Below are positions 1 to 64,000 of a DNA stretch of 64,000 nt, one piece after another. Both the position numbers and the translations under genes were made by a program. Numbering within the stretch: position 1 is the first letter of the stretch; every line of letters begins with the position of its first letter. The DNA is taken from contig NZ_CP013233.1 of assembly GCF_001584165.1 (NCBI RefSeq), forward strand, positions 124,001-188,000. Reading direction: 5' to 3'. Source of the stretch: Collimonas arenae. GTDB lineage: Bacteria > Pseudomonadota > Gammaproteobacteria > Burkholderiales > Burkholderiaceae_D. Below the pieces are notes generated by a model. It had not been told where the DNA came from. It was given only the letters and a program-made list of their open reading frames with translations, and made no database searches.

Positions 1-297
1 GATGCGGCGTTGGCGGTCAATGCCCGTTACCGGATCGCCGGCATGCAGCGTAATGCCGTTTTGCTTGTACCACTCGGGCGTATTGAGCATGATGTCGTCA
101 ATGCTCTTGTCGCCGGCCAGCAGCGGCGACAGCAGGATACGGTTGTAATTGCCGTGCGGCTCGGCGCCGAACACAGTGATATCGTACAGATCCGGCGCCA
201 GCTTGAGCAATTCCTCAACCGTGCGCATGCCGGCCATGCCGTTGCCAATCACCGCCAGCACCGGTTTGTTTGCAATCGATGGCGCGCCAGCTGTCAT
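1..297 (-). CDS. FAD/NAD(P)H-dependent oxidoreductase, N-terminal part (cut by left edge)
   Basis: Reading the minus strand from the ATG at 297 gives an uninterrupted 99-codon frame to the window edge. It starts MTAGAPSIANKPVLAVIGNG and continues through GMAGMRTVEELL. This is the Rossmann FAD-binding start of the NirB / nitrite-reductase-associated flavoprotein family (GxGMAG motif, later NYNRILLSP). The ATG overlaps the nirD stop codon by four bases (ATGA), so the genes are translationally coupled. In betaproteobacterial nitrate clusters a roughly 400-residue flavoprotein at this place passes electrons from NAD(P)H to assimilatory nitrate reductase. A second NirB-like large subunit cannot be excluded because only the N-terminus is visible. 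The family is seen directly; the exact role is inferred. Confidence 0.8.
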   Translation of the reverse strand, partial: MTAGAPSIANKPVLAVIGNGMAGMRTVEELLKLAPDLYDITVFGAEPHGNYNRILLSPLLAGDKSIDDIMLNTPEWYKQNGITLHAGDPVTGIDRQRRI

Positions 298-641
298 ATG
301 CCTACCCAGACCTGGCCGTCGGCGATGCGGGCCGGATAGGCGGCGACCGAATGTTCCGGTGCTTCCAGGCACTCGCCGGTCTGTAGATCGAAGTGCTGCT
401 TGTAAATCGGTGAAGCCACCACGATGCGTTCACCCAGGCTACCGACCAGGCCACGCGACAACACGGAGGCTTCGGCGTTCGGATCGTAATTGCCGATAGC
501 GAAGACGCGCGATCCGCCATCGATGACATGGAATACCGCAACCTGCTGGTCATTGATCAGCGCGCAGACGCCGGTGTTCGGCACAATGCGTTCGAGTGGG
601 CAAACGGCAATCCAGTTACTGCTTTGACGGTCATTGTGCAT
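294..641 (-). CDS. nirD: Nitrite reductase (NADH) small subunit NirD
   Basis: 115 residues, the normal NirD length. NirD is the Rieske-fold small subunit that partners NirB in cytoplasmic NADH-dependent reduction of nitrite to ammonium. The sequence has the family pattern NWIAVCPLERIVPNTGVCAL near the start and SPIYKQHFDLQTGECL near residues 80-95. As in other NirD proteins, the Rieske cluster ligands (CxH...CxxH) are absent. The frame is open further upstream, but that part is translated from a palindromic repeat. The ATG at 641 has an AAGGA ribosome site seven bases before it, so it is the chosen start. nirB lies upstream and the flavoprotein gene overlaps downstream, which indicates one operon. 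Confidence 0.93.
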   Translation of the reverse strand: MHNDRQSSNWIAVCPLERIVPNTGVCALINDQQVAVFHVIDGGSRVFAIGNYDPNAEASVLSRGLVGSLGERIVVASPIYKQHFDLQTGECLEAPEHSVAAYPARIADGQVWVGI

Positions 642-680
642 GGGATATTCCTTTGATACGACCTCAAATGATTTCTGTAG

Positions 681-767
681 CGTCATTCCCGCGCACGCGG
701 GAATCCATTTTTTTTCGGTCACTTGATTTCGTCCGTAACCTGGATCCCCGCGTGCGTGGGATGACGG
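681..767. repeat. Dispersed palindromic repeat, copy 1 (nirB-nirD gap)
   Basis: The left half is CGTCATTCCCGCG followed by CACGCGGGAAT, itself a hairpin. The right half is TGGATCCCCGCGTGCGTGGGATGACG. The outer CGTCAT and ATGACG pair, so the unit can fold as one long interrupted hairpin between nirB and nirD. A closely similar copy lies at 49793-49871. In an operon such a structure often stabilises the upstream message or tunes relative expression; that role is inferred. Confidence 0.8.
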
Positions 768-782
768 TGTTATAAAAAATAT

Positions 783-3353
783 TTAAGCTGCCTCAACAAC
801 AATCGGGATGTTGATACGCCTGCGTTCTTCCACCGTAGCCGGCCGGATCTGCCGCCGCTCTTCGACGAACACCACGTTATCGTCGGCCTGATCGCTGTTG
901 ACGAAGTGCTGGAAGCGCTGGCGTGTGGCGGGATCGGTGACAGCGGTTTTCCATTCGCACTGGTAGGTGTCGACTACGTGCTGCATGTCGGCTTCCAGCT
1001 CGGCGGCAATGTGCAGCTTGTCGTCCACCACAACCTGCTTCAGGTAATCGAGGCCGCCTTCCAGGTTGTCGCGCCAGACGCTAGTGCGTTGCAGGCGATC
1101 GGCGGTGCGGACGTAGAACATCAGGAAGCGGTCGATGGTGCGGATCAACGCCGCCTTGTCCAGATCGGCCGCCAGCAGTTCCGCATGGCGCGGCTTCATG
1201 CCGCCATTACCGCAGACATATAGGTTCCAGCCTTTCTCGGTGGCGATGATGCCGACATCCTTACCCTGCGCTTCCGCGCATTCGCGGGTGCAGCCGGAGA
1301 CGCCGAACTTGATCTTGTGCGGCGCGCGCAAGCCTTTGTAGCGATTTTCCAGTTCTATGGCCAGACCGACGCTGTCGTCCAGACCATAGCGGCACCAGGT
1401 CGAGCCGACGCAGGATTTCACGGTGCGCAGCGATTTGCCATACGCATGGCCGGATTCGAAGCCGGCCGCGATCAACTCTTCCCATATCAGCGGCAACTGT
1501 TCAACTCGGGCGCCGAACAGATCAACCCGCTGGCCCCCGGTAATCTTGGTGTACAGGCCATATTTCTTGGCCACCTGGCCGACCGCGATCAAGCCGTCCG
1601 GGGTGACTTCGCCGCCTGCCATGCGCGGCACCACCGAATATGTGCCGTCCTTCTGGATGTTGCCGAGGAAGTAATCGTTGGAATCCTGCAGGCCGGCATG
1701 TTCTTTCTTCAGTACGAAATCGTTCCAGCAGGACGCCAGGATGCTGGCCGCGACTGGCTTGCAGATGTCACAGCCCAGGCCCTTTCCGTGCTGTTGCAAC
1801 AAGGCGTCGAAAGTCTTGATCTGGCCGACGCGCACCAGGTGATACAGCTCCTGGCGCGAGTACGCGAAATGTTCGCAGACATGGTTGTTGACTGCCATGC
1901 CCTGCTTCTTCATCTCCGCCTTCATGACTTGGGTGACCAGCGCCACGCAGCCGCCGCAGGACGTGCCGGCCTTGGTGCAGCTCTTCAGCGCGCCGATGCT
2001 GGTAGCGCCGGCGTTGACCGCCGCGCACAACGCGCCTTTGGAAACGTCGTTGCAGGAACAAATCTGCGCGCTGTCCGGCAACGCATCAACACCAAGCCCG
2101 ACCTTGGCCTGGCCATCGGCCTGCGGCAGGATCAGGAATTCCGGCGATGCCGGCAACTCGATGCGGTTCAACATCATCTGCAGCAGCGTGCCGTATTCGC
2201 TGGCGTCGCCAACCATCACCCCACCCAGCAGATACTTGCCGCATTCCGACACGACGATTTTCTTATAGATCTGCTTGCGTTCATCGGTGAATTGGTAAGA
2301 GCGGCTGCCGGCTTCCTTGCCGTGCGGGTCGCCGATGCTTGCCACGTCAACGCCCATCAGCTTGAGCTTGGTGCTCATGTCGGCGCCGGTAAATTCCGGA
2401 ATTGCTACGTTGCTGTCCGTGGTGAGGGTCGCCAGCACGTGTTTGGCGGCGATGCGCGCCATATCGTAGCCGGGCGCTACCAAGCCGAAGATCCGGCCGT
2501 TCCATAATGCACATTCGCCGATGGCATAGATATCCGGATCGGAGCTGCGACAGCTGTTGTCGATCACGATGCCACCGCGATCGCCGACTTTCAATCCGCT
2601 TTCGCGCGCCAGTTCGTCGCGCGGACGGATACCTGCCGAGAACACGATCATGTCAGTATCGAGATGGCTGCCGTCGTCGAAATTCATGCGATGCGTGCCG
2701 GTTTTGCCGTCGACGATTTCCAATGTGTTCTTTTGCGTATGCGCAGTGACACCCAGTTCCTCGATTTTCTGGCGCAAGATGCGGCCGCCGCTTTCATCTA
2801 CCTGCACCGCCATCAGGCGTGGCGCAAATTCGACCACATGGGTTTCCAGCTGCATATCGCGCAGCGCCTTGGCGCATTCCAGGCCAAGCAGGCCGCCGCC
2901 GATCACGACACCGCTGCGCGAGCGCTGGCCGCATTCCAGCATCGCTTCCAGGTCTTCGATGGTGCGATAGACGAAGCAATCCTTGCGCTGGTTGCCGGCC
3001 AGTGTCGGCACGAACGGATAGGAACCGGTGGCGATCACCAGTTTGTCGTAAGGCAGCATCTGGATCGCACCGTTGATATTGAACGTCACTGTCTTGGCTT
3101 CGGTGTCGATCAGTTGCGCCTTGGCGTTCAGCTTCAGTTCGATATGCCGGGTTTTTTCGAAAAACCCCGGCGTCACCAGCGACAAATCCTGCGCCGATTT
3201 GCCGGCAAAGAATTCCGATAGGTGCACGCGGTCGTAGGCTGGACGCGGTTCTTCGCACAACACCGTGACCTCGATGCCGGCGACGCCGGAGTCGGCCAGG
3301 CATTCCAGAAATTTGTGGCCGACCATGCCATGTCCGATGACGATGATTTTCAT
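783..3353 (-). CDS. nirB: Nitrite reductase (NADH) large subunit NirB
   Basis: 856 residues (E. coli NirB is 847). It reduces nitrite to ammonium with six electrons from NADH through FAD, Fe-S and sirohaem. Domains in order: FAD/NADH oxidoreductase (1-320, GHGMVGHK start and GGGLLGLE NADH motif near 153); BFD-like [2Fe-2S] region with C432, C434, C466 and C469; a second small cysteine region near 493-531; the nitrite/sulfite reductase ferredoxin-like half domain (about 560-630); and the sirohaem/[4Fe-4S] ligands C648, C654, C688 and C692 (CVGSTWC and CTREC). The longer open frame begins at 3449, inside narK. The ATG at 3353 is preceded by GGGAGA and lies ten bases after the narK stop, so it is the start used. 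The gene is complete. Confidence 0.96.
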   Translation of the reverse strand: MKIIVIGHGMVGHKFLECLADSGVAGIEVTVLCEEPRPAYDRVHLSEFFAGKSAQDLSLVTPGFFEKTRHIELKLNAKAQLIDTEAKTVTFNINGAIQMLPYDKLVIATGSYPFVPTLAGNQRKDCFVYRTIEDLEAMLECGQRSRSGVVIGGGLLGLECAKALRDMQLETHVVEFAPRLMAVQVDESGGRILRQKIEELGVTAHTQKNTLEIVDGKTGTHRMNFDDGSHLDTDMIVFSAGIRPRDELARESGLKVGDRGGIVIDNSCRSSDPDIYAIGECALWNGRIFGLVAPGYDMARIAAKHVLATLTTDSNVAIPEFTGADMSTKLKLMGVDVASIGDPHGKEAGSRSYQFTDERKQIYKKIVVSECGKYLLGGVMVGDASEYGTLLQMMLNRIELPASPEFLILPQADGQAKVGLGVDALPDSAQICSCNDVSKGALCAAVNAGATSIGALKSCTKAGTSCGGCVALVTQVMKAEMKKQGMAVNNHVCEHFAYSRQELYHLVRVGQIKTFDALLQQHGKGLGCDICKPVAASILASCWNDFVLKKEHAGLQDSNDYFLGNIQKDGTYSVVPRMAGGEVTPDGLIAVGQVAKKYGLYTKITGGQRVDLFGARVEQLPLIWEELIAAGFESGHAYGKSLRTVKSCVGSTWCRYGLDDSVGLAIELENRYKGLRAPHKIKFGVSGCTRECAEAQGKDVGIIATEKGWNLYVCGNGGMKPRHAELLAADLDKAALIRTIDRFLMFYVRTADRLQRTSVWRDNLEGGLDYLKQVVVDDKLHIAAELEADMQHVVDTYQCEWKTAVTDPATRQRFQHFVNSDQADDNVVFVEERRQIRPATVEERRRINIPIVVEAA

Positions 3354-3363
3354 GTTGTCTCCC

Positions 3364-4688
3364 TTAGGCGCTAATGCTTTTTGCTGCCATGACACTGTTA
3401 TGCAATTCCTGTTCCCGTGCCTTGTGTTCGGCACTGAAGCGCACCGCAATCGCGCATAGCGCCGAGACCGACACCAGCACGCCGAGCGCAGTCAGCGTCT
3501 GCTGGGTATCGCCCAGGCCCTTCATCAGGAAGCCGGCGGCGACTGCACCGACATTGCCGCCGGCGCCGATGATGCCGGCGACGCCGCCGAGTGCCTTGCG
3601 ATCGATGAACGGCACCAGCGCATACGTTGCGCCGCAGGCCATGTGCGTAAACAAGCCGAAAGTCAACATGGCGACCACCGCCAGTGCAACGCTGCTGGCA
3701 TGCGCAAACCACAGCAGGCCCAGCCCCTCGCCCAGCATCAGCACGAACAGCAAGGTGGCGCGGCTATCGAGGTTGCTGCGCAGGGCCATCTTGTCGGACA
3801 GCCAGCCTCCCAGGGCACGCGCAAACAATGCCAGCAAGCCGAAGCTGGCGGCTGCCATGCCGCGCTTTTCAGCGACAGGCCGAAGTGATCGACGTAGTAA
3901 ATGGCGGCGATGTTGTGGATGAATATCTCAACGCCAAAGCAGGCGCCGTAGGTGACGAACAGCAGCCACACCCGGTAGTTGGTGCTGGCGGCGCGGAAGC
4001 TGGCCCAGCCGCCCTTTTTACCGCCTTCGATAGCGATGCCGGCAGCACGCAATTCGGCGTAGTTCCCTTGCGGACAATCTTGTGTGTAGCGCCAGTACAG
4101 CGCCGCCATGATCAGCATGAACACGCCTGGCACCAGCAGCGCCAGACGCCAACCCATGGTTTCGCTGACGCCTAGCATCAGCAACGCCGCCACCAGCAAC
4201 GGCATCAGCGCTTGCGCTGCACCGCCGCCGCTATTGCCCCAGCCGGCGGAGGCAGCGTTGGCAGTACCGACGACATTGGAGGCGAACATCACCGAGGTGT
4301 GGTACTGGGTGATCACAAAACTGGCGCCGACTGCGCCGATGCACAGGCGAAAGAACAGGAAACTTTCGTAGCTTTGCACCAACGCCACGCCGAACACCGG
4401 CAACGCGCCTATCAGCAACAGGCCCGTATAGGTCTTGCGCGGGCCGTAACGGTCGCATAGCGGACCGACCAGCAGCCGCACCAGGATCGTCACCGCCACT
4501 GCCGCGATATTGATGTTGGCGATTTGCGCCATGCTCAGTCCGAGTTGACCCTTGATCAGCGGCATCAACGGCGCACAGGCGAACCACGCGAAGAAACAGA
4601 CGAAGAATGCCATCCAGGTCAGGTGGAAGGCGCGCATCTGCGGCGTGCGCAGACTGAAAAGTTCGATGCTGGTCGCTTTGTTTGCCAT
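3364..4688 (-). pseudogene. narK: Nitrate/nitrite transporter NarK/NasA-type (MFS), frameshifted in this sequence
   Basis: Major-facilitator nitrate importer, normally about 440 residues with 12 membrane helices. The first frame (from the ATG at 4688) holds the N-terminal half, including GWGNSGGGAAQALMP (nitrate signature helix 5). It runs out of family similarity after HFGLSLK near 3864. The rest (FGLLALFARALGGWLSDK to the end, with the second signature GAGGNVGAVAAGF) continues in another frame to the stop at 3364. One added base near 3860-3868, at an AAAA run, restores a 441-codon gene. The gene leads the nitrite reductase operon behind the regulated leader at 4694-4843. It may be a true loss of function or, more likely, a consensus error, because four other genes here show the same one-base deficit. 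Confidence 0.9.
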
Positions 4689-4693
4689 TTTTC

Positions 4694-4753
4694 GTCTTTA
4701 AAAACAAAAAGGCGTCCTCTTGACTCAGCCACAAGGCCGAGCAAGAGGACGCC
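4694..4753 (-). terminator. Intrinsic terminator inside the narK leader (attenuator)
   Basis: On the minus strand a 12-bp perfect stem (GGCGTCCTCTTG with CAAGAGGACGCC, 4711-4753) is followed directly by TTTTTGTTTTTAAAG. It lies between the promoter and the narK start at 4688, so it can only act as a conditional terminator of the operon's own transcript. Confidence 0.85.
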
Positions 4754-4756
4754 GTT

Positions 4757-4812
4757 GTCCAACAGATCCATCGTTGGACCTGCGTTAGAAAGGGTAGGAT
4801 CGTCGTTGATCC
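4757..4812 (-). promoter_or_regulatory. Twin hexaloop hairpins, candidate ANTAR (NasR/NasT) antitermination target
   Basis: Hairpin 1 (4797-4812) is GGATC, loop AACGAC, GATCC. Hairpin 2 (4757-4779) has an eight-pair stem with one bulged T and loop ATGGAT. Both six-base loops carry A at position 1 and G at position 4. That is the published hallmark of RNA bound by ANTAR-domain antiterminators such as NasR and NasT, which control nitrate assimilation leaders. The pair sits directly between the predicted transcription start and the terminator. No nasT-like gene is in this window, so the regulator must be encoded elsewhere. Confidence 0.75.
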
Positions 4813-4827
4813 TGTAGCCTTATCCAG

Positions 4828-4843
4828 AGCAAACGCCGTGCCA
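4828..4843 (-). promoter_or_regulatory. Sigma-54 promoter of the nitrate assimilation operon
   Basis: The minus strand reads TGGCACGGCGTTTGCT, a full match to the sigma-54 consensus TGGCACG-N4-TTGCW, with GG and GC at the -24/-12 positions. The predicted start is near 4817, five bases before hairpin 1 of the leader. This implies NtrC-type nitrogen control. Confidence 0.8.
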
Positions 4844-4934
4844 CAAATTTAAGTCATTGATATTTATGAGGTTATTTCTTTATCTGGTGTCTTTTGAGAT
4901 CAACTGATGCGCAGGTGCAGGTCGACGACGGTGC

Positions 4935-4974
4935 GTTTTGCGTGAAATTGGTGCGCCGCACACTATTTCGGTGC
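4935..4974 (-). promoter_or_regulatory. Candidate NtrC-like sites upstream of the sigma-54 promoter
   Basis: The segment holds GCACC/GGTGC half-sites, for instance GCACACTATTTCGGTGC at 4958-4974 and a GGTGC half-site near 4948. They lie 120-155 bp upstream of the predicted start, the usual enhancer distance. The matches to the NtrC consensus are partial, so this is tentative. Confidence 0.3.
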
Positions 4975-4989
4975 GGCCCTTGCCAGAGA

Positions 4990-5634
4990 TTACATTGCCT
5001 GCCAGCCTTCGACCCCGGTAAATATCCCTGCTGCAATCAATAGACCGCCTACCATGCGCGCGGCGATCAGGCTGCCGCGCGGATTGTCATCGAACCAGGC
5101 GCGGGTGCGACTGGACAGGATGGCAATGACGCCATACACGCCGGCCTGAGTCAGCGCAGTGATTACCCATAGCACCAACGCCTGTCCCCAGAGCGGGCCG
5201 GCGTCGATTTTCAGGAACTGCGGGAAAATCGCCAGCATGAAGACATAGGCTTTCGGGTTGAGCAAGCTGGTCAGCATGCCCTGGTAAAACGTGGTGGCAG
5301 GCGCCTTGGCCGGGGCTTGTCCTGGCGTGGCGGCGAATTGGAAGCCGTCCTCGCTGCGCAATAGCGACCAGCCAATCCAGGCAATATAGGCAGCGCCTGC
5401 CAGTAGTACCAGGTTGAACAGGCTGGGCCACAGCTTGAGCACAACAGCTAGGCCCAGCATACCCATGGTGACGTGGCAGACGCCGCCGGCGATGATGCCC
5501 GCCACCGCCGCCAGGCCCGAGCGGCGTCCGCCCACCAGTGCGCTCGCCAGCACGAAAGCCATGTCCAGGCCCGGTAGCACGATGACGCCGAACACGATCA
5601 GGAAGTACAGCCACAGATTGATGGATTGCGTCAT
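4990..5634 (-). CDS. LysE/RhtB-family amino acid exporter
   Basis: 214 residues, a typical LysE/RhtB length, with about six hydrophobic helices. Family marks include PGLDMAFVLASALVGGRRSGLAAVAG in the first third (PGP-like motif before helix 2) and SLLNPKAYVFMLAIFPQFL near residue 125. The family exports amino acids or small polar metabolites through the inner membrane; the substrate cannot be read from the sequence. GGAGAC lies just before the ATG. The gene follows the NIPSNAP gene by only 11 bases, so the two are co-transcribed, with the WYL regulator at 6617 on the other strand. Confidence 0.9.
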   Translation of the reverse strand: MTQSINLWLYFLIVFGVIVLPGLDMAFVLASALVGGRRSGLAAVAGIIAGGVCHVTMGMLGLAVVLKLWPSLFNLVLLAGAAYIAWIGWSLLRSEDGFQFAATPGQAPAKAPATTFYQGMLTSLLNPKAYVFMLAIFPQFLKIDAGPLWGQALVLWVITALTQAGVYGVIAILSSRTRAWFDDNPRGSLIAARMVGGLLIAAGIFTGVEGWQAM

Positions 5635-5645
5635 TTAATGTCTCC

Positions 5646-6506
5646 TCATATTGGTAACGTGTCTGCAGTGCTTTCTATGTTTTCGGCCAGCCAGCGCAGC
5701 CGCGAGCGCTTGCCGGGATCGAGGATTACCAGTTCGGGCGCCGACCTGAGCAAGCCCTCGGCAGCCAGCGCATTGGCGGCATGATCGGCCAGCGGATAAA
5801 AATTCTGTAGTTGGCCGTCGTCCCGGGCGATTCCCAGCCACACCAGATACAGGCCGTCTGTCCTGACCGGCAATTGAGGGAAATTGTTTTTCGCGTCGAG
5901 CGTCACCAACAGCCCTGCCTGGCGCAGGCCGGCGGCCTGGTAAGTGGCGAAGACTGATGCGGCGCGACTGGCGAATTGCTCGACGTCGCCGCCCTTCAGC
6001 GCAAAGATTTGCGCCACCATCACGCCTTGAGCGCCTTGCACTTCGCATGCCGGATCCACCGCCGGCAATACACTGACGCCGCTGTCCCGGTTCAGCGGAC
6101 GCAGCAGCAGCACGTTATCGCTGTCGATCATCAGGTTGTTCAAGGTGGTCCGGTGCTCCTTCCATACCGGTCCGTAATAGAACGCGCTGTTGACGACGGC
6201 ACGGGCATCCATGTCCTTGAAGCCACGCAGCCAGGTAAATACATTTGGATTACTGCGCTCGCTGAACTGGCCGAGGGCCAACGCACCGAGTTGCTGGAAT
6301 GCTTCCGGAAAAAAGCTTTCGAAATAAGTGGTGAATCTGGCCAGGCCGCCATCCTTGATCTGATAGCGGCGGAATTCAACTACCTGGAAATCGTTGGTAT
6401 CGCTGAGGGTTTGCATGGCATTTTGTTGGTTGGTTGAGGGAGTTGGCGCAAATGTCGATGCATGCGCCGCCGCCAACAGGAGAATCCCGGCAATGAATCG
6501 GTACAT
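5646..6506 (-). CDS. Secreted NIPSNAP-family protein
   Basis: 286 residues with an N-terminal signal peptide (MYRFIAGILLLAAAHA). A NIPSNAP domain of the dimeric ferredoxin-like fold follows: VVEFRRYQIKDGGLARFTTYFE near residues 42-62, then FTWLRGFKDMDAR, and a second, degenerate half from about residue 165. The function of bacterial NIPSNAP proteins is largely unknown. Export to the periplasm is unusual for the family and should be confirmed, since an internal ATG (residue 31) would give a cytosolic form. The ATG at 6506 has a strong GGAGGA site, which favours the long form. It is the first gene of a two-gene unit with the LysE exporter. Confidence 0.8.
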   Translation of the reverse strand: MYRFIAGILLLAAAHASTFAPTPSTNQQNAMQTLSDTNDFQVVEFRRYQIKDGGLARFTTYFESFFPEAFQQLGALALGQFSERSNPNVFTWLRGFKDMDARAVVNSAFYYGPVWKEHRTTLNNLMIDSDNVLLLRPLNRDSGVSVLPAVDPACEVQGAQGVMVAQIFALKGGDVEQFASRAASVFATYQAAGLRQAGLLVTLDAKNNFPQLPVRTDGLYLVWLGIARDDGQLQNFYPLADHAANALAAEGLLRSAPELVILDPGKRSRLRWLAENIESTADTLPI

Positions 6507-6568
6507 GGCTGTCCTCCTCTCCTGCTTGCGGTTAGCTGCAAATTTTTGCTGCCGGAATCAAAGATAAA

Positions 6569-6598
6569 TTGAATTTAGGACATAATCTGCCCTATATA
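6569..6598 (+). promoter_or_regulatory. Promoter for the WYL regulator
   Basis: TTGAAT (6569-6574), an 18-base spacer and TATATA (6593-6598) lie just upstream of the ATG at 6617. The 110-bp divergent gap also has to hold the promoter of the NIPSNAP-LysE unit. Confidence 0.5.
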
Positions 6599-6616
6599 TA
6601 AAATATCCTTCAAGCC

Positions 6617-7564
6617 ATGTACCACCCAACCACACGTGTGCTGGCAGTGCTGGAACTGCTGCAAACCCATGGCCGAATGAGCGGGGCCGAGATGGCCGCG
6701 CGCCTGGAGGTTGATGGCCGTACATTGCGTCGTTACATCGTGACGCTGGAGGAAATGGGCATCCCCATCACGACCGACCGCGGCCGTCACGGCGGCTACG
6801 CGCTGATCGCGGGTTTCAAGCTACCGCCGATGATGTTTACCGACGACGAAGCACTGGCCTTGTCGATCGGCCTGCTGGCGGCACGCAGCCTCGGCCTGGC
6901 CGAAGCAGCGCCGGCGGTGGCGAGCGCCCAGGCCAAGCTGGAACGCATCATGCCGGACAACCTGAAGCGCCGGGTCAGCGCGGTGGATGAAACCGTGAAG
7001 CTGGATTTGTCGCAGGCCGCTGCGCCCGAGAGCAATGCAGCATTAGTGATTCTCAGCGGCGCCGCGCAGAATCGGCAACGGGTGCATATGCACTATCGCA
7101 GCGCCACCGGCGACGACAGCGAGCGCGACTTCGATGCCTACGGGTTGGCTTACCGCGGCGGCCGCTGGTATACCGTCGGCATGTGCCATCTGCGCCATGG
7201 TTTGCGTTCGTTTCGGTTGGATCGCATCGGCCGGGTGCTGGCGCTGGAACAGACATTTATGCGCCCGGCCGATTTCGATGCGCTGGCGCATCTGGCTCTG
7301 TCAGTCGCCACCATGCCGCGCGCATTTGCCGTCGAAGTGCTGCTCAAAACCGACCTGAAAACGGCGCGCGAACAACTGTTCGACGCCGTCGGCCTGTTCG
7401 AGCAAACGGCAGACGGCGTGCTGTTGCACAACCAGTCCGACGATCTCGACTGGTTTGCCCGCGAACTGGCGCGGTTGCCATTCGCATTCGAGATCCGTCA
7501 TCCGCCCGCGCTGCGCGACGCGCTCAAGACTTGTGCCTCAAGGTTATTGCAGCTTGCAAAATGA
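6617..7564 (+). CDS. YafY-type transcriptional regulator (HTH + WYL domain)
   Basis: 315 residues. N-terminal DeoR/HTH_11 helix-turn-helix (about 5-60, GAEMAARLEVDGRTLRRYIVTLEEMG). A linker with GGYALIAGFKLPPMMFTDDEALAL follows, then a WYL ligand-sensing domain (about 140-300, with YGLAYRGGRWYTVGMCHLR replacing the classical WYL-containing strand). Such proteins usually control a divergently transcribed neighbour, here the NIPSNAP-LysE unit 110 bp away. The effector is unknown. Confidence 0.9.
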   Translation: MYHPTTRVLAVLELLQTHGRMSGAEMAARLEVDGRTLRRYIVTLEEMGIPITTDRGRHGGYALIAGFKLPPMMFTDDEALALSIGLLAARSLGLAEAAPAVASAQAKLERIMPDNLKRRVSAVDETVKLDLSQAAAPESNAALVILSGAAQNRQRVHMHYRSATGDDSERDFDAYGLAYRGGRWYTVGMCHLRHGLRSFRLDRIGRVLALEQTFMRPADFDALAHLALSVATMPRAFAVEVLLKTDLKTAREQLFDAVGLFEQTADGVLLHNQSDDLDWFARELARLPFAFEIRHPPALRDALKTCASRLLQLAK

Positions 7565-7808
7565 GAAGCATTAATGCATTTCATGAAGACGTTGCAAGCA
7601 GGTTGCAGCGCCTGGTAACCCTGGCAGTGTTCACGCGAATGGCAGTGCGATAGACTGTCCGAAGAGAAATCCGTTGCCGATACGGCTGCGCATGTCGCGG
7701 GAATCGCAATAAAATGCGCCGCCACGCGCTTAAATATGGCCAACACAAGGGCTTTGAGGCATCTACGTGATATCCTGAGCGTTCTAAAACACACTGCATT
7801 TGTTGTCA

Positions 7809-8255
7809 ATGAATACACCCGCTGTCGCAACTCCGAGTCCTGTCCAAACTGCCCGCGTTCTGCTCAAGGAGCTGCAAGAGAAATTCGCGGTATTCCGCGA
7901 TTACCAGCCACTGGCGATCGGCATCGATAAGCAATTGATTGCGCGTATCCCTGAACTCAACCGCAAGACCTTGCGGATTGCGTTGGGCATGCACACCAAT
8001 TCGCTGCGTTATCTGAAGGGGATGGAAAAGGCCACGGTCAGGTTCGATCTCGACGGCAATAACGCCGATGAAGTCACGGAAGTCCACCGCACCCACGCCG
8101 CGGAGACGCTGCGTGAGCGTTTCAAGAAGAATGCCGAGCAGCGCAAGGCCCAACGCGCGGCTGAAGCCGCACAGCTGGCAGCCGAAAAAGCGGCGCGCCA
8201 GCATGCCGAAAAATTGAGCCAGCTGACTGCGAAATTCTCCCGCAATCGCGGTTGA
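7809..8255 (+). CDS. ProQ/FinO-domain RNA chaperone-like protein
   Basis: 148 residues from the ATG at 7809 (an in-frame TTG three codons earlier is less likely). Residues 15-100 match the ProQ/FinO RNA-binding fold: FRDYQPLAIGIDKQLIARIP, then LRIALGMHTNSLRYLKGM and VRFDLDG. The last 45 residues are an Ala/Lys/Arg-rich, probably helical tail, a common RNA-binding extension in betaproteobacterial ProQ relatives. It likely binds structured mRNA 3' ends and sRNAs in the cytoplasm. It stands alone between two short gaps; the 240 bp before it show no other gene. A G9 run follows at 8280-8288. Confidence 0.85.
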   Translation: MNTPAVATPSPVQTARVLLKELQEKFAVFRDYQPLAIGIDKQLIARIPELNRKTLRIALGMHTNSLRYLKGMEKATVRFDLDGNNADEVTEVHRTHAAETLRERFKKNAEQRKAQRAAEAAQLAAEKAARQHAEKLSQLTAKFSRNRG

Positions 8256-8376
8256 ACACGGATTTGCGATAGCAGCAAGGGGGGGGGCCTCAGGCTGTCG
8301 CAAGGCGCCAACTTGCGATGTCTCTTTGATGCAATCGCTACATAGGCGGAAAAATGCTTTTCGTTTTTCTGCCGCG

Positions 8377-8835
8377 TCATTTGTGCGTCAGCAGCCAGAT
8401 CCAATTGGTATCAAGGTTCTGCGCTTTTCCACGTTCCTTTGCGGCGTCGGGCGCCGGCGGTAGCGGCTGTCTTGGCAGGCCGCTGCCGTGCGCCACTTTG
8501 TTCTTTCTGATGAGCGTCCTGCGCGACAAGCGCCAGGCATAATCGTCGCCAAACGCGGCAATTGCATCCAGCATGCGTTGCAACGCGGGATCGGCGTCGA
8601 CATGATCTGCCATCTGGCGCCAGATACCGGCCTGATTCCAGCGACGAAAACGCATGTAGGCCGTCTGCCACTGGCCGAAGCCGGATGGCAGTTGAGACCA
8701 TTTCGCCTCGTTCAGCACTATCCAAAAAATTGCGTTGACGAACAGGCGGTTGTCGCGGCCGGTAACGCCGGGGGCATTTTCTCCACCCGGCAGAAATGGC
8801 TTCAGTTTTTGCCATTGATCGTTGTTGATAGGCAT
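8377..8835 (-). CDS. IS5-family transposase N-terminal domain (DUF4096-like), stand-alone
   Basis: 152 residues. Residues 5-95 follow the DUF4096 region of IS5-type transposases (WQKLKPFLPGG, GRDNRLFVNAIFWIVLNEAKWSQLP, then FGQWQTAYMRFRRWNQAGIW). The DDE catalytic domain is missing. The rest is a basic/proline-rich tail ending NLDTNWIWLLTHK. No reading frame for the missing catalytic part is seen next to it, so this is a remnant or a domesticated DNA-binding fragment. An imperfect inverted repeat abuts the start codon (8839-8884). Confidence 0.75.
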   Translation of the reverse strand: MPINNDQWQKLKPFLPGGENAPGVTGRDNRLFVNAIFWIVLNEAKWSQLPSGFGQWQTAYMRFRRWNQAGIWRQMADHVDADPALQRMLDAIAAFGDDYAWRLSRRTLIRKNKVAHGSGLPRQPLPPAPDAAKERGKAQNLDTNWIWLLTHK

Positions 8836-8838
8836 GTC

Positions 8839-8884
8839 GTGTTTTGATGAGAATGATTCAATTCATTGTCATCACTCAAAACAC
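8839..8884. repeat. Imperfect inverted repeat at the 5' end of the transposase-like gene
   Basis: GTGTTTTGATGAGAATGA (8839-8856) pairs with the complement of the segment ending CAAAACAC (8884), with one four-base bulge and one mismatch. It starts four bases upstream of the ATG. It may be a leader hairpin, an operator or a relic of a terminal repeat. Confidence 0.55.
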
Positions 8885-8892
8885 AAAAGGAC

Positions 8893-8917
8893 ATAGGAAA
8901 AACGCTGAATTTCCTAT
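8893..8917 (-). terminator. Weak intrinsic terminator after the isochorismatase-like gene
   Basis: ATAGGAAA pairs with TTTCCTAT around a ten-base loop, and the minus strand continues into a T-rich stretch (TCCTTTTGTGTTTTG). It lies 15 bases past the stop at 8933. Confidence 0.4.
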
Positions 8918-8932
8918 CGCTATCTCGGGTTT

Positions 8933-9478
8933 TTATTTGATCAGTTTCAATATCTCGCGAAACTTCGGATGCTCGCTGTTTCTCATCCATTCGAACATTA
9001 CCATTTCGCTGCTGACAATATCGGCGCCCGCAGCGCGGGCGCGATCGATGGCGCAGATTTTGTCGCGCTCCTGGCGTGAGCCGATGGCGTCGATCACCAG
9101 TTTTACGCGCCGCTGCCGATGCAGCAAGCCAAGCACGGTTTGCAGCACACAGACGTGGGCTTCACAGCCAAGTATGACCAGTTCGTCCCGGCCATTATCC
9201 AGCGCGGCCAGGAACGCCGGTTCGGCGCGAGCGTCGAAACTGCATTTCTCGATAGTCTGGTCGAGCATGTCGTCGATCAGCGGCATCGTGCGTCCCAGCC
9301 GTAGCGGCTGCTGCACGGTGCCGATCACCGGAATCGCCAGCAGCCTGGCAGCTTGCGCCAGCACGGAAGCGCGTCGCAGCACCTGCGCATTGTCGAAAAT
9401 CACCGGCATCAGTTTTTCTTGCAGGTCGATGATAACCAGGTTGGCGGCGGATGCATTACATAAGTAGCTCATGGGCAT
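8933..9478 (-). CDS. Isochorismatase-like cysteine hydrolase
   Basis: 181 residues, the single-domain size of YcaC-like hydrolases. The triad can be read as D18 (VIIDLQEK), K78 (TIEKCSF) and C110 (GCEAHVCV), with the conserved cis-peptide region before it. Members cleave C-N or ester bonds in diverse small molecules, so the substrate cannot be told. A second ATG at residue 3 is an equally possible start; neither has a strong ribosome site. It is a single-gene unit. Confidence 0.88.
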   Translation of the reverse strand: MPMSYLCNASAANLVIIDLQEKLMPVIFDNAQVLRRASVLAQAARLLAIPVIGTVQQPLRLGRTMPLIDDMLDQTIEKCSFDARAEPAFLAALDNGRDELVILGCEAHVCVLQTVLGLLHRQRRVKLVIDAIGSRQERDKICAIDRARAAGADIVSSEMVMFEWMRNSEHPKFREILKLIK

Positions 9479-9575
9479 GTTGTGGAACGGTTGAAGGATG
9501 TCTTCCCTTATGCCATGAAATCCAGTGGAACGCTACGCTGGCGTGGCGGCAAGTCGCGGCAGGCCCGGGTGTTAT

Positions 9576-10187
9576 TTAGTAAGCCACTGTGAAGCGCTGG
9601 CGTACGTGCTTGGGTTGTTCGATTTCATCGAGCAGCGCAATTGCGTAATCTTCCATCGAGATCTGACTCTGACCTTGCTCATCGCTCAGCAACTGGTTTT
9701 GGCCGATACGGAATTTCCCGGTGCGTTCGCCTGGGGCAAATAAAGCCGGCGGGGAAAGGAAAGTCCAATCGACGGTCGTTTCGGCGCGCAAGTCGTCCAG
9801 GAACTGCTTGCCCGGCACTGCTTCCACCTTGTATTCGGCGGGGAAATTCGGGCTGTCCAGCAGGATGGCGCCGGGCGCCACTTCCAGGCTAGCGGCGCCG
9901 CCCACCACCAGCAGTCGCTTGACCCCGGCGCTCTTGACGGCCTGCAGCAGCGGAGCAGCTTTCAGCACGCGGAATTGGGCTGCGCTGACAACCGCATCCT
10001 GGCCGCGAATCAGTTCCGCCAGTTGTTCCGGCTGGGTGGCGTCGCCTTGCAATAGCTGGACGCCGACTGGCGCCGTCGTCTGTTCGACTGAACGGGCGAT
10101 GCCGGTGACCGTGTGGCCGCGGCGCAATGCTTCTGCGGCAATGCGTGAGCCGGCGCGGCCGGTAATGCCGATGATGGCAATTTTCAT
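9576..10187 (-). CDS. NmrA-like NAD(P)-binding oxidoreductase
   Basis: 203 residues. Atypical short-chain/NmrA-like protein with an N-terminal Rossmann start (IAIIGITGRAGSRIAAEALRRGH) and acidic/basic dinucleotide selector region near GIARS. The pattern continues with LLQGDATQPEQL and VKRLLVVGGAASLEV, as in YwnB-like NAD(P)H-dependent reductases. It lacks the YxxxK pair of classical SDRs. It is divergent from an HxlR regulator 105 bp away, a common pairing for redox- or electrophile-responsive genes. Confidence 0.88.
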   Translation of the reverse strand: MKIAIIGITGRAGSRIAAEALRRGHTVTGIARSVEQTTAPVGVQLLQGDATQPEQLAELIRGQDAVVSAAQFRVLKAAPLLQAVKSAGVKRLLVVGGAASLEVAPGAILLDSPNFPAEYKVEAVPGKQFLDDLRAETTVDWTFLSPPALFAPGERTGKFRIGQNQLLSDEQGQSQISMEDYAIALLDEIEQPKHVRQRFTVAY

Positions 10188-10292
10188 GATGGCTTTCCTT
10201 TCGGTTGAAGCCCGGAACGCGTCTCGGGCCGTGGTAGTTATTTAAAGTAACCAGTATAATTATTTAGAACTTTAGCGCAAGAAGGCACTTTG

Positions 10293-10718
10293 ATGAATGA
10301 TAGGAACATGCAGGTAACTGCGGCGCCGGCCGGCGCCGCTCTGGCGCGCGGCCGAGGACGCCCCAGTGCAAGCGAAGATTTGCCGTGCCCGATCCGCGAT
10401 GTGCTGGATCGGATCGGCGATGCCTGGAGCGTGCTGGTCATCACCACGCTGGAGTCAGGTCCTTGCCGTTTCAACCAGCTGCGGCGCGATGTCGACGGTA
10501 TTTCGCAGCGTATGCTGACGGTCACGCTGCGTCATCTGGAGCGCGACGGGCTGGTGTCGCGCACCGTGATTCCGAGCACGCCGCCGCAGGTCGAATATGC
10601 ATTGACCGATACCGGACGCTCGCTCTGCGCGCCGCTCAAGGTGCTGGCCGATTGGGCCGGCAGCCATCAAGGCGTGATTCGCGGCGCGCGCCGCCAATAC
10701 GACCGCGCAGGCAACTGA
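10293..10718 (+). CDS. HxlR-family transcriptional regulator
   Basis: 141 residues from the ATG at 10293, which has GAAGG seven bases upstream. The HxlR winged helix starts with CPIRDVLDRIGDAWSVLVITTL at about residue 32. It continues through RFNQLRRDVDGISQRMLTVTLRHLERDGLVSR to the wing (VEYALTDTGRSL). The single Cys at the start of the domain is where redox-sensing members such as HypR/QorR carry their sensor thiol. A TATAAT at 10255-10260 fits its promoter. It likely represses or activates the divergent NmrA-like gene. Confidence 0.9.
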   Translation: MNDRNMQVTAAPAGAALARGRGRPSASEDLPCPIRDVLDRIGDAWSVLVITTLESGPCRFNQLRRDVDGISQRMLTVTLRHLERDGLVSRTVIPSTPPQVEYALTDTGRSLCAPLKVLADWAGSHQGVIRGARRQYDRAGN

Positions 10719-10772
10719 GCCGGGCCTGGTTTAATTGCCGGCCCGGTGATTGACCTGCCGCCGACTGCGAGG

Positions 10773-12017
10773 TCAAGCCGCTGCTGCAGCCGCGCGCCGG
10801 GTCGAGGACCAGCTGGACAAATGCACTTCTTCACGAATACTGTCGCAAGCCTGCAGCACCCTCTGAATTTCCACCTCGGTCAGTCCCGAGTTCAGTGTGA
10901 GCCGCACCAGCGAGCGGTTCTTGGGCGTCGCCGGCGCGCAAAAGACCGCACCAAAGATACCCTCCGCTTCCAGCGCCTTGCGCAGACACAAGGTCATCGG
11001 TTCGGTACCGGCTTCAAGTGCAATGATTTGCTCGGTGCCATCGCTGACGTTGTAGCCCAATGCGGTCAGTCCGTCGCGAATGCGGCGGGCATTGCGATGC
11101 AGGCTGGTGCGCCGGTCGTCGGCATGACGGATGAAATCGAGCGCGGCATCGAACCAGGCCAGTTCATGTCCCAACAGGCAGGAGCTGAAAATCGCCGGAC
11201 GCGAGGCCGACAGGAAATAGCCCTTGAACTTGCTGGAGCAGGTGATGAAACCGGCGCGGCCGCCGAATGCCTTGGCTAGCGAGGCAGTGCGGAAATGGAC
11301 GCGATCGGACAAACCCATCTGCGCCACCAGTCCGGCTCCGCCCGGACCATGCGTGCCGAGTGAATGCGATTCGTCGACCACCAGGATGCTGCCGCTGTCT
11401 TCGGCAATGGCTAGCACTTCGGCCAAAGGACAGATGCTGCCATTGGTGCTGTAGACGGCGTCGACCACGATCACGCCGGCGCCATGCTTGAGCACTTGCC
11501 GCCGCAAGTGCTCGATGTCGTTGTGCAGGAACGGCACCGGCCGAGCTTCACCGGAATGCACGCCTTCCCACAGCGACGCGTGGGCCTGCATGTCCAGGTA
11601 GACCGGCACGCCGGGGCTGGCGATGCTTTGCATCAGCCCGACGTTGGCGCTCCAGCCGGATTGAGAAATCAAGCCGTCTTCCGAACCCATAAAGCGGGCC
11701 AGCTTGTTTTCAAGGCGATGCTGAGGGCTGCCTTCCTGCAGGAAAACCGATGACATCAGCAAATCGGCATCGCCCTTTTTGAGGCGTGCAGCCTGTGCTT
11801 CGATCAGCTGCGGTTCGGCGGCAATGCACAGGTAATCGTTGCTGGACAGGTAGATCGCATCCGGGCCTGGCGCGCACCATTTGTGCATGTGTTCGCCGCC
11901 CAGCAGTTTCTCTACGCGATCAATATAATGCTCGTCCATCCTTGTAGACACGAAGGCGGGCAATCTTTGCTCCGCTGCCAAAGTTATTTCGGCATGGTAG
12001 CTTGCAGTTAGTGGCAT
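10773..12017 (-). CDS. cqsA: Alpha-hydroxyketone autoinducer synthase (CqsA/LqsA/JqsA type)
   Basis: 414 residues; PLP-dependent fold-type I acyl-CoA transferase of the 2-amino-3-ketobutyrate CoA ligase group. CqsA-type enzymes join an acyl-CoA to an amino acid or SAM to give the precursor of a diffusible alpha-hydroxyketone signal. D215 and H218 (VVDESHS) and the Schiff-base lysine K249 (SLAKAFGG) are visible. The frame is open for 40 more codons, but the ATG at 12017 has GGGAGA nine bases upstream, so it is chosen. It is divergent from the sensor kinase gene, and a response regulator follows the kinase. That is the gene set of the Legionella lqs and Janthinobacterium jqs loci, which separates it from ordinary biotin or haem enzymes of the same fold. 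Confidence 0.88.
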   Translation of the reverse strand: MPLTASYHAEITLAAEQRLPAFVSTRMDEHYIDRVEKLLGGEHMHKWCAPGPDAIYLSSNDYLCIAAEPQLIEAQAARLKKGDADLLMSSVFLQEGSPQHRLENKLARFMGSEDGLISQSGWSANVGLMQSIASPGVPVYLDMQAHASLWEGVHSGEARPVPFLHNDIEHLRRQVLKHGAGVIVVDAVYSTNGSICPLAEVLAIAEDSGSILVVDESHSLGTHGPGGAGLVAQMGLSDRVHFRTASLAKAFGGRAGFITCSSKFKGYFLSASRPAIFSSCLLGHELAWFDAALDFIRHADDRRTSLHRNARRIRDGLTALGYNVSDGTEQIIALEAGTEPMTLCLRKALEAEGIFGAVFCAPATPKNRSLVRLTLNSGLTEVEIQRVLQACDSIREEVHLSSWSSTRRAAAAAA

Positions 12018-12030
12018 AATTTTCTCCCAA

Positions 12031-12059
12031 TACTCTCTGTTGACATGCCAAACAGAGTA
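12031..12059 (-). promoter_or_regulatory. Leader hairpin just upstream of the synthase ribosome site
   Basis: On the minus strand TACTCTGTT pairs with AACAGAGAGTA (two-base bulge) around a ten-base loop. The 3' arm ends right before TTGGGAG, the ribosome site. The position suggests control of translation or an operator; either is inference. Confidence 0.4.
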
Positions 12060-12182
12060 GCCAGGGCTCCCCTGTCTGGAATTCGGAGCCAAGCTAAGTA
12101 TTCGTTGCGGAGGCGCGGCGATCAACCGGCTTCGCATCTCTTACCGCATAGCGATTTATGATAGACCAATATCTGACACCCC

Positions 12183-13502
12183 ATGATTGAGCACATCGGC
12201 AACTGGACCAGCCGGCGCTGGCAGGTATGGCAGCATGCTGCGGGCAGATGGTTATTGAGTTTTAATAGGCAATACGACAACACAATCAAGCGCCTGGTGA
12301 TATTGGCGTGGATTGCTGTGGTCGGCATGCCGCTTTATTACGTGGTGTGGGCCTACTGGTTTCCACAGCCGTACGAAAACCTGAGTCTGCGGATTTTCGG
12401 AGTGGTGTTGTGCCTGCCGGCGATTTTCGTCAGGCGCCTGGTAAAGAAAAAATGGCTGGCGGCTTATTTCTTCATCGGCCTGACTTACGTGTTGCCGTTC
12501 TTCTTTACCTTCATGTTCCTGATGAACGACGGCTCCTCCATCTGGAGCCAGTCGTTGCTGATTGCGTTGATCATTTTGTTTCACTTCGATACGACCTTGG
12601 CATTCCTCGCCTATTTCACCGGCACCGCGCTGGCTTATCTGGTGTTTGCAATCATGCACGGCGGCAGTCTGCCGCTCAGCGTACAGACGCTGGAGCAATG
12701 GCCTATCCAGTTGTTTGCGATCATCACGGTGTCGCTCGCCAAGGTCGGCCGTAAAGTCCTGGCCCAGGAAAAACTGGCCGGCATGGCGACGGCGCTGGCG
12801 ACGGTGTCGCATGAATTGCGCACGCCTTTGCGCAGCATCAATGCCAATGCGCGCGGCCTGAGCCGCCTGCTGCAGGAGAGCGCGATACCGGCGGCGCCGA
12901 GCCAAATACCGATGGAGAAGGCATTGGCGCGAATCGAGTTCGAAGTACGCCACATGAACAACGTGATCGACCTGTTTCTGTTGAGCGCCTCAACCGGCAA
13001 GGAAAACCTGCAACCGAAAGACATCCTGTCGATGGCGACCACAGTGGAACAGATGCTGTTGCGCTACCCGTTCGTCAACCAGGAACAGCGCGAGCTGGTG
13101 GCCGTGACGGTACATGCCGATTTCCGCCTGCTGGGGCAAACCGAGCTGTGCTCAATGGTCCTGATCAACCTGCTGCGTAACGCACTGACTGCGATCCAGC
13201 GCATTGGCAAGGGCCGCATCAGGATCGTCATCGAAGGCAACCGCGCCCGGCCCCGGCTATTGTTTATCGATACCGGCTGCGGCATCGAGCCGGGCCGCGC
13301 GTCGCATATTTTCGAGCGCTTTTACGCCTATCCGGAATATAACGGCACCGGTATCGGACTGGCGTTCTGCAAGGACGTGCTGGAGGCTTGGGGGGCGCAT
13401 ATACGGCTGGTGTCGCGGCCGCTGGCCTACACGATATTCGTCCTGGATTTTCCGCCGGTGCTGCAACAAAAGGCATCCGACGTGCGCTCTCTGTTAAATT
13501 AG
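12183..13502 (+). CDS. Membrane sensor histidine kinase of the Cqs/Lqs/Jqs type
   Basis: 439 residues. The N-terminal half (about 35-190) is a multi-helix membrane sensor with no periplasmic domain, as in CqsS and LqsS. HisKA follows, with phospho-acceptor H210 in SHELRTPL. HATPase motifs are N-box LINLLRNALTAI, G1 FIDTGCGIEPG and G2 NGTGIGLAFC. No receiver domain is fused, which resembles LqsS rather than Vibrio CqsS. It probably detects the alpha-hydroxyketone made by the divergent synthase and controls phosphorylation of the regulator at 13563. The ATG at 12183 has only a weak ribosome site. Confidence 0.85.
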   Translation: MIEHIGNWTSRRWQVWQHAAGRWLLSFNRQYDNTIKRLVILAWIAVVGMPLYYVVWAYWFPQPYENLSLRIFGVVLCLPAIFVRRLVKKKWLAAYFFIGLTYVLPFFFTFMFLMNDGSSIWSQSLLIALIILFHFDTTLAFLAYFTGTALAYLVFAIMHGGSLPLSVQTLEQWPIQLFAIITVSLAKVGRKVLAQEKLAGMATALATVSHELRTPLRSINANARGLSRLLQESAIPAAPSQIPMEKALARIEFEVRHMNNVIDLFLLSASTGKENLQPKDILSMATTVEQMLLRYPFVNQEQRELVAVTVHADFRLLGQTELCSMVLINLLRNALTAIQRIGKGRIRIVIEGNRARPRLLFIDTGCGIEPGRASHIFERFYAYPEYNGTGIGLAFCKDVLEAWGAHIRLVSRPLAYTIFVLDFPPVLQQKASDVRSLLN

Positions 13503-13562
13503 CATCCTCTCCCTTCAACCGAACACCGCCTTGCCGCGCCTGGCGCCTGTATTGCAGCCAAA

Positions 13563-14570
13563 ATGAATATTTCGTTACCTGTTTATCAACACCCAACCAC
13601 GACTGTCATGATCGACGACAGTCAAAGCTTCCTGGACAGCCTGGCTTTCCAGCTGCCATCGCAAATGCCGCGCAAAGTCTTCCACGATACCCATGCGGCG
13701 CTGGAATGGCTGCGCGCCGCCTTTCGCCACACTCCCAGTAAAAGCCAATCGATCCGGGTCAACTATGACGAACAGACATTTTCATTCGACCGCCGCACCG
13801 TCGCTGTCGATATCGATCAGATCTATCGGCAGTCGCTGAATCGGCAACGCTTCATGCTGCCTTCCGTGCTCGTGATCGATTATGCAATGCCGCAGATGAA
13901 TGGCCTGGAGTTTTGCCAGGCCGTTCAGGAGCTGCCATGCAAAAAAATCCTGTTTACCGGCCAGGCCGACGAAAAGCTCGCTATCGAGGCCTTCAATCGG
14001 GGACTGATCGACCGTTTCATCAAGAAGAGCGATCATGACGCGCTTGACCATCTGGAACTGGAAATCCGCAGCTTGCAGAAGGAATTCTTCCATGTCCAGT
14101 CGCTGACGCTAAAGGACCTGCTGACCCGCCACTCCTATACCTTCCTGTCGGATCCGGCGATGGAAGCGTTGGTCGAGCAGCTTTGCAAACGTCATGGCTT
14201 TGTCGAATATTATTTGTTTCCAAACCCCACCGGCATCCTGTTCTTTGATATAAATGGCAAAGCGACGCTGATGGTGATCGAAACCGAGGCCAGCCTGATG
14301 TCGCAGCTTGAGGTGGCGCAGGATTATGGTGCGCCGCTGGAATTATTGACAGGTTTGCGGGAATTGCGGCTGGTGCCATTCTTTTCGGACAGCGGCGGGA
14401 TGTACACCGACGCGATACGCCACGATTGGCTATCATATTGTCTGCCGGCCCAGACTTGTTTCGGCATACAGGACTATCATTGGGCGTTATTTGATTTTCC
14501 TGGGCATTATCTGCATCAGCCTTTTTATTCGTTGGCGGAGTTCCTGCGTGACCAAGTCGACGTCAAATAA
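13563..14570 (+). CDS. Atypical response regulator with unrecognised output domain (LqsR/JqsR type)
   Basis: 335 residues. The receiver has the acidic pair D18-D19 (VMIDDSQ), phospho-acceptor D106 (VLVIDYAMPQMNG), T132 (LFTG) and K154 (RFIKKS). D106 lies about 45 residues further along than usual. The extra segment (about 55-98, FRHTPSKSQSIRVNYDEQ onward) is inserted before the phosphorylation strand. Residues 170-335 match no DNA-binding or enzymatic output domain I recognise; aromatic residues are frequent there. The gene follows the kinase by 60 bases and precedes the LuxR gene by 21. LqsR-type regulators act in the alpha-hydroxyketone circuit; assignment here rests on context plus the receiver. 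Confidence 0.8.
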   Translation: MNISLPVYQHPTTTVMIDDSQSFLDSLAFQLPSQMPRKVFHDTHAALEWLRAAFRHTPSKSQSIRVNYDEQTFSFDRRTVAVDIDQIYRQSLNRQRFMLPSVLVIDYAMPQMNGLEFCQAVQELPCKKILFTGQADEKLAIEAFNRGLIDRFIKKSDHDALDHLELEIRSLQKEFFHVQSLTLKDLLTRHSYTFLSDPAMEALVEQLCKRHGFVEYYLFPNPTGILFFDINGKATLMVIETEASLMSQLEVAQDYGAPLELLTGLRELRLVPFFSDSGGMYTDAIRHDWLSYCLPAQTCFGIQDYHWALFDFPGHYLHQPFYSLAEFLRDQVDVK

Positions 14571-14591
14571 CCAATTCGGATCAAACATCTC

Positions 14592-15329
14592 ATGCTGCTA
14601 AGCCAAGCTGCTCACCGATTATCTGCTCCGGACCTGCTGGAGATATTGCAGGCGTCCGATTGGGGGCCGTTGCGGGACCGCATGCATCGCCTGTTGGCGA
14701 AATTGGATAGTTGTGATTTCAGTTTGAAGATGGACATCACGAGCGCTAACGGATCGCCGCTGGTGCAGACGTTCGGCAGTCTGCCGAGTGCGATGCTGCA
14801 ATTGCTGAGCAATCCGCCTGGGGACAAGAGCGATCCGATCCAGCAGCACCTGGCGCGTTCGCGGCTGCCGCTGAACTGGCAGGTGGAGCAGGTGTGCAAG
14901 TTATGCGATGGTGCGCTCTACCCTCTGCTGAAATCGATGGGCATCACGCAAGGAATGAGTGTGGCCATCCACAGCAAGAATGCCGTGAGCCGGCTGGATT
15001 TCTATGGCAACGCCGTGGTGCCGAATGCGTTCTCCATCAGCGCCCAGGCCGATGCGTTGCTGCTTGGAGTGCACCTGCAGGAAGCTGCGGAACTGCTTTG
15101 GCGCAAAGTCGCGCAGGGCCAGGAGCCGCTGTTGTCGACGCGCGAGCTCGAATGCCTGCGCTGGAGCGCAGATGGCAAGACCAGCAGCGAAATCGGGCTG
15201 ATCCTGGGCATATCGCAGCGCACCGTGTATTTCCATCTGAAGAACGTGGCCACCAAGCTCGGCGTGTACAGCACTCGCCACGCGATCAGCCGAGCGGTCA
15301 TGATGGGGATCATCAAGCCCGATAACTGA
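14592..15329 (+). CDS. LuxR-family regulator with autoinducer-binding-like N-terminus (orphan)
   Basis: 245 residues. The C-terminal LuxR/GerE helix-turn-helix (about 180-240) is typical: LSTRELECLRWSADGKTSSEIGLILG then TVYFHLKNVATKLGV. The N-terminal part resembles the autoinducer-binding domain. It keeps the D-P pair (SDPIQQH) and a later W (LPLNW) that line AHL pockets, but the WxxxY motif is not evident. No luxI gene is nearby. As third gene after the kinase and response regulator it may be the transcriptional output of the hydroxyketone circuit or an AHL eavesdropper linking two signal types. Confidence 0.88.
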   Translation: MLLSQAAHRLSAPDLLEILQASDWGPLRDRMHRLLAKLDSCDFSLKMDITSANGSPLVQTFGSLPSAMLQLLSNPPGDKSDPIQQHLARSRLPLNWQVEQVCKLCDGALYPLLKSMGITQGMSVAIHSKNAVSRLDFYGNAVVPNAFSISAQADALLLGVHLQEAAELLWRKVAQGQEPLLSTRELECLRWSADGKTSSEIGLILGISQRTVYFHLKNVATKLGVYSTRHAISRAVMMGIIKPDN

Positions 15330-15363
15330 ACGGATGCGGGGCTCTGCCCCGTCCGTTTCTTCT
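15330..15363 (+). terminator. Intrinsic terminator after the quorum-sensing genes
   Basis: ACGGA and CGGGGC pair with GCCCCG and TCCGT around TCT, followed by TTTCTTCT. It starts at the last base region of the LuxR stop codon and ends the plus-strand unit before the convergent chemoreceptor gene. Confidence 0.75.
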
Positions 15364-15393
15364 ATTCCTGCCCGACCTGATGCCTCTGGCGCG

Positions 15394-17034
15394 TTATGCG
15401 GCCAGCAGTTCGCATTGAAATGCGCTGTTCGTCGCAATACCGCTGCTGCCGCCTGTCGCGGCAACCGCATTCAGTTTGAATACACTGACTACTGAAGCCA
15501 GATTGGCGGCCTGCTCCTTCAGCGACTCCGCTGCGGCGGCAGCCTCCTCGACCAAGGCTGCGTTCTGCTGAGTAACCTGATCCATGTTCCCGATCGCCTG
15601 ATTAATTTGTTCGATGCCGCTGCTTTGCTCTTCACCGGCGGTGGTAATTTTTGCCATGATGTCGCTGACGCGCTTGACGCTATCAACAATCTGCTCCATC
15701 GTGGTCCCCGCTTCAGCAACCAGCGCGCTGCCGGCATCCACTTTTTCCACTGAGTCGCCGATCAGCGATTTGATCTCCTTGGCCGCCGCCGCCGAACGTT
15801 GCGCCAGATTGCGCACTTCGCTGGCGACCACGGCAAAGCCGCGTCCTTGTTCACCGGCTCGCGCAGCTTCGACCGCTGCATTCAATGCCAGAATATTGGT
15901 TTGAAACGCGATGCCGTCGATCACCGCGATGATGTCGACAATCTTTCTCGCCGAATTGTTGATTGACGCCATGGTCGTCACCACCTTCGATACCACGGCT
16001 CCTCCTTCGACCGCAACGCCGGAAGCGGACGCTGCCAGTTGGTTGGCCTGGCGTGCGTTGTCGGCATTTTGCTTGACGGTCGACGTCAGTTCTCCCATCG
16101 ATGCTGCGGTTTGTTCTAGCGATGCCGCCTGTTCTTCGGTACGCGCCGACAGGTCGAGATTGCCGGTGGCGATCTGGCCGGAGGCGGAGGCCATGGTCTC
16201 GATGCCGCTGCGGCATTGACCAACAATGTGCTGCAGGCTGCCGTTCATATGGCGTAGGGCATCCATCAGTGCGCCTATTTCATCCTTGCTGCCAACTTCG
16301 ATGTGACTGGTCAGGTCGCCGGCTGCGACGGTGCGGGCAACCTTGACTGCGGAACGCAAGGGGCCGGTGATGCCATTGATGATCCAGTAGGTCAGGATGC
16401 TGCCAACCAGTGTACCGACGGCCACTACCGCCAGCAGGATGCGCAAGGCTACGATATTGCTGTGTGTTGCTTCGGCTTCGCTTTGCCGCATCAGGCTTTT
16501 GGAATGTTCGACAACCAGGCCGACGATATCTTCGATTCTTTTGGTGGGTTCGCGGTCGAGACCGGTCACCAGCTTGTCGACGACGTGTCCGCTTTCAATC
16601 CTGGCAGGGGCGAATTGTTTCAGCGCTGTCAGGTATTTCTGCTCCAGCTCCGCATTGGTCTGGCTTGCCTGCTTGGCGAGCCCGGCATCGATGTCCAACT
16701 GCCTCAGCAACTGATCCAGTTGCGCCAGTTCAGCTCTGGTTTCTTCACCTTTCTTGAGGAACGCATTCTTGTGCTTTTCAAATGCAGCGGCGTCGTTACC
16801 GCGCAGCAGAAGGTCTTTCCATTCCTGGATTTCTATCTTGAAATCGACCTGAGCTTTCCTGGCGAGATTGACAGCCGACTGGAAGTCTTCGGCGTTTTGC
16901 ATCATGTCTGCGCTTCTTGCGTCGCTATCGTAGAGTGAGCGCCAGCCGATCATGCCCATCAGGGCGGATGTCAGAATCAGCAAGGTGGATAGTGCTGTGA
17001 GTCTTGTGGAGATTTTCAAATTTGCGATATTCAT
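15394..17034 (-). CDS. Methyl-accepting chemotaxis protein (Tsr/Tar class)
   Basis: 546 residues from the ATG at 17034; the longer frame upstream is leader. First membrane helix about 10-30 ([20 protein letters not shown]), a periplasmic four-helix-bundle sensor (about 35-190), second membrane helix about 190-210 ([16 protein letters not shown]), HAMP (about 212-265), then the signalling hairpin. The hairpin tip reads [23 protein letters not shown] followed by [19 protein letters not shown]. The C-terminus has no NWETF-type CheR tether. The ligand is unknown. A sigma-28 promoter lies about 215 bp upstream, which ties the gene to the flagellar regulon. It is convergent with the quorum-sensing unit. 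Confidence 0.95.
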
Positions 17035-17240
17035 TGTTTTTTTAAGAACGAGAAAAGGTATTGATGGACAATGAATGACGTTGTGCCAAGGGCCTGTTAT
17101 CAATTAATTTGGGAATGCGAACGCGCCGCGTGCGACGCCTGTCGTCCTTCCCCGACGGTTCAGTCAAATTATTTGATAGCAGGACCTAGGCGACCGTCCC
17201 TCGACTCGGCAAATCACGGGCCTACAGGCTCGGTGCCGTT
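17035..17240 (-). other. Long, structured 5' leader of the chemoreceptor mRNA
   Basis: About 205 bases between the predicted start and the ATG. It can form several short GC-rich hairpins on the minus strand: GAGCC/GGCCC around TGTA near 17220, GGAC/GTCC near 17181-17198, and CGTC/GACG near 17145-17160. No coding frame with a ribosome site is seen in it. Whether it is a regulatory RNA is unknown. Confidence 0.4.
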
Positions 17241-17247
17241 ATCGGGG

Positions 17248-17274
17248 TTTACGGCGTGTGGTATCAAAACTTGA
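17248..17274 (-). promoter_or_regulatory. Sigma-28 (FliA) promoter of the chemoreceptor gene
   Basis: The minus strand reads TCAAGTTT, 11 bases, GCCGTAAA. The FliA consensus is TAAAGTTT-N11-GCCGATAA; the match is 7/8 and 6/8 with exact spacing. Confidence 0.65.
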
Positions 17275-17452
17275 AAATCATTTGTAACCATATGTGGCCT
17301 GGCGATCGCCTGGCGGTCGTTGCTGCTCACTCCTTGGGTCGGCGCCGCAATCGCCGCCCTGGTTTTGTTGTGTGTCTGTTTTTCGTTGTACGTCAGCCAT
17401 ACGTCGCAACCGGTGGGCGAAGTGTTTACGCCGGTGGTCGACTAAAGTCCGG

Positions 17453-17707
17453 CTACGGCACCATGCCGGTGCAGGATGACAGCGCTGCGACCATTTGTTG
17501 TTGGTAGCGCGTGTCGCTGGTCAGTTGGCTACTGCTGATGCCCAGCTCGGCGGCATGCGCCGCCAGGCAGAAATCGTGTTGTTCACCTGGCTTGTGGCCG
17601 ATGGAAAAAAATACGATGCAGCCGAGCGCAAACGCTGCGCCCAACAGGCCGGCCAGCAGGGTAGCGGCGCGCGCACCATGCGGCGTCGATCGGGAGATGA
17701 CAGTCAT
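17453..17707 (-). CDS. Small single-helix membrane protein of unknown function
   Basis: 84 residues. One hydrophobic helix at about 15-36 (ATLLAGLLGAAFALGCIVFFSIG). A polar C-terminal part with two Cys (FCLAAHAAEL, ALSSCTG) follows, likely periplasmic or exposed. I do not recognise a family. The start has a strong GAAGGAGG site, so the gene is probably real. Just upstream lies a copy of the motif that also precedes the MarR gene, so the two genes are probably controlled together. Confidence 0.65.
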   Translation of the reverse strand: MTVISRSTPHGARAATLLAGLLGAAFALGCIVFFSIGHKPGEQHDFCLAAHAAELGISSSQLTSDTRYQQQMVAALSSCTGMVP

Positions 17708-17742
17708 GTTGCCTCCTTCTTTTAAACAAGTTTTTAAATAAG

Positions 17743-17760
17743 TTAGCTAGACAACTAATT
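17743..17760. promoter_or_regulatory. Candidate MarR operator, copy 1
   Basis: TTAGCTAGACAACTAATT, a near palindrome 36 bp upstream of the small membrane protein gene. It differs in only a few positions from the copy upstream of the marR-like gene. Confidence 0.6.
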
Positions 17761-17802
17761 GATGGAAACTATTGCAATCATCCAGGTAACATCGGAACTG
17801 CT

Positions 17803-18219
17803 CTAACCAATGATTTCGCGAATCTCGCGCATGGCGCCGATGGCGTCGTCAAACTGCGAGCTGCCGATCTGTTGGCGCAGGCGCTGCGCTACTTCGGCGC
17901 TGACGGCATTGATCGGCGCGTCGAGCGCCAATGCCGCCTCAGTGGGAAAAATATGCGACTCGCGGCCATCCGCGGCGGAGGAGCGGCGCTCGATCAACTT
18001 TTTGACGTCGAGATGATCCAGCAACCGGCTCGCAGTGGGCCGTGAGATGCCAAGCAGCTCAGCCAGCTCGCGATTCAGCATGCCGGGCTGCCTCAGCACA
18101 GCGCGCAGCACGAAACCCTGCGGCGGTGTCAAGTCGAACGGTTGGTAAGCAGCAAGCCACTCACGCTCGACGATGCGCGCCAGTGCAGTGGTATTGAAAT
18201 AAAGGCAGTGATCGAACAT
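17803..18219 (-). CDS. MarR-family transcriptional regulator
   Basis: 138 residues. The winged helix-turn-helix core is clear: LTPPQGFVLRAVLRQPGMLNRELAELLGISRPTASRLLDHLDVKKLIERR, then SSAADGRESHIFPTEAAL for the wing. Flanking helices form the dimer interface. MarR proteins usually repress their own gene and a neighbour and respond to phenolics or oxidants. Two similar operator-like motifs flank the gene on its upstream and downstream sides (17743 and 18244), with the second in front of its own start, consistent with autoregulation plus control of the small membrane protein. Confidence 0.92.
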   Translation of the reverse strand: MFDHCLYFNTTALARIVEREWLAAYQPFDLTPPQGFVLRAVLRQPGMLNRELAELLGISRPTASRLLDHLDVKKLIERRSSAADGRESHIFPTEAALALDAPINAVSAEVAQRLRQQIGSSQFDDAIGAMREIREIIG

Positions 18220-18243
18220 GAGCTGAAGTATAAATGCACATAA

Positions 18244-18260
18244 TTAGCTACGCAACTATT
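18244..18260. promoter_or_regulatory. Candidate MarR operator, copy 2
   Basis: TTAGCTACGCAACTATT, 25 bp upstream of the MarR start codon. It shares the TTAGCTAnnCAACTAnT frame with copy 1. Confidence 0.6.
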
Positions 18261-18365
18261 ATTTGCCTGACGTTGCGGGGATGTTGCAGGGGTGTTGCAT
18301 GTCGATCGGGTAAGTAAATCCTTGCTGTTTTGTCGATTTGCCACTAAATTGGTAACAACGAACAT

Positions 18366-18385
18366 TCGGTACATTCATCGGTACA
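18366..18385. promoter_or_regulatory. Tandem TetR half-sites before the regulator gene
   Basis: TCGGTACA occurs at 18366-18373 and 18378-18385, twelve bases apart, directly before the ATG at 18395. The same octamer forms the right arm of the palindrome upstream of the GST gene. Confidence 0.55.
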
Positions 18386-18394
18386 TCATCTATC

Positions 18395-18964
18395 ATGCCA
18401 GCAGCCACTCTCACCCGCGACGAGGTCGTCGAACGCATCCTGGCGGCTTTTCGCCGCTACGGCTATGAGGGCAGCAGCTTGTCGCGCCTGTCGGAAGCGA
18501 CGGGCTTGGGCCGTTCCAGCCTGTATCACTATTTCCCGAACGGCAAGGAGGACATGGCGAGTGCCGCGATGGCGGCGGTAGGCGCCTGGTTCACACAGAA
18601 TGTGCTGTGCACGCTGCAAGGCCGGGATGCGCCAGCGCAGCGCCTACAGCGCTTTGCCGGCAAACTGACCGAATACTATGCGAATGGCTTTGCGCCCTGC
18701 CTGATGGACGTGTTCACCATCGGCGAGGCCGGTTCGCTGTTCCAGCAGCATCTGGGCGGCCGCATGCGGGCGTTGATGAGCTTGCTGGCCGCAGTGGCGG
18801 AAGAGGCAGGAGTCGACAAGGTGGAGGCCGCGATTCGGGCCGAAAACGCCGTGGTGTCGATCCAGGGATCGTTGATTGTGTCACGGGCCATCGGTAACAA
18901 CGGCCCGTTCTTGCGCATGATAGAGAATTTCCCGGGCAACCTGGTCGGCGTCCAAGCCGACTGA
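18395..18964 (+). CDS. TetR-family repressor of the adjacent GST unit
   Basis: 189 residues. N-terminal TetR helix-turn-helix at about 8-55 (VVERILAAFRRYGYEGSSLSRLSEATGLGRSSLYHYFPNGKEDM). The rest is a helical ligand-binding domain of the kind seen in regulators of electrophile or drug response. Its own start and the following GST promoter carry the TCGGTACA motif, so it most likely represses both. The ligand is unknown. Confidence 0.92.
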   Translation: MPAATLTRDEVVERILAAFRRYGYEGSSLSRLSEATGLGRSSLYHYFPNGKEDMASAAMAAVGAWFTQNVLCTLQGRDAPAQRLQRFAGKLTEYYANGFAPCLMDVFTIGEAGSLFQQHLGGRMRALMSLLAAVAEEAGVDKVEAAIRAENAVVSIQGSLIVSRAIGNNGPFLRMIENFPGNLVGVQAD

Positions 18965-18979
18965 ATTCCAGATTTTTAC

Positions 18980-19025
18980 TTGACAACATAGGATTCGCTT
19001 TGTATTGTACCGATTGTTCGGTACA
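18980..19025 (+). promoter_or_regulatory. Promoter and TetR operator of the GST-PNPOx unit
   Basis: TTGACA (18980-18985), a 17-base spacer and TATTGT (19003-19008) make a near-consensus sigma-70 promoter. The palindrome TGTACCGATTGTTCGGTACA (19006-19025, 8-bp arms) overlaps the -10 and start site, an ideal place for repression. Confidence 0.75.
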
Positions 19026-19101
19026 GAGAATGCCGGATGTATACCCACCGATGCAAATTCATGGTGCATCGCGTTACGTCAACGTATCCAGGAGATCTAC
19101 C

Positions 19102-19740
19102 ATGCCAGTCACACATCCGAAGCAGCCTATTCGCCTATATCGTGCCGCATTATCCGGCCATTCCCATCGCGTCCAGTTGTTCTTGTCGCTGCTTGGCTTG
19201 CCGTTTGAGATGATCGAAATCGATCTGCGCGCAGGTGAGCACAAGAAGCCCGAATTCCTGTCCAGGAATCCGTTCGGCCAAGTGCCGGTGATCGAAGATG
19301 GCGATGTGACGCTCGCCGATTCCAATGCGATACTGGTCTATCTGGCAAGCAAGTACGGGGAACCGAGCTGGCTGCCGCGGGATCCGCTGGGCGCTGCAAA
19401 CGTGCAGCGCTTTCTGTCGGTGGCAGCGGGAGAGATTTTCCGCGGCCCAGCCACGGCACGTATCGCCAATGTGTTTAACCTGCCGCTCGATCGCGATGCT
19501 GCCTGCACGACCGCGAAAAACTTGTTCGCGATTCTGGAACCGCATCTGGCCACTCGGCCATTCCTGATTGGAGGCCAGATCACCATCGCTGACGTTGCGG
19601 CCTATAGCTACATTGCCCATGCTCCGGAAGGCGGCATCGCGCTGGACGACTACGCCAACTTGCGCAACTGGCTGGCGCGGATGGAAGCGCTGCCCGGGTT
19701 TGTGCCGATGCAGGCGACCAAGGTTGGATTGGCTGCCTGA
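19102..19740 (+). CDS. Glutathione S-transferase
   Basis: 212 residues from the ATG at 19102, which has AGGAGA upstream; the open frame before it covers the promoter. Thioredoxin-like N-domain (IRLYRAALSGHSHRVQLFLSLLGLPFE, then NPFGQVPVIEDGD and the glutathione-contact D-S-N in LADSNAILVYLA). An all-helical C-domain ends with GGQITIADVAAYSYIAH. Soluble enzyme that conjugates glutathione to electrophiles or reduces disulfides. It is induced with the PNPOx-like gene 89 bases downstream and controlled by the TetR protein upstream. Confidence 0.93.
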   Translation: MPVTHPKQPIRLYRAALSGHSHRVQLFLSLLGLPFEMIEIDLRAGEHKKPEFLSRNPFGQVPVIEDGDVTLADSNAILVYLASKYGEPSWLPRDPLGAANVQRFLSVAAGEIFRGPATARIANVFNLPLDRDAACTTAKNLFAILEPHLATRPFLIGGQITIADVAAYSYIAHAPEGGIALDDYANLRNWLARMEALPGFVPMQATKVGLAA

Positions 19741-19828
19741 ACCGGTGAGTGCGGCGGCAGGTGGATGCAGCAACGCAGACCGGCCGCCGATCGAATCGGA
19801 TAACCAAACTGTTGATGAGGTAAAGCTC

Positions 19829-20805
19829 ATGTCCCAGACCGAAATACCGGAGCCCGCAGGCGAAGGCGATATCTTTCATCGCGGCGAGCGCGCGGCGCAG
19901 CAACGTGCCGGCGTGCTGGAAAAGATGGCTGCACGTGGCAGCGTGGCGATTCGCACCTACATGCCAGATCAGCATCGCGAATTCTTTGCGCAATTGCCGT
20001 TCATCGTTGTCGGCAGCATCGACCAACAGCGGCAGCCGTGGGCATCGGTGCTGGTCGGCCAGCCAGGATTCGTCACTTCCCCCGATCCCGAGCACCTGGA
20101 TATACGCGCCCATACGCTGAGCGCTGATCCGCTCAGCCAGGCACTGGAACCGCAAGCAACGCTGGGGCTGCTGGGTATCGAACCGCATACGCGGCGTCGA
20201 AATCGCATGAACGGCAAGGTGGAAAAAATATCAGGCGATGGTTTCACCTTGAAGGTCGATCAGAGTTTCGGCAATTGCCCGAAATATATACAGGCGCGTC
20301 GCCCGGAGTTGATTGATACCACTGATCGCCCGCAGCCGAATGTCTGGCGCAGCCACCAGCTCGATGCCCCGATGCAACACATGATCGGGAGGGCGGACAC
20401 CTTCTTCATCGCGACCGCTTTTCTCAGTGCCGACGGCGCCAGCGGGCGCAAGTACGGTGTCGACGTTTCGCATCGCGGCGGCAAACCTGGCTTCGTCCGC
20501 ATAGACGACGCCAGGACGCTGACGGTGCCGGATTTTGTCGGCAATTTTTTCTTCAATACGATCGGCAACCTGATCGAACATCCACGCGCCGGTCTGTTGT
20601 TCATCGATTACGCCAGCGGCGATCTGCTGTACCTGGCGGTTGACGCCGAACTGATCTGGGACGGTCCGGCGGTGGCCGCTTTCCAGGGAGCGCAGCGCCT
20701 GCTGCGTTTCCACATCAGGCAGGCGATCCGGGTGGAAGCGTCGCTGCCGCTGCGTTGGGGGAATCGGAGTTATCGCCGGCGCTGGCCGGCATGGGGGCGT
20801 GGTGA
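19829..20805 (+). CDS. Pyridoxamine 5'-phosphate oxidase-like FMN protein, C-terminus frameshifted here
   Basis: From the ATG at 19829 (GAGG upstream) residues 1-309 follow the PNPOx-like split-barrel family: FIVVGSIDQQRQPWASVLVGQPGF for the FMN-binding barrel, then DVSHRGGKPGFVRID and NFFFNTIGNLIEHPRAGLLFIDY. After LPLRWG the frame runs into the downstream terminator region and stops only at 20914. One added base in the G5 run at 20757-20761 gives ESELSPALAGMGAW and a stop at 20803-20805. That yields a 325-residue protein of normal family end. The end given is for this corrected frame. Probably an FMN/NAD(P)H-dependent reductase co-expressed with the GST. Confidence 0.8.
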
Positions 20806-20828
20806 CAGCGCGTTTCTGCAAGGCATAG

Positions 20829-20861
20829 AAAAAAACCGGCCGCCTTTTTCAAGGGGGCCGG
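20829..20861 (-). terminator. Intrinsic terminator of phosphoesterase gene 1
   Basis: The minus strand forms CCGGCCCCCTT paired with AAGGCGGCCGG (one mismatch), followed by seven T. It lies 60 bases past the stop of the gene ending at 20922. Confidence 0.8.
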
Positions 20862-20884
20862 CTTTATCGATTTCCACCCGGTCG

Positions 20885-20911
20885 CTCTGCGTCTTCAGCG
20901 AGGACGCAGAG
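20885..20911. repeat. Short perfect hairpin between convergent genes
   Basis: CTCTGCGTC pairs with GACGCAGAG (nine pairs, nine-base loop). There is no T tract, so it is not a standard terminator. It sits 11 bp past the stop of phosphoesterase 1. Confidence 0.6.
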
Positions 20912-20921
20912 TGATGTCGTA

Positions 20922-23054
20922 TTACTCTTGCGGTACGGGTGTCAATGCTGCAGTCAAATCGCCCATCGGCTTGCCGCCGTTGGCAACCAGCGCCTTGTCG
21001 CGCGCCGTAATGCCTGGCAAGACAGGCAACGCATAGCGGTGCGTGATGAAGCGCAGGATGGAGGCCGTGTCGTACTGGGAGTGATCAACAAAACCCTTCT
21101 TCGCGTACGGCGAAATCAGGATGGTCGGCAGACGTGTGCCTGGCCCCCAGCGGTCGCCTTTCGGCGGTGCAACGTGATCCCAGAAGCCGCCGTTTTCGTC
21201 GTAAGTCACGACGATCAGCATGTTCTTCCATTGCGGGCTGGCTTGCAGCTTGGCGATCACGTCGGCGATGTGGGCATCGCCGTCCGAGACGTTGGCGTAA
21301 CCGGGATGCTGGTTCAGGTTGCCTTGTGGCTTATAGAACGCAACCGGCGGCAACGTTCCTGCAGCAGCATCCTGCAGGAACGAGGCGTCGAAATCCTTCA
21401 GGTGGTTGCTGCGTTCGGTCGCGCCGGCGGCAGTCGCCGGATCGAAACGGCTGTAGTAGTTAAACGGCTGGTGATGTGGCTGGAACTGGATTTTGCCGCT
21501 ATAGATCACGCTGCGGCTGGCGTTCGGCGCGTCGGCCAATGCCGCATTCCAGGCGCCGGCGTACCAGGCCCAGTTGATACCCTTGGTGGTGAGCTGGTCG
21601 CCGATGGTGGTCTGGGTTTGCGTCGGCAAGGTGGTGGCCTTGCTTGGGTCGGCATAGGAGGCCACTGCAGCAGGGGTGTTGCCGCTAGGCTGGTAAGGCG
21701 GCTGCATCGTGTTGACCGCATAGAACATGCCGGCAGCATCCTTCGGCGTGATCGTGCTGTCCTTCAGATAGACCGGTGCACCGTTCAATACCGAGCTCGG
21801 ATTGCCGGTGCCCGGCGCCAGTCCGATCAGATTGCCATTAGCGTCCAGGTTGACGGCCGAGATGCTGTTTTTGGCTGGTGAGGTTGCCGCGTCGGCATTC
21901 GGATAAGTCGGTGCGCAGGCGCAGATCAGGTACTGGTGGGTCAGGAAAGAGCCGCCGAAAGTGCCCATGAAGAAGTTGTCGGCCAGCGTGTATTGCTTGG
22001 CGATGTTCCACAGCTTCATCTTGCTGCCGTCGTAGTAGCCCATGCTGAGGCCACCGGCGTCGGAATAAGCGGTGAACTTGTCGTTCTTGCCACCGTTGAT
22101 CTGCATCTGGTTGTTATAGAAACGGTGCACCAGGTCGCGCGTGATGACGGCCGACGACATGTAGATCGGGCTGTTGGTATCGTCGATCTGGAATGGTTTG
22201 TTCGGCAGATTGGCTGACTGCGCTTGGGTAATCACGGTGCTTTGACCTGCCAGCGTCATGCCGCCCCAGGTTGGGGGCAGGACCGGCAGGGTGCTGCCGT
22301 CGAAGTCCTTTTGCGGAACATAGGCGGAGGTCGAAGTCGGATTGACGCCCGGAATACCGTTGGCGCCCGGGAACAGGCCGTACAGATTGTCGAAGCCGCG
22401 GTTTTCGGCAAAGATCACGACGACGTTCTGGATGTTGTTCATGGCCAGCGCGCTTCCCAAGGCCTGACCCAAGTCAACGTCGCCGCCCTGTGCGATGGCA
22501 TTGGCGATCGCAGCGTTGATGGCAGCGGCTTCGGCCTTCAATTTGGCCTGGTCGGCGCTGCTCAGCTTGTTGATATCGGCCAGCAAGTTGGCTTCGGAAG
22601 TGCCGATCTTGGCTGCCAGCTTCTTGCTGGCATCGGCGAAATTACCGCCGTTGGCTTCCATCGCGGCAGCCAGCTCAGTCGAAATGGCGCTGACATAGCT
22701 GCTGCGACCGGCCGGTGCGCGGAACACCAGTTTCTGCGTGACGCTGCTGCCCTTGTCGCCTAATACTTCGTGACGGATGGCATTGGAGTCGATGGTTGCC
22801 ACTACCGCGCCTTGTCCCTTGAGCGAGTAGGAACCGTCGGCGCCGGTTTTGACTACCGGCGAGGTGGCGTCGCATGTCGCTTTCTTTACCGCATCCTCGA
22901 AGCAGACTTGTGCATTTTCGTAGTAGCTGCCGGTCACCTGGCCGCTGGTGACCGGGCCGTTTTCGCTAACTGTGCCACCGCCGCCACCGCCGCAAGCACT
23001 CAAGCCAGCGGATATTGCCACCGTTAATGGCAGCCATTTGAAATTCCCCTTCAT
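20922..23054 (-). CDS. Lipoprotein phosphoesterase (phospholipase C/acid phosphatase family), copy 1
   Basis: 710 residues. A lipoprotein signal peptide ends LSACGGGGGG, so the protein is anchored and exported. Residues 30-200 are a linker domain with a carboxypeptidase-regulatory-like start. Residues 205-705 are the PF04185 phosphoesterase domain: NVVVIFAENRGFDNLYGLFP (metal ligands E/N), DNFFMGTFGGSF, QHPGYANVSDGDAHI, and the C-terminal VVTYDENGGFWDHVAPP. The family hydrolyses phosphate esters such as phosphatidylcholine, AMP or phosphoproteins. It is divergent from a di-haem peroxidase gene, and the shared 180-bp gap holds a Pho-box-like repeat. GGGGAGGGG precedes the ATG. Confidence 0.9.
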   Translation of the reverse strand: MKGNFKWLPLTVAISAGLSACGGGGGGTVSENGPVTSGQVTGSYYENAQVCFEDAVKKATCDATSPVVKTGADGSYSLKGQGAVVATIDSNAIRHEVLGDKGSSVTQKLVFRAPAGRSSYVSAISTELAAAMEANGGNFADASKKLAAKIGTSEANLLADINKLSSADQAKLKAEAAAINAAIANAIAQGGDVDLGQALGSALAMNNIQNVVVIFAENRGFDNLYGLFPGANGIPGVNPTSTSAYVPQKDFDGSTLPVLPPTWGGMTLAGQSTVITQAQSANLPNKPFQIDDTNSPIYMSSAVITRDLVHRFYNNQMQINGGKNDKFTAYSDAGGLSMGYYDGSKMKLWNIAKQYTLADNFFMGTFGGSFLTHQYLICACAPTYPNADAATSPAKNSISAVNLDANGNLIGLAPGTGNPSSVLNGAPVYLKDSTITPKDAAGMFYAVNTMQPPYQPSGNTPAAVASYADPSKATTLPTQTQTTIGDQLTTKGINWAWYAGAWNAALADAPNASRSVIYSGKIQFQPHHQPFNYYSRFDPATAAGATERSNHLKDFDASFLQDAAAGTLPPVAFYKPQGNLNQHPGYANVSDGDAHIADVIAKLQASPQWKNMLIVVTYDENGGFWDHVAPPKGDRWGPGTRLPTILISPYAKKGFVDHSQYDTASILRFITHRYALPVLPGITARDKALVANGGKPMGDLTAALTPVPQE

Positions 23055-23153
23055 AACCCCTCCCCGGGTGTAAAAAGGGCAATCCTATGCTTCGAATATT
23101 TCAACTGTGTGAAATTAATGCCTATAGGTAGTATTTATTTTTTGTAAATGAGC

Positions 23154-23187
23154 GCGTCATCGTTCTGTCACAGAGTGGTGCTAGTCT
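23154..23187 (+). promoter_or_regulatory. Pho-box-like repeat and -10 upstream of peroxidase 1
   Basis: GCGTCAT, four bases, CTGTCAC (23154-23171): two seven-base direct repeats with the four-base spacing of a PhoB box (consensus CTGTCAT-N4-CTGTCAY, 5/7 and 7/7). Ten bases later comes TAGTCT as a -10. It points toward the peroxidase gene; it may also serve the divergent phosphoesterase. Confidence 0.55.
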
Positions 23188-23234
23188 TGCGCGGCATTTA
23201 TTCCTCCATGTCGTGCCATGTCTACTCCAATCCA

Positions 23235-24506
23235 ATGAAACCAGCGGTCACTGCATTCCTGATCGGCGCCGTTGCGCTCTTCCTCAACGCCTGCGGCCAA
23301 CGGTCGGCAGAGGCCAACCCGGCAGCAACCAGCCAACCTGCGAAGCCGGCCTATGTCGGCGCCACCTATGCGCCGTCATTGAAAAAGCAGCCGTCCGTGA
23401 CCGCCATGACTGATCTCGGCCGCATCATGTTCTCGGATCCATCGTTGTCGGCTTCGGGCAAGATGTCTTGCGCCACCTGCCACAGTCCCGAGCACGCGTT
23501 CGGTCCGCCGAACAACCTGGCAGTCCAGCTCGGCGGCAAGGACATGAAAACGCTGGGTACTCGTGCGGCGCCGTCATTGCGCTATATACAGAATGTGCCG
23601 GCCTTCACCGAGCACTTCTTCGATGACGATGGCGACGACAGCATCGATGCTGGCCCCACTGGCGGCCATAACTGGGATGGCCGCGCGCCATCGACCCACG
23701 ACCAGGCGCGGATTCCATTGTTGTCGGCGCACGAGATGGGCAATGCCGGTCCCGCCGAAGTGGTTGAGAAGCTGAAGAAAGCCGCGTATGCAGGGCAGTT
23801 CCGCCAGACCTTCGGCGAGGATATTTTCGATAAGCCGGAGCAGGCATTCAAATGGGCACTGATGGCGCTTGAGGTGTATCAGGAAAGTCCGGCCGAATTT
23901 TATCCATATAACAGCAAGTACGATGCTTTCCTGCGTGGGCAGACACAGCTCAGCAAGCAGGAATTGAACGGCTTGCGGTTGTTCAACGATCCCGCCAAGG
24001 GCAATTGTGCTTCCTGTCATATCAGCGGCATCGCGCCGAGCGGCGCCTTTCCGCAATTCACCGACTACGGCTTGATCGCCATCGGCGTGCCGCGTAACAA
24101 GCACATCCCGGCTAACGCCGATCCGAAATATTTCGACATGGGCCTGTGTGGGCCGGACCGCACCGACCTGAAGGAGAAAACGGAATATTGCGGCATGTTC
24201 AAGACGCCATCCTTGCGCAATGTCGCCATGCGCCAGGTGTTTTTCCATAATGGCGCTTTCGACAGCCTGGAAAAAGTGATGCAGTTCTACGTGCAACGCG
24301 ATACCCAGCCGCAGAAATGGTACCCGCGCAACAAGGATGGCAGCGTCGACAAGTTCGACGACTTGCCGGTGGCATATCGCGACAACGTCAATGTCGAAGC
24401 GCCGTTCGACCGCAAGCCCAGCGACCGGCCGGCACTGAATGATGCCGAGATCAAGGATGTGATCGCGTTCCTGAAGACACTCAACGACGGCTACACCAAG
24501 CAATAA
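23235..24506 (+). CDS. Di-haem cytochrome c peroxidase/MauG-family lipoprotein, copy 1
   Basis: 423 residues from the ATG at 23235; another possible start at 23208 adds nine residues. Lipoprotein-type leader (FLIGAVALFLNAC). Two c-type haem motifs, C79-x2-C82-H83 (CATCH) and C258-x2-C261-H262 (CASCH), define the bacterial di-haem peroxidase family. Further marks are FKTPSLRNVAMRQVFFHNGAF and PALNDAEIKDVIAFLKTL at the end. It uses H2O2 or high-valent haem chemistry in the periplasm; the partner substrate is unknown. Its arrangement beside a phosphoesterase is repeated at 32-36 kb. Confidence 0.92.
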   Translation: MKPAVTAFLIGAVALFLNACGQRSAEANPAATSQPAKPAYVGATYAPSLKKQPSVTAMTDLGRIMFSDPSLSASGKMSCATCHSPEHAFGPPNNLAVQLGGKDMKTLGTRAAPSLRYIQNVPAFTEHFFDDDGDDSIDAGPTGGHNWDGRAPSTHDQARIPLLSAHEMGNAGPAEVVEKLKKAAYAGQFRQTFGEDIFDKPEQAFKWALMALEVYQESPAEFYPYNSKYDAFLRGQTQLSKQELNGLRLFNDPAKGNCASCHISGIAPSGAFPQFTDYGLIAIGVPRNKHIPANADPKYFDMGLCGPDRTDLKEKTEYCGMFKTPSLRNVAMRQVFFHNGAFDSLEKVMQFYVQRDTQPQKWYPRNKDGSVDKFDDLPVAYRDNVNVEAPFDRKPSDRPALNDAEIKDVIAFLKTLNDGYTKQ

Positions 24507-24533
24507 AAAAGGCCCATGGGATCCATGGGCCTT
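24505..24533 (-). terminator. Intrinsic terminator of the aspartate decarboxylase gene
   Basis: AAGGCCCATGG pairs perfectly with CCATGGGCCTT (11 bp, three-base loop), and the minus strand continues as a T run. It overlaps the last codons of the convergent peroxidase gene and ends the minus-strand unit that stops at 24552. Confidence 0.85.
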
Positions 24534-24551
24534 GGGTTCTGGCAGAAGAGC

Positions 24552-26207
24552 TTATTTTTTGGCTTTCTTGCCCGCCTTCGCTTTTCCGCCGCTTGTCTTG
24601 GCGGCTGTCACGGCCTTGCTGCTGCCGCTGCCTTTCTCAAACTGCGCATAAAATTCTTCCGCCAGCTTGCGGATCGCGCGGCCGATGTTGGCGTAATCGT
24701 ATTCGTTGAGATTGGCCAGCGACACCCGCGCCGATGCATGCGCAGTGCCAAAGCCGCGACCCGGCAGCAGGATGACACCGGTTTCCTCTGCCAGCCTGAA
24801 CAGCGCTTCGTTCGGTTTCAGGCGCTTGACCATCCACTTGGCAAAAGCGGCGCTGTACATTTGCGTGGCCAGCGGTTCCAGGTCAAGCAGATGATAGTAG
24901 TTGACCGAATCGGGATCGACCGGCACCGGCAAGCCCAGCGCACGGTACAGCGCTTCCTTGCGGCGCAGGACGATGCGCTTCATCGATTTCTTGTAACTCT
25001 CCGGCTCATCCATTAGCGAGAACAGCGAGAACAGCACCATCTGCACCTGTACCGGTGTTGAGAGCCCGGCGGTATGGTTGAGCGCGACGGTACGGCTGTC
25101 GGCTACCAGGCGGTCGATGAATTTCAGCTTGCGCGGTTCGGTGGTGATCGAGTTGTAGCGCAGGTCGAGTTCCTTGCGGCGCGCTTCCGGCAGGGCAGCT
25201 ATCTTGGCGTCGAGGATGTTGTCTTCGTGGGTTGCAACCACGCCCATGCGCCAGCCGGTGGCGCCGAAATATTTCGAGAATGAATATACCAGGATCGTGT
25301 TGTACGGACACATCGCGAACAGCGATACGAAGTCGTCGGCGAAGGTGCCGTAGACATCGTCGGTGAGGATGATCAGATCCGGCCGCTTCTTGACGATCTC
25401 GGCGATGTAGGCCAGCGTTTCGTCGTTGATACGCACCGACGGCGGATTGCTGGGGTTGACCAGAAAGAAGGCCTTGACCTTGGGGTCGAGCAGCTTGTCG
25501 AGCTCCTGCTTGGTGAATTGCCAGTTGTTTTCCGGCGGAGCATCGATCATCAGCTCCACCAGCTGGTAGTCGTTCAGGTGCGGGATCTCGATGTAAGGTG
25601 TGAAGATCGGCATGCCGAGGGCGATGGTGTCGCCGGCCTTGATGAGGTGATTTTCGCGCAGGCTGTTGAAGATGTAGGTCATGGCGGCGGTGCCGCCTTC
25701 GACTGCATACATGTCGAATTTGCCGGAAAACGGGTGCTTGCCTACCATTTCGCGGTGGATGTAATGACCGACGATTTTTTCGCTGTGACGTAGCATGCGA
25801 TCCGGTACCGGGTAGTTGCAACCGAGGATGGCTTCGCACATTTCATAGATGAAATCGCCGGCGGACATGCCAAGCTGGTCGCGCACGTACGATACAGCGG
25901 CTTCGATGAAGCGGATGCCGGGGACGCCGGGACGGGATTTGGCGAATATTTCGAAGCGTGCTTCGATGCCGTCGCGTTGCGGGAAGCCGCCGACGTCTTC
26001 CATATAGATGTAAGAGCGTTCAGCTTCGGTCATGGCGAACAGGCCGAACTGGAAGAAGCCGTGACGCGGGGTGGTGGCGAGGAAATTGGGATTGCCGCGG
26101 CCGGCATTGAGCATTGAGCGGTCGCTCTTGGAGGCGACCTGGATGAGTGCATCTTTTAATTCGAACGGGCTTAACAGAGCGAGCTTTTCTGGGTTGCTGA
26201 AATCCAT
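24552..26207 (-). CDS. asdA: Bifunctional aspartate aminotransferase/L-aspartate 4-decarboxylase
   Basis: 551 residues, close to the known AsdA/AspD length. PLP enzyme that releases the beta-carboxyl of aspartate as CO2 and forms alanine. Schiff-base lysine K312 lies in YSFSKYFGATGWRMG. Other family marks are MLNAGRGNPNFLATTPRHGFFQFG near the start and NPSNPPSVRI at 251-260. The last 30 residues are a Lys/Ala-rich tail beyond the usual family end. The aspartate:alanine antiporter gene lies upstream, so together they can run the aspartate/alanine exchange cycle that consumes a proton per turn. GGAG precedes the ATG. A 0.5-kb repeat block separates the two genes. Confidence 0.95.
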   Translation of the reverse strand: MDFSNPEKLALLSPFELKDALIQVASKSDRSMLNAGRGNPNFLATTPRHGFFQFGLFAMTEAERSYIYMEDVGGFPQRDGIEARFEIFAKSRPGVPGIRFIEAAVSYVRDQLGMSAGDFIYEMCEAILGCNYPVPDRMLRHSEKIVGHYIHREMVGKHPFSGKFDMYAVEGGTAAMTYIFNSLRENHLIKAGDTIALGMPIFTPYIEIPHLNDYQLVELMIDAPPENNWQFTKQELDKLLDPKVKAFFLVNPSNPPSVRINDETLAYIAEIVKKRPDLIILTDDVYGTFADDFVSLFAMCPYNTILVYSFSKYFGATGWRMGVVATHEDNILDAKIAALPEARRKELDLRYNSITTEPRKLKFIDRLVADSRTVALNHTAGLSTPVQVQMVLFSLFSLMDEPESYKKSMKRIVLRRKEALYRALGLPVPVDPDSVNYYHLLDLEPLATQMYSAAFAKWMVKRLKPNEALFRLAEETGVILLPGRGFGTAHASARVSLANLNEYDYANIGRAIRKLAEEFYAQFEKGSGSSKAVTAAKTSGGKAKAGKKAKK

Positions 26208-26373
26208 TTCCGATACTCCTTATTCAAAATGTCGAGTCCGCAGTGGCGGGCTCGGGGTGAGGCGGCTAAGAATTCTTTGTTGTCTTCTTGCGGGCGGATG
26301 GCTGGCGTTCGGTTTCTGCTTGTCGTTTCTTGATGCGATTTCTATTTGGTGCCAATGGCTACGCGCACACATT

Positions 26374-26449
26374 AGTTAAATGGGGTCAGAGTTTTTTTTC
26401 GCGGCTTCTTGCGAAAATTACTCTGACCCCTTTTAACGGGCCACGGAGT
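26374..26449. repeat. 76-bp palindromic repeat, copy A (GGGGTCAGAG family)
   Basis: Runs from AGTTAAATGGGGTCAGAG to TTAACGGGCCACGGAGT. Inside, GGGGTCAGAGT pairs with ACTCTGACCCC around a TTTTTTTCGCGG...CGAAAATT core. A nearly identical copy lies at 26803-26878 in the same orientation. Confidence 0.9.
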
Positions 26450-26802
26450 AAGTGTGGTGGTGCATTCAGAATTTACGGCCGTCGTTACTTAATGCGGTCG
26501 GCGCTCCGTGGATACTAGCCGGGGGCGGCCCGGCAGCCGCTCACTTTCTTTGCTTCGCCAAAGAAAGTGAGCAAAGAAAGGCGATCGCACAGCCGTTGCC
26601 CGCCTTCGGCGGGTCCCCAAATGAGCCGTGCGCCAGTCGGATGGGACACATACTCGCTGCGCTCAAACATGTGTCCCATAATTCCCGACTGTCGCACGTC
26701 CCATTTGGCAACGTCAGCATGCGAAAAGTCAAAAGCAACGTCAAAGTCAACGTCAACGTCAAAAACAGCTGCAACTGCAACTTCAAAACCATAACCACCG
26801 GT
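26450..26802. repeat. Non-coding block of palindromes between the 76-bp repeats
   Basis: 353 bp without a believable gene. It holds a 14-bp perfect hairpin at 26539-26572 (TCACTTTCTTTG, loop CTTCGC, CAAAGAAAGTGA). A long imperfect hairpin follows at 26617-26708, with about 45-base arms from CCAAATGAG to CCCATTTGG. Then comes a low-complexity run of GTCAAC/GTCAAA units at 26727-26776. Short open frames here are by-products of the repeats. The layout suggests accumulated REP-type or other non-autonomous mobile sequences. Confidence 0.75.
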
Positions 26803-26878
26803 AGTTAAATGGGGTCAGAGTTTTTTTTCGCGGCCTTTTGCGAAAATTACTCTGACCCCTTTTAACGGGCCACGGAGT
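26803..26878. repeat. 76-bp palindromic repeat, copy B (GGGGTCAGAG family)
   Basis: Same sequence as copy A apart from a couple of bases in the central TTC/CTT segment. It ends seven bases before the aspT stop codon, so it lies in the 3' untranslated part of aspT. Confidence 0.9.
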
Positions 26879-26884
26879 TCATAT

Positions 26885-28570
26885 TCACACCAACGCTACA
26901 ATCAACGGCCCCAACAACGTCAGGAATACATTCGCCAGTGCGTACGTGATCGCAAACGGTACTGTTGGAATCGAATTTTCCGCCTTGTCCAGCACTTCGC
27001 CGAAAGCGGGGTTGGCGCTGCGGGAGCCGCTGAGGGCGCCGGCGAAGATGGCGGTGTTGTCGTAGCGCAGGATGTAGCGGCCGATCAGCATGGTCAGGAT
27101 CATCGGCAGGATCGTCACCACCACGCCGACGCCGAAGATCGTGAAACCTTGCTGCTTGACGGTTTGCACCGCCTGCAGGCCGGATGACAGGCCGACCACC
27201 ACCACGAAACCGGCCAAGCCCAGGTCTTTCAGAATCTGCACGGCGCCGGCCGGCATTTCACCGAATGTTTGATGCTTGGAGCGGAACCAGCCGAACAACA
27301 GACCGGAGAGCAGGGCGCCGCCGCCGCTGCCCAGCGTCAGCGGGATCGAGCCGACCTTGGCCACCAACAACCCGACCAGCAGGCCGACCACCAGGCCGGC
27401 GCCGAGGTAGACGAAATCGGTCTTGGCGCTCGGCACGATCACATAGCCGACGATACTTGCGACCCGCTTGACGTCTTGTTCGGCACCGTAGATGGACACC
27501 ACGTCACCCACCTGTACGATAGTCTCCGGCAGCATCGGCAATACTCGTCCCATGCGGCTGATCTGCACCACGAAAATGCCATGGCGCACGCCACCTGCAG
27601 TCTGGGTGCGGATTTCTTCAACGCTCTTGTTGTGGAATTCCTTGTTGCTCAGCACTACATCGCGGTGCTGCATGGTCAGCTCCATGCCTTCCACTGCATA
27701 CACTTCCTTGCCGAGAAATCCGGATGTGCTGACTACCGCTTCGCGCCGGCCGACTACCAGCACGATGTCATGCGGCTGCAGTTCCAGTTGTGGATTGACT
27801 TCGATCACCTGGCCACCGCGTTTGACGCGTTCGATGGTGACGGCAGTAGCCGGATCGAGATTCTCGACTTCCTCGACCGTGATCTTGCTCTGGGTGATTT
27901 CATACAGTCGGCCGACGAGTTCCGGCAGCGCCGCATGCTGGCCCGGTCCCAGCACCTTGACTCCGGCCTGCATCGCAGTCTCGGCCTTGATCGCGTCTTC
28001 GCGAATGCTGCGCCCCATCAGTTTCGGCAAGATGTTGACGCAGACGATGATCGCACCGAATGAGCCGAATACATAGGTCACCGCGTAGCCGACGGCGACG
28101 TTGCCTTGCAGGCGCGCCACCTCGGCCGCATCCAGCCCAAGCTTGGTGATGGCATCGCCGGCGGTGCCGATGATCGCCGACTGCGTCAGGCCGCCGGCGG
28201 CGACACCCGCCGCCAGGCCCTTGTCGAGGCCAAACAGCTTGGCCATGATCACCACCGTCGCCAAACCGGTCAGCGCCAGGATCGCCGCCAGGATGATTTC
28301 CCGGATCGACTGCTTGCCAAGGGAGTTGAAGAATTGCGGTCCGCTTTCGTAGCCGACCGCATAAATGAACAGCGCGAATAACACCGCCTTGACGCCGGGA
28401 TCGATGTGTACCCCGACCTGGCTCACCAGCACCGCCACCAACAACGAACCGGCGACGCCGCCCAATTGGAATTTCCCGAATTTGATCTTGCCGATTGCGT
28501 AACCGACCGCCAGCGATAAAAACAGTGCTATTTCAGGGGATTTCTTGAATAACTCGTGCAGCCATTCCAT
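26885..28570 (-). CDS. aspT: Aspartate:alanine antiporter AspT
   Basis: 561 residues. AAEx-family transporter with two membrane halves around a cytoplasmic region. The first half includes GYAIGKIKFGKFQLGGVAGSLLVAVLV and GVAAGGLTQSAIIGTAGDA. Two TrkA-C-like domains follow (about 205-290 and 295-380). The second half has LTLGSGGGALLSGLLFGWFRS and FAGALSGSRSANPAFG. The paired G/S-rich motifs are diagnostic. It exchanges aspartate(-) for alanine, generating membrane potential when coupled to AsdA. The start at 28570 has AAAGGA eight bases upstream; the ATG at 28579 is too close to that site. Confidence 0.93.
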   Translation of the reverse strand: MEWLHELFKKSPEIALFLSLAVGYAIGKIKFGKFQLGGVAGSLLVAVLVSQVGVHIDPGVKAVLFALFIYAVGYESGPQFFNSLGKQSIREIILAAILALTGLATVVIMAKLFGLDKGLAAGVAAGGLTQSAIIGTAGDAITKLGLDAAEVARLQGNVAVGYAVTYVFGSFGAIIVCVNILPKLMGRSIREDAIKAETAMQAGVKVLGPGQHAALPELVGRLYEITQSKITVEEVENLDPATAVTIERVKRGGQVIEVNPQLELQPHDIVLVVGRREAVVSTSGFLGKEVYAVEGMELTMQHRDVVLSNKEFHNKSVEEIRTQTAGGVRHGIFVVQISRMGRVLPMLPETIVQVGDVVSIYGAEQDVKRVASIVGYVIVPSAKTDFVYLGAGLVVGLLVGLLVAKVGSIPLTLGSGGGALLSGLLFGWFRSKHQTFGEMPAGAVQILKDLGLAGFVVVVGLSSGLQAVQTVKQQGFTIFGVGVVVTILPMILTMLIGRYILRYDNTAIFAGALSGSRSANPAFGEVLDKAENSIPTVPFAITYALANVFLTLLGPLIVALV

Positions 28571-28931
28571 AACGAACATCCTTTCATGACGAGACTTCCG
28601 GATTGTTCAACGAACCAGCGTGTCGCGACCTGGCCGGCCGATGCGAGCGGGTTTGCAAGCATTGGATGCCCGCATGGCAGGTTCATGGTGCAAAAAATTA
28701 TCTAGGCAAGTTGCCAAAAAGAATCGTCATGATAGCAGAATCACCATTGTCGAAATTAACAAATTGGAATTTTTATTGGAATCTGCTAGGAGCTGTGGAT
28801 ATTCACTCCGGATACGCGAACCTGCAGCGGGCATTGCAGGCCACGGTGTTACGAGGCGGCGAAATATGCATTGCCGGATCATATCCTTGTCAACGGCGCC
28901 CCCTGACCGCCGCAGCAGGTCGGTGGCTGGA
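28571..28931. other. Intergenic region upstream of aspT, no gene seen
   Basis: 361 bp with lower G+C in the middle (about 28680-28800). It must hold the aspT promoter; a TTGACA on the minus strand (28889-28894) with CATATT 19 bases on is a weak candidate. A six-pair CCTGCA/TGCAGG hairpin lies near 28822-28841. No ribosome site with a convincing frame is present. Confidence 0.5.
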
Positions 28932-29561
28932 TTAGGCTGGCAGCATATCCTCTGCGGCGGTCTGTTGCCAGGCGTCCAGCTCCTGTACGCGGCCGAACCA
29001 GGCTTGCAGATGTTCGTAGCGGTTCAGCGATACGCCCCCCGGTTCCGCCGCCATCAAGGGCGCGGCGATGGCCAGGTCAGCCAGGGTCAGGTTGTTTCCC
29101 GATACCCACTGACGGCGCGCCATGTGGCCATCCAGCACGCCTGCATAGGATTCCAGGTCGACCATGCCACGCTTCAATTCGACCGGGTCAGGCCGGCCGG
29201 CGCCGATCAGGCCCTTGATGAAATTTTCCCAGTAAAAAATGCCGATCGCCGGCGCCAGATGCTGGGCCGACCAGAACATCCAGCGGTTGACGTCGGCGCG
29301 CGCCCGCAGTTCAGTTGGATAGACGGTCTGGCCCGGGGTCTTGTCGGCCAGGTATTGCATGATTGCGCAGGATTCCCAGAGTGTGAAATCGCCATCTACC
29401 AGTACCGGGATTTTTTCGTTTGGATTGATGGTCAGCAGGTGCTTGCGCTGCTCCGCGCTGGAGAGGTCAACCAGCACCAGGTCGACCTGCTGCTTGAGAT
29501 GATGGGCGGTCATGATGGCGCGGCGGGCATTGAATGAGATTGGGTGATGATAGAGGCGCAT
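28932..29561 (-). CDS. Glutathione S-transferase family protein
   Basis: 209 residues. Thioredoxin-like N-domain (MRLYHHPISFNARRAIMTAHHL, NPNEKIPVLVDGDF, then WESCAIMQYLADK). The helical C-domain contains GNNLTLADLAIAAPL. The S/N-A-R-R sequence in the first helix takes the place of the catalytic Tyr/Ser of classical GSTs. GGAG precedes the ATG. It lies 85 bp downstream of a WYL regulator on the same strand and may be its target. Confidence 0.92.
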   Translation of the reverse strand: MRLYHHPISFNARRAIMTAHHLKQQVDLVLVDLSSAEQRKHLLTINPNEKIPVLVDGDFTLWESCAIMQYLADKTPGQTVYPTELRARADVNRWMFWSAQHLAPAIGIFYWENFIKGLIGAGRPDPVELKRGMVDLESYAGVLDGHMARRQWVSGNNLTLADLAIAAPLMAAEPGGVSLNRYEHLQAWFGRVQELDAWQQTAAEDMLPA

Positions 29562-29646
29562 GATGATTTTCTCCGGTTGTTGTGATGCGGTGAAATCATC
29601 TTAGTCCGGGTTGCTGACAGCTAATGTCAGTAGTCTTTTGCTAGGC

Positions 29647-30348
29647 TTAGCTGTCCAACAACTGGTTTTCCTGGCGCCAGGCTTGCAGCAGCACGCTGCG
29701 TTGTTGCGGATAACGCTCTTTGGTGACGGTCAGGAGGCCGATCCGGTCGCAGCGGAAGTGACGGAAACTGGCGCGCAGCTCGCACCAGGCGACGACCAGG
29801 CGCTTGCCTTCGAAAAACGCCAGTGCGATCGGCCAGATCAAGCGCTCGCTGGCTTTACCGTTCTCATCGCGATAGCTGATGCTGATTTTGTGCTGGCGCC
29901 GGATTGCTTCGCGAATCGGCCCGAGCGTAATGCTGCTGAGGGGCTCCGCCTGGTAGCTGGCCGCCCACAGACCCATGTTGGCCATGTTGTCGCGCAGATC
30001 GGCCGGCGAAGCGGTAGCGATCTTGCTGAGTGCATTGGCGGCGGCCTGGCTCAAGCCCGCGTCGCCTTGTTGCTGGACCCAGCGAGCACCCAGCACCAAC
30101 GCTTCCAGTTCATCCTCGTTGAACATGAGGGGCGGCAGGAAAAAGCCGGAGCGCAGCACGTAGCCAAGACCTGCCTCACCTTCCACCGGCGCGCCCAGCT
30201 CGATCAGGGTTTGCATGTCGCGGTAGATGGTGCGCACCGAGACCGCCAGATCCTCGGCCAGCCGCGCCGCCGTGACCGGGCGCCGGTGGCCGCGCAGTGC
30301 GTCCATCAGCATGAACAACCGTCCGGTACGGCTTGCCGCTTGTGCCAA
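29647..30348 (-). CDS. YafY-type regulator (HTH + WYL domain), second copy
   Basis: 233 residues. HTH_11 at about 8-60 (GRLFMLMDALRGHRRPVTAARLAEDLAVSVRTIYRDMQTL). A short GYVLRSGFFLPPLMFNEDELEALVLG linker follows, then the WYL domain (about 135-215, with IWPIALAFFEGKRLVVAWCELR). It is a shorter relative of the regulator at 6617. Both have an enzyme gene nearby; here that is the GST downstream. Confidence 0.9.
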   Translation of the reverse strand: MAQAASRTGRLFMLMDALRGHRRPVTAARLAEDLAVSVRTIYRDMQTLIELGAPVEGEAGLGYVLRSGFFLPPLMFNEDELEALVLGARWVQQQGDAGLSQAAANALSKIATASPADLRDNMANMGLWAASYQAEPLSSITLGPIREAIRRQHKISISYRDENGKASERLIWPIALAFFEGKRLVVAWCELRASFRHFRCDRIGLLTVTKERYPQQRSVLLQAWRQENQLLDS

Positions 30349-30380
30349 CGCCAGTCTCCTCGCCTAAGTTGCGACGCCGC

Positions 30381-31526
30381 TTATTTGGTCACCGTCAGCA
30401 GGGTTTGCTGGCCGTTCCGGAAAGTGTAGATCGACAGCGTGCCGTTGCGGATATCGCCGTTCTTGTCGAAGGCGATCTTGCCGGTGACGCCGGTGTGCTG
30501 GATCTTGGCCAGCGCCGGCAGGTATGTTTTCGGATCGACCGAATTGGCCTTCTGCATGGCGTCGGCAATGGTCATCACTGCATCGTAGGTGTACGGCGCG
30601 TACTGCACGATATCGGTCTGGTATTTTTTCTTGTAGGCGGCTTTGAAGGCGTCCAGCGGTGCATTGTCCTCGACACCGCCGGCGATTGCGCAATATACGT
30701 TGTCGTCGACCAGGCCTTCACCGGCCAGACGCGGCAGGGCTGAGGTGCAGATCGCGTCGCCGCCCATGAACTTGGCGTTGATGCCGAGCTGGCGGATCTG
30801 GCGCAGCATGGCGCCGGCGCTAGCGTCGATGCCGCCGAAGAAAATCAGGTCTGGCTTCTTGGCCTTGACTGCGGTCAGGATGGCGCTGAAATCGATGGCG
30901 CGGTCGCTGGTGTACTGGGTGGCGACGATCTCGACGCCATTGGCTTTGGCGTCCTTGGCGAACTCGGTCGCCAATCCCTGGCCGTAGGCAGTACGGTCAT
31001 CAATCACGGCAACCCGTTTGGCGTGCAGGGTCTTGGCGGCGTAGCGTCCCATCACGGCGCCCAGCTGGCTGTCGTTGGCGACCACGCGGAAAGTGGTGTT
31101 GAAGCCTTGTTGAGTATATTTGGCACTGGTGGCCGAAGGCGAAATTTGCGGGATGCCGGCATCGTAGTAGATCTTCGAGGCAGGGATCGAGGTACCCGAT
31201 TGCAGGTGGCCGATCACTGCCGCCACCTTGGCGTCGACCAGCTTCTGCGCTACCGAGGTGGCTTGTTTCGGATCGCTGGCGTCGTCTTCAGCCTGCAACA
31301 CGAACTTGATCTTTTTGCCATCGATGACAATACCCTTGGCGTTCAGGTCGTCGATTGCCATGCGCGCGCCGTTCTCATTGTCCTTTCCGACATGGGCGAC
31401 CGGGCCGGTAATCGGGCCGACGTGGGCAATCCTGACTACTTGCTCCTGCGGCTGTGCATGGGCGGTAGAGGCCACCACTGCGGCTACGGCCAGGGTAAGT
31501 GCGCTCATCTTGGCATTGATCTGCAT
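30381..31526 (-). CDS. Periplasmic binding protein for branched-chain amino acids (LivJ/LivK type), stand-alone
   Basis: 381 residues from the ATG at 31526, with GGAG nine bases upstream; a longer frame to 31718 lacks a signal at its start. Signal peptide about 1-24 (ALTLAVAAVVASTAHA). The Leu/Ile/Val-binding fold follows with VRIAHVGPITGPVAHVGKDNENG, VAAVIGHLQSGTSIPAS and QISPSATSAKYT. No permease or ATPase genes are adjacent, so it either shares a transporter encoded elsewhere or acts as a sensor partner. Confidence 0.93.
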   Translation of the reverse strand: MQINAKMSALTLAVAAVVASTAHAQPQEQVVRIAHVGPITGPVAHVGKDNENGARMAIDDLNAKGIVIDGKKIKFVLQAEDDASDPKQATSVAQKLVDAKVAAVIGHLQSGTSIPASKIYYDAGIPQISPSATSAKYTQQGFNTTFRVVANDSQLGAVMGRYAAKTLHAKRVAVIDDRTAYGQGLATEFAKDAKANGVEIVATQYTSDRAIDFSAILTAVKAKKPDLIFFGGIDASAGAMLRQIRQLGINAKFMGGDAICTSALPRLAGEGLVDDNVYCAIAGGVEDNAPLDAFKAAYKKKYQTDIVQYAPYTYDAVMTIADAMQKANSVDPKTYLPALAKIQHTGVTGKIAFDKNGDIRNGTLSIYTFRNGQQTLLTVTK

Positions 31527-31588
31527 CTGTTTTCTCCGGAATTCGATGTGAAGTTCCGCAATTATCCCAGTCTCCCGGCAACTGCGCT

Positions 31589-32071
31589 CTATTGGTTTTG
31601 CGGGTTTTTTGTTGCAGTGGCGATGCCGTTCCAGGATGTGCCGCCGCATTTCCCGGTCTGAGTCAATAGCCAGCCCTGCAACTGCTTGTCGATCACCAGC
31701 GGATCGCTGCTGAAGCACTCCCCCTTGGGCGCCGACTTGTTTTGCCCGATCGACACAAACAACGGCCCCTTGGGCTCGACAATCGGCTCGCTGCTGCGCA
31801 CTTTCCCAGAACCCAGGTCGACGTTGCAGTCGTAGCGGCGGCCGGAAGTGTCCGCAGTGACGATGCCGACCATGCCATGATTCATCGGATAGACATTCTC
31901 GACAAAAATTGTGTCGCCCCTGGGGTGTTTCTGCAAGCAGGCATTGGCGGCCTGCATGACATCCTTGTCGCGCAACATGCCGGCGACCGTCATCGAAATG
32001 TCGTCGTCTGCCGAGGCGTTGCCTGAGGCCAGTACGGCACTAAGCAAAAAGAGGATAGGAAAGATTTTCAT
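31589..32071 (-). CDS. Secreted protein of unknown function
   Basis: 160 residues. Signal peptide about 1-21 (ILFLLSAVLASGNASA). The mature part has four cysteines that could form two disulfides, and contains GDTIFVENVYPMNHGMVGIVTAD. The AAGGG site before the ATG supports the start. No family recognised. It is followed on the same strand by the amino acid-binding protein gene 62 bp away from its stop, but in the order binding-protein-downstream. Confidence 0.65.
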   Translation of the reverse strand: MKIFPILFLLSAVLASGNASADDDISMTVAGMLRDKDVMQAANACLQKHPRGDTIFVENVYPMNHGMVGIVTADTSGRRYDCNVDLGSGKVRSSEPIVEPKGPLFVSIGQNKSAPKGECFSSDPLVIDKQLQGWLLTQTGKCGGTSWNGIATATKNPQNQ

Positions 32072-32159
32072 GACGACCCTTGAGTTTACGAACGCAACAC
32101 ACTAAACGACCTGGCGCAATGGATGGCTGCCTCTAATATATCCGGCAAGCCACAGATTG

Positions 32160-32193
32160 CTGACATCACACTGTCATATTCCTTTGCAACAAT
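32160..32193 (+). promoter_or_regulatory. Pho-box repeat and -10 upstream of phosphoesterase 2
   Basis: CTGACATCACACTGTCAT (32160-32177) is two CTGTCAT repeats with the four-base PhoB spacing, 13 of 14 positions matching. Ten bases further is AACAAT as a -10. The gene start is 32281. Confidence 0.7.
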
Positions 32194-32280
32194 AAAAGAT
32201 TAGTTTAGATTCATGCTGCTTGCATCTGTTTGCACGCATGGAGACAGACCTTTATTGAAATCCAACAACAGGATAATTCC

Positions 32281-34707
32281 ATGAAACTTCGTTCATTGGC
32301 GCTGGCATGCGCAACGCTAGTCTATCTGAGTGGTTGCGGCGGTGGTGGCGGCAGTTCGATCGGCACAGCACCGGCCACGGTAAATGGCGTCGCGGCCAGC
32401 GGCAAGGCACTGGTTGGCGTAACAGTCACCATCACCGACAGCAGCGGCCAGAATGTGCAGACCGCAGTGACCGACGTCAACGGCAAATTCTCCATTCCAC
32501 TCAAGGGCACAGCGCCCTTCATCCTGACCGCGCCATTCAACGATGCCGACGGTAGCGCCGCAACCTTGTCGGCCGTGATCAATCCGAGCGCAGCCCAGTC
32601 GGCGGCGGGCAGCACCGTGCAAGCCAACCTGAATCCCCTGACTTCGCTAGTCACGCAGCGCGTGCTGGGGCTGGTCCCGAGCGGTAGCCCGAGCGCCGCG
32701 CAAATCAGCGCCGCGAAGATCAGTTCTGCAAGCATTGCGCAAGCGGTGACCGATGTCGGTACACCGTTGCAGCCGCTGTTCACGGCGCTCGGCGTGCCGG
32801 CTGCTGAAACCAGCGATCCGATTGGCACTACTGCTTATCAGGCCAATTCCAGCGATCCGCTCGATAACCTGTTCGACATTACCCGTTTCAATGTGCACAG
32901 CGGTCAGATTGCCGTCGGCACCGATGCCAACCGCGCCGTGCTGACCATCCCGCTGAGCGGCAGCGTATCCGGCAGCTTGCCGAGCGCCGCGATCCAATCA
33001 GTGATGGCGTTGAACAACGGCCCGACCACCACGCCGATCCAGAACGTGATCGTGGTCGTTGGCGAAAACCAGACATTCGACGCCGTATTTGGCGCCTATC
33101 AGCCGCCGCAAGGCCAGACAGTAAAGAATCTGCTGTCGCAAGGCATCATCAATGCCGATGGCACACCGGGACCGAACTTCAGCCTGGCGCTGCAAAACCA
33201 GGGGGCAACGCAGACCGCGTATACGATCACGCCGACCCGTTCCACCGCATACGCCACGCTGCCGCAACCGACCGCCATCGGCGAACTGATTCCGCCGACT
33301 TTCCAGGACCCGGGCGGCGTACCGGATAGCCGCTTCCCGGCGAACCTGCCGAACGGCCCGTTCCAGATCACCAAGTACGTCCCTTACGGCACCGCCACTA
33401 CCGCGCAGACTGGCGATCCGGTACATCGCTTCTTCCAGATGTGGCAGCAGACCGGCGGCGACAACAGCAAGCTCGACATGTTTACTTGGGTCGCCGATAC
33501 TGTCGGCCAGGGTGGCGACACCAAGGGCATCACGCCGAGCAATCCAGGCCAGGGCGGCGAGTTGATGGGCTTTGTCAATATGGTCAGCGGCGATGCGCCG
33601 TTCTTCAAGTCGCTGGCGCAGCAATATGCGCTAAGCGACAACTATCACCAAGGCATCATGGGCGGCACCGGCGCCAACTTCTTCAATATCGCCACCGGCG
33701 ATCTGCCGTATTTCAATAGCGGTGGCGCGGTTGCAGTGCCGCCGGCCAACCAGATCGAGAATCCGAATCCGATGGCGCAGACGGCGAATTTCTATTCGCA
33801 GGACGGTTACCAGGGCGGCTCCTACGTCAATTGTTCCGATGCGACCCAGCCGGGTGTCGGCGCGATTCTGAATTTCCTCGGCAGCAAAAAGGTCAAGAGC
33901 AACTGCGACGCCGGCAAGTATTACCTGGTCAATAACTACAATCCAGGTTACGACATGAACGGCAACGTCCAGCCGATCGGTCCTAACAATTACAACTACC
34001 CGCCACAAACCGTACCGACCATCGCCGAAGGGCTGGCCAAGAAGAGCGTTGCCTGGAAGTGGTACACCGGCGGCCGCGAAGCCGCGGACGTGACTGCAGA
34101 TGCAGCGGCTTTCGGCTTTCCGGTGGCTGTCGCCCAGATTGCTCAGTACAACGCCATCGGCGATCCATTGGTGGCATCCAGCAATGTCATGACGACTGCA
34201 CTGAAATCGAACCTGGCCGGTCTCACCACGTTCTATAGCGATATCGCCAAGGGCACGTTGCCGGCAGTTTCGTTCGTGGTGCCGAAGAACCTCGACAGCG
34301 GCCACCCGGGCTACTCGGCGCCGGCCCGCTACGAAGCCTTCCTGCAAGACCTGATCGCTAAGGTCAAGGCCAATCCGACGCTGTGGGCACACACTGCGAT
34401 CCTGGTCACCACCGACGAAGGCGGCGGCCATTTCGATACCGGCTACATCCAGAACCTGGACTTCTTCGGCAACGGCCCACGGATTCCATTCCTGGTGGTA
34501 TCGCCGTATGCCCGAACCGGCTTTATCGACCACACCTATTACGACCACTCGTCGATGCTGAAATTCATCGAGCGCAACTGGCGCCTGCCACCGCTGTCGC
34601 CGCGCAGCCGTGACAACCTGCCGAACCCGGTCAGCGTCGCCGCCGACCAGTACCGCCCGGTGAACACCACCTCGATCGGCGACCTGATGGCGATGTTCAA
34701 CTTCTAA
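32281..34707 (+). CDS. Lipoprotein phosphoesterase (phospholipase C/acid phosphatase family), copy 2
   Basis: 808 residues from the ATG at 32281 with AGGA upstream. Lipobox LSGCGGGGG. An N-terminal region (about 30-120) carries a carboxypeptidase-regulatory-like repeat (GKALVGVTVTITDSSGQ). The PF04185 domain runs from about 250 to 800: NVIVVVGENQTFDAVFGAY, DNYHQGIMGGTGANFF, GHPGYSAPARYEAFLQDLI, VTTDEGGGHFDTGYIQ, and SPYARTGFIDHTYYDHSSMLKFIE. It is about 100 residues longer than copy 1 and clearly divergent. A di-haem peroxidase gene follows in the same orientation, with a palindromic repeat between. Confidence 0.9.
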   Translation: MKLRSLALACATLVYLSGCGGGGGSSIGTAPATVNGVAASGKALVGVTVTITDSSGQNVQTAVTDVNGKFSIPLKGTAPFILTAPFNDADGSAATLSAVINPSAAQSAAGSTVQANLNPLTSLVTQRVLGLVPSGSPSAAQISAAKISSASIAQAVTDVGTPLQPLFTALGVPAAETSDPIGTTAYQANSSDPLDNLFDITRFNVHSGQIAVGTDANRAVLTIPLSGSVSGSLPSAAIQSVMALNNGPTTTPIQNVIVVVGENQTFDAVFGAYQPPQGQTVKNLLSQGIINADGTPGPNFSLALQNQGATQTAYTITPTRSTAYATLPQPTAIGELIPPTFQDPGGVPDSRFPANLPNGPFQITKYVPYGTATTAQTGDPVHRFFQMWQQTGGDNSKLDMFTWVADTVGQGGDTKGITPSNPGQGGELMGFVNMVSGDAPFFKSLAQQYALSDNYHQGIMGGTGANFFNIATGDLPYFNSGGAVAVPPANQIENPNPMAQTANFYSQDGYQGGSYVNCSDATQPGVGAILNFLGSKKVKSNCDAGKYYLVNNYNPGYDMNGNVQPIGPNNYNYPPQTVPTIAEGLAKKSVAWKWYTGGREAADVTADAAAFGFPVAVAQIAQYNAIGDPLVASSNVMTTALKSNLAGLTTFYSDIAKGTLPAVSFVVPKNLDSGHPGYSAPARYEAFLQDLIAKVKANPTLWAHTAILVTTDEGGGHFDTGYIQNLDFFGNGPRIPFLVVSPYARTGFIDHTYYDHSSMLKFIERNWRLPPLSPRSRDNLPNPVSVAADQYRPVNTTSIGDLMAMFNF

Positions 34708-34713
34708 ACCCCT

Positions 34714-34773
34714 TTATTTGGGGTCAGAGTCGAATATGTCGCTACGGCTATATTTGACTCTGACCCCAATTAA
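34714..34773. repeat. GGGGTCAGAG-family palindrome between phosphoesterase 2 and peroxidase 2
   Basis: TTGGGGTCAGAGTC (34718-34731) pairs perfectly with GACTCTGACCCCAA (34756-34769). The inner AATATGTCGCTACGGCTATATT can pair further. It shares its stem core with the 76-bp repeats at 26 kb. It starts six bases after the phosphoesterase stop and could stop or attenuate read-through to the peroxidase gene. Confidence 0.85.
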
Positions 34774-34854
34774 AATGCTGGGGATGTCGCAGAGATTGCT
34801 GTCGTTCACGTTGCGCGAGTGCCAGCAACAACACAGATTTGAAATGGATTCGAT

Positions 34855-36210
34855 TTGTTGAGCTTCAATCAAGGTCGGTTGCTGGATTACCAATGGGGTG
34901 CCGGACTGGTGGCTCTGGTCAGCGTGGTGCTGCTGGCTGGTTGCCACGATGGGGATACGCCTGCGCGCGCCGCAGCTAAGGCCGGTCCGGCCAGCGTCGC
35001 GGCGGCGCCTGCTGCCGCTTCCGCTCCTGCTGACAAGAAGCCTTCGCTGAAAATGTGGGTGCGTTATCCGGAACCGCCGGCGACATTGAGTGCCGCCGCT
35101 ACATTAGGCAAGCAATTGTTTTTTGATGCGTCGTTGTCGGCTTCCGGCAAGATGTCCTGCGCTACCTGTCATAGCCCCGATCATGCTTATGGACCGCCGA
35201 ATGGACTCGCGGTGCAGCTGGGCGGCGCCGACATGCAACGGCAAGGTACACGCGGGGTGCCGTCGCTGCGCTACCTCGGTTTCACACCGAAATTCACGCG
35301 CCATTACTATGTGCCCGGGCCAGATGAAACCGAAGATGAAGGGCCGACCGGCGGCTTTACTCATGATGGCGCGGTCGATTCGCTGCACGAGCAGGCGCTG
35401 ATTCCGCTACTCAATCCGAATGAAATGGCGAATGCCAATCCGGCCGAGATAGCTGCCAAGCTGCAGAAGACCAGTTATGTCGAACAGTTCCGGCAAGTGT
35501 ATGGCGCCGGCATTTTCGATCATCCCGAGGCAGCGGTGGAAAAAGCCACGCTGGCGCTGGAAGCGTTCCAGACTGAAGACCCGAGCTTCCATCCGTACAC
35601 CAGCAAATTCGATGCGGCGATGGCCGGCAATGCCGATTTCACTCCGGCTGAATTGCGCGGCTACGGCCTGTTCAACAATCCGAACAAGGGCAATTGCGCC
35701 AAGTGCCACGTCGATACCCCGGGGCCGGGCGGCCGGCCGGCGCAGTTCACCGATTTCGGTTTCCAGGCATTGGGTGTGCCGCGCAATCCGGAGATCGCCG
35801 CGAATCGCAATCCGAAGTATTTCGATCTCGGCATTTGCGGCCCGGACCGCAAGGACATGGCGAAGGAAAGCGAATTCTGCGGCATGTTCAAGTCACCGAC
35901 CTTGCGTAATGTCGCCACGCGCGGCGCGTTCTTTCACAACGGCCGCTTCCATACGCTGGAAGACATGCTGCATTTCTATGTCGAGCGCGATACCGATCCG
36001 GCCAAGTGGTACCCGAAGGTCAAAGGTAAAGTGGCCAAGTTCGACGATCTGCCGCCACGCTACCGCGCCAATATCGATACGCTGGATGCGCCGCTCAACC
36101 GCAAGACAGGCGACAAGCCCGCCTTGAACGATGAAGAAATCGGCGACCTGATCGCCTTCCTGAAAACCCTCAACGACGGCTATTCGGCCAAGTCCGGCGC
36201 TGCGCGTTAG
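34855..36210 (+). CDS. Di-haem cytochrome c peroxidase/MauG-family lipoprotein, copy 2
   Basis: 451 residues from a TTG at 34855; no in-frame ATG precedes the signal, so the exact start is unsure. Lipoprotein leader GAGLVALVSVVLLAGC, then an Ala/Pro-rich linker. Haem motifs C102-x2-C105-H106 (CATCH) and C281-x2-C284-H285 (CAKCH). The C-terminal LRNVATRGAFFHNGRF and PALNDEEIGDLIAFLKTLNDGY parallel copy 1 closely. It is a paralogue of the gene at 23235 and again sits beside a phosphoesterase. Its stop overlaps by four bases the end of the convergent gene at 36207. Confidence 0.9.
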   Translation: MLSFNQGRLLDYQWGAGLVALVSVVLLAGCHDGDTPARAAAKAGPASVAAAPAAASAPADKKPSLKMWVRYPEPPATLSAAATLGKQLFFDASLSASGKMSCATCHSPDHAYGPPNGLAVQLGGADMQRQGTRGVPSLRYLGFTPKFTRHYYVPGPDETEDEGPTGGFTHDGAVDSLHEQALIPLLNPNEMANANPAEIAAKLQKTSYVEQFRQVYGAGIFDHPEAAVEKATLALEAFQTEDPSFHPYTSKFDAAMAGNADFTPAELRGYGLFNNPNKGNCAKCHVDTPGPGGRPAQFTDFGFQALGVPRNPEIAANRNPKYFDLGICGPDRKDMAKESEFCGMFKSPTLRNVATRGAFFHNGRFHTLEDMLHFYVERDTDPAKWYPKVKGKVAKFDDLPPRYRANIDTLDAPLNRKTGDKPALNDEEIGDLIAFLKTLNDGYSAKSGAAR

Positions 36211-36719
36211 CGTGGCGGCGCCAGCGCATAGGGCGCTTTGGCCGCGCCCGGCGCACGCACGTTAACGATCACTCGCTCAACATCTGGCTCGGCACGGACA
36301 AAGGCTTCAAGCGCGGCGGCGTCGATGGCCGGATCGGCGCTGCATCCTTCGACCCAGACGAAGCGCCGCTGGAACGTCAGCCATAAACTACTGGCTTGGG
36401 CGAATTCCGGCATGGCAGCAAAATGCGTCGCTACCGATTTCGCAATCGGCGCATCGTAAAGATAGGAATTGGGTTTGCTACATTGGCCTGCCAGCCAGCA
36501 TGTGGTGCCGCGCTCGGTGCGCCAGTGGGATTCCCTGCGCGCCTCCTCCTCATTGACCAGCGGCCCCAGCGGCTGCGGGCAATCCGGCACATTGCTGCGC
36601 ACCTGGATGAATGGATCGTTGAACCAGTTTTTCAGGATCTCGTCGTGGGCGTTCGCCGTAGTTGCCGATGCCGCCAGAAAAATGGCTAACAGATAATGCA
36701 AACGAAGTGGTGGCGACAT
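36207..36719 (-). CDS. Secreted protein with C-terminal BON-like segment
   Basis: 170 residues from the ATG at 36719, which has GGAGG seven bases upstream. Signal peptide about 1-24 (LLAIFLAASATTANA). Five cysteines in the mature part. Residues 115-160 (LWLTFQRRFVWVEGCSADPAIDAAALEAFVRAEPDVERVIVNV) resemble a BON domain, a fold of envelope proteins, but the match is weak. Function unknown. The 3' end overlaps the peroxidase 2 gene tail to tail. Confidence 0.6.
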   Translation of the reverse strand: MSPPLRLHYLLAIFLAASATTANAHDEILKNWFNDPFIQVRSNVPDCPQPLGPLVNEEEARRESHWRTERGTTCWLAGQCSKPNSYLYDAPIAKSVATHFAAMPEFAQASSLWLTFQRRFVWVEGCSADPAIDAAALEAFVRAEPDVERVIVNVRAPGAAKAPYALAPPR

Positions 36720-36801
36720 ACCTGGCCTCCCGCGCAATCAACACGCTCAACAAGCACAGTGCATCGTGGCGGAGGACGGGATGCCCTCCGCCGTGGTCAA
36801 G

Positions 36802-38046
<1,245 letters not shown>

Positions 38047-38050
<4 letters not shown>

Positions 38051-38550
38051 GCGTAGACTGCCTGAGATCGATAGGCTTTCCTTGCAGGTGCGCGGGAAGC
38101 ATATATTTCCGGCGAGCGATACAAGTTCTGAATTAGCCATGGTCGATTAAGGTTGTAGCGATGGGCAGTAGAGAGGATGTCGGAAATCGAGGTTCCGCCG
38201 GCTAACGAGCGTCCGGTTGCCACAGCAATGCTGCCGATGACGGCGCCAACGTAGAAAGAAGCCGAACACGCCGCTATGACGCCGAGACCTTCCAGTCGCG
38301 TTCCTGCGCCAATCAATTCACCGATCGTGACGGTTTTCCCAAATTTATCAATCTGGCTCAAGATGACACTGGCATTGGCAACTGCCGCCTGTACGGAACC
38401 GAATAGGGATGCAGGAGCCGGGAGTCCGAGCCCCTCCATATTTTCTTTGAAGTAATCGTAGAAACCGGGCATTCGACTTATCTCCATGATGCGTGACGTT
38501 AAAAAATTAACAGGTGCTTTTGTTTTGACAAGGTCCAGCAGCCATTGCAC
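38047..38550 (-). CDS. Unknown protein with a glycine/alanine-rich hydrophobic core
   Basis: 167 residues from a GTG at 38550 (uncertain, weak ribosome site). An amphipathic N-terminal part (LLDLVKTKAPVNFLTSRIMEISR) is followed by a central Gly/Ala/Ser-rich hydrophobic region at about 80-120 (GELIGAGTRLEGLGVIAACSASFYVGAVIGSIAVATG). The C-terminus is basic. Glycine-zipper-like cores occur in pore-forming peptides and in membrane-inserting effectors, but no family can be named. G+C is lower than in neighbouring genes. It is coupled to the two-helix gene downstream. Confidence 0.55.
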
Positions 38551-38629
38551 CCTGTTTAGTTATCTTTATTGCAATATACGGAGAATACAGAAGCTCAAAA
38601 CGAGTGTCTACTGCGAGATTTGATAGGCC

Positions 38630-41110
38630 CTAGGCCAGCGGCGCCAGCAACAGTTGCAGATCCTCGGCGCTGAACTTGGTCGCCAGCGCCGCATCGCTGC
38701 CCAGTACGCCTTCGGCTAGTGCCGCTTTGCGCGCTTGCAGTTCGATGATGCGTTCTTCGATGCTGCCTTCGACCACGATCTTGTAGACGAACACGGTTTG
38801 ATCCTGGCCGATGCGATGAGCGCGGGCGGTGGCTTGTTCCTGCACGGCAGGGTTCCACCACGGATCGATGTGGATCACGGTGTCGGCGGCGGTCAGGTTG
38901 AGGCCGACGCCGCCGGCCTTGAGGCTGATTAAGAGCAGCGGCACGGCCTTGGCCTGGAATTGCGCTACCAGGGCGCCGCGTTGGGACGGTGGCGTTTTGC
39001 CGGTAAGGGCCAGCCAGGGCAATTGCAATACAGCCAGTTCGAGTGCGATCAGGTCCAACATTTCGGTGAACTGCGAAAACACCAGGATGCGCCGGCCCTC
39101 AGCTACCAGCGCCGGCAGCATGTCGCGCAGCAATTCCAGTTTTGCGCGTTCCATGCCGTCCGCATGCTGCATGTTTTTCAGCAGGAACGGATCGCAGCAT
39201 ACTTGCCGCAACTTGAGCAGCGCATCGAGGATTGTAATCTGACCACCGCTGAAGCCTTTGCGCTTGAGCACGCCGCGTACCTGTTCATCGGCCGCCACGC
39301 GCACGCTTTCGTACAGGTCGCGCTGATGTCCTCGCAGTTGCACCAGCTTGACGGCTTCAGTGCGCGGCGGCAGTTCGCTCGCCACTTCGTCCTTGCGCCG
39401 GCGCAGGATGAACGGCCTGACTCGCTGCGCCAGCAATTGCGCGCGCAAGGTCTGGCCGCCGATCTCGATCGGCTTGCGCCACAGCCGGCTGAAAGTGCGC
39501 ATGTCGCCGAGGAAGCCGGGCATCAGGAAATCGAATTGGGTCCACAACTCGCCCAAGTGATTTTCCAACGGTGTGCCGGTGATGCAGAGCCGGTGCCGTG
39601 CACGCAGGCGTCGCACCGCACCGGCACTGCGCGCGCCGGCGTTCTTGACAGTTTGTGCTTCGTCCAGGATCAGCATGTGGAAAGCTTGTGCCTCCAGCGC
39701 CGAGCGGTCGCGCCATAGCAGCGGATAAGTGGTGAGGATAAGGTCGTATTCCGCCATGCGGGCGAAATCGCGATGTCGCTCCGGGCCTTGCAGGGCCAGC
39801 ACCCGCAGGCTGGGCGCCATGCGTTTTGCCTCGGCTTGCCAGTTGAAGATCAGCGAGGTCGGCAGCACCACCAGCGCCGGCAGGTCGAGCCGGCCGGCCT
39901 GTTGTTCGATCAGCAGATGCGCCAGCGCCTGCGCGGTTTTTCCCAGACCCATGTCGTCCGCCAGGATGCCGGCCAGGTGATGTTCGCGCAGGTACTGCAG
40001 CCAGGCCACGCCGTGCAATTGATAGGGGCGCAAGGTGACGCCGAGGCCGGCCGGTGCAAGCACTGGCTGCGGCGTGCCGGCGCCTTTCAGGCGCTGCGCC
40101 AATGCGCGTAAACCGGTATCGCCCTGCAGTTGCCAACCGCCATGTGCGCCGGCACGTGCGGCCTGTGTGTCCAGCAGGCTTTGGCGCATCGCCTCAAGCC
40201 GATATGCGTCCCATGCCGACAGTTGCAGCGGACCTTCAGGCCTCTGCGGATCGCTCAGCAATTCCAGCATGCTGCCGACGATGGCCTTGAGCGGCGCCGC
40301 TTGCGCTTCAATTCGCTTGCCGCCGGGCGCGCGCAACAGGATCAGGTCGTGGTCGTCGATCAAGGCAAGTTTCTTGGCGTCGAGCCAGCGCGCATCGCGT
40401 TGCAAAAGGTGCGCCAGCAGCGGTACCAGGTCCAGCATTTCGCCGTCGATTTCGATGCCGAGCGTGAGTAGCCAGGAACCTTCGCCAGCCGGTAGACCGA
40501 GCGCCGTCACGGCCTGTTCGCGGCCGCGCATGCGGGTGGCGACTTCTTTGCCCAGCAGCTCACCGGTCTGCGGATTGACGATCAAGTGCCAGGCATCGAC
40601 CGGCACGCTCTCGTGCGCGAAGCCGGGTCGGACCACGATGGCCCAGCCCTTTGCCTGCAGAGCGGGCAACTGATCGGCCCAGAAATCGCCGAAGAAATCT
40701 TCCTGCACCAAGGTCCACAGCGAATCGAGATGTGCCGCTGCTTGCACTGCATCGTCGTTGCGCCATTGCAGCGTATCGGCTGGCAGCGGATGCAAGCCGA
40801 GCTCCCACACCAGGTCGAGTGCATCGGCTTCGGCGCCGAGGTCGCGCAGCAGCAGACGCCGGCCGTCGCCAGTGTCAACCGTTTGCGAAGATGCCGGACG
40901 GCGGTTCAGGAGTGTGGTTGGGGCCGCGCATTCCCAGCGCAGGCCATCGTCGGCGACATAGGTCCAGCTGATTTGCACCACAGTTACAGTTGGCCCGCGG
41001 GGGCCAAATGGACCGGACGGGCGCATGCCGAGAAGGCCGTCGCCACGGCTAAGGGTTTGCAGTGTCAGGCGTGGCCGGAAGCGGCCGGGGGATGCTGCCG
41101 CAGCACTCAT
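38630..41110 (-). CDS. SNF2-family DNA helicase/ATPase (RapA/HepA-like)
   Basis: 826 residues. An N-terminal region of about 340 residues without a clear domain is followed by the SNF2 motor. Motif I DDMGLGKT (385-392), motif II DEAQ (483-486) and motif III ITGTPLENH lie in the first RecA-like lobe. The second lobe holds LVFSQFTEMLDLI, LISLKAGGVGLNL and the arginine-finger motif QATARAHRIGQ. Such proteins translocate on duplex DNA and remodel protein-DNA complexes or recycle RNA polymerase. Its start overlaps the end of the hydratase gene by four bases, an unlikely functional pairing but clear translational coupling. Confidence 0.93.
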   Translation of the reverse strand: MSAAAASPGRFRPRLTLQTLSRGDGLLGMRPSGPFGPRGPTVTVVQISWTYVADDGLRWECAAPTTLLNRRPASSQTVDTGDGRRLLLRDLGAEADALDLVWELGLHPLPADTLQWRNDDAVQAAAHLDSLWTLVQEDFFGDFWADQLPALQAKGWAIVVRPGFAHESVPVDAWHLIVNPQTGELLGKEVATRMRGREQAVTALGLPAGEGSWLLTLGIEIDGEMLDLVPLLAHLLQRDARWLDAKKLALIDDHDLILLRAPGGKRIEAQAAPLKAIVGSMLELLSDPQRPEGPLQLSAWDAYRLEAMRQSLLDTQAARAGAHGGWQLQGDTGLRALAQRLKGAGTPQPVLAPAGLGVTLRPYQLHGVAWLQYLREHHLAGILADDMGLGKTAQALAHLLIEQQAGRLDLPALVVLPTSLIFNWQAEAKRMAPSLRVLALQGPERHRDFARMAEYDLILTTYPLLWRDRSALEAQAFHMLILDEAQTVKNAGARSAGAVRRLRARHRLCITGTPLENHLGELWTQFDFLMPGFLGDMRTFSRLWRKPIEIGGQTLRAQLLAQRVRPFILRRRKDEVASELPPRTEAVKLVQLRGHQRDLYESVRVAADEQVRGVLKRKGFSGGQITILDALLKLRQVCCDPFLLKNMQHADGMERAKLELLRDMLPALVAEGRRILVFSQFTEMLDLIALELAVLQLPWLALTGKTPPSQRGALVAQFQAKAVPLLLISLKAGGVGLNLTAADTVIHIDPWWNPAVQEQATARAHRIGQDQTVFVYKIVVEGSIEERIIELQARKAALAEGVLGSDAALATKFSAEDLQLLLAPLA

Positions 41111-41880
41111 TTCGGCAGGAAATGCGCACGCAGAACGCCCATATCGCCATACCGGATCGAGATATCGCGAGCCAGCGGCAAGCCGAAGCTGCCGGCATAC
41201 GAACCGGTGATGACGATTTGTCCGGCCTGCAAGCCTTGTCCGCTTGTACGCAAGAATTCAGCCAGCCAGTACAGCGGCGCGCGTGGCTCGCCATTCGGAT
41301 GGCGGCCCTGTAGCTGCCGCTGTTTTGTTACGCCTTCGTCGACGCTGATTAGCAGCGTGTTTGCAGCGCGCGCCCTTTCTGTATCGACTTGCGGACCGAG
41401 ATACAAGCCTTGGTTGAGCAAGCCGTCTGACAGGTTTTCGATGAAGCCGGCATCGTCGGGAGCGCTGTAGCGGCTATCGATCAGCTCCAGCGCCAGATGT
41501 GTGCTGCCGATGGCCGCATCGATCTCGGCCTTGGTGTAAGGCGCGCTGCGCGTCGGCAGGTCGTGCGCCAATACGAATGCGAGTTCCGGTTCGACCCGCA
41601 CCTGGCCGTCACGCACCCAGGCGGTGCACGGACTACTGTTGTGAATGGTATTGGCATAAATCGGCGCCGCCACTGGTTGTCCTTCGACCGGCAAACCGCA
41701 CTTCCAGCCGCCGATGCGTTCGCCCAGTTGCGCACTGACTGCAGCTTGTATCGCCAACGCGGTCTCGGCATCCTGCGGCCGCAACGGTAGCGGCAGGCGC
41801 GCGCCCTGTACGCCTGATCGACGGCGCTCTGCCAGGATGACGGCTGCTTCGGCTGCGGCGTTTGGAGTTTGGAGATTCAT
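41107..41880 (-). CDS. 2-keto-4-pentenoate hydratase-like enzyme
   Basis: 257 residues; MhpD/HpaH-family fold of the fumarylacetoacetase superfamily. Visible marks are GGWKCGLP near 57-64, the metal-ligand region VEPELAFVL (E-x-E), and AGQIVITGSYAGSFGLPL near the C-terminus. Members hydrate 2-hydroxypenta-2,4-dienoate in meta-cleavage of aromatics, or decarboxylate related acids. No other aromatic-degradation genes are adjacent, so the substrate is open. It lies between the GNAT and SNF2 genes in one minus-strand run. Confidence 0.88.
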   Translation of the reverse strand: MNLQTPNAAAEAAVILAERRRSGVQGARLPLPLRPQDAETALAIQAAVSAQLGERIGGWKCGLPVEGQPVAAPIYANTIHNSSPCTAWVRDGQVRVEPELAFVLAHDLPTRSAPYTKAEIDAAIGSTHLALELIDSRYSAPDDAGFIENLSDGLLNQGLYLGPQVDTERARAANTLLISVDEGVTKQRQLQGRHPNGEPRAPLYWLAEFLRTSGQGLQAGQIVITGSYAGSFGLPLARDISIRYGDMGVLRAHFLPK

Positions 41881-41883
41881 GTT

Positions 41884-42647
41884 CTATGCGCGTACGCGGT
41901 AATGGTATTCATATTGTTGTTCGAATCCGAGCTTTCGATACAGTCCGAGGGCGGCCTGGTTGTCGGCTTGGACTTGCAAGTATGCACTGCTTGCTCCTTG
42001 TGTCTTGCCCAAGCCAGCAGCGCGCCGACCAGCCGGGCCGCCGCACCGCGCCGCCGCGCTGCGGGCGCAACGACAATATCGAACAGGCCGACCGCGCCGT
42101 TTTCTGCTACCGCCAGCCCGTAGGCGATTGGCGCGCCATTGTCGCTCAGGGTAGCGAATGCAGCAGGCATTGTGATGGCAGCGAGCATGCGGTCGTGGGC
42201 CGCTCGTGCCGCCTCGGGCACACGATTCGCCTCGGCAAAGCCGGTGCTCCATGCGTGATTTGGCGCCGCCAGGATTTCAACATCGGGCGTGCTTTGGGTT
42301 TGCTGCGGCAGCGCGGCAGTCATGACCAGAGAACGATCGATCTTGCGATATCCGGCCTGTTCCAGTTGGTGATCTGATTCCGGACTTGCCAGCGGCGACA
42401 AGCGAAATATCGTCGGCAAGCCGTGCCGCGCATAAAAGTCTTCCGCAATACGCAGCGTTTCCGCGAATGCCGCGGTTGGCCGCAAGGCATTGGCGGAATT
42501 GGCGCGCTTGGTATAGCCCTCGGACAGGCGCAGCAGCCAGCCGCCGCACAACGCCGATTTTTGCGCCGGCCATGCGTTGAAGGCGCGCTCTTCGAGGGAC
42601 GTGACGAGATCAAGATCGAAATTGAGCGCGGGCACTGGCGTGGTCAT
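41884..42647 (-). CDS. GNAT-family N-acetyltransferase, C-terminus frameshifted here
   Basis: From the ATG at 42647 the protein follows the GNAT fold: an N-terminal GCN5-like half ([24 protein letters not shown]), then the acetyl-CoA motif [29 protein letters not shown]. After that the frame changes; the normal ending [21 protein letters not shown] lies in another frame that stops at 41884. One added base near 42005 (AAGGAG to AAGGGAG) gives a 254-residue protein of expected end. As written, the frame instead ends at 41877 with an atypical tail. The coordinates given are for the corrected gene, which ends three bases before the hydratase start. Confidence 0.8.
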
Positions 42648-42849
42648 GATTTTTTGTGGTCGGTGGCGGAAAGATATTCTACTCGGCCCGCCGCTTTGGC
42701 GCGGCCTGCCCATTGTCTTTTCCCTGGATTGCGGGTAACTTAGCGTTTTGCAACAGAGTTGCAATTAAATATGCAGCGCACAGTTCACATAAACCGCGCG
42801 GGAATCCCGGGCCCGGACAGGCCTCTATTCGCAGAAGGATCTGTACTAT

Positions 42850-45008
42850 ATGTCTTTTCTTTACCAGTTATTTCTTCATCAACCCGCCCGTACCTTCGGC
42901 GCTCTTTCCCTGGCCCTGATGACCTCTACCACTACCCTAGCCGCATCCACTCCAACCCCGCCGGTCGCCGCCAAACAACCATGGCAGGAAACCCGCCATG
43001 GAGAGGTTGTTACTGACGACTATCATTGGCTGCGCGAGAAAACCAATCCGAAAGTGATCGCCTACCTGAAGGCAGAGAACGCCTATAGCCAGGCCATGAC
43101 CAAGAACCTGGCGCCGCTCTCCAAGACCTTGTACGGTGAAATGAAGGGGCGCATGAAGGAAACCGATTTGTCGGTGCCGACCCGGCGCGGCAATTTCTAT
43201 TACTACAGCCGCACCGAAGCCGGCCAGCAGTATCCGATCATTTGCCGGCGCCATGCCGCTGCGGATTTCAGCTATGACGCCAAGGCCAAGGAGGAAATCC
43301 TGCTGGATGAAAACCAGCTGGCGCACGGCAAGGAGTTTTTTGAGGTCGAGAGTTTTTCGGTCAGTCCAGATGACCGCTACCTGGCGTATTCCACCGACAC
43401 CACCGGCTATCGCCAATATCAATTGCACATCAAGGATTTGAGCAGCGGACAGTTGCTGGCCGATTCGGTCGAGCGCGTCACGTCGCTGGCATGGGCGGCG
43501 GATAGCCAGACGCTGTTCGTGGTGCAGGAAGATGCGACCACAAAGCGCTCCGATTTGCTGCTCCGTCTCAAGCTCGGCAGCCAGCCTGTCGAGGTGTATC
43601 GCGAAGCGGTGGAGCAGTTCAATATCGGTGTCGGCAACAGCAGCGACCGCCAGTTCATCGAACTCGACGCCCAAAGCACAGATACCACTGAAGTCAGCCT
43701 GCTGCCGGCCGACCAGCCGCAAGGCAGCTTCCGTTCGGTGTTGGGACGCACCACCGGCCACCGTTATGGCGTTGATCATCGCAACGGCGAACTGTTCATC
43801 CTGACCAACAAGGACGCCAAGAATTTCCGCCTGGTGCGGGCGCCGCTGGCGACGCCGGATGAAGCGCATTGGCAGGAAGTGATTCCGCATGACCCCAAAG
43901 TGTTGCTGGAACATTTCGAACTGTTCCGCGATTTCCTGGTGGTCAGCGAAAAGGCCGATGCCCAGGAGCGTTCGCGTATCTACAACTTCGCCGATCACAG
44001 CTGGAAGACCGTGCAGTTCGATGAGCCGGTGTACACCTCGCACGCCGGCGGCACGCCTGAATTCACGTCGACCAAATACCGCCTGATGTATCAGTCGCCG
44101 GTGACACCGCCGACAGTGTTCGATGTCGACATGGCGAGCGGCAAGCGCGAAGTGCTGAAGCAACAGGAAGTGCCTGGCTACGATCCATCACTGTATGAAG
44201 CCAAACGCTTGTGGGCAACGGCGCGTGACGGCGTCAAGGTACCTCTGTGGACCGTCGCCAAAAAGGGGATCAAACTGGATGGCTCGGCGCCTTGCTGCTG
44301 TACGCCTACGGCTCCTACGGCATTCCGGCCGAAGCCACGTTCTCCAACAGCAGAGTCAGTCTGCTTGATCGCGGCGTGGTGTTTGCCGAAGCACATATCC
44401 GCGGCGGCAACGACATGGGTGAACATTGGCATGACGATGGCATGCTGATGAACAAGAAGAATACCTTCAACGATTTCATCGATAGCGCCGAGTACCTGAT
44501 CCAGCAAGGCTGGACCAGCCCCAAACGTTTGATCATCGAAGGCGGCAGTGCCGGCGGCCTGCTGATGGGCGCGGTCACCAATATGCGTCCCGACCTGTTC
44601 CATGCGGTGCACGCGGCAGTGCCGTTTGTCGACGTCATGAACACCATGATGGACGCCAGCCTGCCGCTGACCACAGGCGAATACCTGGAGTGGGGCAATC
44701 CCAATGAAAAGGCGGCCTACGACTACATGCGCAGCTACTCGCCGTATGACAACATCGAGCGCAAGGCTTACCCGGCCATGCTGGTCACCACCGGCCTGAA
44801 CGACAGCCAGGTCATGTACTGGGAGCCGGCCAAGTATGTCGCAAAATTGCGCGCGATGAAGACTGATCACAACACCCTGCTGCTGAAAGTAAACATGGGC
44901 GCCGGCCACGGCGGCGCCTCGGGACGTTATGACGCCATCAAGGAGAGATCCTTCGAGATGGCGTGGATGTTGTCGCAATGGGGCATTACCCCATCCGGCA
45001 AGAAATAG
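42850..45008 (+). pseudogene. Secreted oligopeptidase B-like S9 peptidase, frameshifted in this sequence
   Basis: N-terminal leader (about 1-32, FGALSLALMTSTTTLAA) then the beta-propeller (about 60-420, SVSPDDRYLAYSTDTTGYRQYQL). The frame then breaks at 44283 after KGIKLDGSAP. The peptidase domain resumes in another frame: LLLYAYGSYGIP, RGGNDMGEHWHDDG, catalytic Ser in EGGSAGGLLMG, Asp in TGLNDSQVMYW, His in GAGHGGASG. One added base near 44280-44286 gives 719 residues, the usual length. Trypsin-like cleavage after Arg/Lys is typical for oligopeptidase B, though a periplasmic location is less common. AAGGA precedes the start. A related peptidase gene follows 58 bp downstream. Confidence 0.9.
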
Positions 45009-45066
45009 GCATTTTTTTACAAGAAGAAAGCTCTACTTTTATTAACTTACGCAGGATTGATTATTC

Positions 45067-47252
45067 ATGTCATTGCATAACCGCCGATTCAAACTTCCCT
45101 CGCTGTTGATCGCCGCTGCCTTAGTCACAGCTGCAGCCAGTTCCGCGCACGCCGTCACCGTCGCCCCGGTGCAGGATGTCAGCGATGTCTTGCATGGCGT
45201 CACGGTAAAAGACCCATACCGCTATTTCGAAAATGTCAAAGATCCCAAGGTCCAGGCCTGGCTGAAAGAGCAGGGCGACAGCGCGCGCAAGGAGCTTGAC
45301 CGCATTGCCCTGCGCGGCGAGCTTGAACAACGCATTGCCGAGATTTCGGCCGCTACCGGCGACGATATCCGCGGGATTACGCGCATGGCCGGCGATCACA
45401 TCTACTACCTGAAGCGCGGCCGTGGCGAGAAGCAATTCAAGCTGATGACGCGCGATGGCCTGCAAGGCGCGGAGCGGGTGCTGGTCGATCCTGAACTGGA
45501 AGCCAAGCGCACCGGTGTGCCGCATGCGATCAACTATTTCGTGCCGGCCTGGGACGGCAAGCATGTTGCCTACGGCGTGTCCGCCGGCGGTTCGGAAGAT
45601 GCATCGCTGTACATCCTCGATGTGCAAAGCGGCAAAACGGTCGGCCAGCCGATTCCGCGTGTGCACGAAGCCTTGATCGGCTGGCTGCCGGACAGCAAAT
45701 CGCTGACCTACAACCAGCTCAAGACGCTACAGCCGGGCGATGCCGATTCCGAGACCTACCTCGATAGCAAGGTCATGTGGCTGAAAGTCGGCGATGCGGA
45801 AGCGCAAGCCAAGCCGGTGTTTGGCCCGACCGTCACCACCGATCTGGGTCTGGCCCGTCTCGATGTCGGCGCCATCATCTTCAATCCGGGTAGCCGCTGG
45901 ATGATTGCGCGCACTACCGACACCACCCTGCCTGAAGGTAATCTGTTCGTCGCCGATATTGCCGATCTCAACAAGCCGACGGTAGCGTGGAAGAAAATCT
46001 CCAGCTTCGACGACAAGATCACTGACGTTGACCTCAAGGGCAATGATCTTTACCTGCTGACCCATGCCGGGGCGCCACGCAATCGTGTGTTGAAGCTGGA
46101 TCTGCGCCATCCCGAATTGAAACTGGCGCGCGAAGTCGCCGCCGCACCGGCCGATGCGGTGCTAGAGAAATTTGCGCTGACGCGCGACGCCTTGATCGCC
46201 GAAATACGCGAAGGCACGTCGATCGTGCTGCGTCGCTATGCGGCTGGCGACACCAAGGGACAAAGCATTCCGGCGCCGTTCAAGGGCGCCGCCAGCTTGC
46301 AGAACGATCCTGCCCATGCCTACAGTGATGTGCTGTACACCCTGAACGGCTGGACCGAGTTGCCGCGCACTCTGCTGTTGAAAGGTAAGGTCTCCAGCGA
46401 TCCCGGCCTGCGCGTCAATCCGCCATGCCTAGCCTGCCGGAAGTGGAAGTGGTCGACGTCAAGGTGCCGAGCTACGATGGCGCCATGATCCCGATGACGC
46501 TGCTGTACAAGAAAGGCCTGAAGCGCGACGGCAGCAATCCGACGTTGCTGGACGGTTATGCCGCCTATGGCTTTTCGCAAACCGCTTACTTTTCTCCCGC
46601 CAGCATGGCCTGGATCGAACGCGGCGGCGTGCTGGCTTACGCCAATGTGCGCGGCAGCGGCGTCTACGGCGATGACTGGTACCGCGCCGGCTTCAAGGCC
46701 ACCAAGCCGAATACCTGGAAAGATGGCGTCGCTTGCGCCAAGTACCTGATCGCTGAAGGCTACGCTACGCCGAAAACATTGGGCGTGATGGGCACCAGCG
46801 CCGGCGGCATCTTCGTCGGCCGCACCGTGACTACGGCGCCGGAATTGTTTGCGGCCGCCATTTTCAATGTCGGCATCATGGACACCGTGCGCGCCGAAGA
46901 CAGTGCCAATGGCATCACCAATATTTCCGAATTCGGCAGCGCCCGCAACCCGGCGGAATTCCCGGCCTTGTTGGAAATGAGCACTTACCACAATATCAAG
47001 GACAACACCGCCTATCCGGCTGTCATGCTGGTGCACGGCATGAACGATCCGCGCGTCGATGTCTGGCACAGCGCCAAGACCGCGGCCCGTCTGCAAGCGG
47101 CCACCAGCAGCGGCAAACCGATCCTGCTGCGGCTCGACATGCAGGCCGGCCACGGCATAGGCAGTACCGCTACCCAGCGTTATGCGCTGTCCGCGGATAT
47201 CTACAGCTTCCTGTTATGGCAGATGGGGAAAGCCAAACAGAACGGTAGCTGA
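45067..47252 (+). pseudogene. Secreted prolyl oligopeptidase (S9A), frameshifted in this sequence
   Basis: Signal peptide about 1-29 (LLIAAALVTAAASSAHA). N-terminal S9 domain starts with VLHGVTVKDPYRYFENVKDPKVQAWL, then the propeller. The frame is lost at about 46424 after LRVNPP. The catalytic domain continues in another frame: YAAYGFSQTAYFSP, ANVRGSGVYGDDW, Ser in MGTSAGGIFVG, Asp in HGMNDPRVDVW, His in QAGHGIGS. One added base in CCGCCATG gives 728 residues. It would cleave proline-containing peptides in the periplasm. It follows the oligopeptidase B-like gene in tandem, from which it is strongly diverged. Confidence 0.9.
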
Positions 47253-47277
47253 GCGCTGCCGTCGGGCATTCATCCGC

Positions 47278-47331
47278 AACGATGCGATCAAGGAAAGATC
47301 GTTTGAAATAGCGTGGATGCTGTAGTAATGG
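47278..47331 (+). pseudogene. Decayed C-terminal fragment of an S9 peptidase
   Basis: Translation gives NDAIKERSFEIAWML, two stop codons, then W. This matches the end of the oligopeptidase B-like gene (YDAIKERSFEMAWMLSQWG near 44930-44985). It is therefore a relic of a third peptidase copy or of a recombination event, placed right after the second peptidase gene. Confidence 0.75.
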
Positions 47332-47465
47332 TGTATGGCCCTCTAAGGAATGCCCTAAGTGCTTTCATCATGGCCAGCTCAATCGAACCAATCCAAATGG
47401 TGGGACGTCCAAGAAAATTGCCTGTTTATTAATCGATAGACTCGGTAATGACATCTTGGAGTCCC

Positions 47466-49739
47466 ATGAAAAAATATCATCGTCTTACTTGCCGCCTATA
47501 TTTCAGCATGGTTGTGGCCGGCGTCTTGCCTGCGGCGGCGCATGCCAACGCAGTTTTACAGAATCCATTCTGGCGTGTCGCACTCGATCCGGCGACGTTG
47601 GCGATCAGGGTTACGCCGGCAGACGGACCGGAAGTTGCCGTATCCAACGGAGTTGATGCACACAAGGTATCTTCCCTCCATGTTGCCGTCGACGAGGCGA
47701 GCTGGCGCTGGGATGAGCGTGCTGATAATGGCTACGCGATCGAGGCAAAACTCACTGAGCGCGATCTGGCCCTGACGATACGCGCGAAGGGAACAGGCCA
47801 GCTCGCACTTATCCGCCAGCCCGGGCAAGCCATCGGCCGTGGTTTGATCCTGCCGCTCACGGAAGGTCGCTACGTTGCGCGCGACAACAAGGTCTGGAAC
47901 GACTTCATACTGCAACACATGGAGCGGATCAACGCTACACAGGACCTCAGCTTGCCGTTGTGGGGATTGGATCACGGCAAGTTCACGCTGAACTGGCTGC
48001 TGACCAATCCATTCAATAACCAGCTCGATTTCAGTGCAGACAAGAACGGTGATGGTGTGGCGCTCAAGGTCAGCCATACCTTCACAACGCTGTCGGCCGA
48101 CACGCCGATGACATTGATTCTGCATCTGGGCGAGGCCGATCCGCTGGCCGGCGCCAAACGCTATCGCGCGTGGTTGAAAGAAACCGGTCGCTTTGAATCG
48201 CTGGCCGACAAGATCGCCAAAACACCGGATGCCGCCAAGCTGATCGGCGCATCGCACATCTATCTGTGGGGCAGCGGCCTGATCGCCGCCAAGGATATCC
48301 GCGACTGGCCGGTCTTCCTGACGGCGTTGCGCGGCAAGGATGGGCTGGCCCAAGATTTGCGCCGCACATTTGATCGGGAGAGCAAATCCGTCCTGGCGCA
48401 GGCAAGCGCCAAACCGGACAGGTATCAGCAAAAAGTCATCATCCGCGCTTTCAACGGCGCCATCAACGCCCTTGCGCGCGCGGCATGGCAGGTAGATGAA
48501 CCCGATGTCGGGCTGCTGGCAAATCGCTACGGCGAATTGCGTGCGCAGGTGGCGCGGACATTTTCCGCCGCGTTGAGTAAAGATCCTGCCGGCTGGGGCG
48601 ACGGCGTTTCCGTCAACACCATGTCGCAATTGCAGGCTGCCGGCTTGCCGCGTCTCTGGATCGGTCTCGGCGAAGGTTGGGAGGGCGGCCTGTGGCATCC
48701 CGAAGCGATCGCCGCCGGCGTCAAGGCGGGCTATATGGTGGCGCCATACGACTCCTATGAAACAGCCTTGCCGCGCGGCGATAATCCCGATTGGGCCACC
48801 GCCCATCTCGGCGAAAAGGCCTATCGCGATTGCGCCATCGTGCAGCAGGACGGTACGTTCAAATCCGGCTTCAACCAGTCCGGTCATTACACCAATCCAC
48901 TGTGCATGCGCCCGCTGTTAGAGGCAAGGGTACGTGCGTTGCAGGAAAAAACCGGCTTCAACAGCTGGTTCCTGGATGCCTACGCAACGGGCATGGTGTT
49001 CGACGATTATAGAAAAGCGGCGCCAATGAGCATGGCGCAAAACGCCATCGCCAATGTCGACAGTTCGCGCTGGATTTCGCAAGACCGGCAAATGCCGACG
49101 GGTTCGGAGGATGGCAATGCCACCACCTCGCAGGGAATTTTCTTTGCGCACGGCATGCAGACCCCGGTAATCGGCTGGGGCGACAAGGACATGCAGAAAG
49201 ATAAAACATCGCCGTATTATCTCGGCAAGTATTATCCGCCGGAAGAACCGGAAGTCATGTTCAAGGCCGTGCCATTGAAAGAGCTGTACCGCAAAGTCGA
49301 CTTCGATCCGGCGGCGCGTCTGCCGCTATACCAGGCGGTATTCCACGATTCGGTCATCACCACGCATCACTGGCTGTTCGATAGCTTGAAATTGAACAAT
49401 GTCCGCATGGAAAACGAACTGGCGCAATTGCTCTACAACGTGCCGCCGCTGTTTCACCTAAGTAGCGCGACATTCAAAGCCAGATTGCCGCTGATGCAGC
49501 GGCAGGATGCGTTCTTCCGGCCGCTACATCAACGCTTGGCGACCCAGGCGTTGACTGGATTTCGCTGGCTGTCGACAGACAAGATGCTGCAGGAAACCAG
49601 TTTTGCCGATGGCACCACGCTGGTGGTGAATTTCTCTGATAGCGAACGTCAGGCTGAAGGCCGACGCTTCAAGCCATACAGCATGACGGCGCGTTTCAAT
49701 GACGGTAGTACATCGATATATGCGGCTGATAAAAAATAG
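47466..49739 (+). CDS. Secreted glycoside hydrolase-like protein
   Basis: 757 residues from the ATG at 47466 with GGAG upstream. Signal peptide about 1-28 (SMVVAGVLPAAAHA). An N-terminal beta-rich part (about 30-240, ending RYRAWLKETGRF) is followed by a probable (beta/alpha)8 barrel: LPRLWIGLGEGWEGGLWHPEAIAAG, GYMVAPYDSYETA, then FNSWFLDAYATG, where the Asp resembles a barrel-end catalytic residue. A C-terminal beta region follows. The pattern recalls the endo-alpha-GalNAcase-like clan (GH101/GH129), but I cannot assign a family. It would act on extracellular or periplasmic glycans. Confidence 0.65.
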   Translation: MKKYHRLTCRLYFSMVVAGVLPAAAHANAVLQNPFWRVALDPATLAIRVTPADGPEVAVSNGVDAHKVSSLHVAVDEASWRWDERADNGYAIEAKLTERDLALTIRAKGTGQLALIRQPGQAIGRGLILPLTEGRYVARDNKVWNDFILQHMERINATQDLSLPLWGLDHGKFTLNWLLTNPFNNQLDFSADKNGDGVALKVSHTFTTLSADTPMTLILHLGEADPLAGAKRYRAWLKETGRFESLADKIAKTPDAAKLIGASHIYLWGSGLIAAKDIRDWPVFLTALRGKDGLAQDLRRTFDRESKSVLAQASAKPDRYQQKVIIRAFNGAINALARAAWQVDEPDVGLLANRYGELRAQVARTFSAALSKDPAGWGDGVSVNTMSQLQAAGLPRLWIGLGEGWEGGLWHPEAIAAGVKAGYMVAPYDSYETALPRGDNPDWATAHLGEKAYRDCAIVQQDGTFKSGFNQSGHYTNPLCMRPLLEARVRALQEKTGFNSWFLDAYATGMVFDDYRKAAPMSMAQNAIANVDSSRWISQDRQMPTGSEDGNATTSQGIFFAHGMQTPVIGWGDKDMQKDKTSPYYLGKYYPPEEPEVMFKAVPLKELYRKVDFDPAARLPLYQAVFHDSVITTHHWLFDSLKLNNVRMENELAQLLYNVPPLFHLSSATFKARLPLMQRQDAFFRPLHQRLATQALTGFRWLSTDKMLQETSFADGTTLVVNFSDSERQAEGRRFKPYSMTARFNDGSTSIYAADKK

Positions 49740-49792
49740 AGTGGTATTACCTGTAATGCCGGTTAGTGCAGATGATCGCTGTCTCTCGCCCT

Positions 49793-49871
49793 CGTCATTC
49801 CCGCGAACGCGGGAATCCATTTTCATGGTTTTGCTCAGTAATTTGGATCCCCGCGTTCGCGGGGATGACGG
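49793..49871. repeat. Dispersed palindromic repeat, copy 2
   Basis: CGTCATTCCCGCGAACGCGG, then GAATCCATTTTC, ending TGGATCCCCGCGTTCGCGGGGATGACGG. Same halves and order as the repeat at 681-767. It lies between the glycosidase-like gene and the convergent AraC gene, where it could act as a two-way transcription end. The rest of the 250-bp gap shows no gene. Confidence 0.85.
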
Positions 49872-49989
49872 AGCTGGTGTGGGAGCTTTCCTTGCAATTG
49901 CACTTAATTGAACGGTATTGCGACATGACACCTTGGTTCCCGGCCAATGCTGCGTACCAAATCTGGTACAGCATTGGCGCTTTTCATTC

Positions 49990-51072
49990 CTATTCCCTGA
50001 TTTCAGTCGGCGCCACGCCGGTCCAGCGCTTGAACGCGCGGCGGAAATTCCGCACGTCCTTGAACCCGGTCTCGGCGGCGACATCCGCCACGGAAAATTT
50101 CGAATGCGACAGCAGTTCCAGTGCACGCGATTTGCGCACCGATTCCAGCAAGCCTTGATATGAAAAACCAGCGTCGTTGAGGCGTCGCCGCAGCGTTCGT
50201 TCGCCGATGTTGAGGGTGGCGGCGATGCTTTGCAGCGACGGCAAATCCTTCAGGTTGTCGCGGATCGCGCGCTCGATGGTGGTGGAAAGGTCGACTTTCT
50301 CCTGCTCTACCGTGAGATTCTCTTCGATCAATTTAATGGCCGTCTTGGCTACCAGCGGATCGTAGGTCGGCAGCGGGTAATTCATCCAGTTGACGTCGGT
50401 AATCAGGCGGTTGCGCGAGCAGCCGAAGCGTACCGGACAGCGGAAAATCGTGTCATAGATGGCGGCATGCGGCGGCGGCTGGTACACCAGTTCAATTGCT
50501 GTCGGCGTGAATTGCGGGCCGACCAGGTGGCGCACGATATTGACCATGCTGGAGAATGCTTCCTCGATCAGGAACATCTCGATATCCGGATCATAGAACT
50601 GCGGATCGGCCAGGATCGCCACCTGCTGGCCGCGCAACTCCATGGCGATATGGATCAGCGAACCGGCGCCTTTCTGATAATGGATGCCCATTTCGCTGGC
50701 CTCGCCCAGCGTCGCGCAAGTCATCATGCCAAAGCCGACCAGTCCCCAGGAAACCAGCGTCTGGCGGCTGCCGACTGCCAGCCCGAGGCCGGTGTCGCCG
50801 ATCAGTTTCTGGCCGCGCCGGATCATCATGCTGCCCTGGCGATAGGAAATCTTGAAGTTGGGCTGGTTCAGGTCTTCCGCCGTGAAGCCGAGGCCGCGGC
50901 ACAGCGATGCGGTGTCGTAGCCGCGCTCATGCGCCACGACGGACAGGTAACGCGGCGTCAGCGGATTGATCGACGCCGTCGAATAGCGCGGATCGAGACG
51001 TTCCGGTTTGGCGGCGGTCGGTTTTGCAGCGGGCTTCGAGGCCGGCTTTGTGGTCGATTTCATGTGTTCCAT
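49990..51072 (-). CDS. AraC-family regulator with arabinose-binding-like N-domain
   Basis: 360 residues (a second ATG at residue 4 is also possible). A Lys/Pro/Ala-rich leader of about 30 residues is followed by the PF12625-type N-domain (about 38-225, SVVAHERGYDTASLCRGLGFTAEDL). The C-terminal AraC helix-turn-helix pair (about 265-358) reads LPSLQSIAATLNIGERTLRRRLNDAGFSYQGLL and then FSVADVAAETGFKDVRNFRRAFKRWTGVAP. Regulators of this class commonly activate neighbouring oxidative degradation genes. It is divergent from the FMO operon, with a symmetric operator candidate in between. Confidence 0.93.
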   Translation of the reverse strand: MEHMKSTTKPASKPAAKPTAAKPERLDPRYSTASINPLTPRYLSVVAHERGYDTASLCRGLGFTAEDLNQPNFKISYRQGSMMIRRGQKLIGDTGLGLAVGSRQTLVSWGLVGFGMMTCATLGEASEMGIHYQKGAGSLIHIAMELRGQQVAILADPQFYDPDIEMFLIEEAFSSMVNIVRHLVGPQFTPTAIELVYQPPPHAAIYDTIFRCPVRFGCSRNRLITDVNWMNYPLPTYDPLVAKTAIKLIEENLTVEQEKVDLSTTIERAIRDNLKDLPSLQSIAATLNIGERTLRRRLNDAGFSYQGLLESVRKSRALELLSHSKFSVADVAAETGFKDVRNFRRAFKRWTGVAPTEIRE

Positions 51073-51115
51073 TGTGTCGGCAAGATAATTTTCTGTCTAG
51101 TCCAGATACATACAG

Positions 51116-51133
51116 CGGACAATATTTTGTCCG
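51116..51133. promoter_or_regulatory. Palindrome between the AraC and FMO genes
   Basis: CGGACAATATTTTGTCCG: seven-base arms around TATT, with further GTCCG/CGGAC half-sites near 51150-51182. It is a candidate operator for divergent control. Confidence 0.5.
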
Positions 51134-51246
51134 TTAAAGACCCTCCCGCCGTCCGTTTAGGCCCTCACTTGGCGCCGCGGACTTCGATACATTGGGGGCA
51201 CGCAAAAAAATTCAAACAGGTCCGGCTTGTGTTCAGGAGATTGCCA

Positions 51247-52647
51247 ATGAGTGCTTCATCCGTTTTGAGCAGCAACGCAGCAGTTTGCATTATCGGCGGC
51301 GGCCCCGGCGGCTTGAGCGCCGCCCGCGCCCTCAAGCGCCAGGGCATCAGCTACGAGCAGTTCGAGCGTCACAGCGATGTCGGCGGCATCTGGGATATCA
51401 ATAATCCAGGCAGCCCGATGTACGAATCGGCGCATTTCATTTCGTCGCGCGATTTGTCCGGCTACGCCGATTTTCCGATGCCGAAAGATTATCCCGATTA
51501 CCCGACCAATCAGCAGATTGTCGACTACGTCAGGTCGTTTGCCCGGGCCTTTGGTTTGTATGACAACATCCGTTTCGGCGTGTCGGTAAAGGCGATTGAC
51601 AAGTTACCGGACGGCCGCTGGCAAGTCACGCTGGAGAACGGCGAACAGCGTCATTACCGGGCGGTCATCTGCGCCACCGGCTGCAACTGGGATCCCAGCC
51701 TGCCGGAAATCAAGGGCCATTTCAACGGCGAAATCCGCCACTCCGTGAGCTACAAGCGCGGCGAGGAATTCAAGGGCAAGCGCGTAATGGTGGTCGGCGC
51801 GGGTAACTCCGGTGCTGACATCTCCTGCGATGCGGCCACCTACGCCGATGCCGCCTTCATCAGCATGCGCCGCGGCTACTACTTTATTCCCAAACACTTG
51901 TTCGGCGTGCCAGCCGACGAGTTTGCCGAAAAGGGGCCGCAATTACCAATGTGGGTGGAGCGTCCAGTATTCAGCGTGATCCTGCGCATGATCACCGGCG
52001 ACCTGACCCGCTATGGCCTGCAGAAGCCGGATCACAAGTTGTTTGAAAGTCATCCGTTGATGAATACGCAATTGCTGCATCATCTGCAGCACGGCAATAT
52101 CGCGGTACGCCCGGACGTCGAGCGTTATGACGGCGACGAGGTGGTGTTCAAGGATGGCAGCCGCGAGAAACTGGACCTGGTGCTGTACGCCACCGGCTAC
52201 AAATGGAGTGCGCCGTATGCCGGCCGCTATTTTGAATGGCAGGGCGGACGACCGCAGATGTATTTGTCGGTGTTCAACCGGGTGCATCGCAACCTGTTTG
52301 GGATCGGCTACATCGAAACCAATTCCAGCGCCTTCAAATTGTTCGATGCGCAAGCGCACCTGATCGCCAGCTATCTGCGCGAGCAGTCCGCAGGAGTTGA
52401 GCGAGTGCGCACTTTCGACGAACTGATTGCGCATGACGATCCCGATCTGTCGGGTGGCATCAAGTTCATCAAGTCGCAGCGACATACGGTTTACCTGGAA
52501 GTGCATGCGCTCAAGCGCTACCTGAAGAAGCTGCACAAGCGCATCGGCTGGCCGGCTTTGCGCGATGGTGATTACCTGCCACTGCTCAAGCCGCAAGTGG
52601 CGGCAATCCCGTCGACCCGCAATGATCCGCTGAAGGAGGCGGCATGA
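51247..52647 (+). CDS. Flavin-containing monooxygenase (FMO/Baeyer-Villiger-like)
   Basis: 466 residues from the ATG at 51247 with AGGAGA upstream; the very long frame before it is antisense to the AraC gene. FAD motif IIGGGPGGLSAARAL at about 14-28, FMO fingerprint near FNGEIRHSVSYKRG, and NADPH motif VMVVGAGNSGADIS (about 181-194). ATGYKWSAPY is the conserved late ATGY segment. It inserts one oxygen atom into a carbonyl or heteroatom substrate using NADPH and O2. First gene of a long operon; the SDR gene overlaps its stop. Confidence 0.93.
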   Translation: MSASSVLSSNAAVCIIGGGPGGLSAARALKRQGISYEQFERHSDVGGIWDINNPGSPMYESAHFISSRDLSGYADFPMPKDYPDYPTNQQIVDYVRSFARAFGLYDNIRFGVSVKAIDKLPDGRWQVTLENGEQRHYRAVICATGCNWDPSLPEIKGHFNGEIRHSVSYKRGEEFKGKRVMVVGAGNSGADISCDAATYADAAFISMRRGYYFIPKHLFGVPADEFAEKGPQLPMWVERPVFSVILRMITGDLTRYGLQKPDHKLFESHPLMNTQLLHHLQHGNIAVRPDVERYDGDEVVFKDGSREKLDLVLYATGYKWSAPYAGRYFEWQGGRPQMYLSVFNRVHRNLFGIGYIETNSSAFKLFDAQAHLIASYLREQSAGVERVRTFDELIAHDDPDLSGGIKFIKSQRHTVYLEVHALKRYLKKLHKRIGWPALRDGDYLPLLKPQVAAIPSTRNDPLKEAA

Positions 52648-53492
52648 AGCTCGGCCCGGAATTCGCCGGCCGGGTCGCCTTGCTGACCGGCGCCGCCGGC
52701 GGCATCGGCCGCGAGATCGCCAAGCGCCTGGACGCTGCCGGTCTGCGGCTGGTGCTGTGCGACCTGAACCAGGATGGCCTGGCCGAACTTGCTGCAGGCC
52801 TGCAGCAGGCGCCGCTGCTGATCGCTGGCGACCTGTGCCAGCGGCCGTTGCTGGAACAGATCCACGCCACCGTCGAAAAGGAATTCGGTCATCTCGACAT
52901 CCTGCTCAACAATGCCGCAGTGGTACGCACCGATCGCTTTGACGAATACACACTCGATCATATCGAAGGTGACCTGCATATCAATCTGATCACACCGCTG
53001 TTGTTGGCGCGCATCATGGTGCCATTGCTCAAGCTGGCGCCCGATCCACGCATCATCAATACGATTTCGCTGGGCGGTGTCTTGCCGATGCCGGAGAGTC
53101 CGTTGTACAGTGCCAGCAAGTTTGGTTTGCGCGGCGCGACGCTGTCGATCGCGGTCGATTTTGCAAAGAAGGGAATCAAGGTCGGCGGCATCCTGCCGTC
53201 CTCGGTTGACACCGCGCAGTTGCGGCATGAAGCACTGACCGGCGGTAGCGCCTTGAACTTCATCGACCCGCCGCAAAGCCCGGCACATGTGGCTGACGAG
53301 ATGTTGCGCATGTTGCTGGAGCCACGCTTCGAGCGTTATCCGAAAGTGTCCGATGCAATGATGGTGCGGCTGGCCATGCTGTTCCCGAATCAGATCGGCA
53401 AAATCATCAACTGGTTTGAAAAGAAAGGCCAGGCCGGGCGCAAGCGCTATCTTGAGGAGCGCGGCCTGACCGGCCAAGTGGTGCGTTGGTAG
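52644..53492 (+). CDS. Short-chain dehydrogenase/reductase
   Basis: 282 residues. Classical SDR: cofactor motif TGAAGGIG (about 15-22), NNAAV (about 90), active-site S (TISLGG) and YSASK (about 157). The C-terminal extension (about 240-282) is basic and amphipathic (FEKKGQAGRKRYLEERGL), which suggests membrane association as in steroid or retinol dehydrogenases. Coupled to the FMO gene by an ATGA overlap, so the two enzymes probably act in sequence on one hydrophobic alcohol/ketone. Confidence 0.93.
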   Translation: MKLGPEFAGRVALLTGAAGGIGREIAKRLDAAGLRLVLCDLNQDGLAELAAGLQQAPLLIAGDLCQRPLLEQIHATVEKEFGHLDILLNNAAVVRTDRFDEYTLDHIEGDLHINLITPLLLARIMVPLLKLAPDPRIINTISLGGVLPMPESPLYSASKFGLRGATLSIAVDFAKKGIKVGGILPSSVDTAQLRHEALTGGSALNFIDPPQSPAHVADEMLRMLLEPRFERYPKVSDAMMVRLAMLFPNQIGKIINWFEKKGQAGRKRYLEERGLTGQVVRW

Positions 53493-53511
53493 TTGCGCCT
53501 GGCCGACAGAG

Positions 53512-53550
53512 GCATTAGATAGAAGCATTAGAAATAGGCATTAGAAATAA
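53512..53550. repeat. 13-bp tandem repeat between SDR and MFS genes
   Basis: Three copies of GCATTAGA spaced every 13 bases (GCATTAGATAGAA, GCATTAGAAATAG, GCATTAGAAATAA). A GGCGGCCG/CGGCCGCC hairpin follows at 53563-53596 without a T tract. The two elements fill the only long gap (163 bp) in the operon. Confidence 0.7.
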
Positions 53551-53655
53551 ACGCAACACCAAGGCGGCCGGATTCCGCAGTAGACGGACGGCCGCCGGGC
53601 AGGACCCCTGATCCCGCTGTACAAACATAACAACCCCGCCTGAGGGAGATGAGAT

Positions 53656-54873
53656 ATGGCTTCAAGCGCAGCGCCGGCCACGGCCACTGTGACCACGCTC
53701 GATTCCACCGCGCCTGCTTCGGCAGCGCCGGCTGCCGCCATGACGGCGCCAAGTCCGCGCGCATTGCTGCGGCTGGGCGTGGTGTATGCGGTCGCCATCA
53801 ACGGCACTATCCTGACGCCGTTCATTGTCTCCACCCTGATGCTGCGCTTCGGCCTGGACGAAGGCCAGGCAACCATGATGACCGGCTTTGAAATGCTCGG
53901 CATGGCGCTCAGTTGCATGCTGTTGCCGCATCTGGCGGCGCGCTTTGCGTTGCGCTTTGCCTGGATCGGCACGCTCGGCGCGATTACCTGCCAGGTTGCC
54001 AGCGCACTGTTGGCCGGCGCCCAGGCGGTCGGGATTGCGCGCGGCCTGGCCGGCGTGTTCGAAGGCATGCTGTTCATGCTGGTGGCGGCGCGGGTCGCCA
54101 ACCAGCCGTCAGCCGAGCGGATCTGGGGTGCGATCATCCTGTTCGCTGGCCTGGTCAACGGCGCGCTGCTGATCGGCATTTCGTATTTACCGGAACGTTG
54201 GGCAGCGCAATGGCTGTTCCTGGCGTTGGCCGCCTTGATTGCGATTGCTGCGCCGCTGTTGTTGCACGCCGGCCGCGATATTGTCCATGCACCACGCCAG
54301 GCCGCGTCTGCGGCCGGTCTGCCCTGGCTGCGCGTCGGCGCCGTCTGGCTTTTCACGATCTTGATCTACGGTGTGCAGGCCGGGCAGTGGGCCGTCACTG
54401 AACTGGTCGGCCAGCATGCCGGGCTGGCGACATCGACCATCGGCATCCTGCTGTCACTCTCTTCCTTCCTCGGGTTTGTCGGCTGCATCGCGTCTTCTTG
54501 GCGCGGCAGCCATCGACATCGCATGCCGATCATCTGTGCTGCCCAACTGCTGATGATTGTGTCGCTGCTGTGGTTTTTCTCAACCCGCAACGGCGCCGCC
54601 TACTTCAGCAGCCAATTCCTGCTCAACGTCGGCTTTTATGCGCTGACGCCATTCCTGACCGGCCTGTTGTCCGAGATCGACGAAGACGGTTCGCTGGTGT
54701 CGCGCACGGTGGTAGTGACGCTGGTCGGCGTGGCATTCGGCACCACGCTGGCGGGCTGGCTGTTAACTGCGCTTGGTGTCGAACATTTCGGCATGGTGCT
54801 GGCGGCAGCGGTGTTACTTGGCGTGCCTTTGGTAGCCATTGCCTTTTCCCGGCCAGGCACGGCCCGAACCTGA
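53656..54873 (+). CDS. MFS transporter
   Basis: 405 residues. After an Ala/Thr/Pro-rich start of about 32 residues there are about 12 hydrophobic helices, for example LGVVYAVAINGTILTPFIVSTLML, GFEMLGMALSCMLLPHLAARFALR and a late GVAFGTTLAGWLLTALGVEHFGM. It is a compact major-facilitator protein of unknown substrate. The place in the operon suggests uptake or efflux of the FMO/SDR substrate or product. GGGAG precedes the ATG. Confidence 0.85.
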   Translation: MASSAAPATATVTTLDSTAPASAAPAAAMTAPSPRALLRLGVVYAVAINGTILTPFIVSTLMLRFGLDEGQATMMTGFEMLGMALSCMLLPHLAARFALRFAWIGTLGAITCQVASALLAGAQAVGIARGLAGVFEGMLFMLVAARVANQPSAERIWGAIILFAGLVNGALLIGISYLPERWAAQWLFLALAALIAIAAPLLLHAGRDIVHAPRQAASAAGLPWLRVGAVWLFTILIYGVQAGQWAVTELVGQHAGLATSTIGILLSLSSFLGFVGCIASSWRGSHRHRMPIICAAQLLMIVSLLWFFSTRNGAAYFSSQFLLNVGFYALTPFLTGLLSEIDEDGSLVSRTVVVTLVGVAFGTTLAGWLLTALGVEHFGMVLAAAVLLGVPLVAIAFSRPGTART

Positions 54874-54938
54874 TCCCGATACAGAAGTAATCCAGATTTT
54901 CCCATCTGTTGTGATTTGACCTGCGAGGAGATATAAAA

Positions 54939-56318
54939 ATGAAAATTCATCCAATCCAGCCGAAAGCCCTGGTGTTGTTGTTGGCCGTGGCCTGGGGCTG
55001 CGGCCAGCTGGCGGCGCCGGCATCGGCCCAGCAGGCAGCCAAACTGGGTGCCGAACTGACGCCGATCGGTGCCGAAAAGGCAGGTAACAAAGATGGCACC
55101 ATCCCGGCCTGGAGCGGCGGCGATGTTACGGCGGCGGGATACAAAGCCGGGCAGCCGCGCCCCAATCCATACGCCAGCGACAAGCCGCTGCTGACCATCA
55201 ATGCTGCCAATGTCGATAAATATGCAGCGCGGTTATCGCCCGGCCAGGTGCAACTGATCAAGAGCATCAAGGGTTATCGGATGGATGTGTATCCGACCCA
55301 CCGTTCCTGCGGTTATCCGGAGGTAGTGTACGAACGCAGCAAGGCCAATGTCGGCTTTGCCAAGATTGCGGCCAATGGCTACGAACTGGCAGAAGCCAAG
55401 ACCGCCGGCTATCCGTTCCCGATGCCGGCCAACGGCGTCGAGGCAATGTGGAATTTCAAGATGCGCTACCAGGGCGAAGGTTTGACCTGGGCCTACGCGA
55501 CGGTAGTTCCGCCTAAGGGCGGCAGCGGTATCGGCGAACCGTTGATCCAGGAGGACTACATCCTGTTTCCGCTGTCGGATCCAAAAAATAACACCATTGC
55601 CGGCGCCAAGGGCGTCGAGTCCCTTTACCTGAGCCCTTACATCGCACCCGCCCAGTTCGCCGGCGACGTCACCCTGTCGCACGGGTATATCGGCAAGCCG
55701 AATGATATCTGGCTGTACTTCGCCAGCCAGCGCCGGGTCCGCCGCGCACCGACCTATTCCTACGACGCGCCGATCCTGAATGATGAAAACCTCGAAACCA
55801 TCGACCAGTACACGATGTACAACGGTCCGCTCGACCGCTACGACTATAAGCTGGTCGGCAAGAAGGAAATGATCGTTCCTTACAACTGGAACAAGGTCAA
55901 CTCGGTGGAAAACAAGATCGCCGATGTGGTGCAGCCGACCTTCCTCAATCGCGACCTGACCCGCTACGAAACCCACCGTGTCTGGGAAATTGAGGCAACC
56001 GTCAAACAGGGCGCGCGTCATACCTTCCCGAAACGTACTTTCTATCTGGATGAAGATTCCTGGCAAATCCTGGTGCAGGACCTGTACGACGGCCAGGGCA
56101 AGGTGCAGCGTGTGATGGAAAGCGGTGTGGTGATGGCCACCGAACTGCCGGCATGTGTGCAAGAAGCATACGCCAGCCATGACCTGTCGCTGGGCCGCTA
56201 TATCGCCGAACGGATTCCGGCTGGACAAAAGCAATCGGACTGGCTAGCCGGGCGCGACGGACGCGTCAAGGAATCGATGTTCGAACCGGATGGCTTGCGC
56301 CGCTTCGCTAGCCGCTGA
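54939..56318 (+). CDS. DUF1329-family outer-envelope protein
   Basis: 459 residues with a signal peptide (about 1-31, LVLLLAVAWGCGQLAAPASA). The DUF1329 domain fills the rest: GAEKAGNKDGTIPAWSGG near the start, then FKMRYQGEGLTW, YFASQRRVRRAPTYSYDAP, and the terminal EPDGLRRF. DUF1329 proteins have a LolB-like fold and are almost always encoded beside DUF1302 proteins and RND exporters. A role in moving hydrophobic molecules through the envelope is inferred. Confidence 0.93.
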   Translation: MKIHPIQPKALVLLLAVAWGCGQLAAPASAQQAAKLGAELTPIGAEKAGNKDGTIPAWSGGDVTAAGYKAGQPRPNPYASDKPLLTINAANVDKYAARLSPGQVQLIKSIKGYRMDVYPTHRSCGYPEVVYERSKANVGFAKIAANGYELAEAKTAGYPFPMPANGVEAMWNFKMRYQGEGLTWAYATVVPPKGGSGIGEPLIQEDYILFPLSDPKNNTIAGAKGVESLYLSPYIAPAQFAGDVTLSHGYIGKPNDIWLYFASQRRVRRAPTYSYDAPILNDENLETIDQYTMYNGPLDRYDYKLVGKKEMIVPYNWNKVNSVENKIADVVQPTFLNRDLTRYETHRVWEIEATVKQGARHTFPKRTFYLDEDSWQILVQDLYDGQGKVQRVMESGVVMATELPACVQEAYASHDLSLGRYIAERIPAGQKQSDWLAGRDGRVKESMFEPDGLRRFASR

Positions 56319-56418
56319 TTGACGCATACACGGTGGCGGCGGGCATTGCCGGTGATTGCCGGGGCGCCGCCCATTAATAAAAATCGCGCAGTTCATTCGT
56401 AGCCGGGGAGAGACAGGA

Positions 56419-58353
56419 ATGAAGAAGATGGGGAGAAACACGCGGCCAAGTTTCAGGCCGGGCATGGTGGTGGCGTTGGCATTGGGCACGTCGACGGTAA
56501 TCAGTCATTCGGCCAGGGCAGAACAGTTCGATCTTGGTAACGGCCTTCGGGGCAGCTTCGATTCATCCATATCCTTCGGCGTCGGAGTGCGCACGTCGAG
56601 CCCAAACTGTACTTTCATCGGCCAAGACAACGGCGGATGCGCGAGCAGCGGCCAGGTTGAATTGGCGCGTCGCGATCCGGTGAATTTCAATCAGTCCTAC
56701 GATCTGACGCGACTCAACCAGGACAACGGCAACCTCAATTATAAAAGCGGACAGGTATTCTCGGCCGCCGTGCGCGGCGTGCACGACCTCTACCTGAAAG
56801 CGCCGGACGGCTGGAGCGGCCTGATGCGCGCCGCCTGGTCTTACGATTTTGCCGCAGACCACACCAGCTACGCAGATCTGGAACCAGACGCACGCAGCCA
56901 TGCGGTGCATGACATCCGCTTGCTGGATGCTTACGTCAACAAGGAGTTCGAAATCGACCAGCATCCGGTGCGGGTGCGGGTTGGTAATCAGGTGATCAGC
57001 TGGGGCGAGGATATTTTCATTCCCGGCGGGATCAATTCGATCAATGCCATCGATGTGCGGCGTGCGCATAGTCCGGGCGTGCAGTTGAAGGAAATATTTC
57101 GCCCGGCGCCGATCCTCTCGCTCAACGCCGAGGTAGCAAAAGGTTTGAGCGTGGAAGGTTATTACCAGACGCGCTGGAACGGTTACGAATTCGATCCGGT
57201 CGGTACTTTCTTCTCGACCAGCGACATCGTCGGTCGCGGCTCCACCGGCGCATTCTTGCCGACTTCGCTGGTCAATTCGGTGACTGGTCCACTGGGCCTG
57301 CCGTCAGCGCCGCCAGGTACGGTCGGCGATACCGGAACCCGCATCATCGGCATCAATCCGAGTACGGGCTTGCCATTCAACCGTCAACTGACTGCGGGCG
57401 AACTGGCCGATCCAAACCTCAATCCATTGTATGGCCCGCTGGTCCACAGCGGCAGCGTGATTCCGCGCGGTATCGACCACAATCCCAGGAACAGCGGGCA
57501 GTTCGGGCTGTCGACACGCTATACCTTTCCCGATAGCGGCGACGAACTGGCTTTCTACTACGTGCGTTATCACGACAAGATTCCGTTTGCCAGTATCCGC
57601 GTCAACCAGGGCACCACCGCCAATCCGTTCGGCTGGCAGGATATCTACCTGGATTACGCTGAAGACCGCAATCTGTTTGGCGTTTCCTACAACACCCGCG
57701 CCGGCGACTGGGCGTTTGGTACGGAGTTGTCGTTCCGGCCGAAGGAAAGCATTCCCATCGATCCGACCATCGTCGCCAATCCGGCCAACCCGTATTACTG
57801 CAATGCCGACCTCAATCCCGCTAATTACCGGCCAACCGGCTATGTCTGTCGCGGTGCGATCGATCAGAAGAAATATCAGTTCCACCTGACCGCACTGAAT
57901 ATCTTTACGCCGGGCGGCAGCTTTGGCGGTTTGCTGCGGGCGCTGGGCGCCACAGAGGGTTCCTTTACCTCAGAACTGGCAGCAGCCTATTATCCCGACG
58001 TCGACCTCAATCAAGGCATTCCGTATTCGGTCACCTCCGATTATCGGCCGCCGACAAAGCTTTCCAGCGGCCTGGTGGCGCAGATTGGCGTCAATTATCC
58101 GGCAGCGTTCGGCGGCCAAGCCTCCTACGCGCCGGATCTGTCGGTGTCATATGGCGTCTCGGGCGTGTCCGCCAGCGCCTTACCCGGATTCATCCAGGGG
58201 GCGGGCGCTGTGGTGGTGGGCCTGACCGTGGATTTCAAGACCAAGCCGGCGACCAAGATGCGGGTCGACTATACCCACAACTATGGCGGCGGCCAGTCCA
58301 ACCTGAGCCGTGACCGCGACTTCGCCACCTTCAGTTTCACCACCTCGTTCTGA
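56419..58353 (+). CDS. DUF1302-family outer-membrane protein
   Basis: 644 residues from the ATG at 56419 (GGGGAG upstream). Signal peptide about 1-35 (MVVALALGTSTVISHSARA). The mature part has many alternating aromatic strands as in outer-membrane barrels (FSFTTSF at the C-terminus ends in F). DUF1302 marks include VRVGNQVISWGEDIFIPGGINSINAIDVRRAHSPGVQLKE. It probably forms the outer-membrane component that works with the DUF1329 protein from the preceding gene, 100 bases upstream. Confidence 0.92.
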   Translation: MKKMGRNTRPSFRPGMVVALALGTSTVISHSARAEQFDLGNGLRGSFDSSISFGVGVRTSSPNCTFIGQDNGGCASSGQVELARRDPVNFNQSYDLTRLNQDNGNLNYKSGQVFSAAVRGVHDLYLKAPDGWSGLMRAAWSYDFAADHTSYADLEPDARSHAVHDIRLLDAYVNKEFEIDQHPVRVRVGNQVISWGEDIFIPGGINSINAIDVRRAHSPGVQLKEIFRPAPILSLNAEVAKGLSVEGYYQTRWNGYEFDPVGTFFSTSDIVGRGSTGAFLPTSLVNSVTGPLGLPSAPPGTVGDTGTRIIGINPSTGLPFNRQLTAGELADPNLNPLYGPLVHSGSVIPRGIDHNPRNSGQFGLSTRYTFPDSGDELAFYYVRYHDKIPFASIRVNQGTTANPFGWQDIYLDYAEDRNLFGVSYNTRAGDWAFGTELSFRPKESIPIDPTIVANPANPYYCNADLNPANYRPTGYVCRGAIDQKKYQFHLTALNIFTPGGSFGGLLRALGATEGSFTSELAAAYYPDVDLNQGIPYSVTSDYRPPTKLSSGLVAQIGVNYPAAFGGQASYAPDLSVSYGVSGVSASALPGFIQGAGAVVVGLTVDFKTKPATKMRVDYTHNYGGGQSNLSRDRDFATFSFTTSF

Positions 58354-58420
58354 TGGGCGCCGACGTTGGCATCGGCAAACGGGTGCACTCATCTACCAAG
58401 ATCATTGATTGGATTCAGGC

Positions 58421-60838
58421 ATGAGCGGTACAACTCAACATCGCGCCAGGGAAGGGCGGCTGACACGGCTGGTGGCCGCATTGGAAGCGATATTGTTCAG
58501 ACGGCGCCTGGCGGTGCTGCTGACCTTCGCCGTGTTTACAGTGTGCATGGGCGTGCTGGCGCTGGGCTTGCGCATGTCGGCAGGATTTGAAAAAACCTTG
58601 CCGCAGCAGCACGAATATATCAAGACCTTCAACCAGTATCGGGAAGCGTTGTTCGGCGCCAACCGCCTGATCGTGGTGGTGCATGCCCGCCACGGCGACA
58701 TCTGGAATCCGCCGGTGCTGCGCCAGTTGCTGGGTGTGACCGAAGCGGTGAATTATCTGCAGGGCGTCGATCGCAGCAGCGTCATGTCCTTATGGACGCC
58801 GAATGTGTTTTTCACGGAAATCACCGAAGAAGGCTTCAAGGCGCTGCCGATCACCGGCGGCGACATCATTCCGGACAAACTCAATCCACAGGTGATCGCC
58901 GACATCCGCGGCCGTGTGGCCGCTGGCGGCTATCTCGGCAACCTGGTCTCGCGCGACCAGACCAGCGCCATGGTGCTGGCGGAATTGCAGGACAGCGATC
59001 CGCAAACCGGGCAGCCGCTCGATTACCGCGTCTTCAACCAGCTGCTGGAAGACAAGGTGCGCAAGCAGTTTGAAAATGCCGATGTCGAGATCCAGATCAT
59101 CGGCTTCGCCAAGGCCATCGGCGATATCGGCGAAGAAGCCAGTCGGGTCATGGAGTTCTTCGGCATCGCCTTGCTGCTGACCGCGGCCGCGGTCTACTGG
59201 TATTGCCGCTCGCTGCGCCTGACCTTGCTGCCGCTGGTGTGCTCGCTCAGTTCGCTGGTCTGGCAGTTCGGCACATTGCGGCTGCTGGGCTTCGGTCTCG
59301 ATCCGCTGGCGATCCTGGTGCCGTTCCTGGTGTTTGCGATCGGCGTCTCGCATGGCGTGCAGCAGATCAATTTCATCGTGCGTGAAATTGCCGACGGCAA
59401 GAGCACCGAACTGGCGGCGCGCCACAGTTTCACCGGCCTGTTGATACCGGGTACGCTGGCGCTGGTGACCGCCTTTATCAGCTTCATCACGCTGACCCTG
59501 ATTCCGATTCCGATGATCCGCGAGCTGGCGATCGCCGCCTCAATCGGTGTCGGCTACAAGATTGTCACTAACCTGGTGATGTTGCCGCTGGCCGCCTCGT
59601 ATTTCAATTTCTCGCAGCAATATGCGCAACGCGCGATAGGCCGCCGCGAACAACACAATCGCTGGCTCAGTGGCCTGGCGCTGGTGGCGCGGCCGCGTAA
59701 TGCCTGGATCGTGGTGACGTTTGGCGCATTGCTGTTCGGCGTGGCGGTGTGGCAGAGCCAGGGGCGCCATGTCGGAAGCCTACAGGCCGGGGCCGCCGAA
59801 TTGCGTCCTGAGGCGCGCTTCAATCGCGATGCCGCCGATATTACAGCACGTTTCGACGTCGGCCTGGATTGGCTGACTGTAGTGTTCGAAGTGGCGCCTA
59901 GCGCCAAGCTGGATGCCTGCGCGCGCCCAGACGCCCAGCTCTTCATGGACGATTTCGCGCAGCAGATGAGCAGCGTGCCAGGTGTGCTATCAGTACGTTC
60001 GGTGGCTGATGTGCTAAAGGGCGTCAATGCCGGCCTCAACGAAGGCAACCCGAAGATGGCTACCATCACCCGCGACGCGCGCGGCCTCGGTTCGCAATTC
60101 GGCAGCGCCAACAACCAGTTGCACGGCTTTTCCTCATCGGATTGCCGCGCTCAAGGCGTCAACCTGTATCTCGGCGATCACAAGGCCACTACCATCAAAG
60201 GCGTGGTGGCGGCAGTTGAACAGTTCCGTCGCGAGAATCAACTGGCAGGTGTGAATATCCGCCTGGCGAGCGGCAATGCCGGCGTCCAGGCCGCCACCAA
60301 TGAAGTGCTGGAACGCAGCGAACTGCCGATGATGCTGTATGTGTATGCCGCCATCCTGCTGCTGGTGCTGCTGGCCTACCGCGACTGGCGCGCGATGCTG
60401 GCCTGCTGCCTGCCACTGACGGTTGCCACCTGGCTCGGCTACTGGTTCATGAAAGACCTGAATATCGGCCTCACCGTGGCGACGTTGCCGGTGATGGTGC
60501 TGGCCACCGGCATTGGTGTCGATTACGCCTTCTATATCTATAACCGCCTGCAACTGCATCTGGGGGCCGGCATCGGTATCAGCGAGGCAGTTGAACGCAG
60601 CTTGCACGAAACCGGCGTGGCGACCGTATTCACCGCGTTGACGCTGTCGATCGGCGTCGCCACCTGGTCGTTCTCGCCGTTGCAGTTCCAGGCCGACATG
60701 GGAAAGCTGTTGACCTTCATGTTCCTGGTCAACATGGTGATGGCGGTCACCTTGCTGCCGGCGTTTGCCGTGGTGCTGGAAACCGTGTTCCCGCGTCGCG
60801 CCGGATTGCCGCGCATGCCCACTTACGCCGCTCATTGA
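58421..60838 (+). CDS. RND/MMPL-family transporter
   Basis: 805 residues from the ATG at 58421 (a TTG four codons earlier is less likely). Two repeats of one helix, a large periplasmic loop, then five helices. The first helix cluster is near residues 245-410 and the second near 645-795, where GIGVDYAFYIYNRL carries the membrane Asp needed for proton coupling. The sequence is of the MMPL/HpnN-like subgroup rather than the AcrB one. It is expected to move lipids or other hydrophobic molecules between inner membrane and periplasm, together with DUF1302/DUF1329 proteins. Confidence 0.92.
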   Translation: MSGTTQHRAREGRLTRLVAALEAILFRRRLAVLLTFAVFTVCMGVLALGLRMSAGFEKTLPQQHEYIKTFNQYREALFGANRLIVVVHARHGDIWNPPVLRQLLGVTEAVNYLQGVDRSSVMSLWTPNVFFTEITEEGFKALPITGGDIIPDKLNPQVIADIRGRVAAGGYLGNLVSRDQTSAMVLAELQDSDPQTGQPLDYRVFNQLLEDKVRKQFENADVEIQIIGFAKAIGDIGEEASRVMEFFGIALLLTAAAVYWYCRSLRLTLLPLVCSLSSLVWQFGTLRLLGFGLDPLAILVPFLVFAIGVSHGVQQINFIVREIADGKSTELAARHSFTGLLIPGTLALVTAFISFITLTLIPIPMIRELAIAASIGVGYKIVTNLVMLPLAASYFNFSQQYAQRAIGRREQHNRWLSGLALVARPRNAWIVVTFGALLFGVAVWQSQGRHVGSLQAGAAELRPEARFNRDAADITARFDVGLDWLTVVFEVAPSAKLDACARPDAQLFMDDFAQQMSSVPGVLSVRSVADVLKGVNAGLNEGNPKMATITRDARGLGSQFGSANNQLHGFSSSDCRAQGVNLYLGDHKATTIKGVVAAVEQFRRENQLAGVNIRLASGNAGVQAATNEVLERSELPMMLYVYAAILLLVLLAYRDWRAMLACCLPLTVATWLGYWFMKDLNIGLTVATLPVMVLATGIGVDYAFYIYNRLQLHLGAGIGISEAVERSLHETGVATVFTALTLSIGVATWSFSPLQFQADMGKLLTFMFLVNMVMAVTLLPAFAVVLETVFPRRAGLPRMPTYAAH

Positions 60839-60846
60839 GGAAAATC

Positions 60847-61875
60847 ATGTTGCGATTGTCGATTACTTTTTCTGTGCAGCGCGCTTCGTTTGCCATGTTG
60901 ATGGCCGCAATGCTGGTTTGGAGCGGCGCTGCTGCCGGTGCTGCTTCTTCCGGCTGGCCCACCGACCGCCCCGCGCAGCTGCGTCCGCAAGCTAGCACGA
61001 CAGCGTTGCTGGCCGCGACTCTAACTGGCGCCGGCAACCGGATCGTCGCAGTAGGCGATCACGGCGTGATCCTGCTATCCGATGATGGCAAGACTTATCG
61101 CCAGGCGCGCAGCGTGCCGACCCGCACCATGCTGACCACGGTATTCTTCATTGACCGCCAGACCGGCTGGGCCGCAGGTCATGACGGCGTGGTCCTGAAA
61201 ACCGTCGATGGCGGCGACACCTGGCGGCTGCTGCGTCAGCAGTATGGCCAGGAACAGCCGATATTGTCGATCTGGTTTGCCGATGCCGACAATGGCCTGG
61301 CGGTCGGGCTGTTTGGCATGGCGTTGCGGACTGCCGACGGTGGCGTCACATGGCGTGAAGTGAAATTGACAGACGGCGATGCTGCCGATCGCCACCTGTA
61401 CCGGATTCTCGCCACCCATACCGGAACCTTGCTGATCACGGCCGAAGCCGGCACCGTGTTCCGTTCGGAAGATGGCGGCAAGCATTGGGATGTGATCGAT
61501 ACCGGTGAAAAAGGCTCGCTATGGAGTGCCACGGCATTTGCCGAGAATGGCGTCAGCACGGTGGTCATGGTCGGCATGCGCGGCCATATCATCCGCAGCG
61601 CCGACGACGGTAAGAGTTGGCAAGCCATCGCCTCCGGTACCACGCAATCGTTGACCGACGCCGATAGCCTGTCGGAACGGGAACTGGTAGTAGGCGGCAT
61701 GGGCGGCACTCTGTTGCGCAGCAACGATGGCGGTCGCCATTTCGTTGCCGTGCCGGGTGCCGGCGACGCGCCGATTACGGCGCTGGTCAAGATGCCTGGC
61801 GCCGAAACAGCGCCGCTGGCGCTGTTTTCATTGGGTGGCGTCTTGCCGCCATTGCCGCGCGCCGCGCTGCAATGA
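60847..61875 (+). CDS. YCF48/BNR-repeat periplasmic protein
   Basis: 342 residues from the ATG at 60847 with GAGG upstream, nine bases after the RND stop. Signal peptide about 1-35. About six repeats with Asp-box or YCF48 character, for example ILLSDDGKTYRQ, VLKTVDGGDTWRLL, VFRSEDGGKHWDV and LLRSNDGGRHFVAV, make a probable beta-propeller. Such genes regularly end DUF1302-DUF1329-RND operons; the protein may help assemble or gate the envelope complex. Confidence 0.9.
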   Translation: MLRLSITFSVQRASFAMLMAAMLVWSGAAAGAASSGWPTDRPAQLRPQASTTALLAATLTGAGNRIVAVGDHGVILLSDDGKTYRQARSVPTRTMLTTVFFIDRQTGWAAGHDGVVLKTVDGGDTWRLLRQQYGQEQPILSIWFADADNGLAVGLFGMALRTADGGVTWREVKLTDGDAADRHLYRILATHTGTLLITAEAGTVFRSEDGGKHWDVIDTGEKGSLWSATAFAENGVSTVVMVGMRGHIIRSADDGKSWQAIASGTTQSLTDADSLSERELVVGGMGGTLLRSNDGGRHFVAVPGAGDAPITALVKMPGAETAPLALFSLGGVLPPLPRAALQ

Positions 61876-61884
61876 TGGACGCAA

Positions 61885-63042
61885 CTATCGCTGGGCAGTC
61901 ACCGCAGGCGTCGGCAGGTTCATCAGCCTGATCATCAATTTCTCAAAGGCCGGCACGTTCACTTCGCGCACCACCGTGGTAGGGCTGGCGATCAGGCCAG
62001 GCGGTGCGTAGGCTGCGGGCCAGGACAGAGTATTGCCGTAGCCGGCGCCGAAGTCGGTGTCGATGCTGACATACAACTGGTCGGACTTGCTGATCAGGCT
62101 TGGATCGAGCCATACGGCGGTAGCCAGTTCATCCCACAGTGGAAAACCGGTTTCGGTAACTTTTTTTACCACTTGCGCCATTTGTGTATTTGATTTGGTC
62201 ATGTCGCTCAGCAGCTTCGCGCTCAGCTCGGTCGCGGTCGACGGATCGGCAGGCACCATGACGATGTGTTTCCACGGCGCGCGCAGCACAATCTTGGCGG
62301 CTTCCGGGTCCCAGCGGAAGTTGAATTCGAGGCGTGGCGTGTTGATGTATTCCCGCGCAAACTGTTCTGCCGATTTCGATGGTAGAACCTGGTGCGGATT
62401 CAGGCTGCCGCCCATGTAGACGATTTCCTTGGCGGTCGCCGCAAAGCTGGGGTCGAGGCTGATGGCCAATGCCACATTGGTCATTGGTCCGGTTGCCAGG
62501 ATGGTTACCTGGCCAGGAAATTCGTGCACCTTGCGGATCATGAAATTGGCGGCGATTTCGTTGGCTGGCTTGGTGTGCGGCATGCCTTCTGGCAGAGGCG
62601 GCACCACATCATGAGCATGGTAATTCGGCTGGCTCTGGATCGTGCCATCCGGCCACTTGCCGTCCATCCAGGCGCCTTTATAGACCAGCTTGCCGTACAA
62701 AGCTTCCCAGCGTCGCGTTGTTTCTTCCGTGTTCAGCAACGGGAACACCGAACCGGGCACCACTGGAATGTCGCTGCGGCCGATCAACTCCAACGTACGC
62801 AGCGCATGTGCGACGTTTTCGTCATGCCAGGTCGAACCGCTGACGATGGTCAAGCCCAATACCTCCACCTCCGGCGACTGCAGGGCCATCAATTGCGCCG
62901 CGCGCGGACCGCCGATGTCGTCGTCGATAATCACCTTGCGCTTGCCTTCGGCGTGCGCCTGTAGCGGCAATGTTGCAGATACCGTCAACCCCAGCATGAA
63001 TACCGCCGATATCAGTCGGCGACGCAATGGATTCGATTTCAT
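61885..63042 (-). CDS. Secreted nucleoside hydrolase-like protein with altered metal site
   Basis: 385 residues. Signal peptide about 1-31 (LGLTVSATLPLQAHA). The inosine/uridine nucleoside hydrolase fold follows: VEVLGLTIVSGSTWHDENVAHALR, ILATGPMTNVALAI and a late PLWDELATAVWLD. The N-terminal calcium motif, normally DxDxGxDD, reads DDDIGGPR (40-47), so two of the Asp ligands are replaced by Pro and Arg. Either the activity differs or the protein is catalytically dead. It converges on the YCF48 gene with a nine-base gap. Confidence 0.85.
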   Translation of the reverse strand: MKSNPLRRRLISAVFMLGLTVSATLPLQAHAEGKRKVIIDDDIGGPRAAQLMALQSPEVEVLGLTIVSGSTWHDENVAHALRTLELIGRSDIPVVPGSVFPLLNTEETTRRWEALYGKLVYKGAWMDGKWPDGTIQSQPNYHAHDVVPPLPEGMPHTKPANEIAANFMIRKVHEFPGQVTILATGPMTNVALAISLDPSFAATAKEIVYMGGSLNPHQVLPSKSAEQFAREYINTPRLEFNFRWDPEAAKIVLRAPWKHIVMVPADPSTATELSAKLLSDMTKSNTQMAQVVKKVTETGFPLWDELATAVWLDPSLISKSDQLYVSIDTDFGAGYGNTLSWPAAYAPPGLIASPTTVVREVNVPAFEKLMIRLMNLPTPAVTAQR

Positions 63043-63115
63043 AAGCTACTTTCAAAGAAAAAGGATAAAAACCTGCCTGCCGCAGCCGTCGATGTGGTCG
63101 TAGCCGGCATGCAGG

Positions 63116-64000
63116 TTATCGTAAAAATGGCAGCAACGCCGCCAGGAATGCATCCGGCGTTTCGATCATCGGCGCATGGCCGCTGTCGGCAATCACCTCC
63201 AGCTTGGCGTCGGCTATTCCGGAAGCGAAATGGCGGCCATCGCTGAGCGGTAGCAAGGCGTCGTGCTGGCCCCAGATCACCAGTGTCGGAATGGTGATGG
63301 CGCTCAACTGCTTGTCCACAGTTTCATTGAGCAGCGCGGGATTGCGCACCGAGCGGATGGCCCATGCATCGCCTTTCGCCAGGCTCCAGGCCAGGCCGTC
63401 ACGCAAGGCCTGGTCGGTATGATACGAGGGCGCGTGGAACACGCTTGCCAGCAATTTCTTTTCACCTGCCAGCGATGCGCCGACGATGTTTTGGTTGCCA
63501 TGAGGCGACGCGGCTAGCTGTCGCTTCATGGTTGCGTACAAGCCGGCGGAATCAGAGAGTACCAACCTGGACGGTTTTGGCAGGGCCAGGGTAGGGCCTG
63601 CCGCGATGCCGTTCAAGGCCTGTATCGTGTATTGCGCGGAGATCCAGCCGCCTAGCGACTCACCAACCAGCGTGAAATCGGAAACCTGCTGCTGGCGCAG
63701 GAATTCGCCGAGGAAATCAACCCAGGTCTGGATGCCGAAATCGATCTGTGGCTTGTCGGAATTGCCGAATCCTAATTGATCAAGCGCCAGCACCCGATGA
63801 TTTTGCGCCAGCGGCAGCATCACGCGCCCCCAATCGCCTTTGGCGCTGCTGCCCAGGCCATGCACCAGCACCACTGTCGGGCCGCTACCGATGTCGTAGT
63901 AGCGGATCGTGGCGCCGAACAATGTGGCGCTCTTTTGCTCTGGCAAGTCGGACGCTGCGGCTGGCACCAGTGCGCCAATGCCGATTGCGACGGCACAAAA
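63116..64000 (-). CDS. Secreted alpha/beta hydrolase, N-terminus cut by right edge
   Basis: The frame stays open to base 64000. Upstream of the GTG at 63967 it reads FCAVAIGIGAL then VPAAASDLPEQ. That is the tail of a signal peptide, so the true start lies beyond the window. The hydrolase has the oxyanion strand VVLVHGLGSSAKGDWGRVM, DQLGFGNSDKP, nucleophile Ser in LVGESLGGWISA, Asp in IWGQHDALLPL and His in ADSGHAPMIETP. The fold is that of esterases/epoxide or MhpC-like hydrolases; the substrate is unknown. It precedes the nucleoside hydrolase gene on the same strand by 73 bases. Confidence 0.88.
   Translation of the reverse strand, partial: FCAVAIGIGALVPAAASDLPEQKSATLFGATIRYYDIGSGPTVVLVHGLGSSAKGDWGRVMLPLAQNHRVLALDQLGFGNSDKPQIDFGIQTWVDFLGEFLRQQQVSDFTLVGESLGGWISAQYTIQALNGIAAGPTLALPKPSRLVLSDSAGLYATMKRQLAASPHGNQNIVGASLAGEKKLLASVFHAPSYHTDQALRDGLAWSLAKGDAWAIRSVRNPALLNETVDKQLSAITIPTLVIWGQHDALLPLSDGRHFASGIADAKLEVIADSGHAPMIETPDAFLAALLPFLR

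Follow-up and report, generated by a model that had tools for sequence, protein, structure and literature searches.

What brings a phosphoesterase and a di-haem peroxidase together, twice, within a short stretch of a bacterial chromosome? The window analyzed here, 64,000 nucleotides of Collimonas arenae, contains two such gene pairs. Collimonas arenae is a soil-type bacterium, and judging from the sequence, the two genes of a pair appear to be turned on jointly once phosphate is exhausted.

Two gene pairs and their recurrence

The two pairs contain the following features:
20922..23054, minus strand: PE1, partner 1, an acid phosphatase-like phosphoesterase lipoprotein (PF04185; TIGR03397, acid_phos_Burk)
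23235..24506, plus strand: MG1, partner 1, a BthA-like di-haem peroxidase lipoprotein (PF03150)
32281..34707, plus strand: PE2, partner 2, a PF04185 phosphoesterase lipoprotein with a lipobox-like LSGC seen by eye
34720..34767, no strand: inverted repeat located between PE2 and MG2, its 12-bp arms a perfect match, the sole exact copy in the genome
34855..36210, plus strand: MG2, partner 2, a BthA-like di-haem peroxidase lipoprotein (PF03150)

Pfam scores confirm the four genes as the first-pass annotation had described them, two PF04185 lipoproteins each adjoining a di-haem lipoprotein of the CCP/MauG family (PF04185, 302 bits for PE1 and 181.5 for PE2, cut-off 23; PF03150, 126.3 and 132.6 bits for the two peroxidases, cut-off 25.6). 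The pairs are also paralogous, as had been proposed, with 52% identity between MG1 and MG2 and 31% between PE1 and PE2. A lipobox-like cysteine is visible by eye at the N-terminus of all four proteins (LSAC, Cys21, in PE1). MG1 likely starts at 23235, as the ATG at 23148 sits within the promoter region and is probably too early, and the ATG at 32281 is a more likely start of PE2 than the TTG at 32230.

A third PF04185 and PF03150 pair (PE3/MG3) was found elsewhere in the same genome, so that three of its four PF03150 genes adjoin one of about six PF04185 genes. Chance neighbourhood was rejected, since it would amount to about 0.8% per gene if six PF04185 genes were randomly spread. The recurrent pairing in different gene orders that the annotation had noted holds well outside this genome: tandem or divergent pairs are found in Beta-, Gamma- and Alphaproteobacteria, and the genome-neighbourhood survey shows the pairing conserved across many genomes. 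Among 89 peroxidase relatives from 145 genomes of the family, excluding the Collimonas genome itself, 41 have a PF04185 gene and 7 a PF00149 gene within 1.3 kb, while 34 have neither and 7 lie at contig edges; the corresponding numbers for 79 named loci are 53, 1, 18 and 7. A first tblastn survey missed short or divergent PF04185 partners; Pfam scans caught these, and a larger set of queries was used for a second survey.

In a peroxidase tree, all 103 PF04185-partnered rows fall into one clade of 124 (support 98), and of the 13 rows with a PF00149 partner, 11 group apart in a clade of their own (support 100) that is close to BthA by score. Only sequences of at least 300 residues with two or more CXXCH motifs were taken forward (254 rows built, 198 distinct), and one further row of fewer than 330 residues was dropped from the tree. 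The 40 relatives in a sister clade have no phosphatase next to them. Of the 28 rows of this clade with sufficient downstream DNA, 22 adjoin a porin, an FMN-binding protein and ApbE, and enzymes of this type therefore serve other contexts too. The paired genes might simply be co-regulated neighbours, both useful at low phosphate and without functional contact. Gene order does switch between tandem and divergent, and one gene is kept without the other in some lineages (L326, L327), with no partner detected for 19 of the 124 clade peroxidases. Against this, PF04185 partners belonging to several subtypes persist in 103 of the 124 rows of that clade, and we consider mere co-regulation quite improbable.

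Pho boxes upstream of the pairs

The following promoter-like elements were located in the window:
23154..23171, plus strand: Pho-box-like 7-4-7 repeat facing MG1, two mismatches, at a position common to orthologous pairs
23182..23187, plus strand: -10-like TAGTCT, exactly 10 nt past the MG1-facing box
32160..32177, plus strand: Pho-box-like 7-4-7 repeat upstream of PE2, one mismatch, with similar sites in orthologues
32188..32193, plus strand: -10-like AACAAT, exactly 10 nt past the PE2 box

Both pairs thus have the 7-4-7 repeat with a -10 ten bases on that was reported from the sequence at the outset. The box between PE1 and MG1 points to MG1, and the signal toward PE1 is weak. The PE2 box is, among the forward-strand matches listed, the only one that good in the genome. 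Mismatch counting showed no enrichment, either in the 64-kb window (14 matches with at most three mismatches, 12.3 expected) or in the whole genome (859 matches, 873 for the reversed pattern), and therefore position and conservation serve as the evidence here.

A box score of at least 11 was reached in 38 of 54 pair regions; among 224 control intergenic regions taken from these loci, 12 reached it. A Pho box with a -10 at offset 10 was found in 75/102 phosphatase-paired regions and in 7/80 regions of relatives without an adjacent phosphatase, which ties Pho-box promoters to the pairing (p about 1e-19, uncorrected for relatedness; 5% of controls pass by construction). The test covered 182 of the 198 rows, the others having regions shorter than 150 bases or another arrangement, and the position weights of both elements were set from consensus sequences rather than fitted to the data. 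Offset 10 outperforms 8, 9, 11 and 12 in seven of the eight paired groups with at least four members, and the same layout is found upstream of one of the two PstS loci of this genome. The fixed spacing thus recurs in orthologous pairs, as in a Pho regulon; in the Rhizobium/Inquilinus subtype the signal is found in 1/9. Compared with controls (median 2.6), unpaired relatives have slightly higher scores (medians 3.8 and 5.2; p 6e-3 and 5e-4), perhaps because their regions are longer. Mean region length is 279 bases for controls, about 332-370 for pairs (630 for PE3) and about 435 for unpaired relatives; as to length, the unpaired relatives are the fairer comparison.

The peroxidases and their partner phosphatases

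The best PDB match of both peroxidases is BthA of Burkholderia thailandensis (6nx0, 2.8e-80 for MG1; 5.1e-78 for MG2), and both contain the two CXXCH motifs of BthA-class enzymes within a CCP_MauG protein (CATCH at 23469 and CASCH at 24006 in MG1; CATCH at 35158 and CAKCH at 35695 in MG2). In an alignment of 82 peroxidases, the catalytic Gln, Pro and Glu of BthA are present in all, the C-terminal pair Cys415/Cys430 in 82 and 81, and the Tyr ligand of the 6c haem (BthA Tyr463) in 81, including MG1, MG2 and MG3, with one gap. The position of BthA Lys444, which replaces a Ca site, is Arg in 78 sequences, among them MG1, MG2 and MG3, Lys in two, His in one and a gap in one. Arg is tolerated at this position, the K444R variant of BthA being active (PMC6405878). 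BthA Ser257 is absent, with Trp in 63 of the 82 (including MG1 and MG3), Arg in 15, His in 3 (including MG2) and Gln in one, and MG1-MG3 are therefore filed as relatives of BthA and not as BthA itself.

PE1 scores 746.4 bits with TIGR03397, above the curated cut-off of 362.75, and PE2 scores 164.3, so that PE2 is assigned to PF04185 only. PE1 aligns to AcpA (2d1g) over the EN, Ser369 and DE regions, which we take to be catalytic with Ser369 as the predicted nucleophile, and PE2 aligns over the EN region and the C-terminal part. One element of PE1 stands out:
21915..21923, minus strand: codons of Cys378-Ala-Cys380 of PE1, 9 and 11 residues past the predicted nucleophile Ser369

This motif is present near the predicted catalytic serine in all 52 in-frame peroxidase-partnered acid phosphatases related to PE1 and missing from all 19 members of one unpartnered clade, unpartnered meaning no peroxidase match within the 1.5-kb flanks; its loss counts as a single event, and three relatives keep the motif without an adjacent peroxidase. 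A search for residues, Trp among them, that distinguish partnered phosphatases of the TIGR03397 type flagged the Cys pair alone. Cys-Ala-Cys was not found in PE2, PE3 or the other phosphatase subtypes. In the final phosphatase tree, rooted on PE3 and L152 and without two partnered rows and one unpartnered row read out of frame, the 19 unpartnered rows stay together beside 7 partnered ones (support 95), with low support (33 and 58) for the deeper branches; a first tree had been midpoint-rooted and had included the three out-of-frame rows. Purple acid phosphatases are recognized by the motifs GDxxY, GNHE, xxNHH and GHxH. Among partners in the BthA-like clade, the L155 and L145 proteins carry GDYHY, GNHE, NHH and GHVH, and the L155 protein scores 40.5 bits with PF00149; a PDB search with a BthA-type partner phosphatase gave no match.

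We favor, at a probability of roughly 45%, the reading that both pairs are modules for scavenging phosphate under PhoB control, in which the di-haem enzyme uses H2O2 to oxidise its partner phosphatase and thereby makes or keeps it active. The sequence itself establishes the genes, their pairing, the conserved residues and the layout of the promoters; the rest of this reading is inference. Each module would combine an exported, membrane-anchored phosphatase with a BthA-class di-haem enzyme of its own, located in the same compartment. A fall in phosphate would lead PhoB to bind the box, and both genes would be induced. The di-haem enzyme would reach a high-valent iron state with H2O2, make physical contact with the phosphatase and oxidise either its metal centre or a side chain close to the active site, the leading candidate for the latter in PE1 being Cys-Ala-Cys.

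The peroxidase could instead be an ordinary member of the Pho regulon that clears periplasmic H2O2 during phosphate starvation and protects the phosphatase or the envelope without modifying the phosphatase. The invariant catalytic residues agree with this, as does the finding that BthA by itself is a good H2O2 peroxidase with an artificial donor, although BthA and its partner gene are upregulated in anaerobic growth (both from PMC6405878). Such a role would leave unexplained the repeated pairing with two unrelated phosphatase families and the tracking of Cys-Ala-Cys with partnership, and we regard it as somewhat unlikely. Quite improbable, in our view, is sequential action on environmental organic phosphorus, in which oxidation of phenolic or humic material by the peroxidase would free phosphate esters for the phosphatase. 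The resemblance of all four proteins to lipoproteins would suit it, as would the many soil or plant-associated genera (uncounted) among the named hosts; however, the substrates studied for MauG and BthA are H2O2 or a protein.

Comparison with known systems

The interpretation proposed in the first-pass annotation is supported in part, as to the recurrent pairing and the Pho-box promoters. Its statement that no system of this kind had been described does not hold, as BthA with its phosphatase (PMC6405878) and Flavobacterium PhoX with a MauG-like protein (PMC8115612, PMC8812569) were already published, and all of these pairings together hint that certain phosphatases may depend on help from a peroxidase. 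Our literature search, with most subscription journals outside it, found no published account of a third phosphatase family (PF04185) in this arrangement, of Pho boxes on BthA-type pairs (PMC6405878 being accessible in part) or of Cys-Ala-Cys in partnered acid phosphatases, and no low-phosphate data naming such pairs outside Flavobacterium. The shared low-phosphate promoter and the recurrent partner point to phosphate starvation as the condition, and to the neighbouring phosphatase as the substrate, to test for the di-haem enzyme. More tentatively, the oxidative maturation of secreted phosphatases may be a general task of BthA/MauG-like enzymes. In this view PF04185, PF00149 of the purple-acid type and PhoX (the last from published work), three families unrelated to one another, would each have acquired a helper under phosphate-starvation control and would need H2O2 to oxidise a side chain or the iron of the active site before they work. 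If so, certain phosphatases would seem inactive when their genes are put into a foreign host without the peroxidase, which would affect the counting and use of soil organic-phosphorus enzymes.

MauG, which acts on methylamine dehydrogenase, belongs to the same CCP_MauG di-haem family, and the equivalent of its Trp93 is present in MG1 and MG3, but MG1 and MG2 are far below the cut-off of the MauG model and were rejected as MauG proper (TTQ biosynthesis; TIGR03791, 95.8 and 85.4 bits, cut-off 443.85). MbnH of the MbnH/MbnP system is likewise a di-haem enzyme, one that modifies a partner protein, but the TIGR04039 scores of MG1 and MG2 (102.2 and 92.8 bits, cut-off 362.85) are far too low for this assignment. 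On the phosphatase side, the proteins to compare are AcpA, to which PE1 and PE2 align over the regions given above, and the PF04185 phospholipases C; PE1 and PE2 differ from these by added N-terminal regions, the lipobox and a peroxidase partner, and PE1 also by Cys-Ala-Cys.

Among the closest described systems is BthA/phosA, which, in the accessible text of PMC6405878, always adjoins a putative purple-acid phosphatase; oxidation of the partner by BthA was suggested there, and its physiological role was left open. The window pairs share with it the Tyr-His ligation of the 6c haem, the C-terminal Cys pair, a replaced Ca site (Lys in BthA, Arg here) and the putative exported phosphatase neighbour. 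They differ in having Trp (MG1, MG3) or His (MG2) for Ser257 and PF04185 partners rather than the PF00149 partners with purple-acid motifs of the BthA-like clade; that text mentions anaerobic induction and no Pho boxes. In Flavobacterium johnsoniae, as in the window, a phosphatase, here the outer-membrane PhoX (Fjoh_2478), has a PF03150 operon partner, the MauG-like Fjoh_2477; PhoX belongs to an unrelated phosphatase family (PF05787) and to another phylum. Phosphate depletion strongly induces both Flavobacterium genes (PMC8115612, PMC8812569). Expression of phoX alone in P. putida gave no detectable activity, for which a missing MauG-like step was one of two explanations offered by the authors, who raised such a maturation step for PhoX as one possibility (PMC8812569).

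Phosphatase-peroxidase pairs in Collimonas arenae and its relatives

The 4.72-Mb genome of Collimonas arenae is a single contig (G000:C1), and three of its four PF03150 genes are paired with a PF04185 phosphoesterase gene. Two pairs lie in the window (window positions, unless marked G000:C1):

PE1, 20922-23054, minus strand, acid phosphatase by TIGR03397 profile match, divergent to MG1
MG1, 23235-24506, plus strand, di-haem peroxidase, divergent to PE1
PE2, 32281-34707, plus strand, PF04185 protein under the TIGR03397 cut-off, tandem with MG2
MG2, 34855-36210, plus strand, di-haem peroxidase, tandem with PE2
Third pair, G000:C1 ~275.3-278.9 kb, PF04185 and PF03150 matches

The best PDB match of MG1 is BthA, the di-haem enzyme of Burkholderia thailandensis (6nx0, 6v59), with MauG far below, and BthA alone matches below 1e-50 for both MG1 and MG2. 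The fourth PF03150 gene (L009) is missing from the matches of the three-paralogue alignment. The third-pair phosphoesterase (G000:C1:275254-276791; L283:5147-6954) matches PF04185 in two frames and is interrupted or mis-sequenced in this assembly; its counterparts in relatives give long PF04185 matches. A further PF04185 gene, split across two frames and with no paired peroxidase, is located at G000:C1:37941-38965 (loci L006, L007). The gap between PE2 and MG2 contains an inverted repeat with perfect 12-bp arms (34720-34767), present as one exact copy in the genome.

The recurrent pairing noted in the first-pass annotation is found well beyond this genome. In a scan of named genomes that gave 79 loci from the best 80 of 285 relatives, a PF04185 gene lies within 1.3 kb of the peroxidase in divergent orientation at 37 and in tandem at 16; one locus has a PF00149 gene, 18 have neither family, and 7 end at a contig edge. 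Paired genera include Collimonas, Cupriavidus, Chromobacterium, Herbaspirillum, Paraburkholderia, Glaciimonas, Rhodanobacter, and Inquilinus. Because these loci are the relatives most similar to the query, a second sample of 145 same-family genomes was taken, 53 of which have relatives, our genome counted. The 89 relatives outside our genome adjoin PF04185 in 41 cases, PF00149 in 7, neither in 34, and contig edges in 7. Six of the 41 PF04185 partners are weak tblastn matches (58-75 bits), and Pfam scanning of two confirmed PF04185 (33.6 and 35.2 bits). The enzyme is rarer in wider samples, occurring in 14 of 80 genomes at order level (E<=1e-50) and 7 of 143 of the class (E<=1e-60), own genome included in both. 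Rhizobium accounts for 68 of 100 plasmid records with a match, and a divergent acid phosphatase adjoins the peroxidase in all three Rhizobium regions inspected. We conclude that the phosphatase-peroxidase pair is a real, conserved two-gene module.

Pho-box-like promoters

Scores for the 7-4-7 repeat (box score) reached at least 11 in 38 of 54 pair regions, compared with 12 of 224 control intergenic regions of the same loci (Fisher p ~1e-23, overstated because the relatives are not independent). A combined score, which adds a -10 element at offset 10, was compared with the 95% point of 359 controls.

Regions with a combined score over the threshold
PE1 divergent: 41/44
PE2 tandem: 7/9
PE3 (third pair) divergent: 6/6
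Short PF04185 tandem: 6/10
PE1-like tandem: 4/7
L152-type: 2/4
Rhizobium/Inquilinus-type: 1/9
BthA-like PF00149: 8/9
Other PF00149: 0/2
Two single types: 0/2
Relatives without phosphatase, porin clade: 2/39
Relatives without phosphatase, others: 5/41

The signal of the BthA-like PF00149 group depends on the combined score, because the box alone reaches 11 in just 1 of 9; at offsets 8, 9, 11, and 12 the counts are 0, 1, 0, and 4 of 9. Unpaired relatives as a whole score slightly higher than controls, perhaps due to their longer regions.

Of the 44 divergent PE1 pairs, 39 have the signal pointing at the peroxidase and 20 have it pointing at the phosphatase; 18 of them have it in both directions, and 3 in neither. 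At pair 1 of the window the signal faces MG1 (19.2) and is weak toward PE1 (8.8), making direct PhoB control of PE1 the weaker claim. The third pair scores 12.7 toward its phosphatase, and 6.7 by box alone. As a positive control, one of the two PstS loci of the genome has the same upstream architecture (score 15.3, TAGAGT ten bases on), and the other has no upstream site scoring at least 10. A PhoB-like regulator lies ~4 kb from the first PstS locus (269 bits); this and the best match of the genome to the PhoB model (288 bits) are both below the strict cut-off of 296. By its promoter sequences, the module is probably under PhoB control.

The PstS model match near the PhoB-like gene falls into two pieces that overlap but lie in different frames (G000:C1:1863774-1864699; loci L301, L303), a possible frame interruption. 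A strong Pho-box-like site (17.3) also lies on the opposite strand before an unpaired PF04185 gene (locus L001, upstream of 1132; G000:C1 ~1254 kb).

Partner families and conserved residues

In a tree of 197 relatives and an outgroup, with BthA itself absent, one clade of 124 (support 98) holds all 103 PF04185-partnered rows, together with 19 partnerless rows and 2 with PF00149. Its sister clade, with 40 members (support 95), lacks an adjoining phosphatase. Downstream sequence of at least 3.2 kb is available for 28 of these rows: 22 carry genes for a porin, an FMN-binding protein, and ApbE, as at L255:1873-5755, and 6 carry none of the three. The neighbourhood of the 22 looks like another use of the enzyme, linked to flavin. 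Another 11 relatives form a group of their own (support 100), in tandem with PF00149 phosphatases; the two partner proteins inspected contain GDxxY, GNHE, NHH, and GHxH motifs. Its member L155 scores 433 bits against BthA, MG1 274, and a PF04185-paired relative from B. cenocepacia 243. At L155:2364-5116 the PF00149 phosphatase gene and the BthA-like gene share a 4-base overlap, suggesting translational coupling. Upstream of two members of the PF04185-linked clade the gene is instead PF00149-like (L050:5757-9191, 22.5 bits; L258:3977-7251, 21.0 bits; cut-off 21.5), which suggests partner exchange.

The BthA Tyr ligand, both Cys, Gln, Pro, and Glu are conserved in 81-82 of 82 aligned relatives. 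At the Lys444 position 78 carry Arg and 2 Lys; at the Trp93/Ser257 position 63 carry Trp, 15 Arg, 3 His, and 1 Gln.

Cys-Ala-Cys, with the cysteines 9 and 11 residues past the predicted nucleophilic Ser, is present in 52 of the 54 partnered TIGR03397-type phosphatases; the other two are out-of-frame reads. The 23 unpartnered rows comprise 19 in one clade without Cys-Ala-Cys (three retain the first Cys), one out of frame, and three with both Cys (L324, L326, L327). The L324 genome has a relative ~9 kb off; those of L326 and L327 show none at E<=1e-50. With out-of-frame rows removed and other PF04185 types as the root, the 19 rows (support 100) group beside 7 partnered rows (support 95); this suggests that the motif was lost rather than gained late, although deeper branches are weak. 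Cys-Ala-Cys is a candidate target of the peroxidase partner, a lead rather than proof, because the evidence is a single event and the conserved Cys of other subtypes are different ones or are missing around this site.

Comparison with published pairs

The first reading knew of no described system of this kind; phosphatase/di-haem pairings are already in print. According to PMC6405878, the putative purple-acid-phosphatase gene phosA always adjoins BthA, anaerobic growth raises expression of both genes, and oxidation of the partner by BthA is termed conceivable; the closeness of the L155 group to BthA fits this partner. Under low phosphate, Table 1 of PMC8115612 lists MauG-like Fjoh_2477 at 9.58 and PhoX Fjoh_2478 at 12.50 (FC as printed). 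PMC8812569 reports undetectable activity in P. putida expressing PhoX alone, which its authors explain by incomplete expression or an absent MauG-like step. No further low-phosphate reports naming such pairs were found in the literature searched. The module described here extends the published pairings to a further phosphatase family, and it yields testable predictions on the function of BthA-class enzymes.
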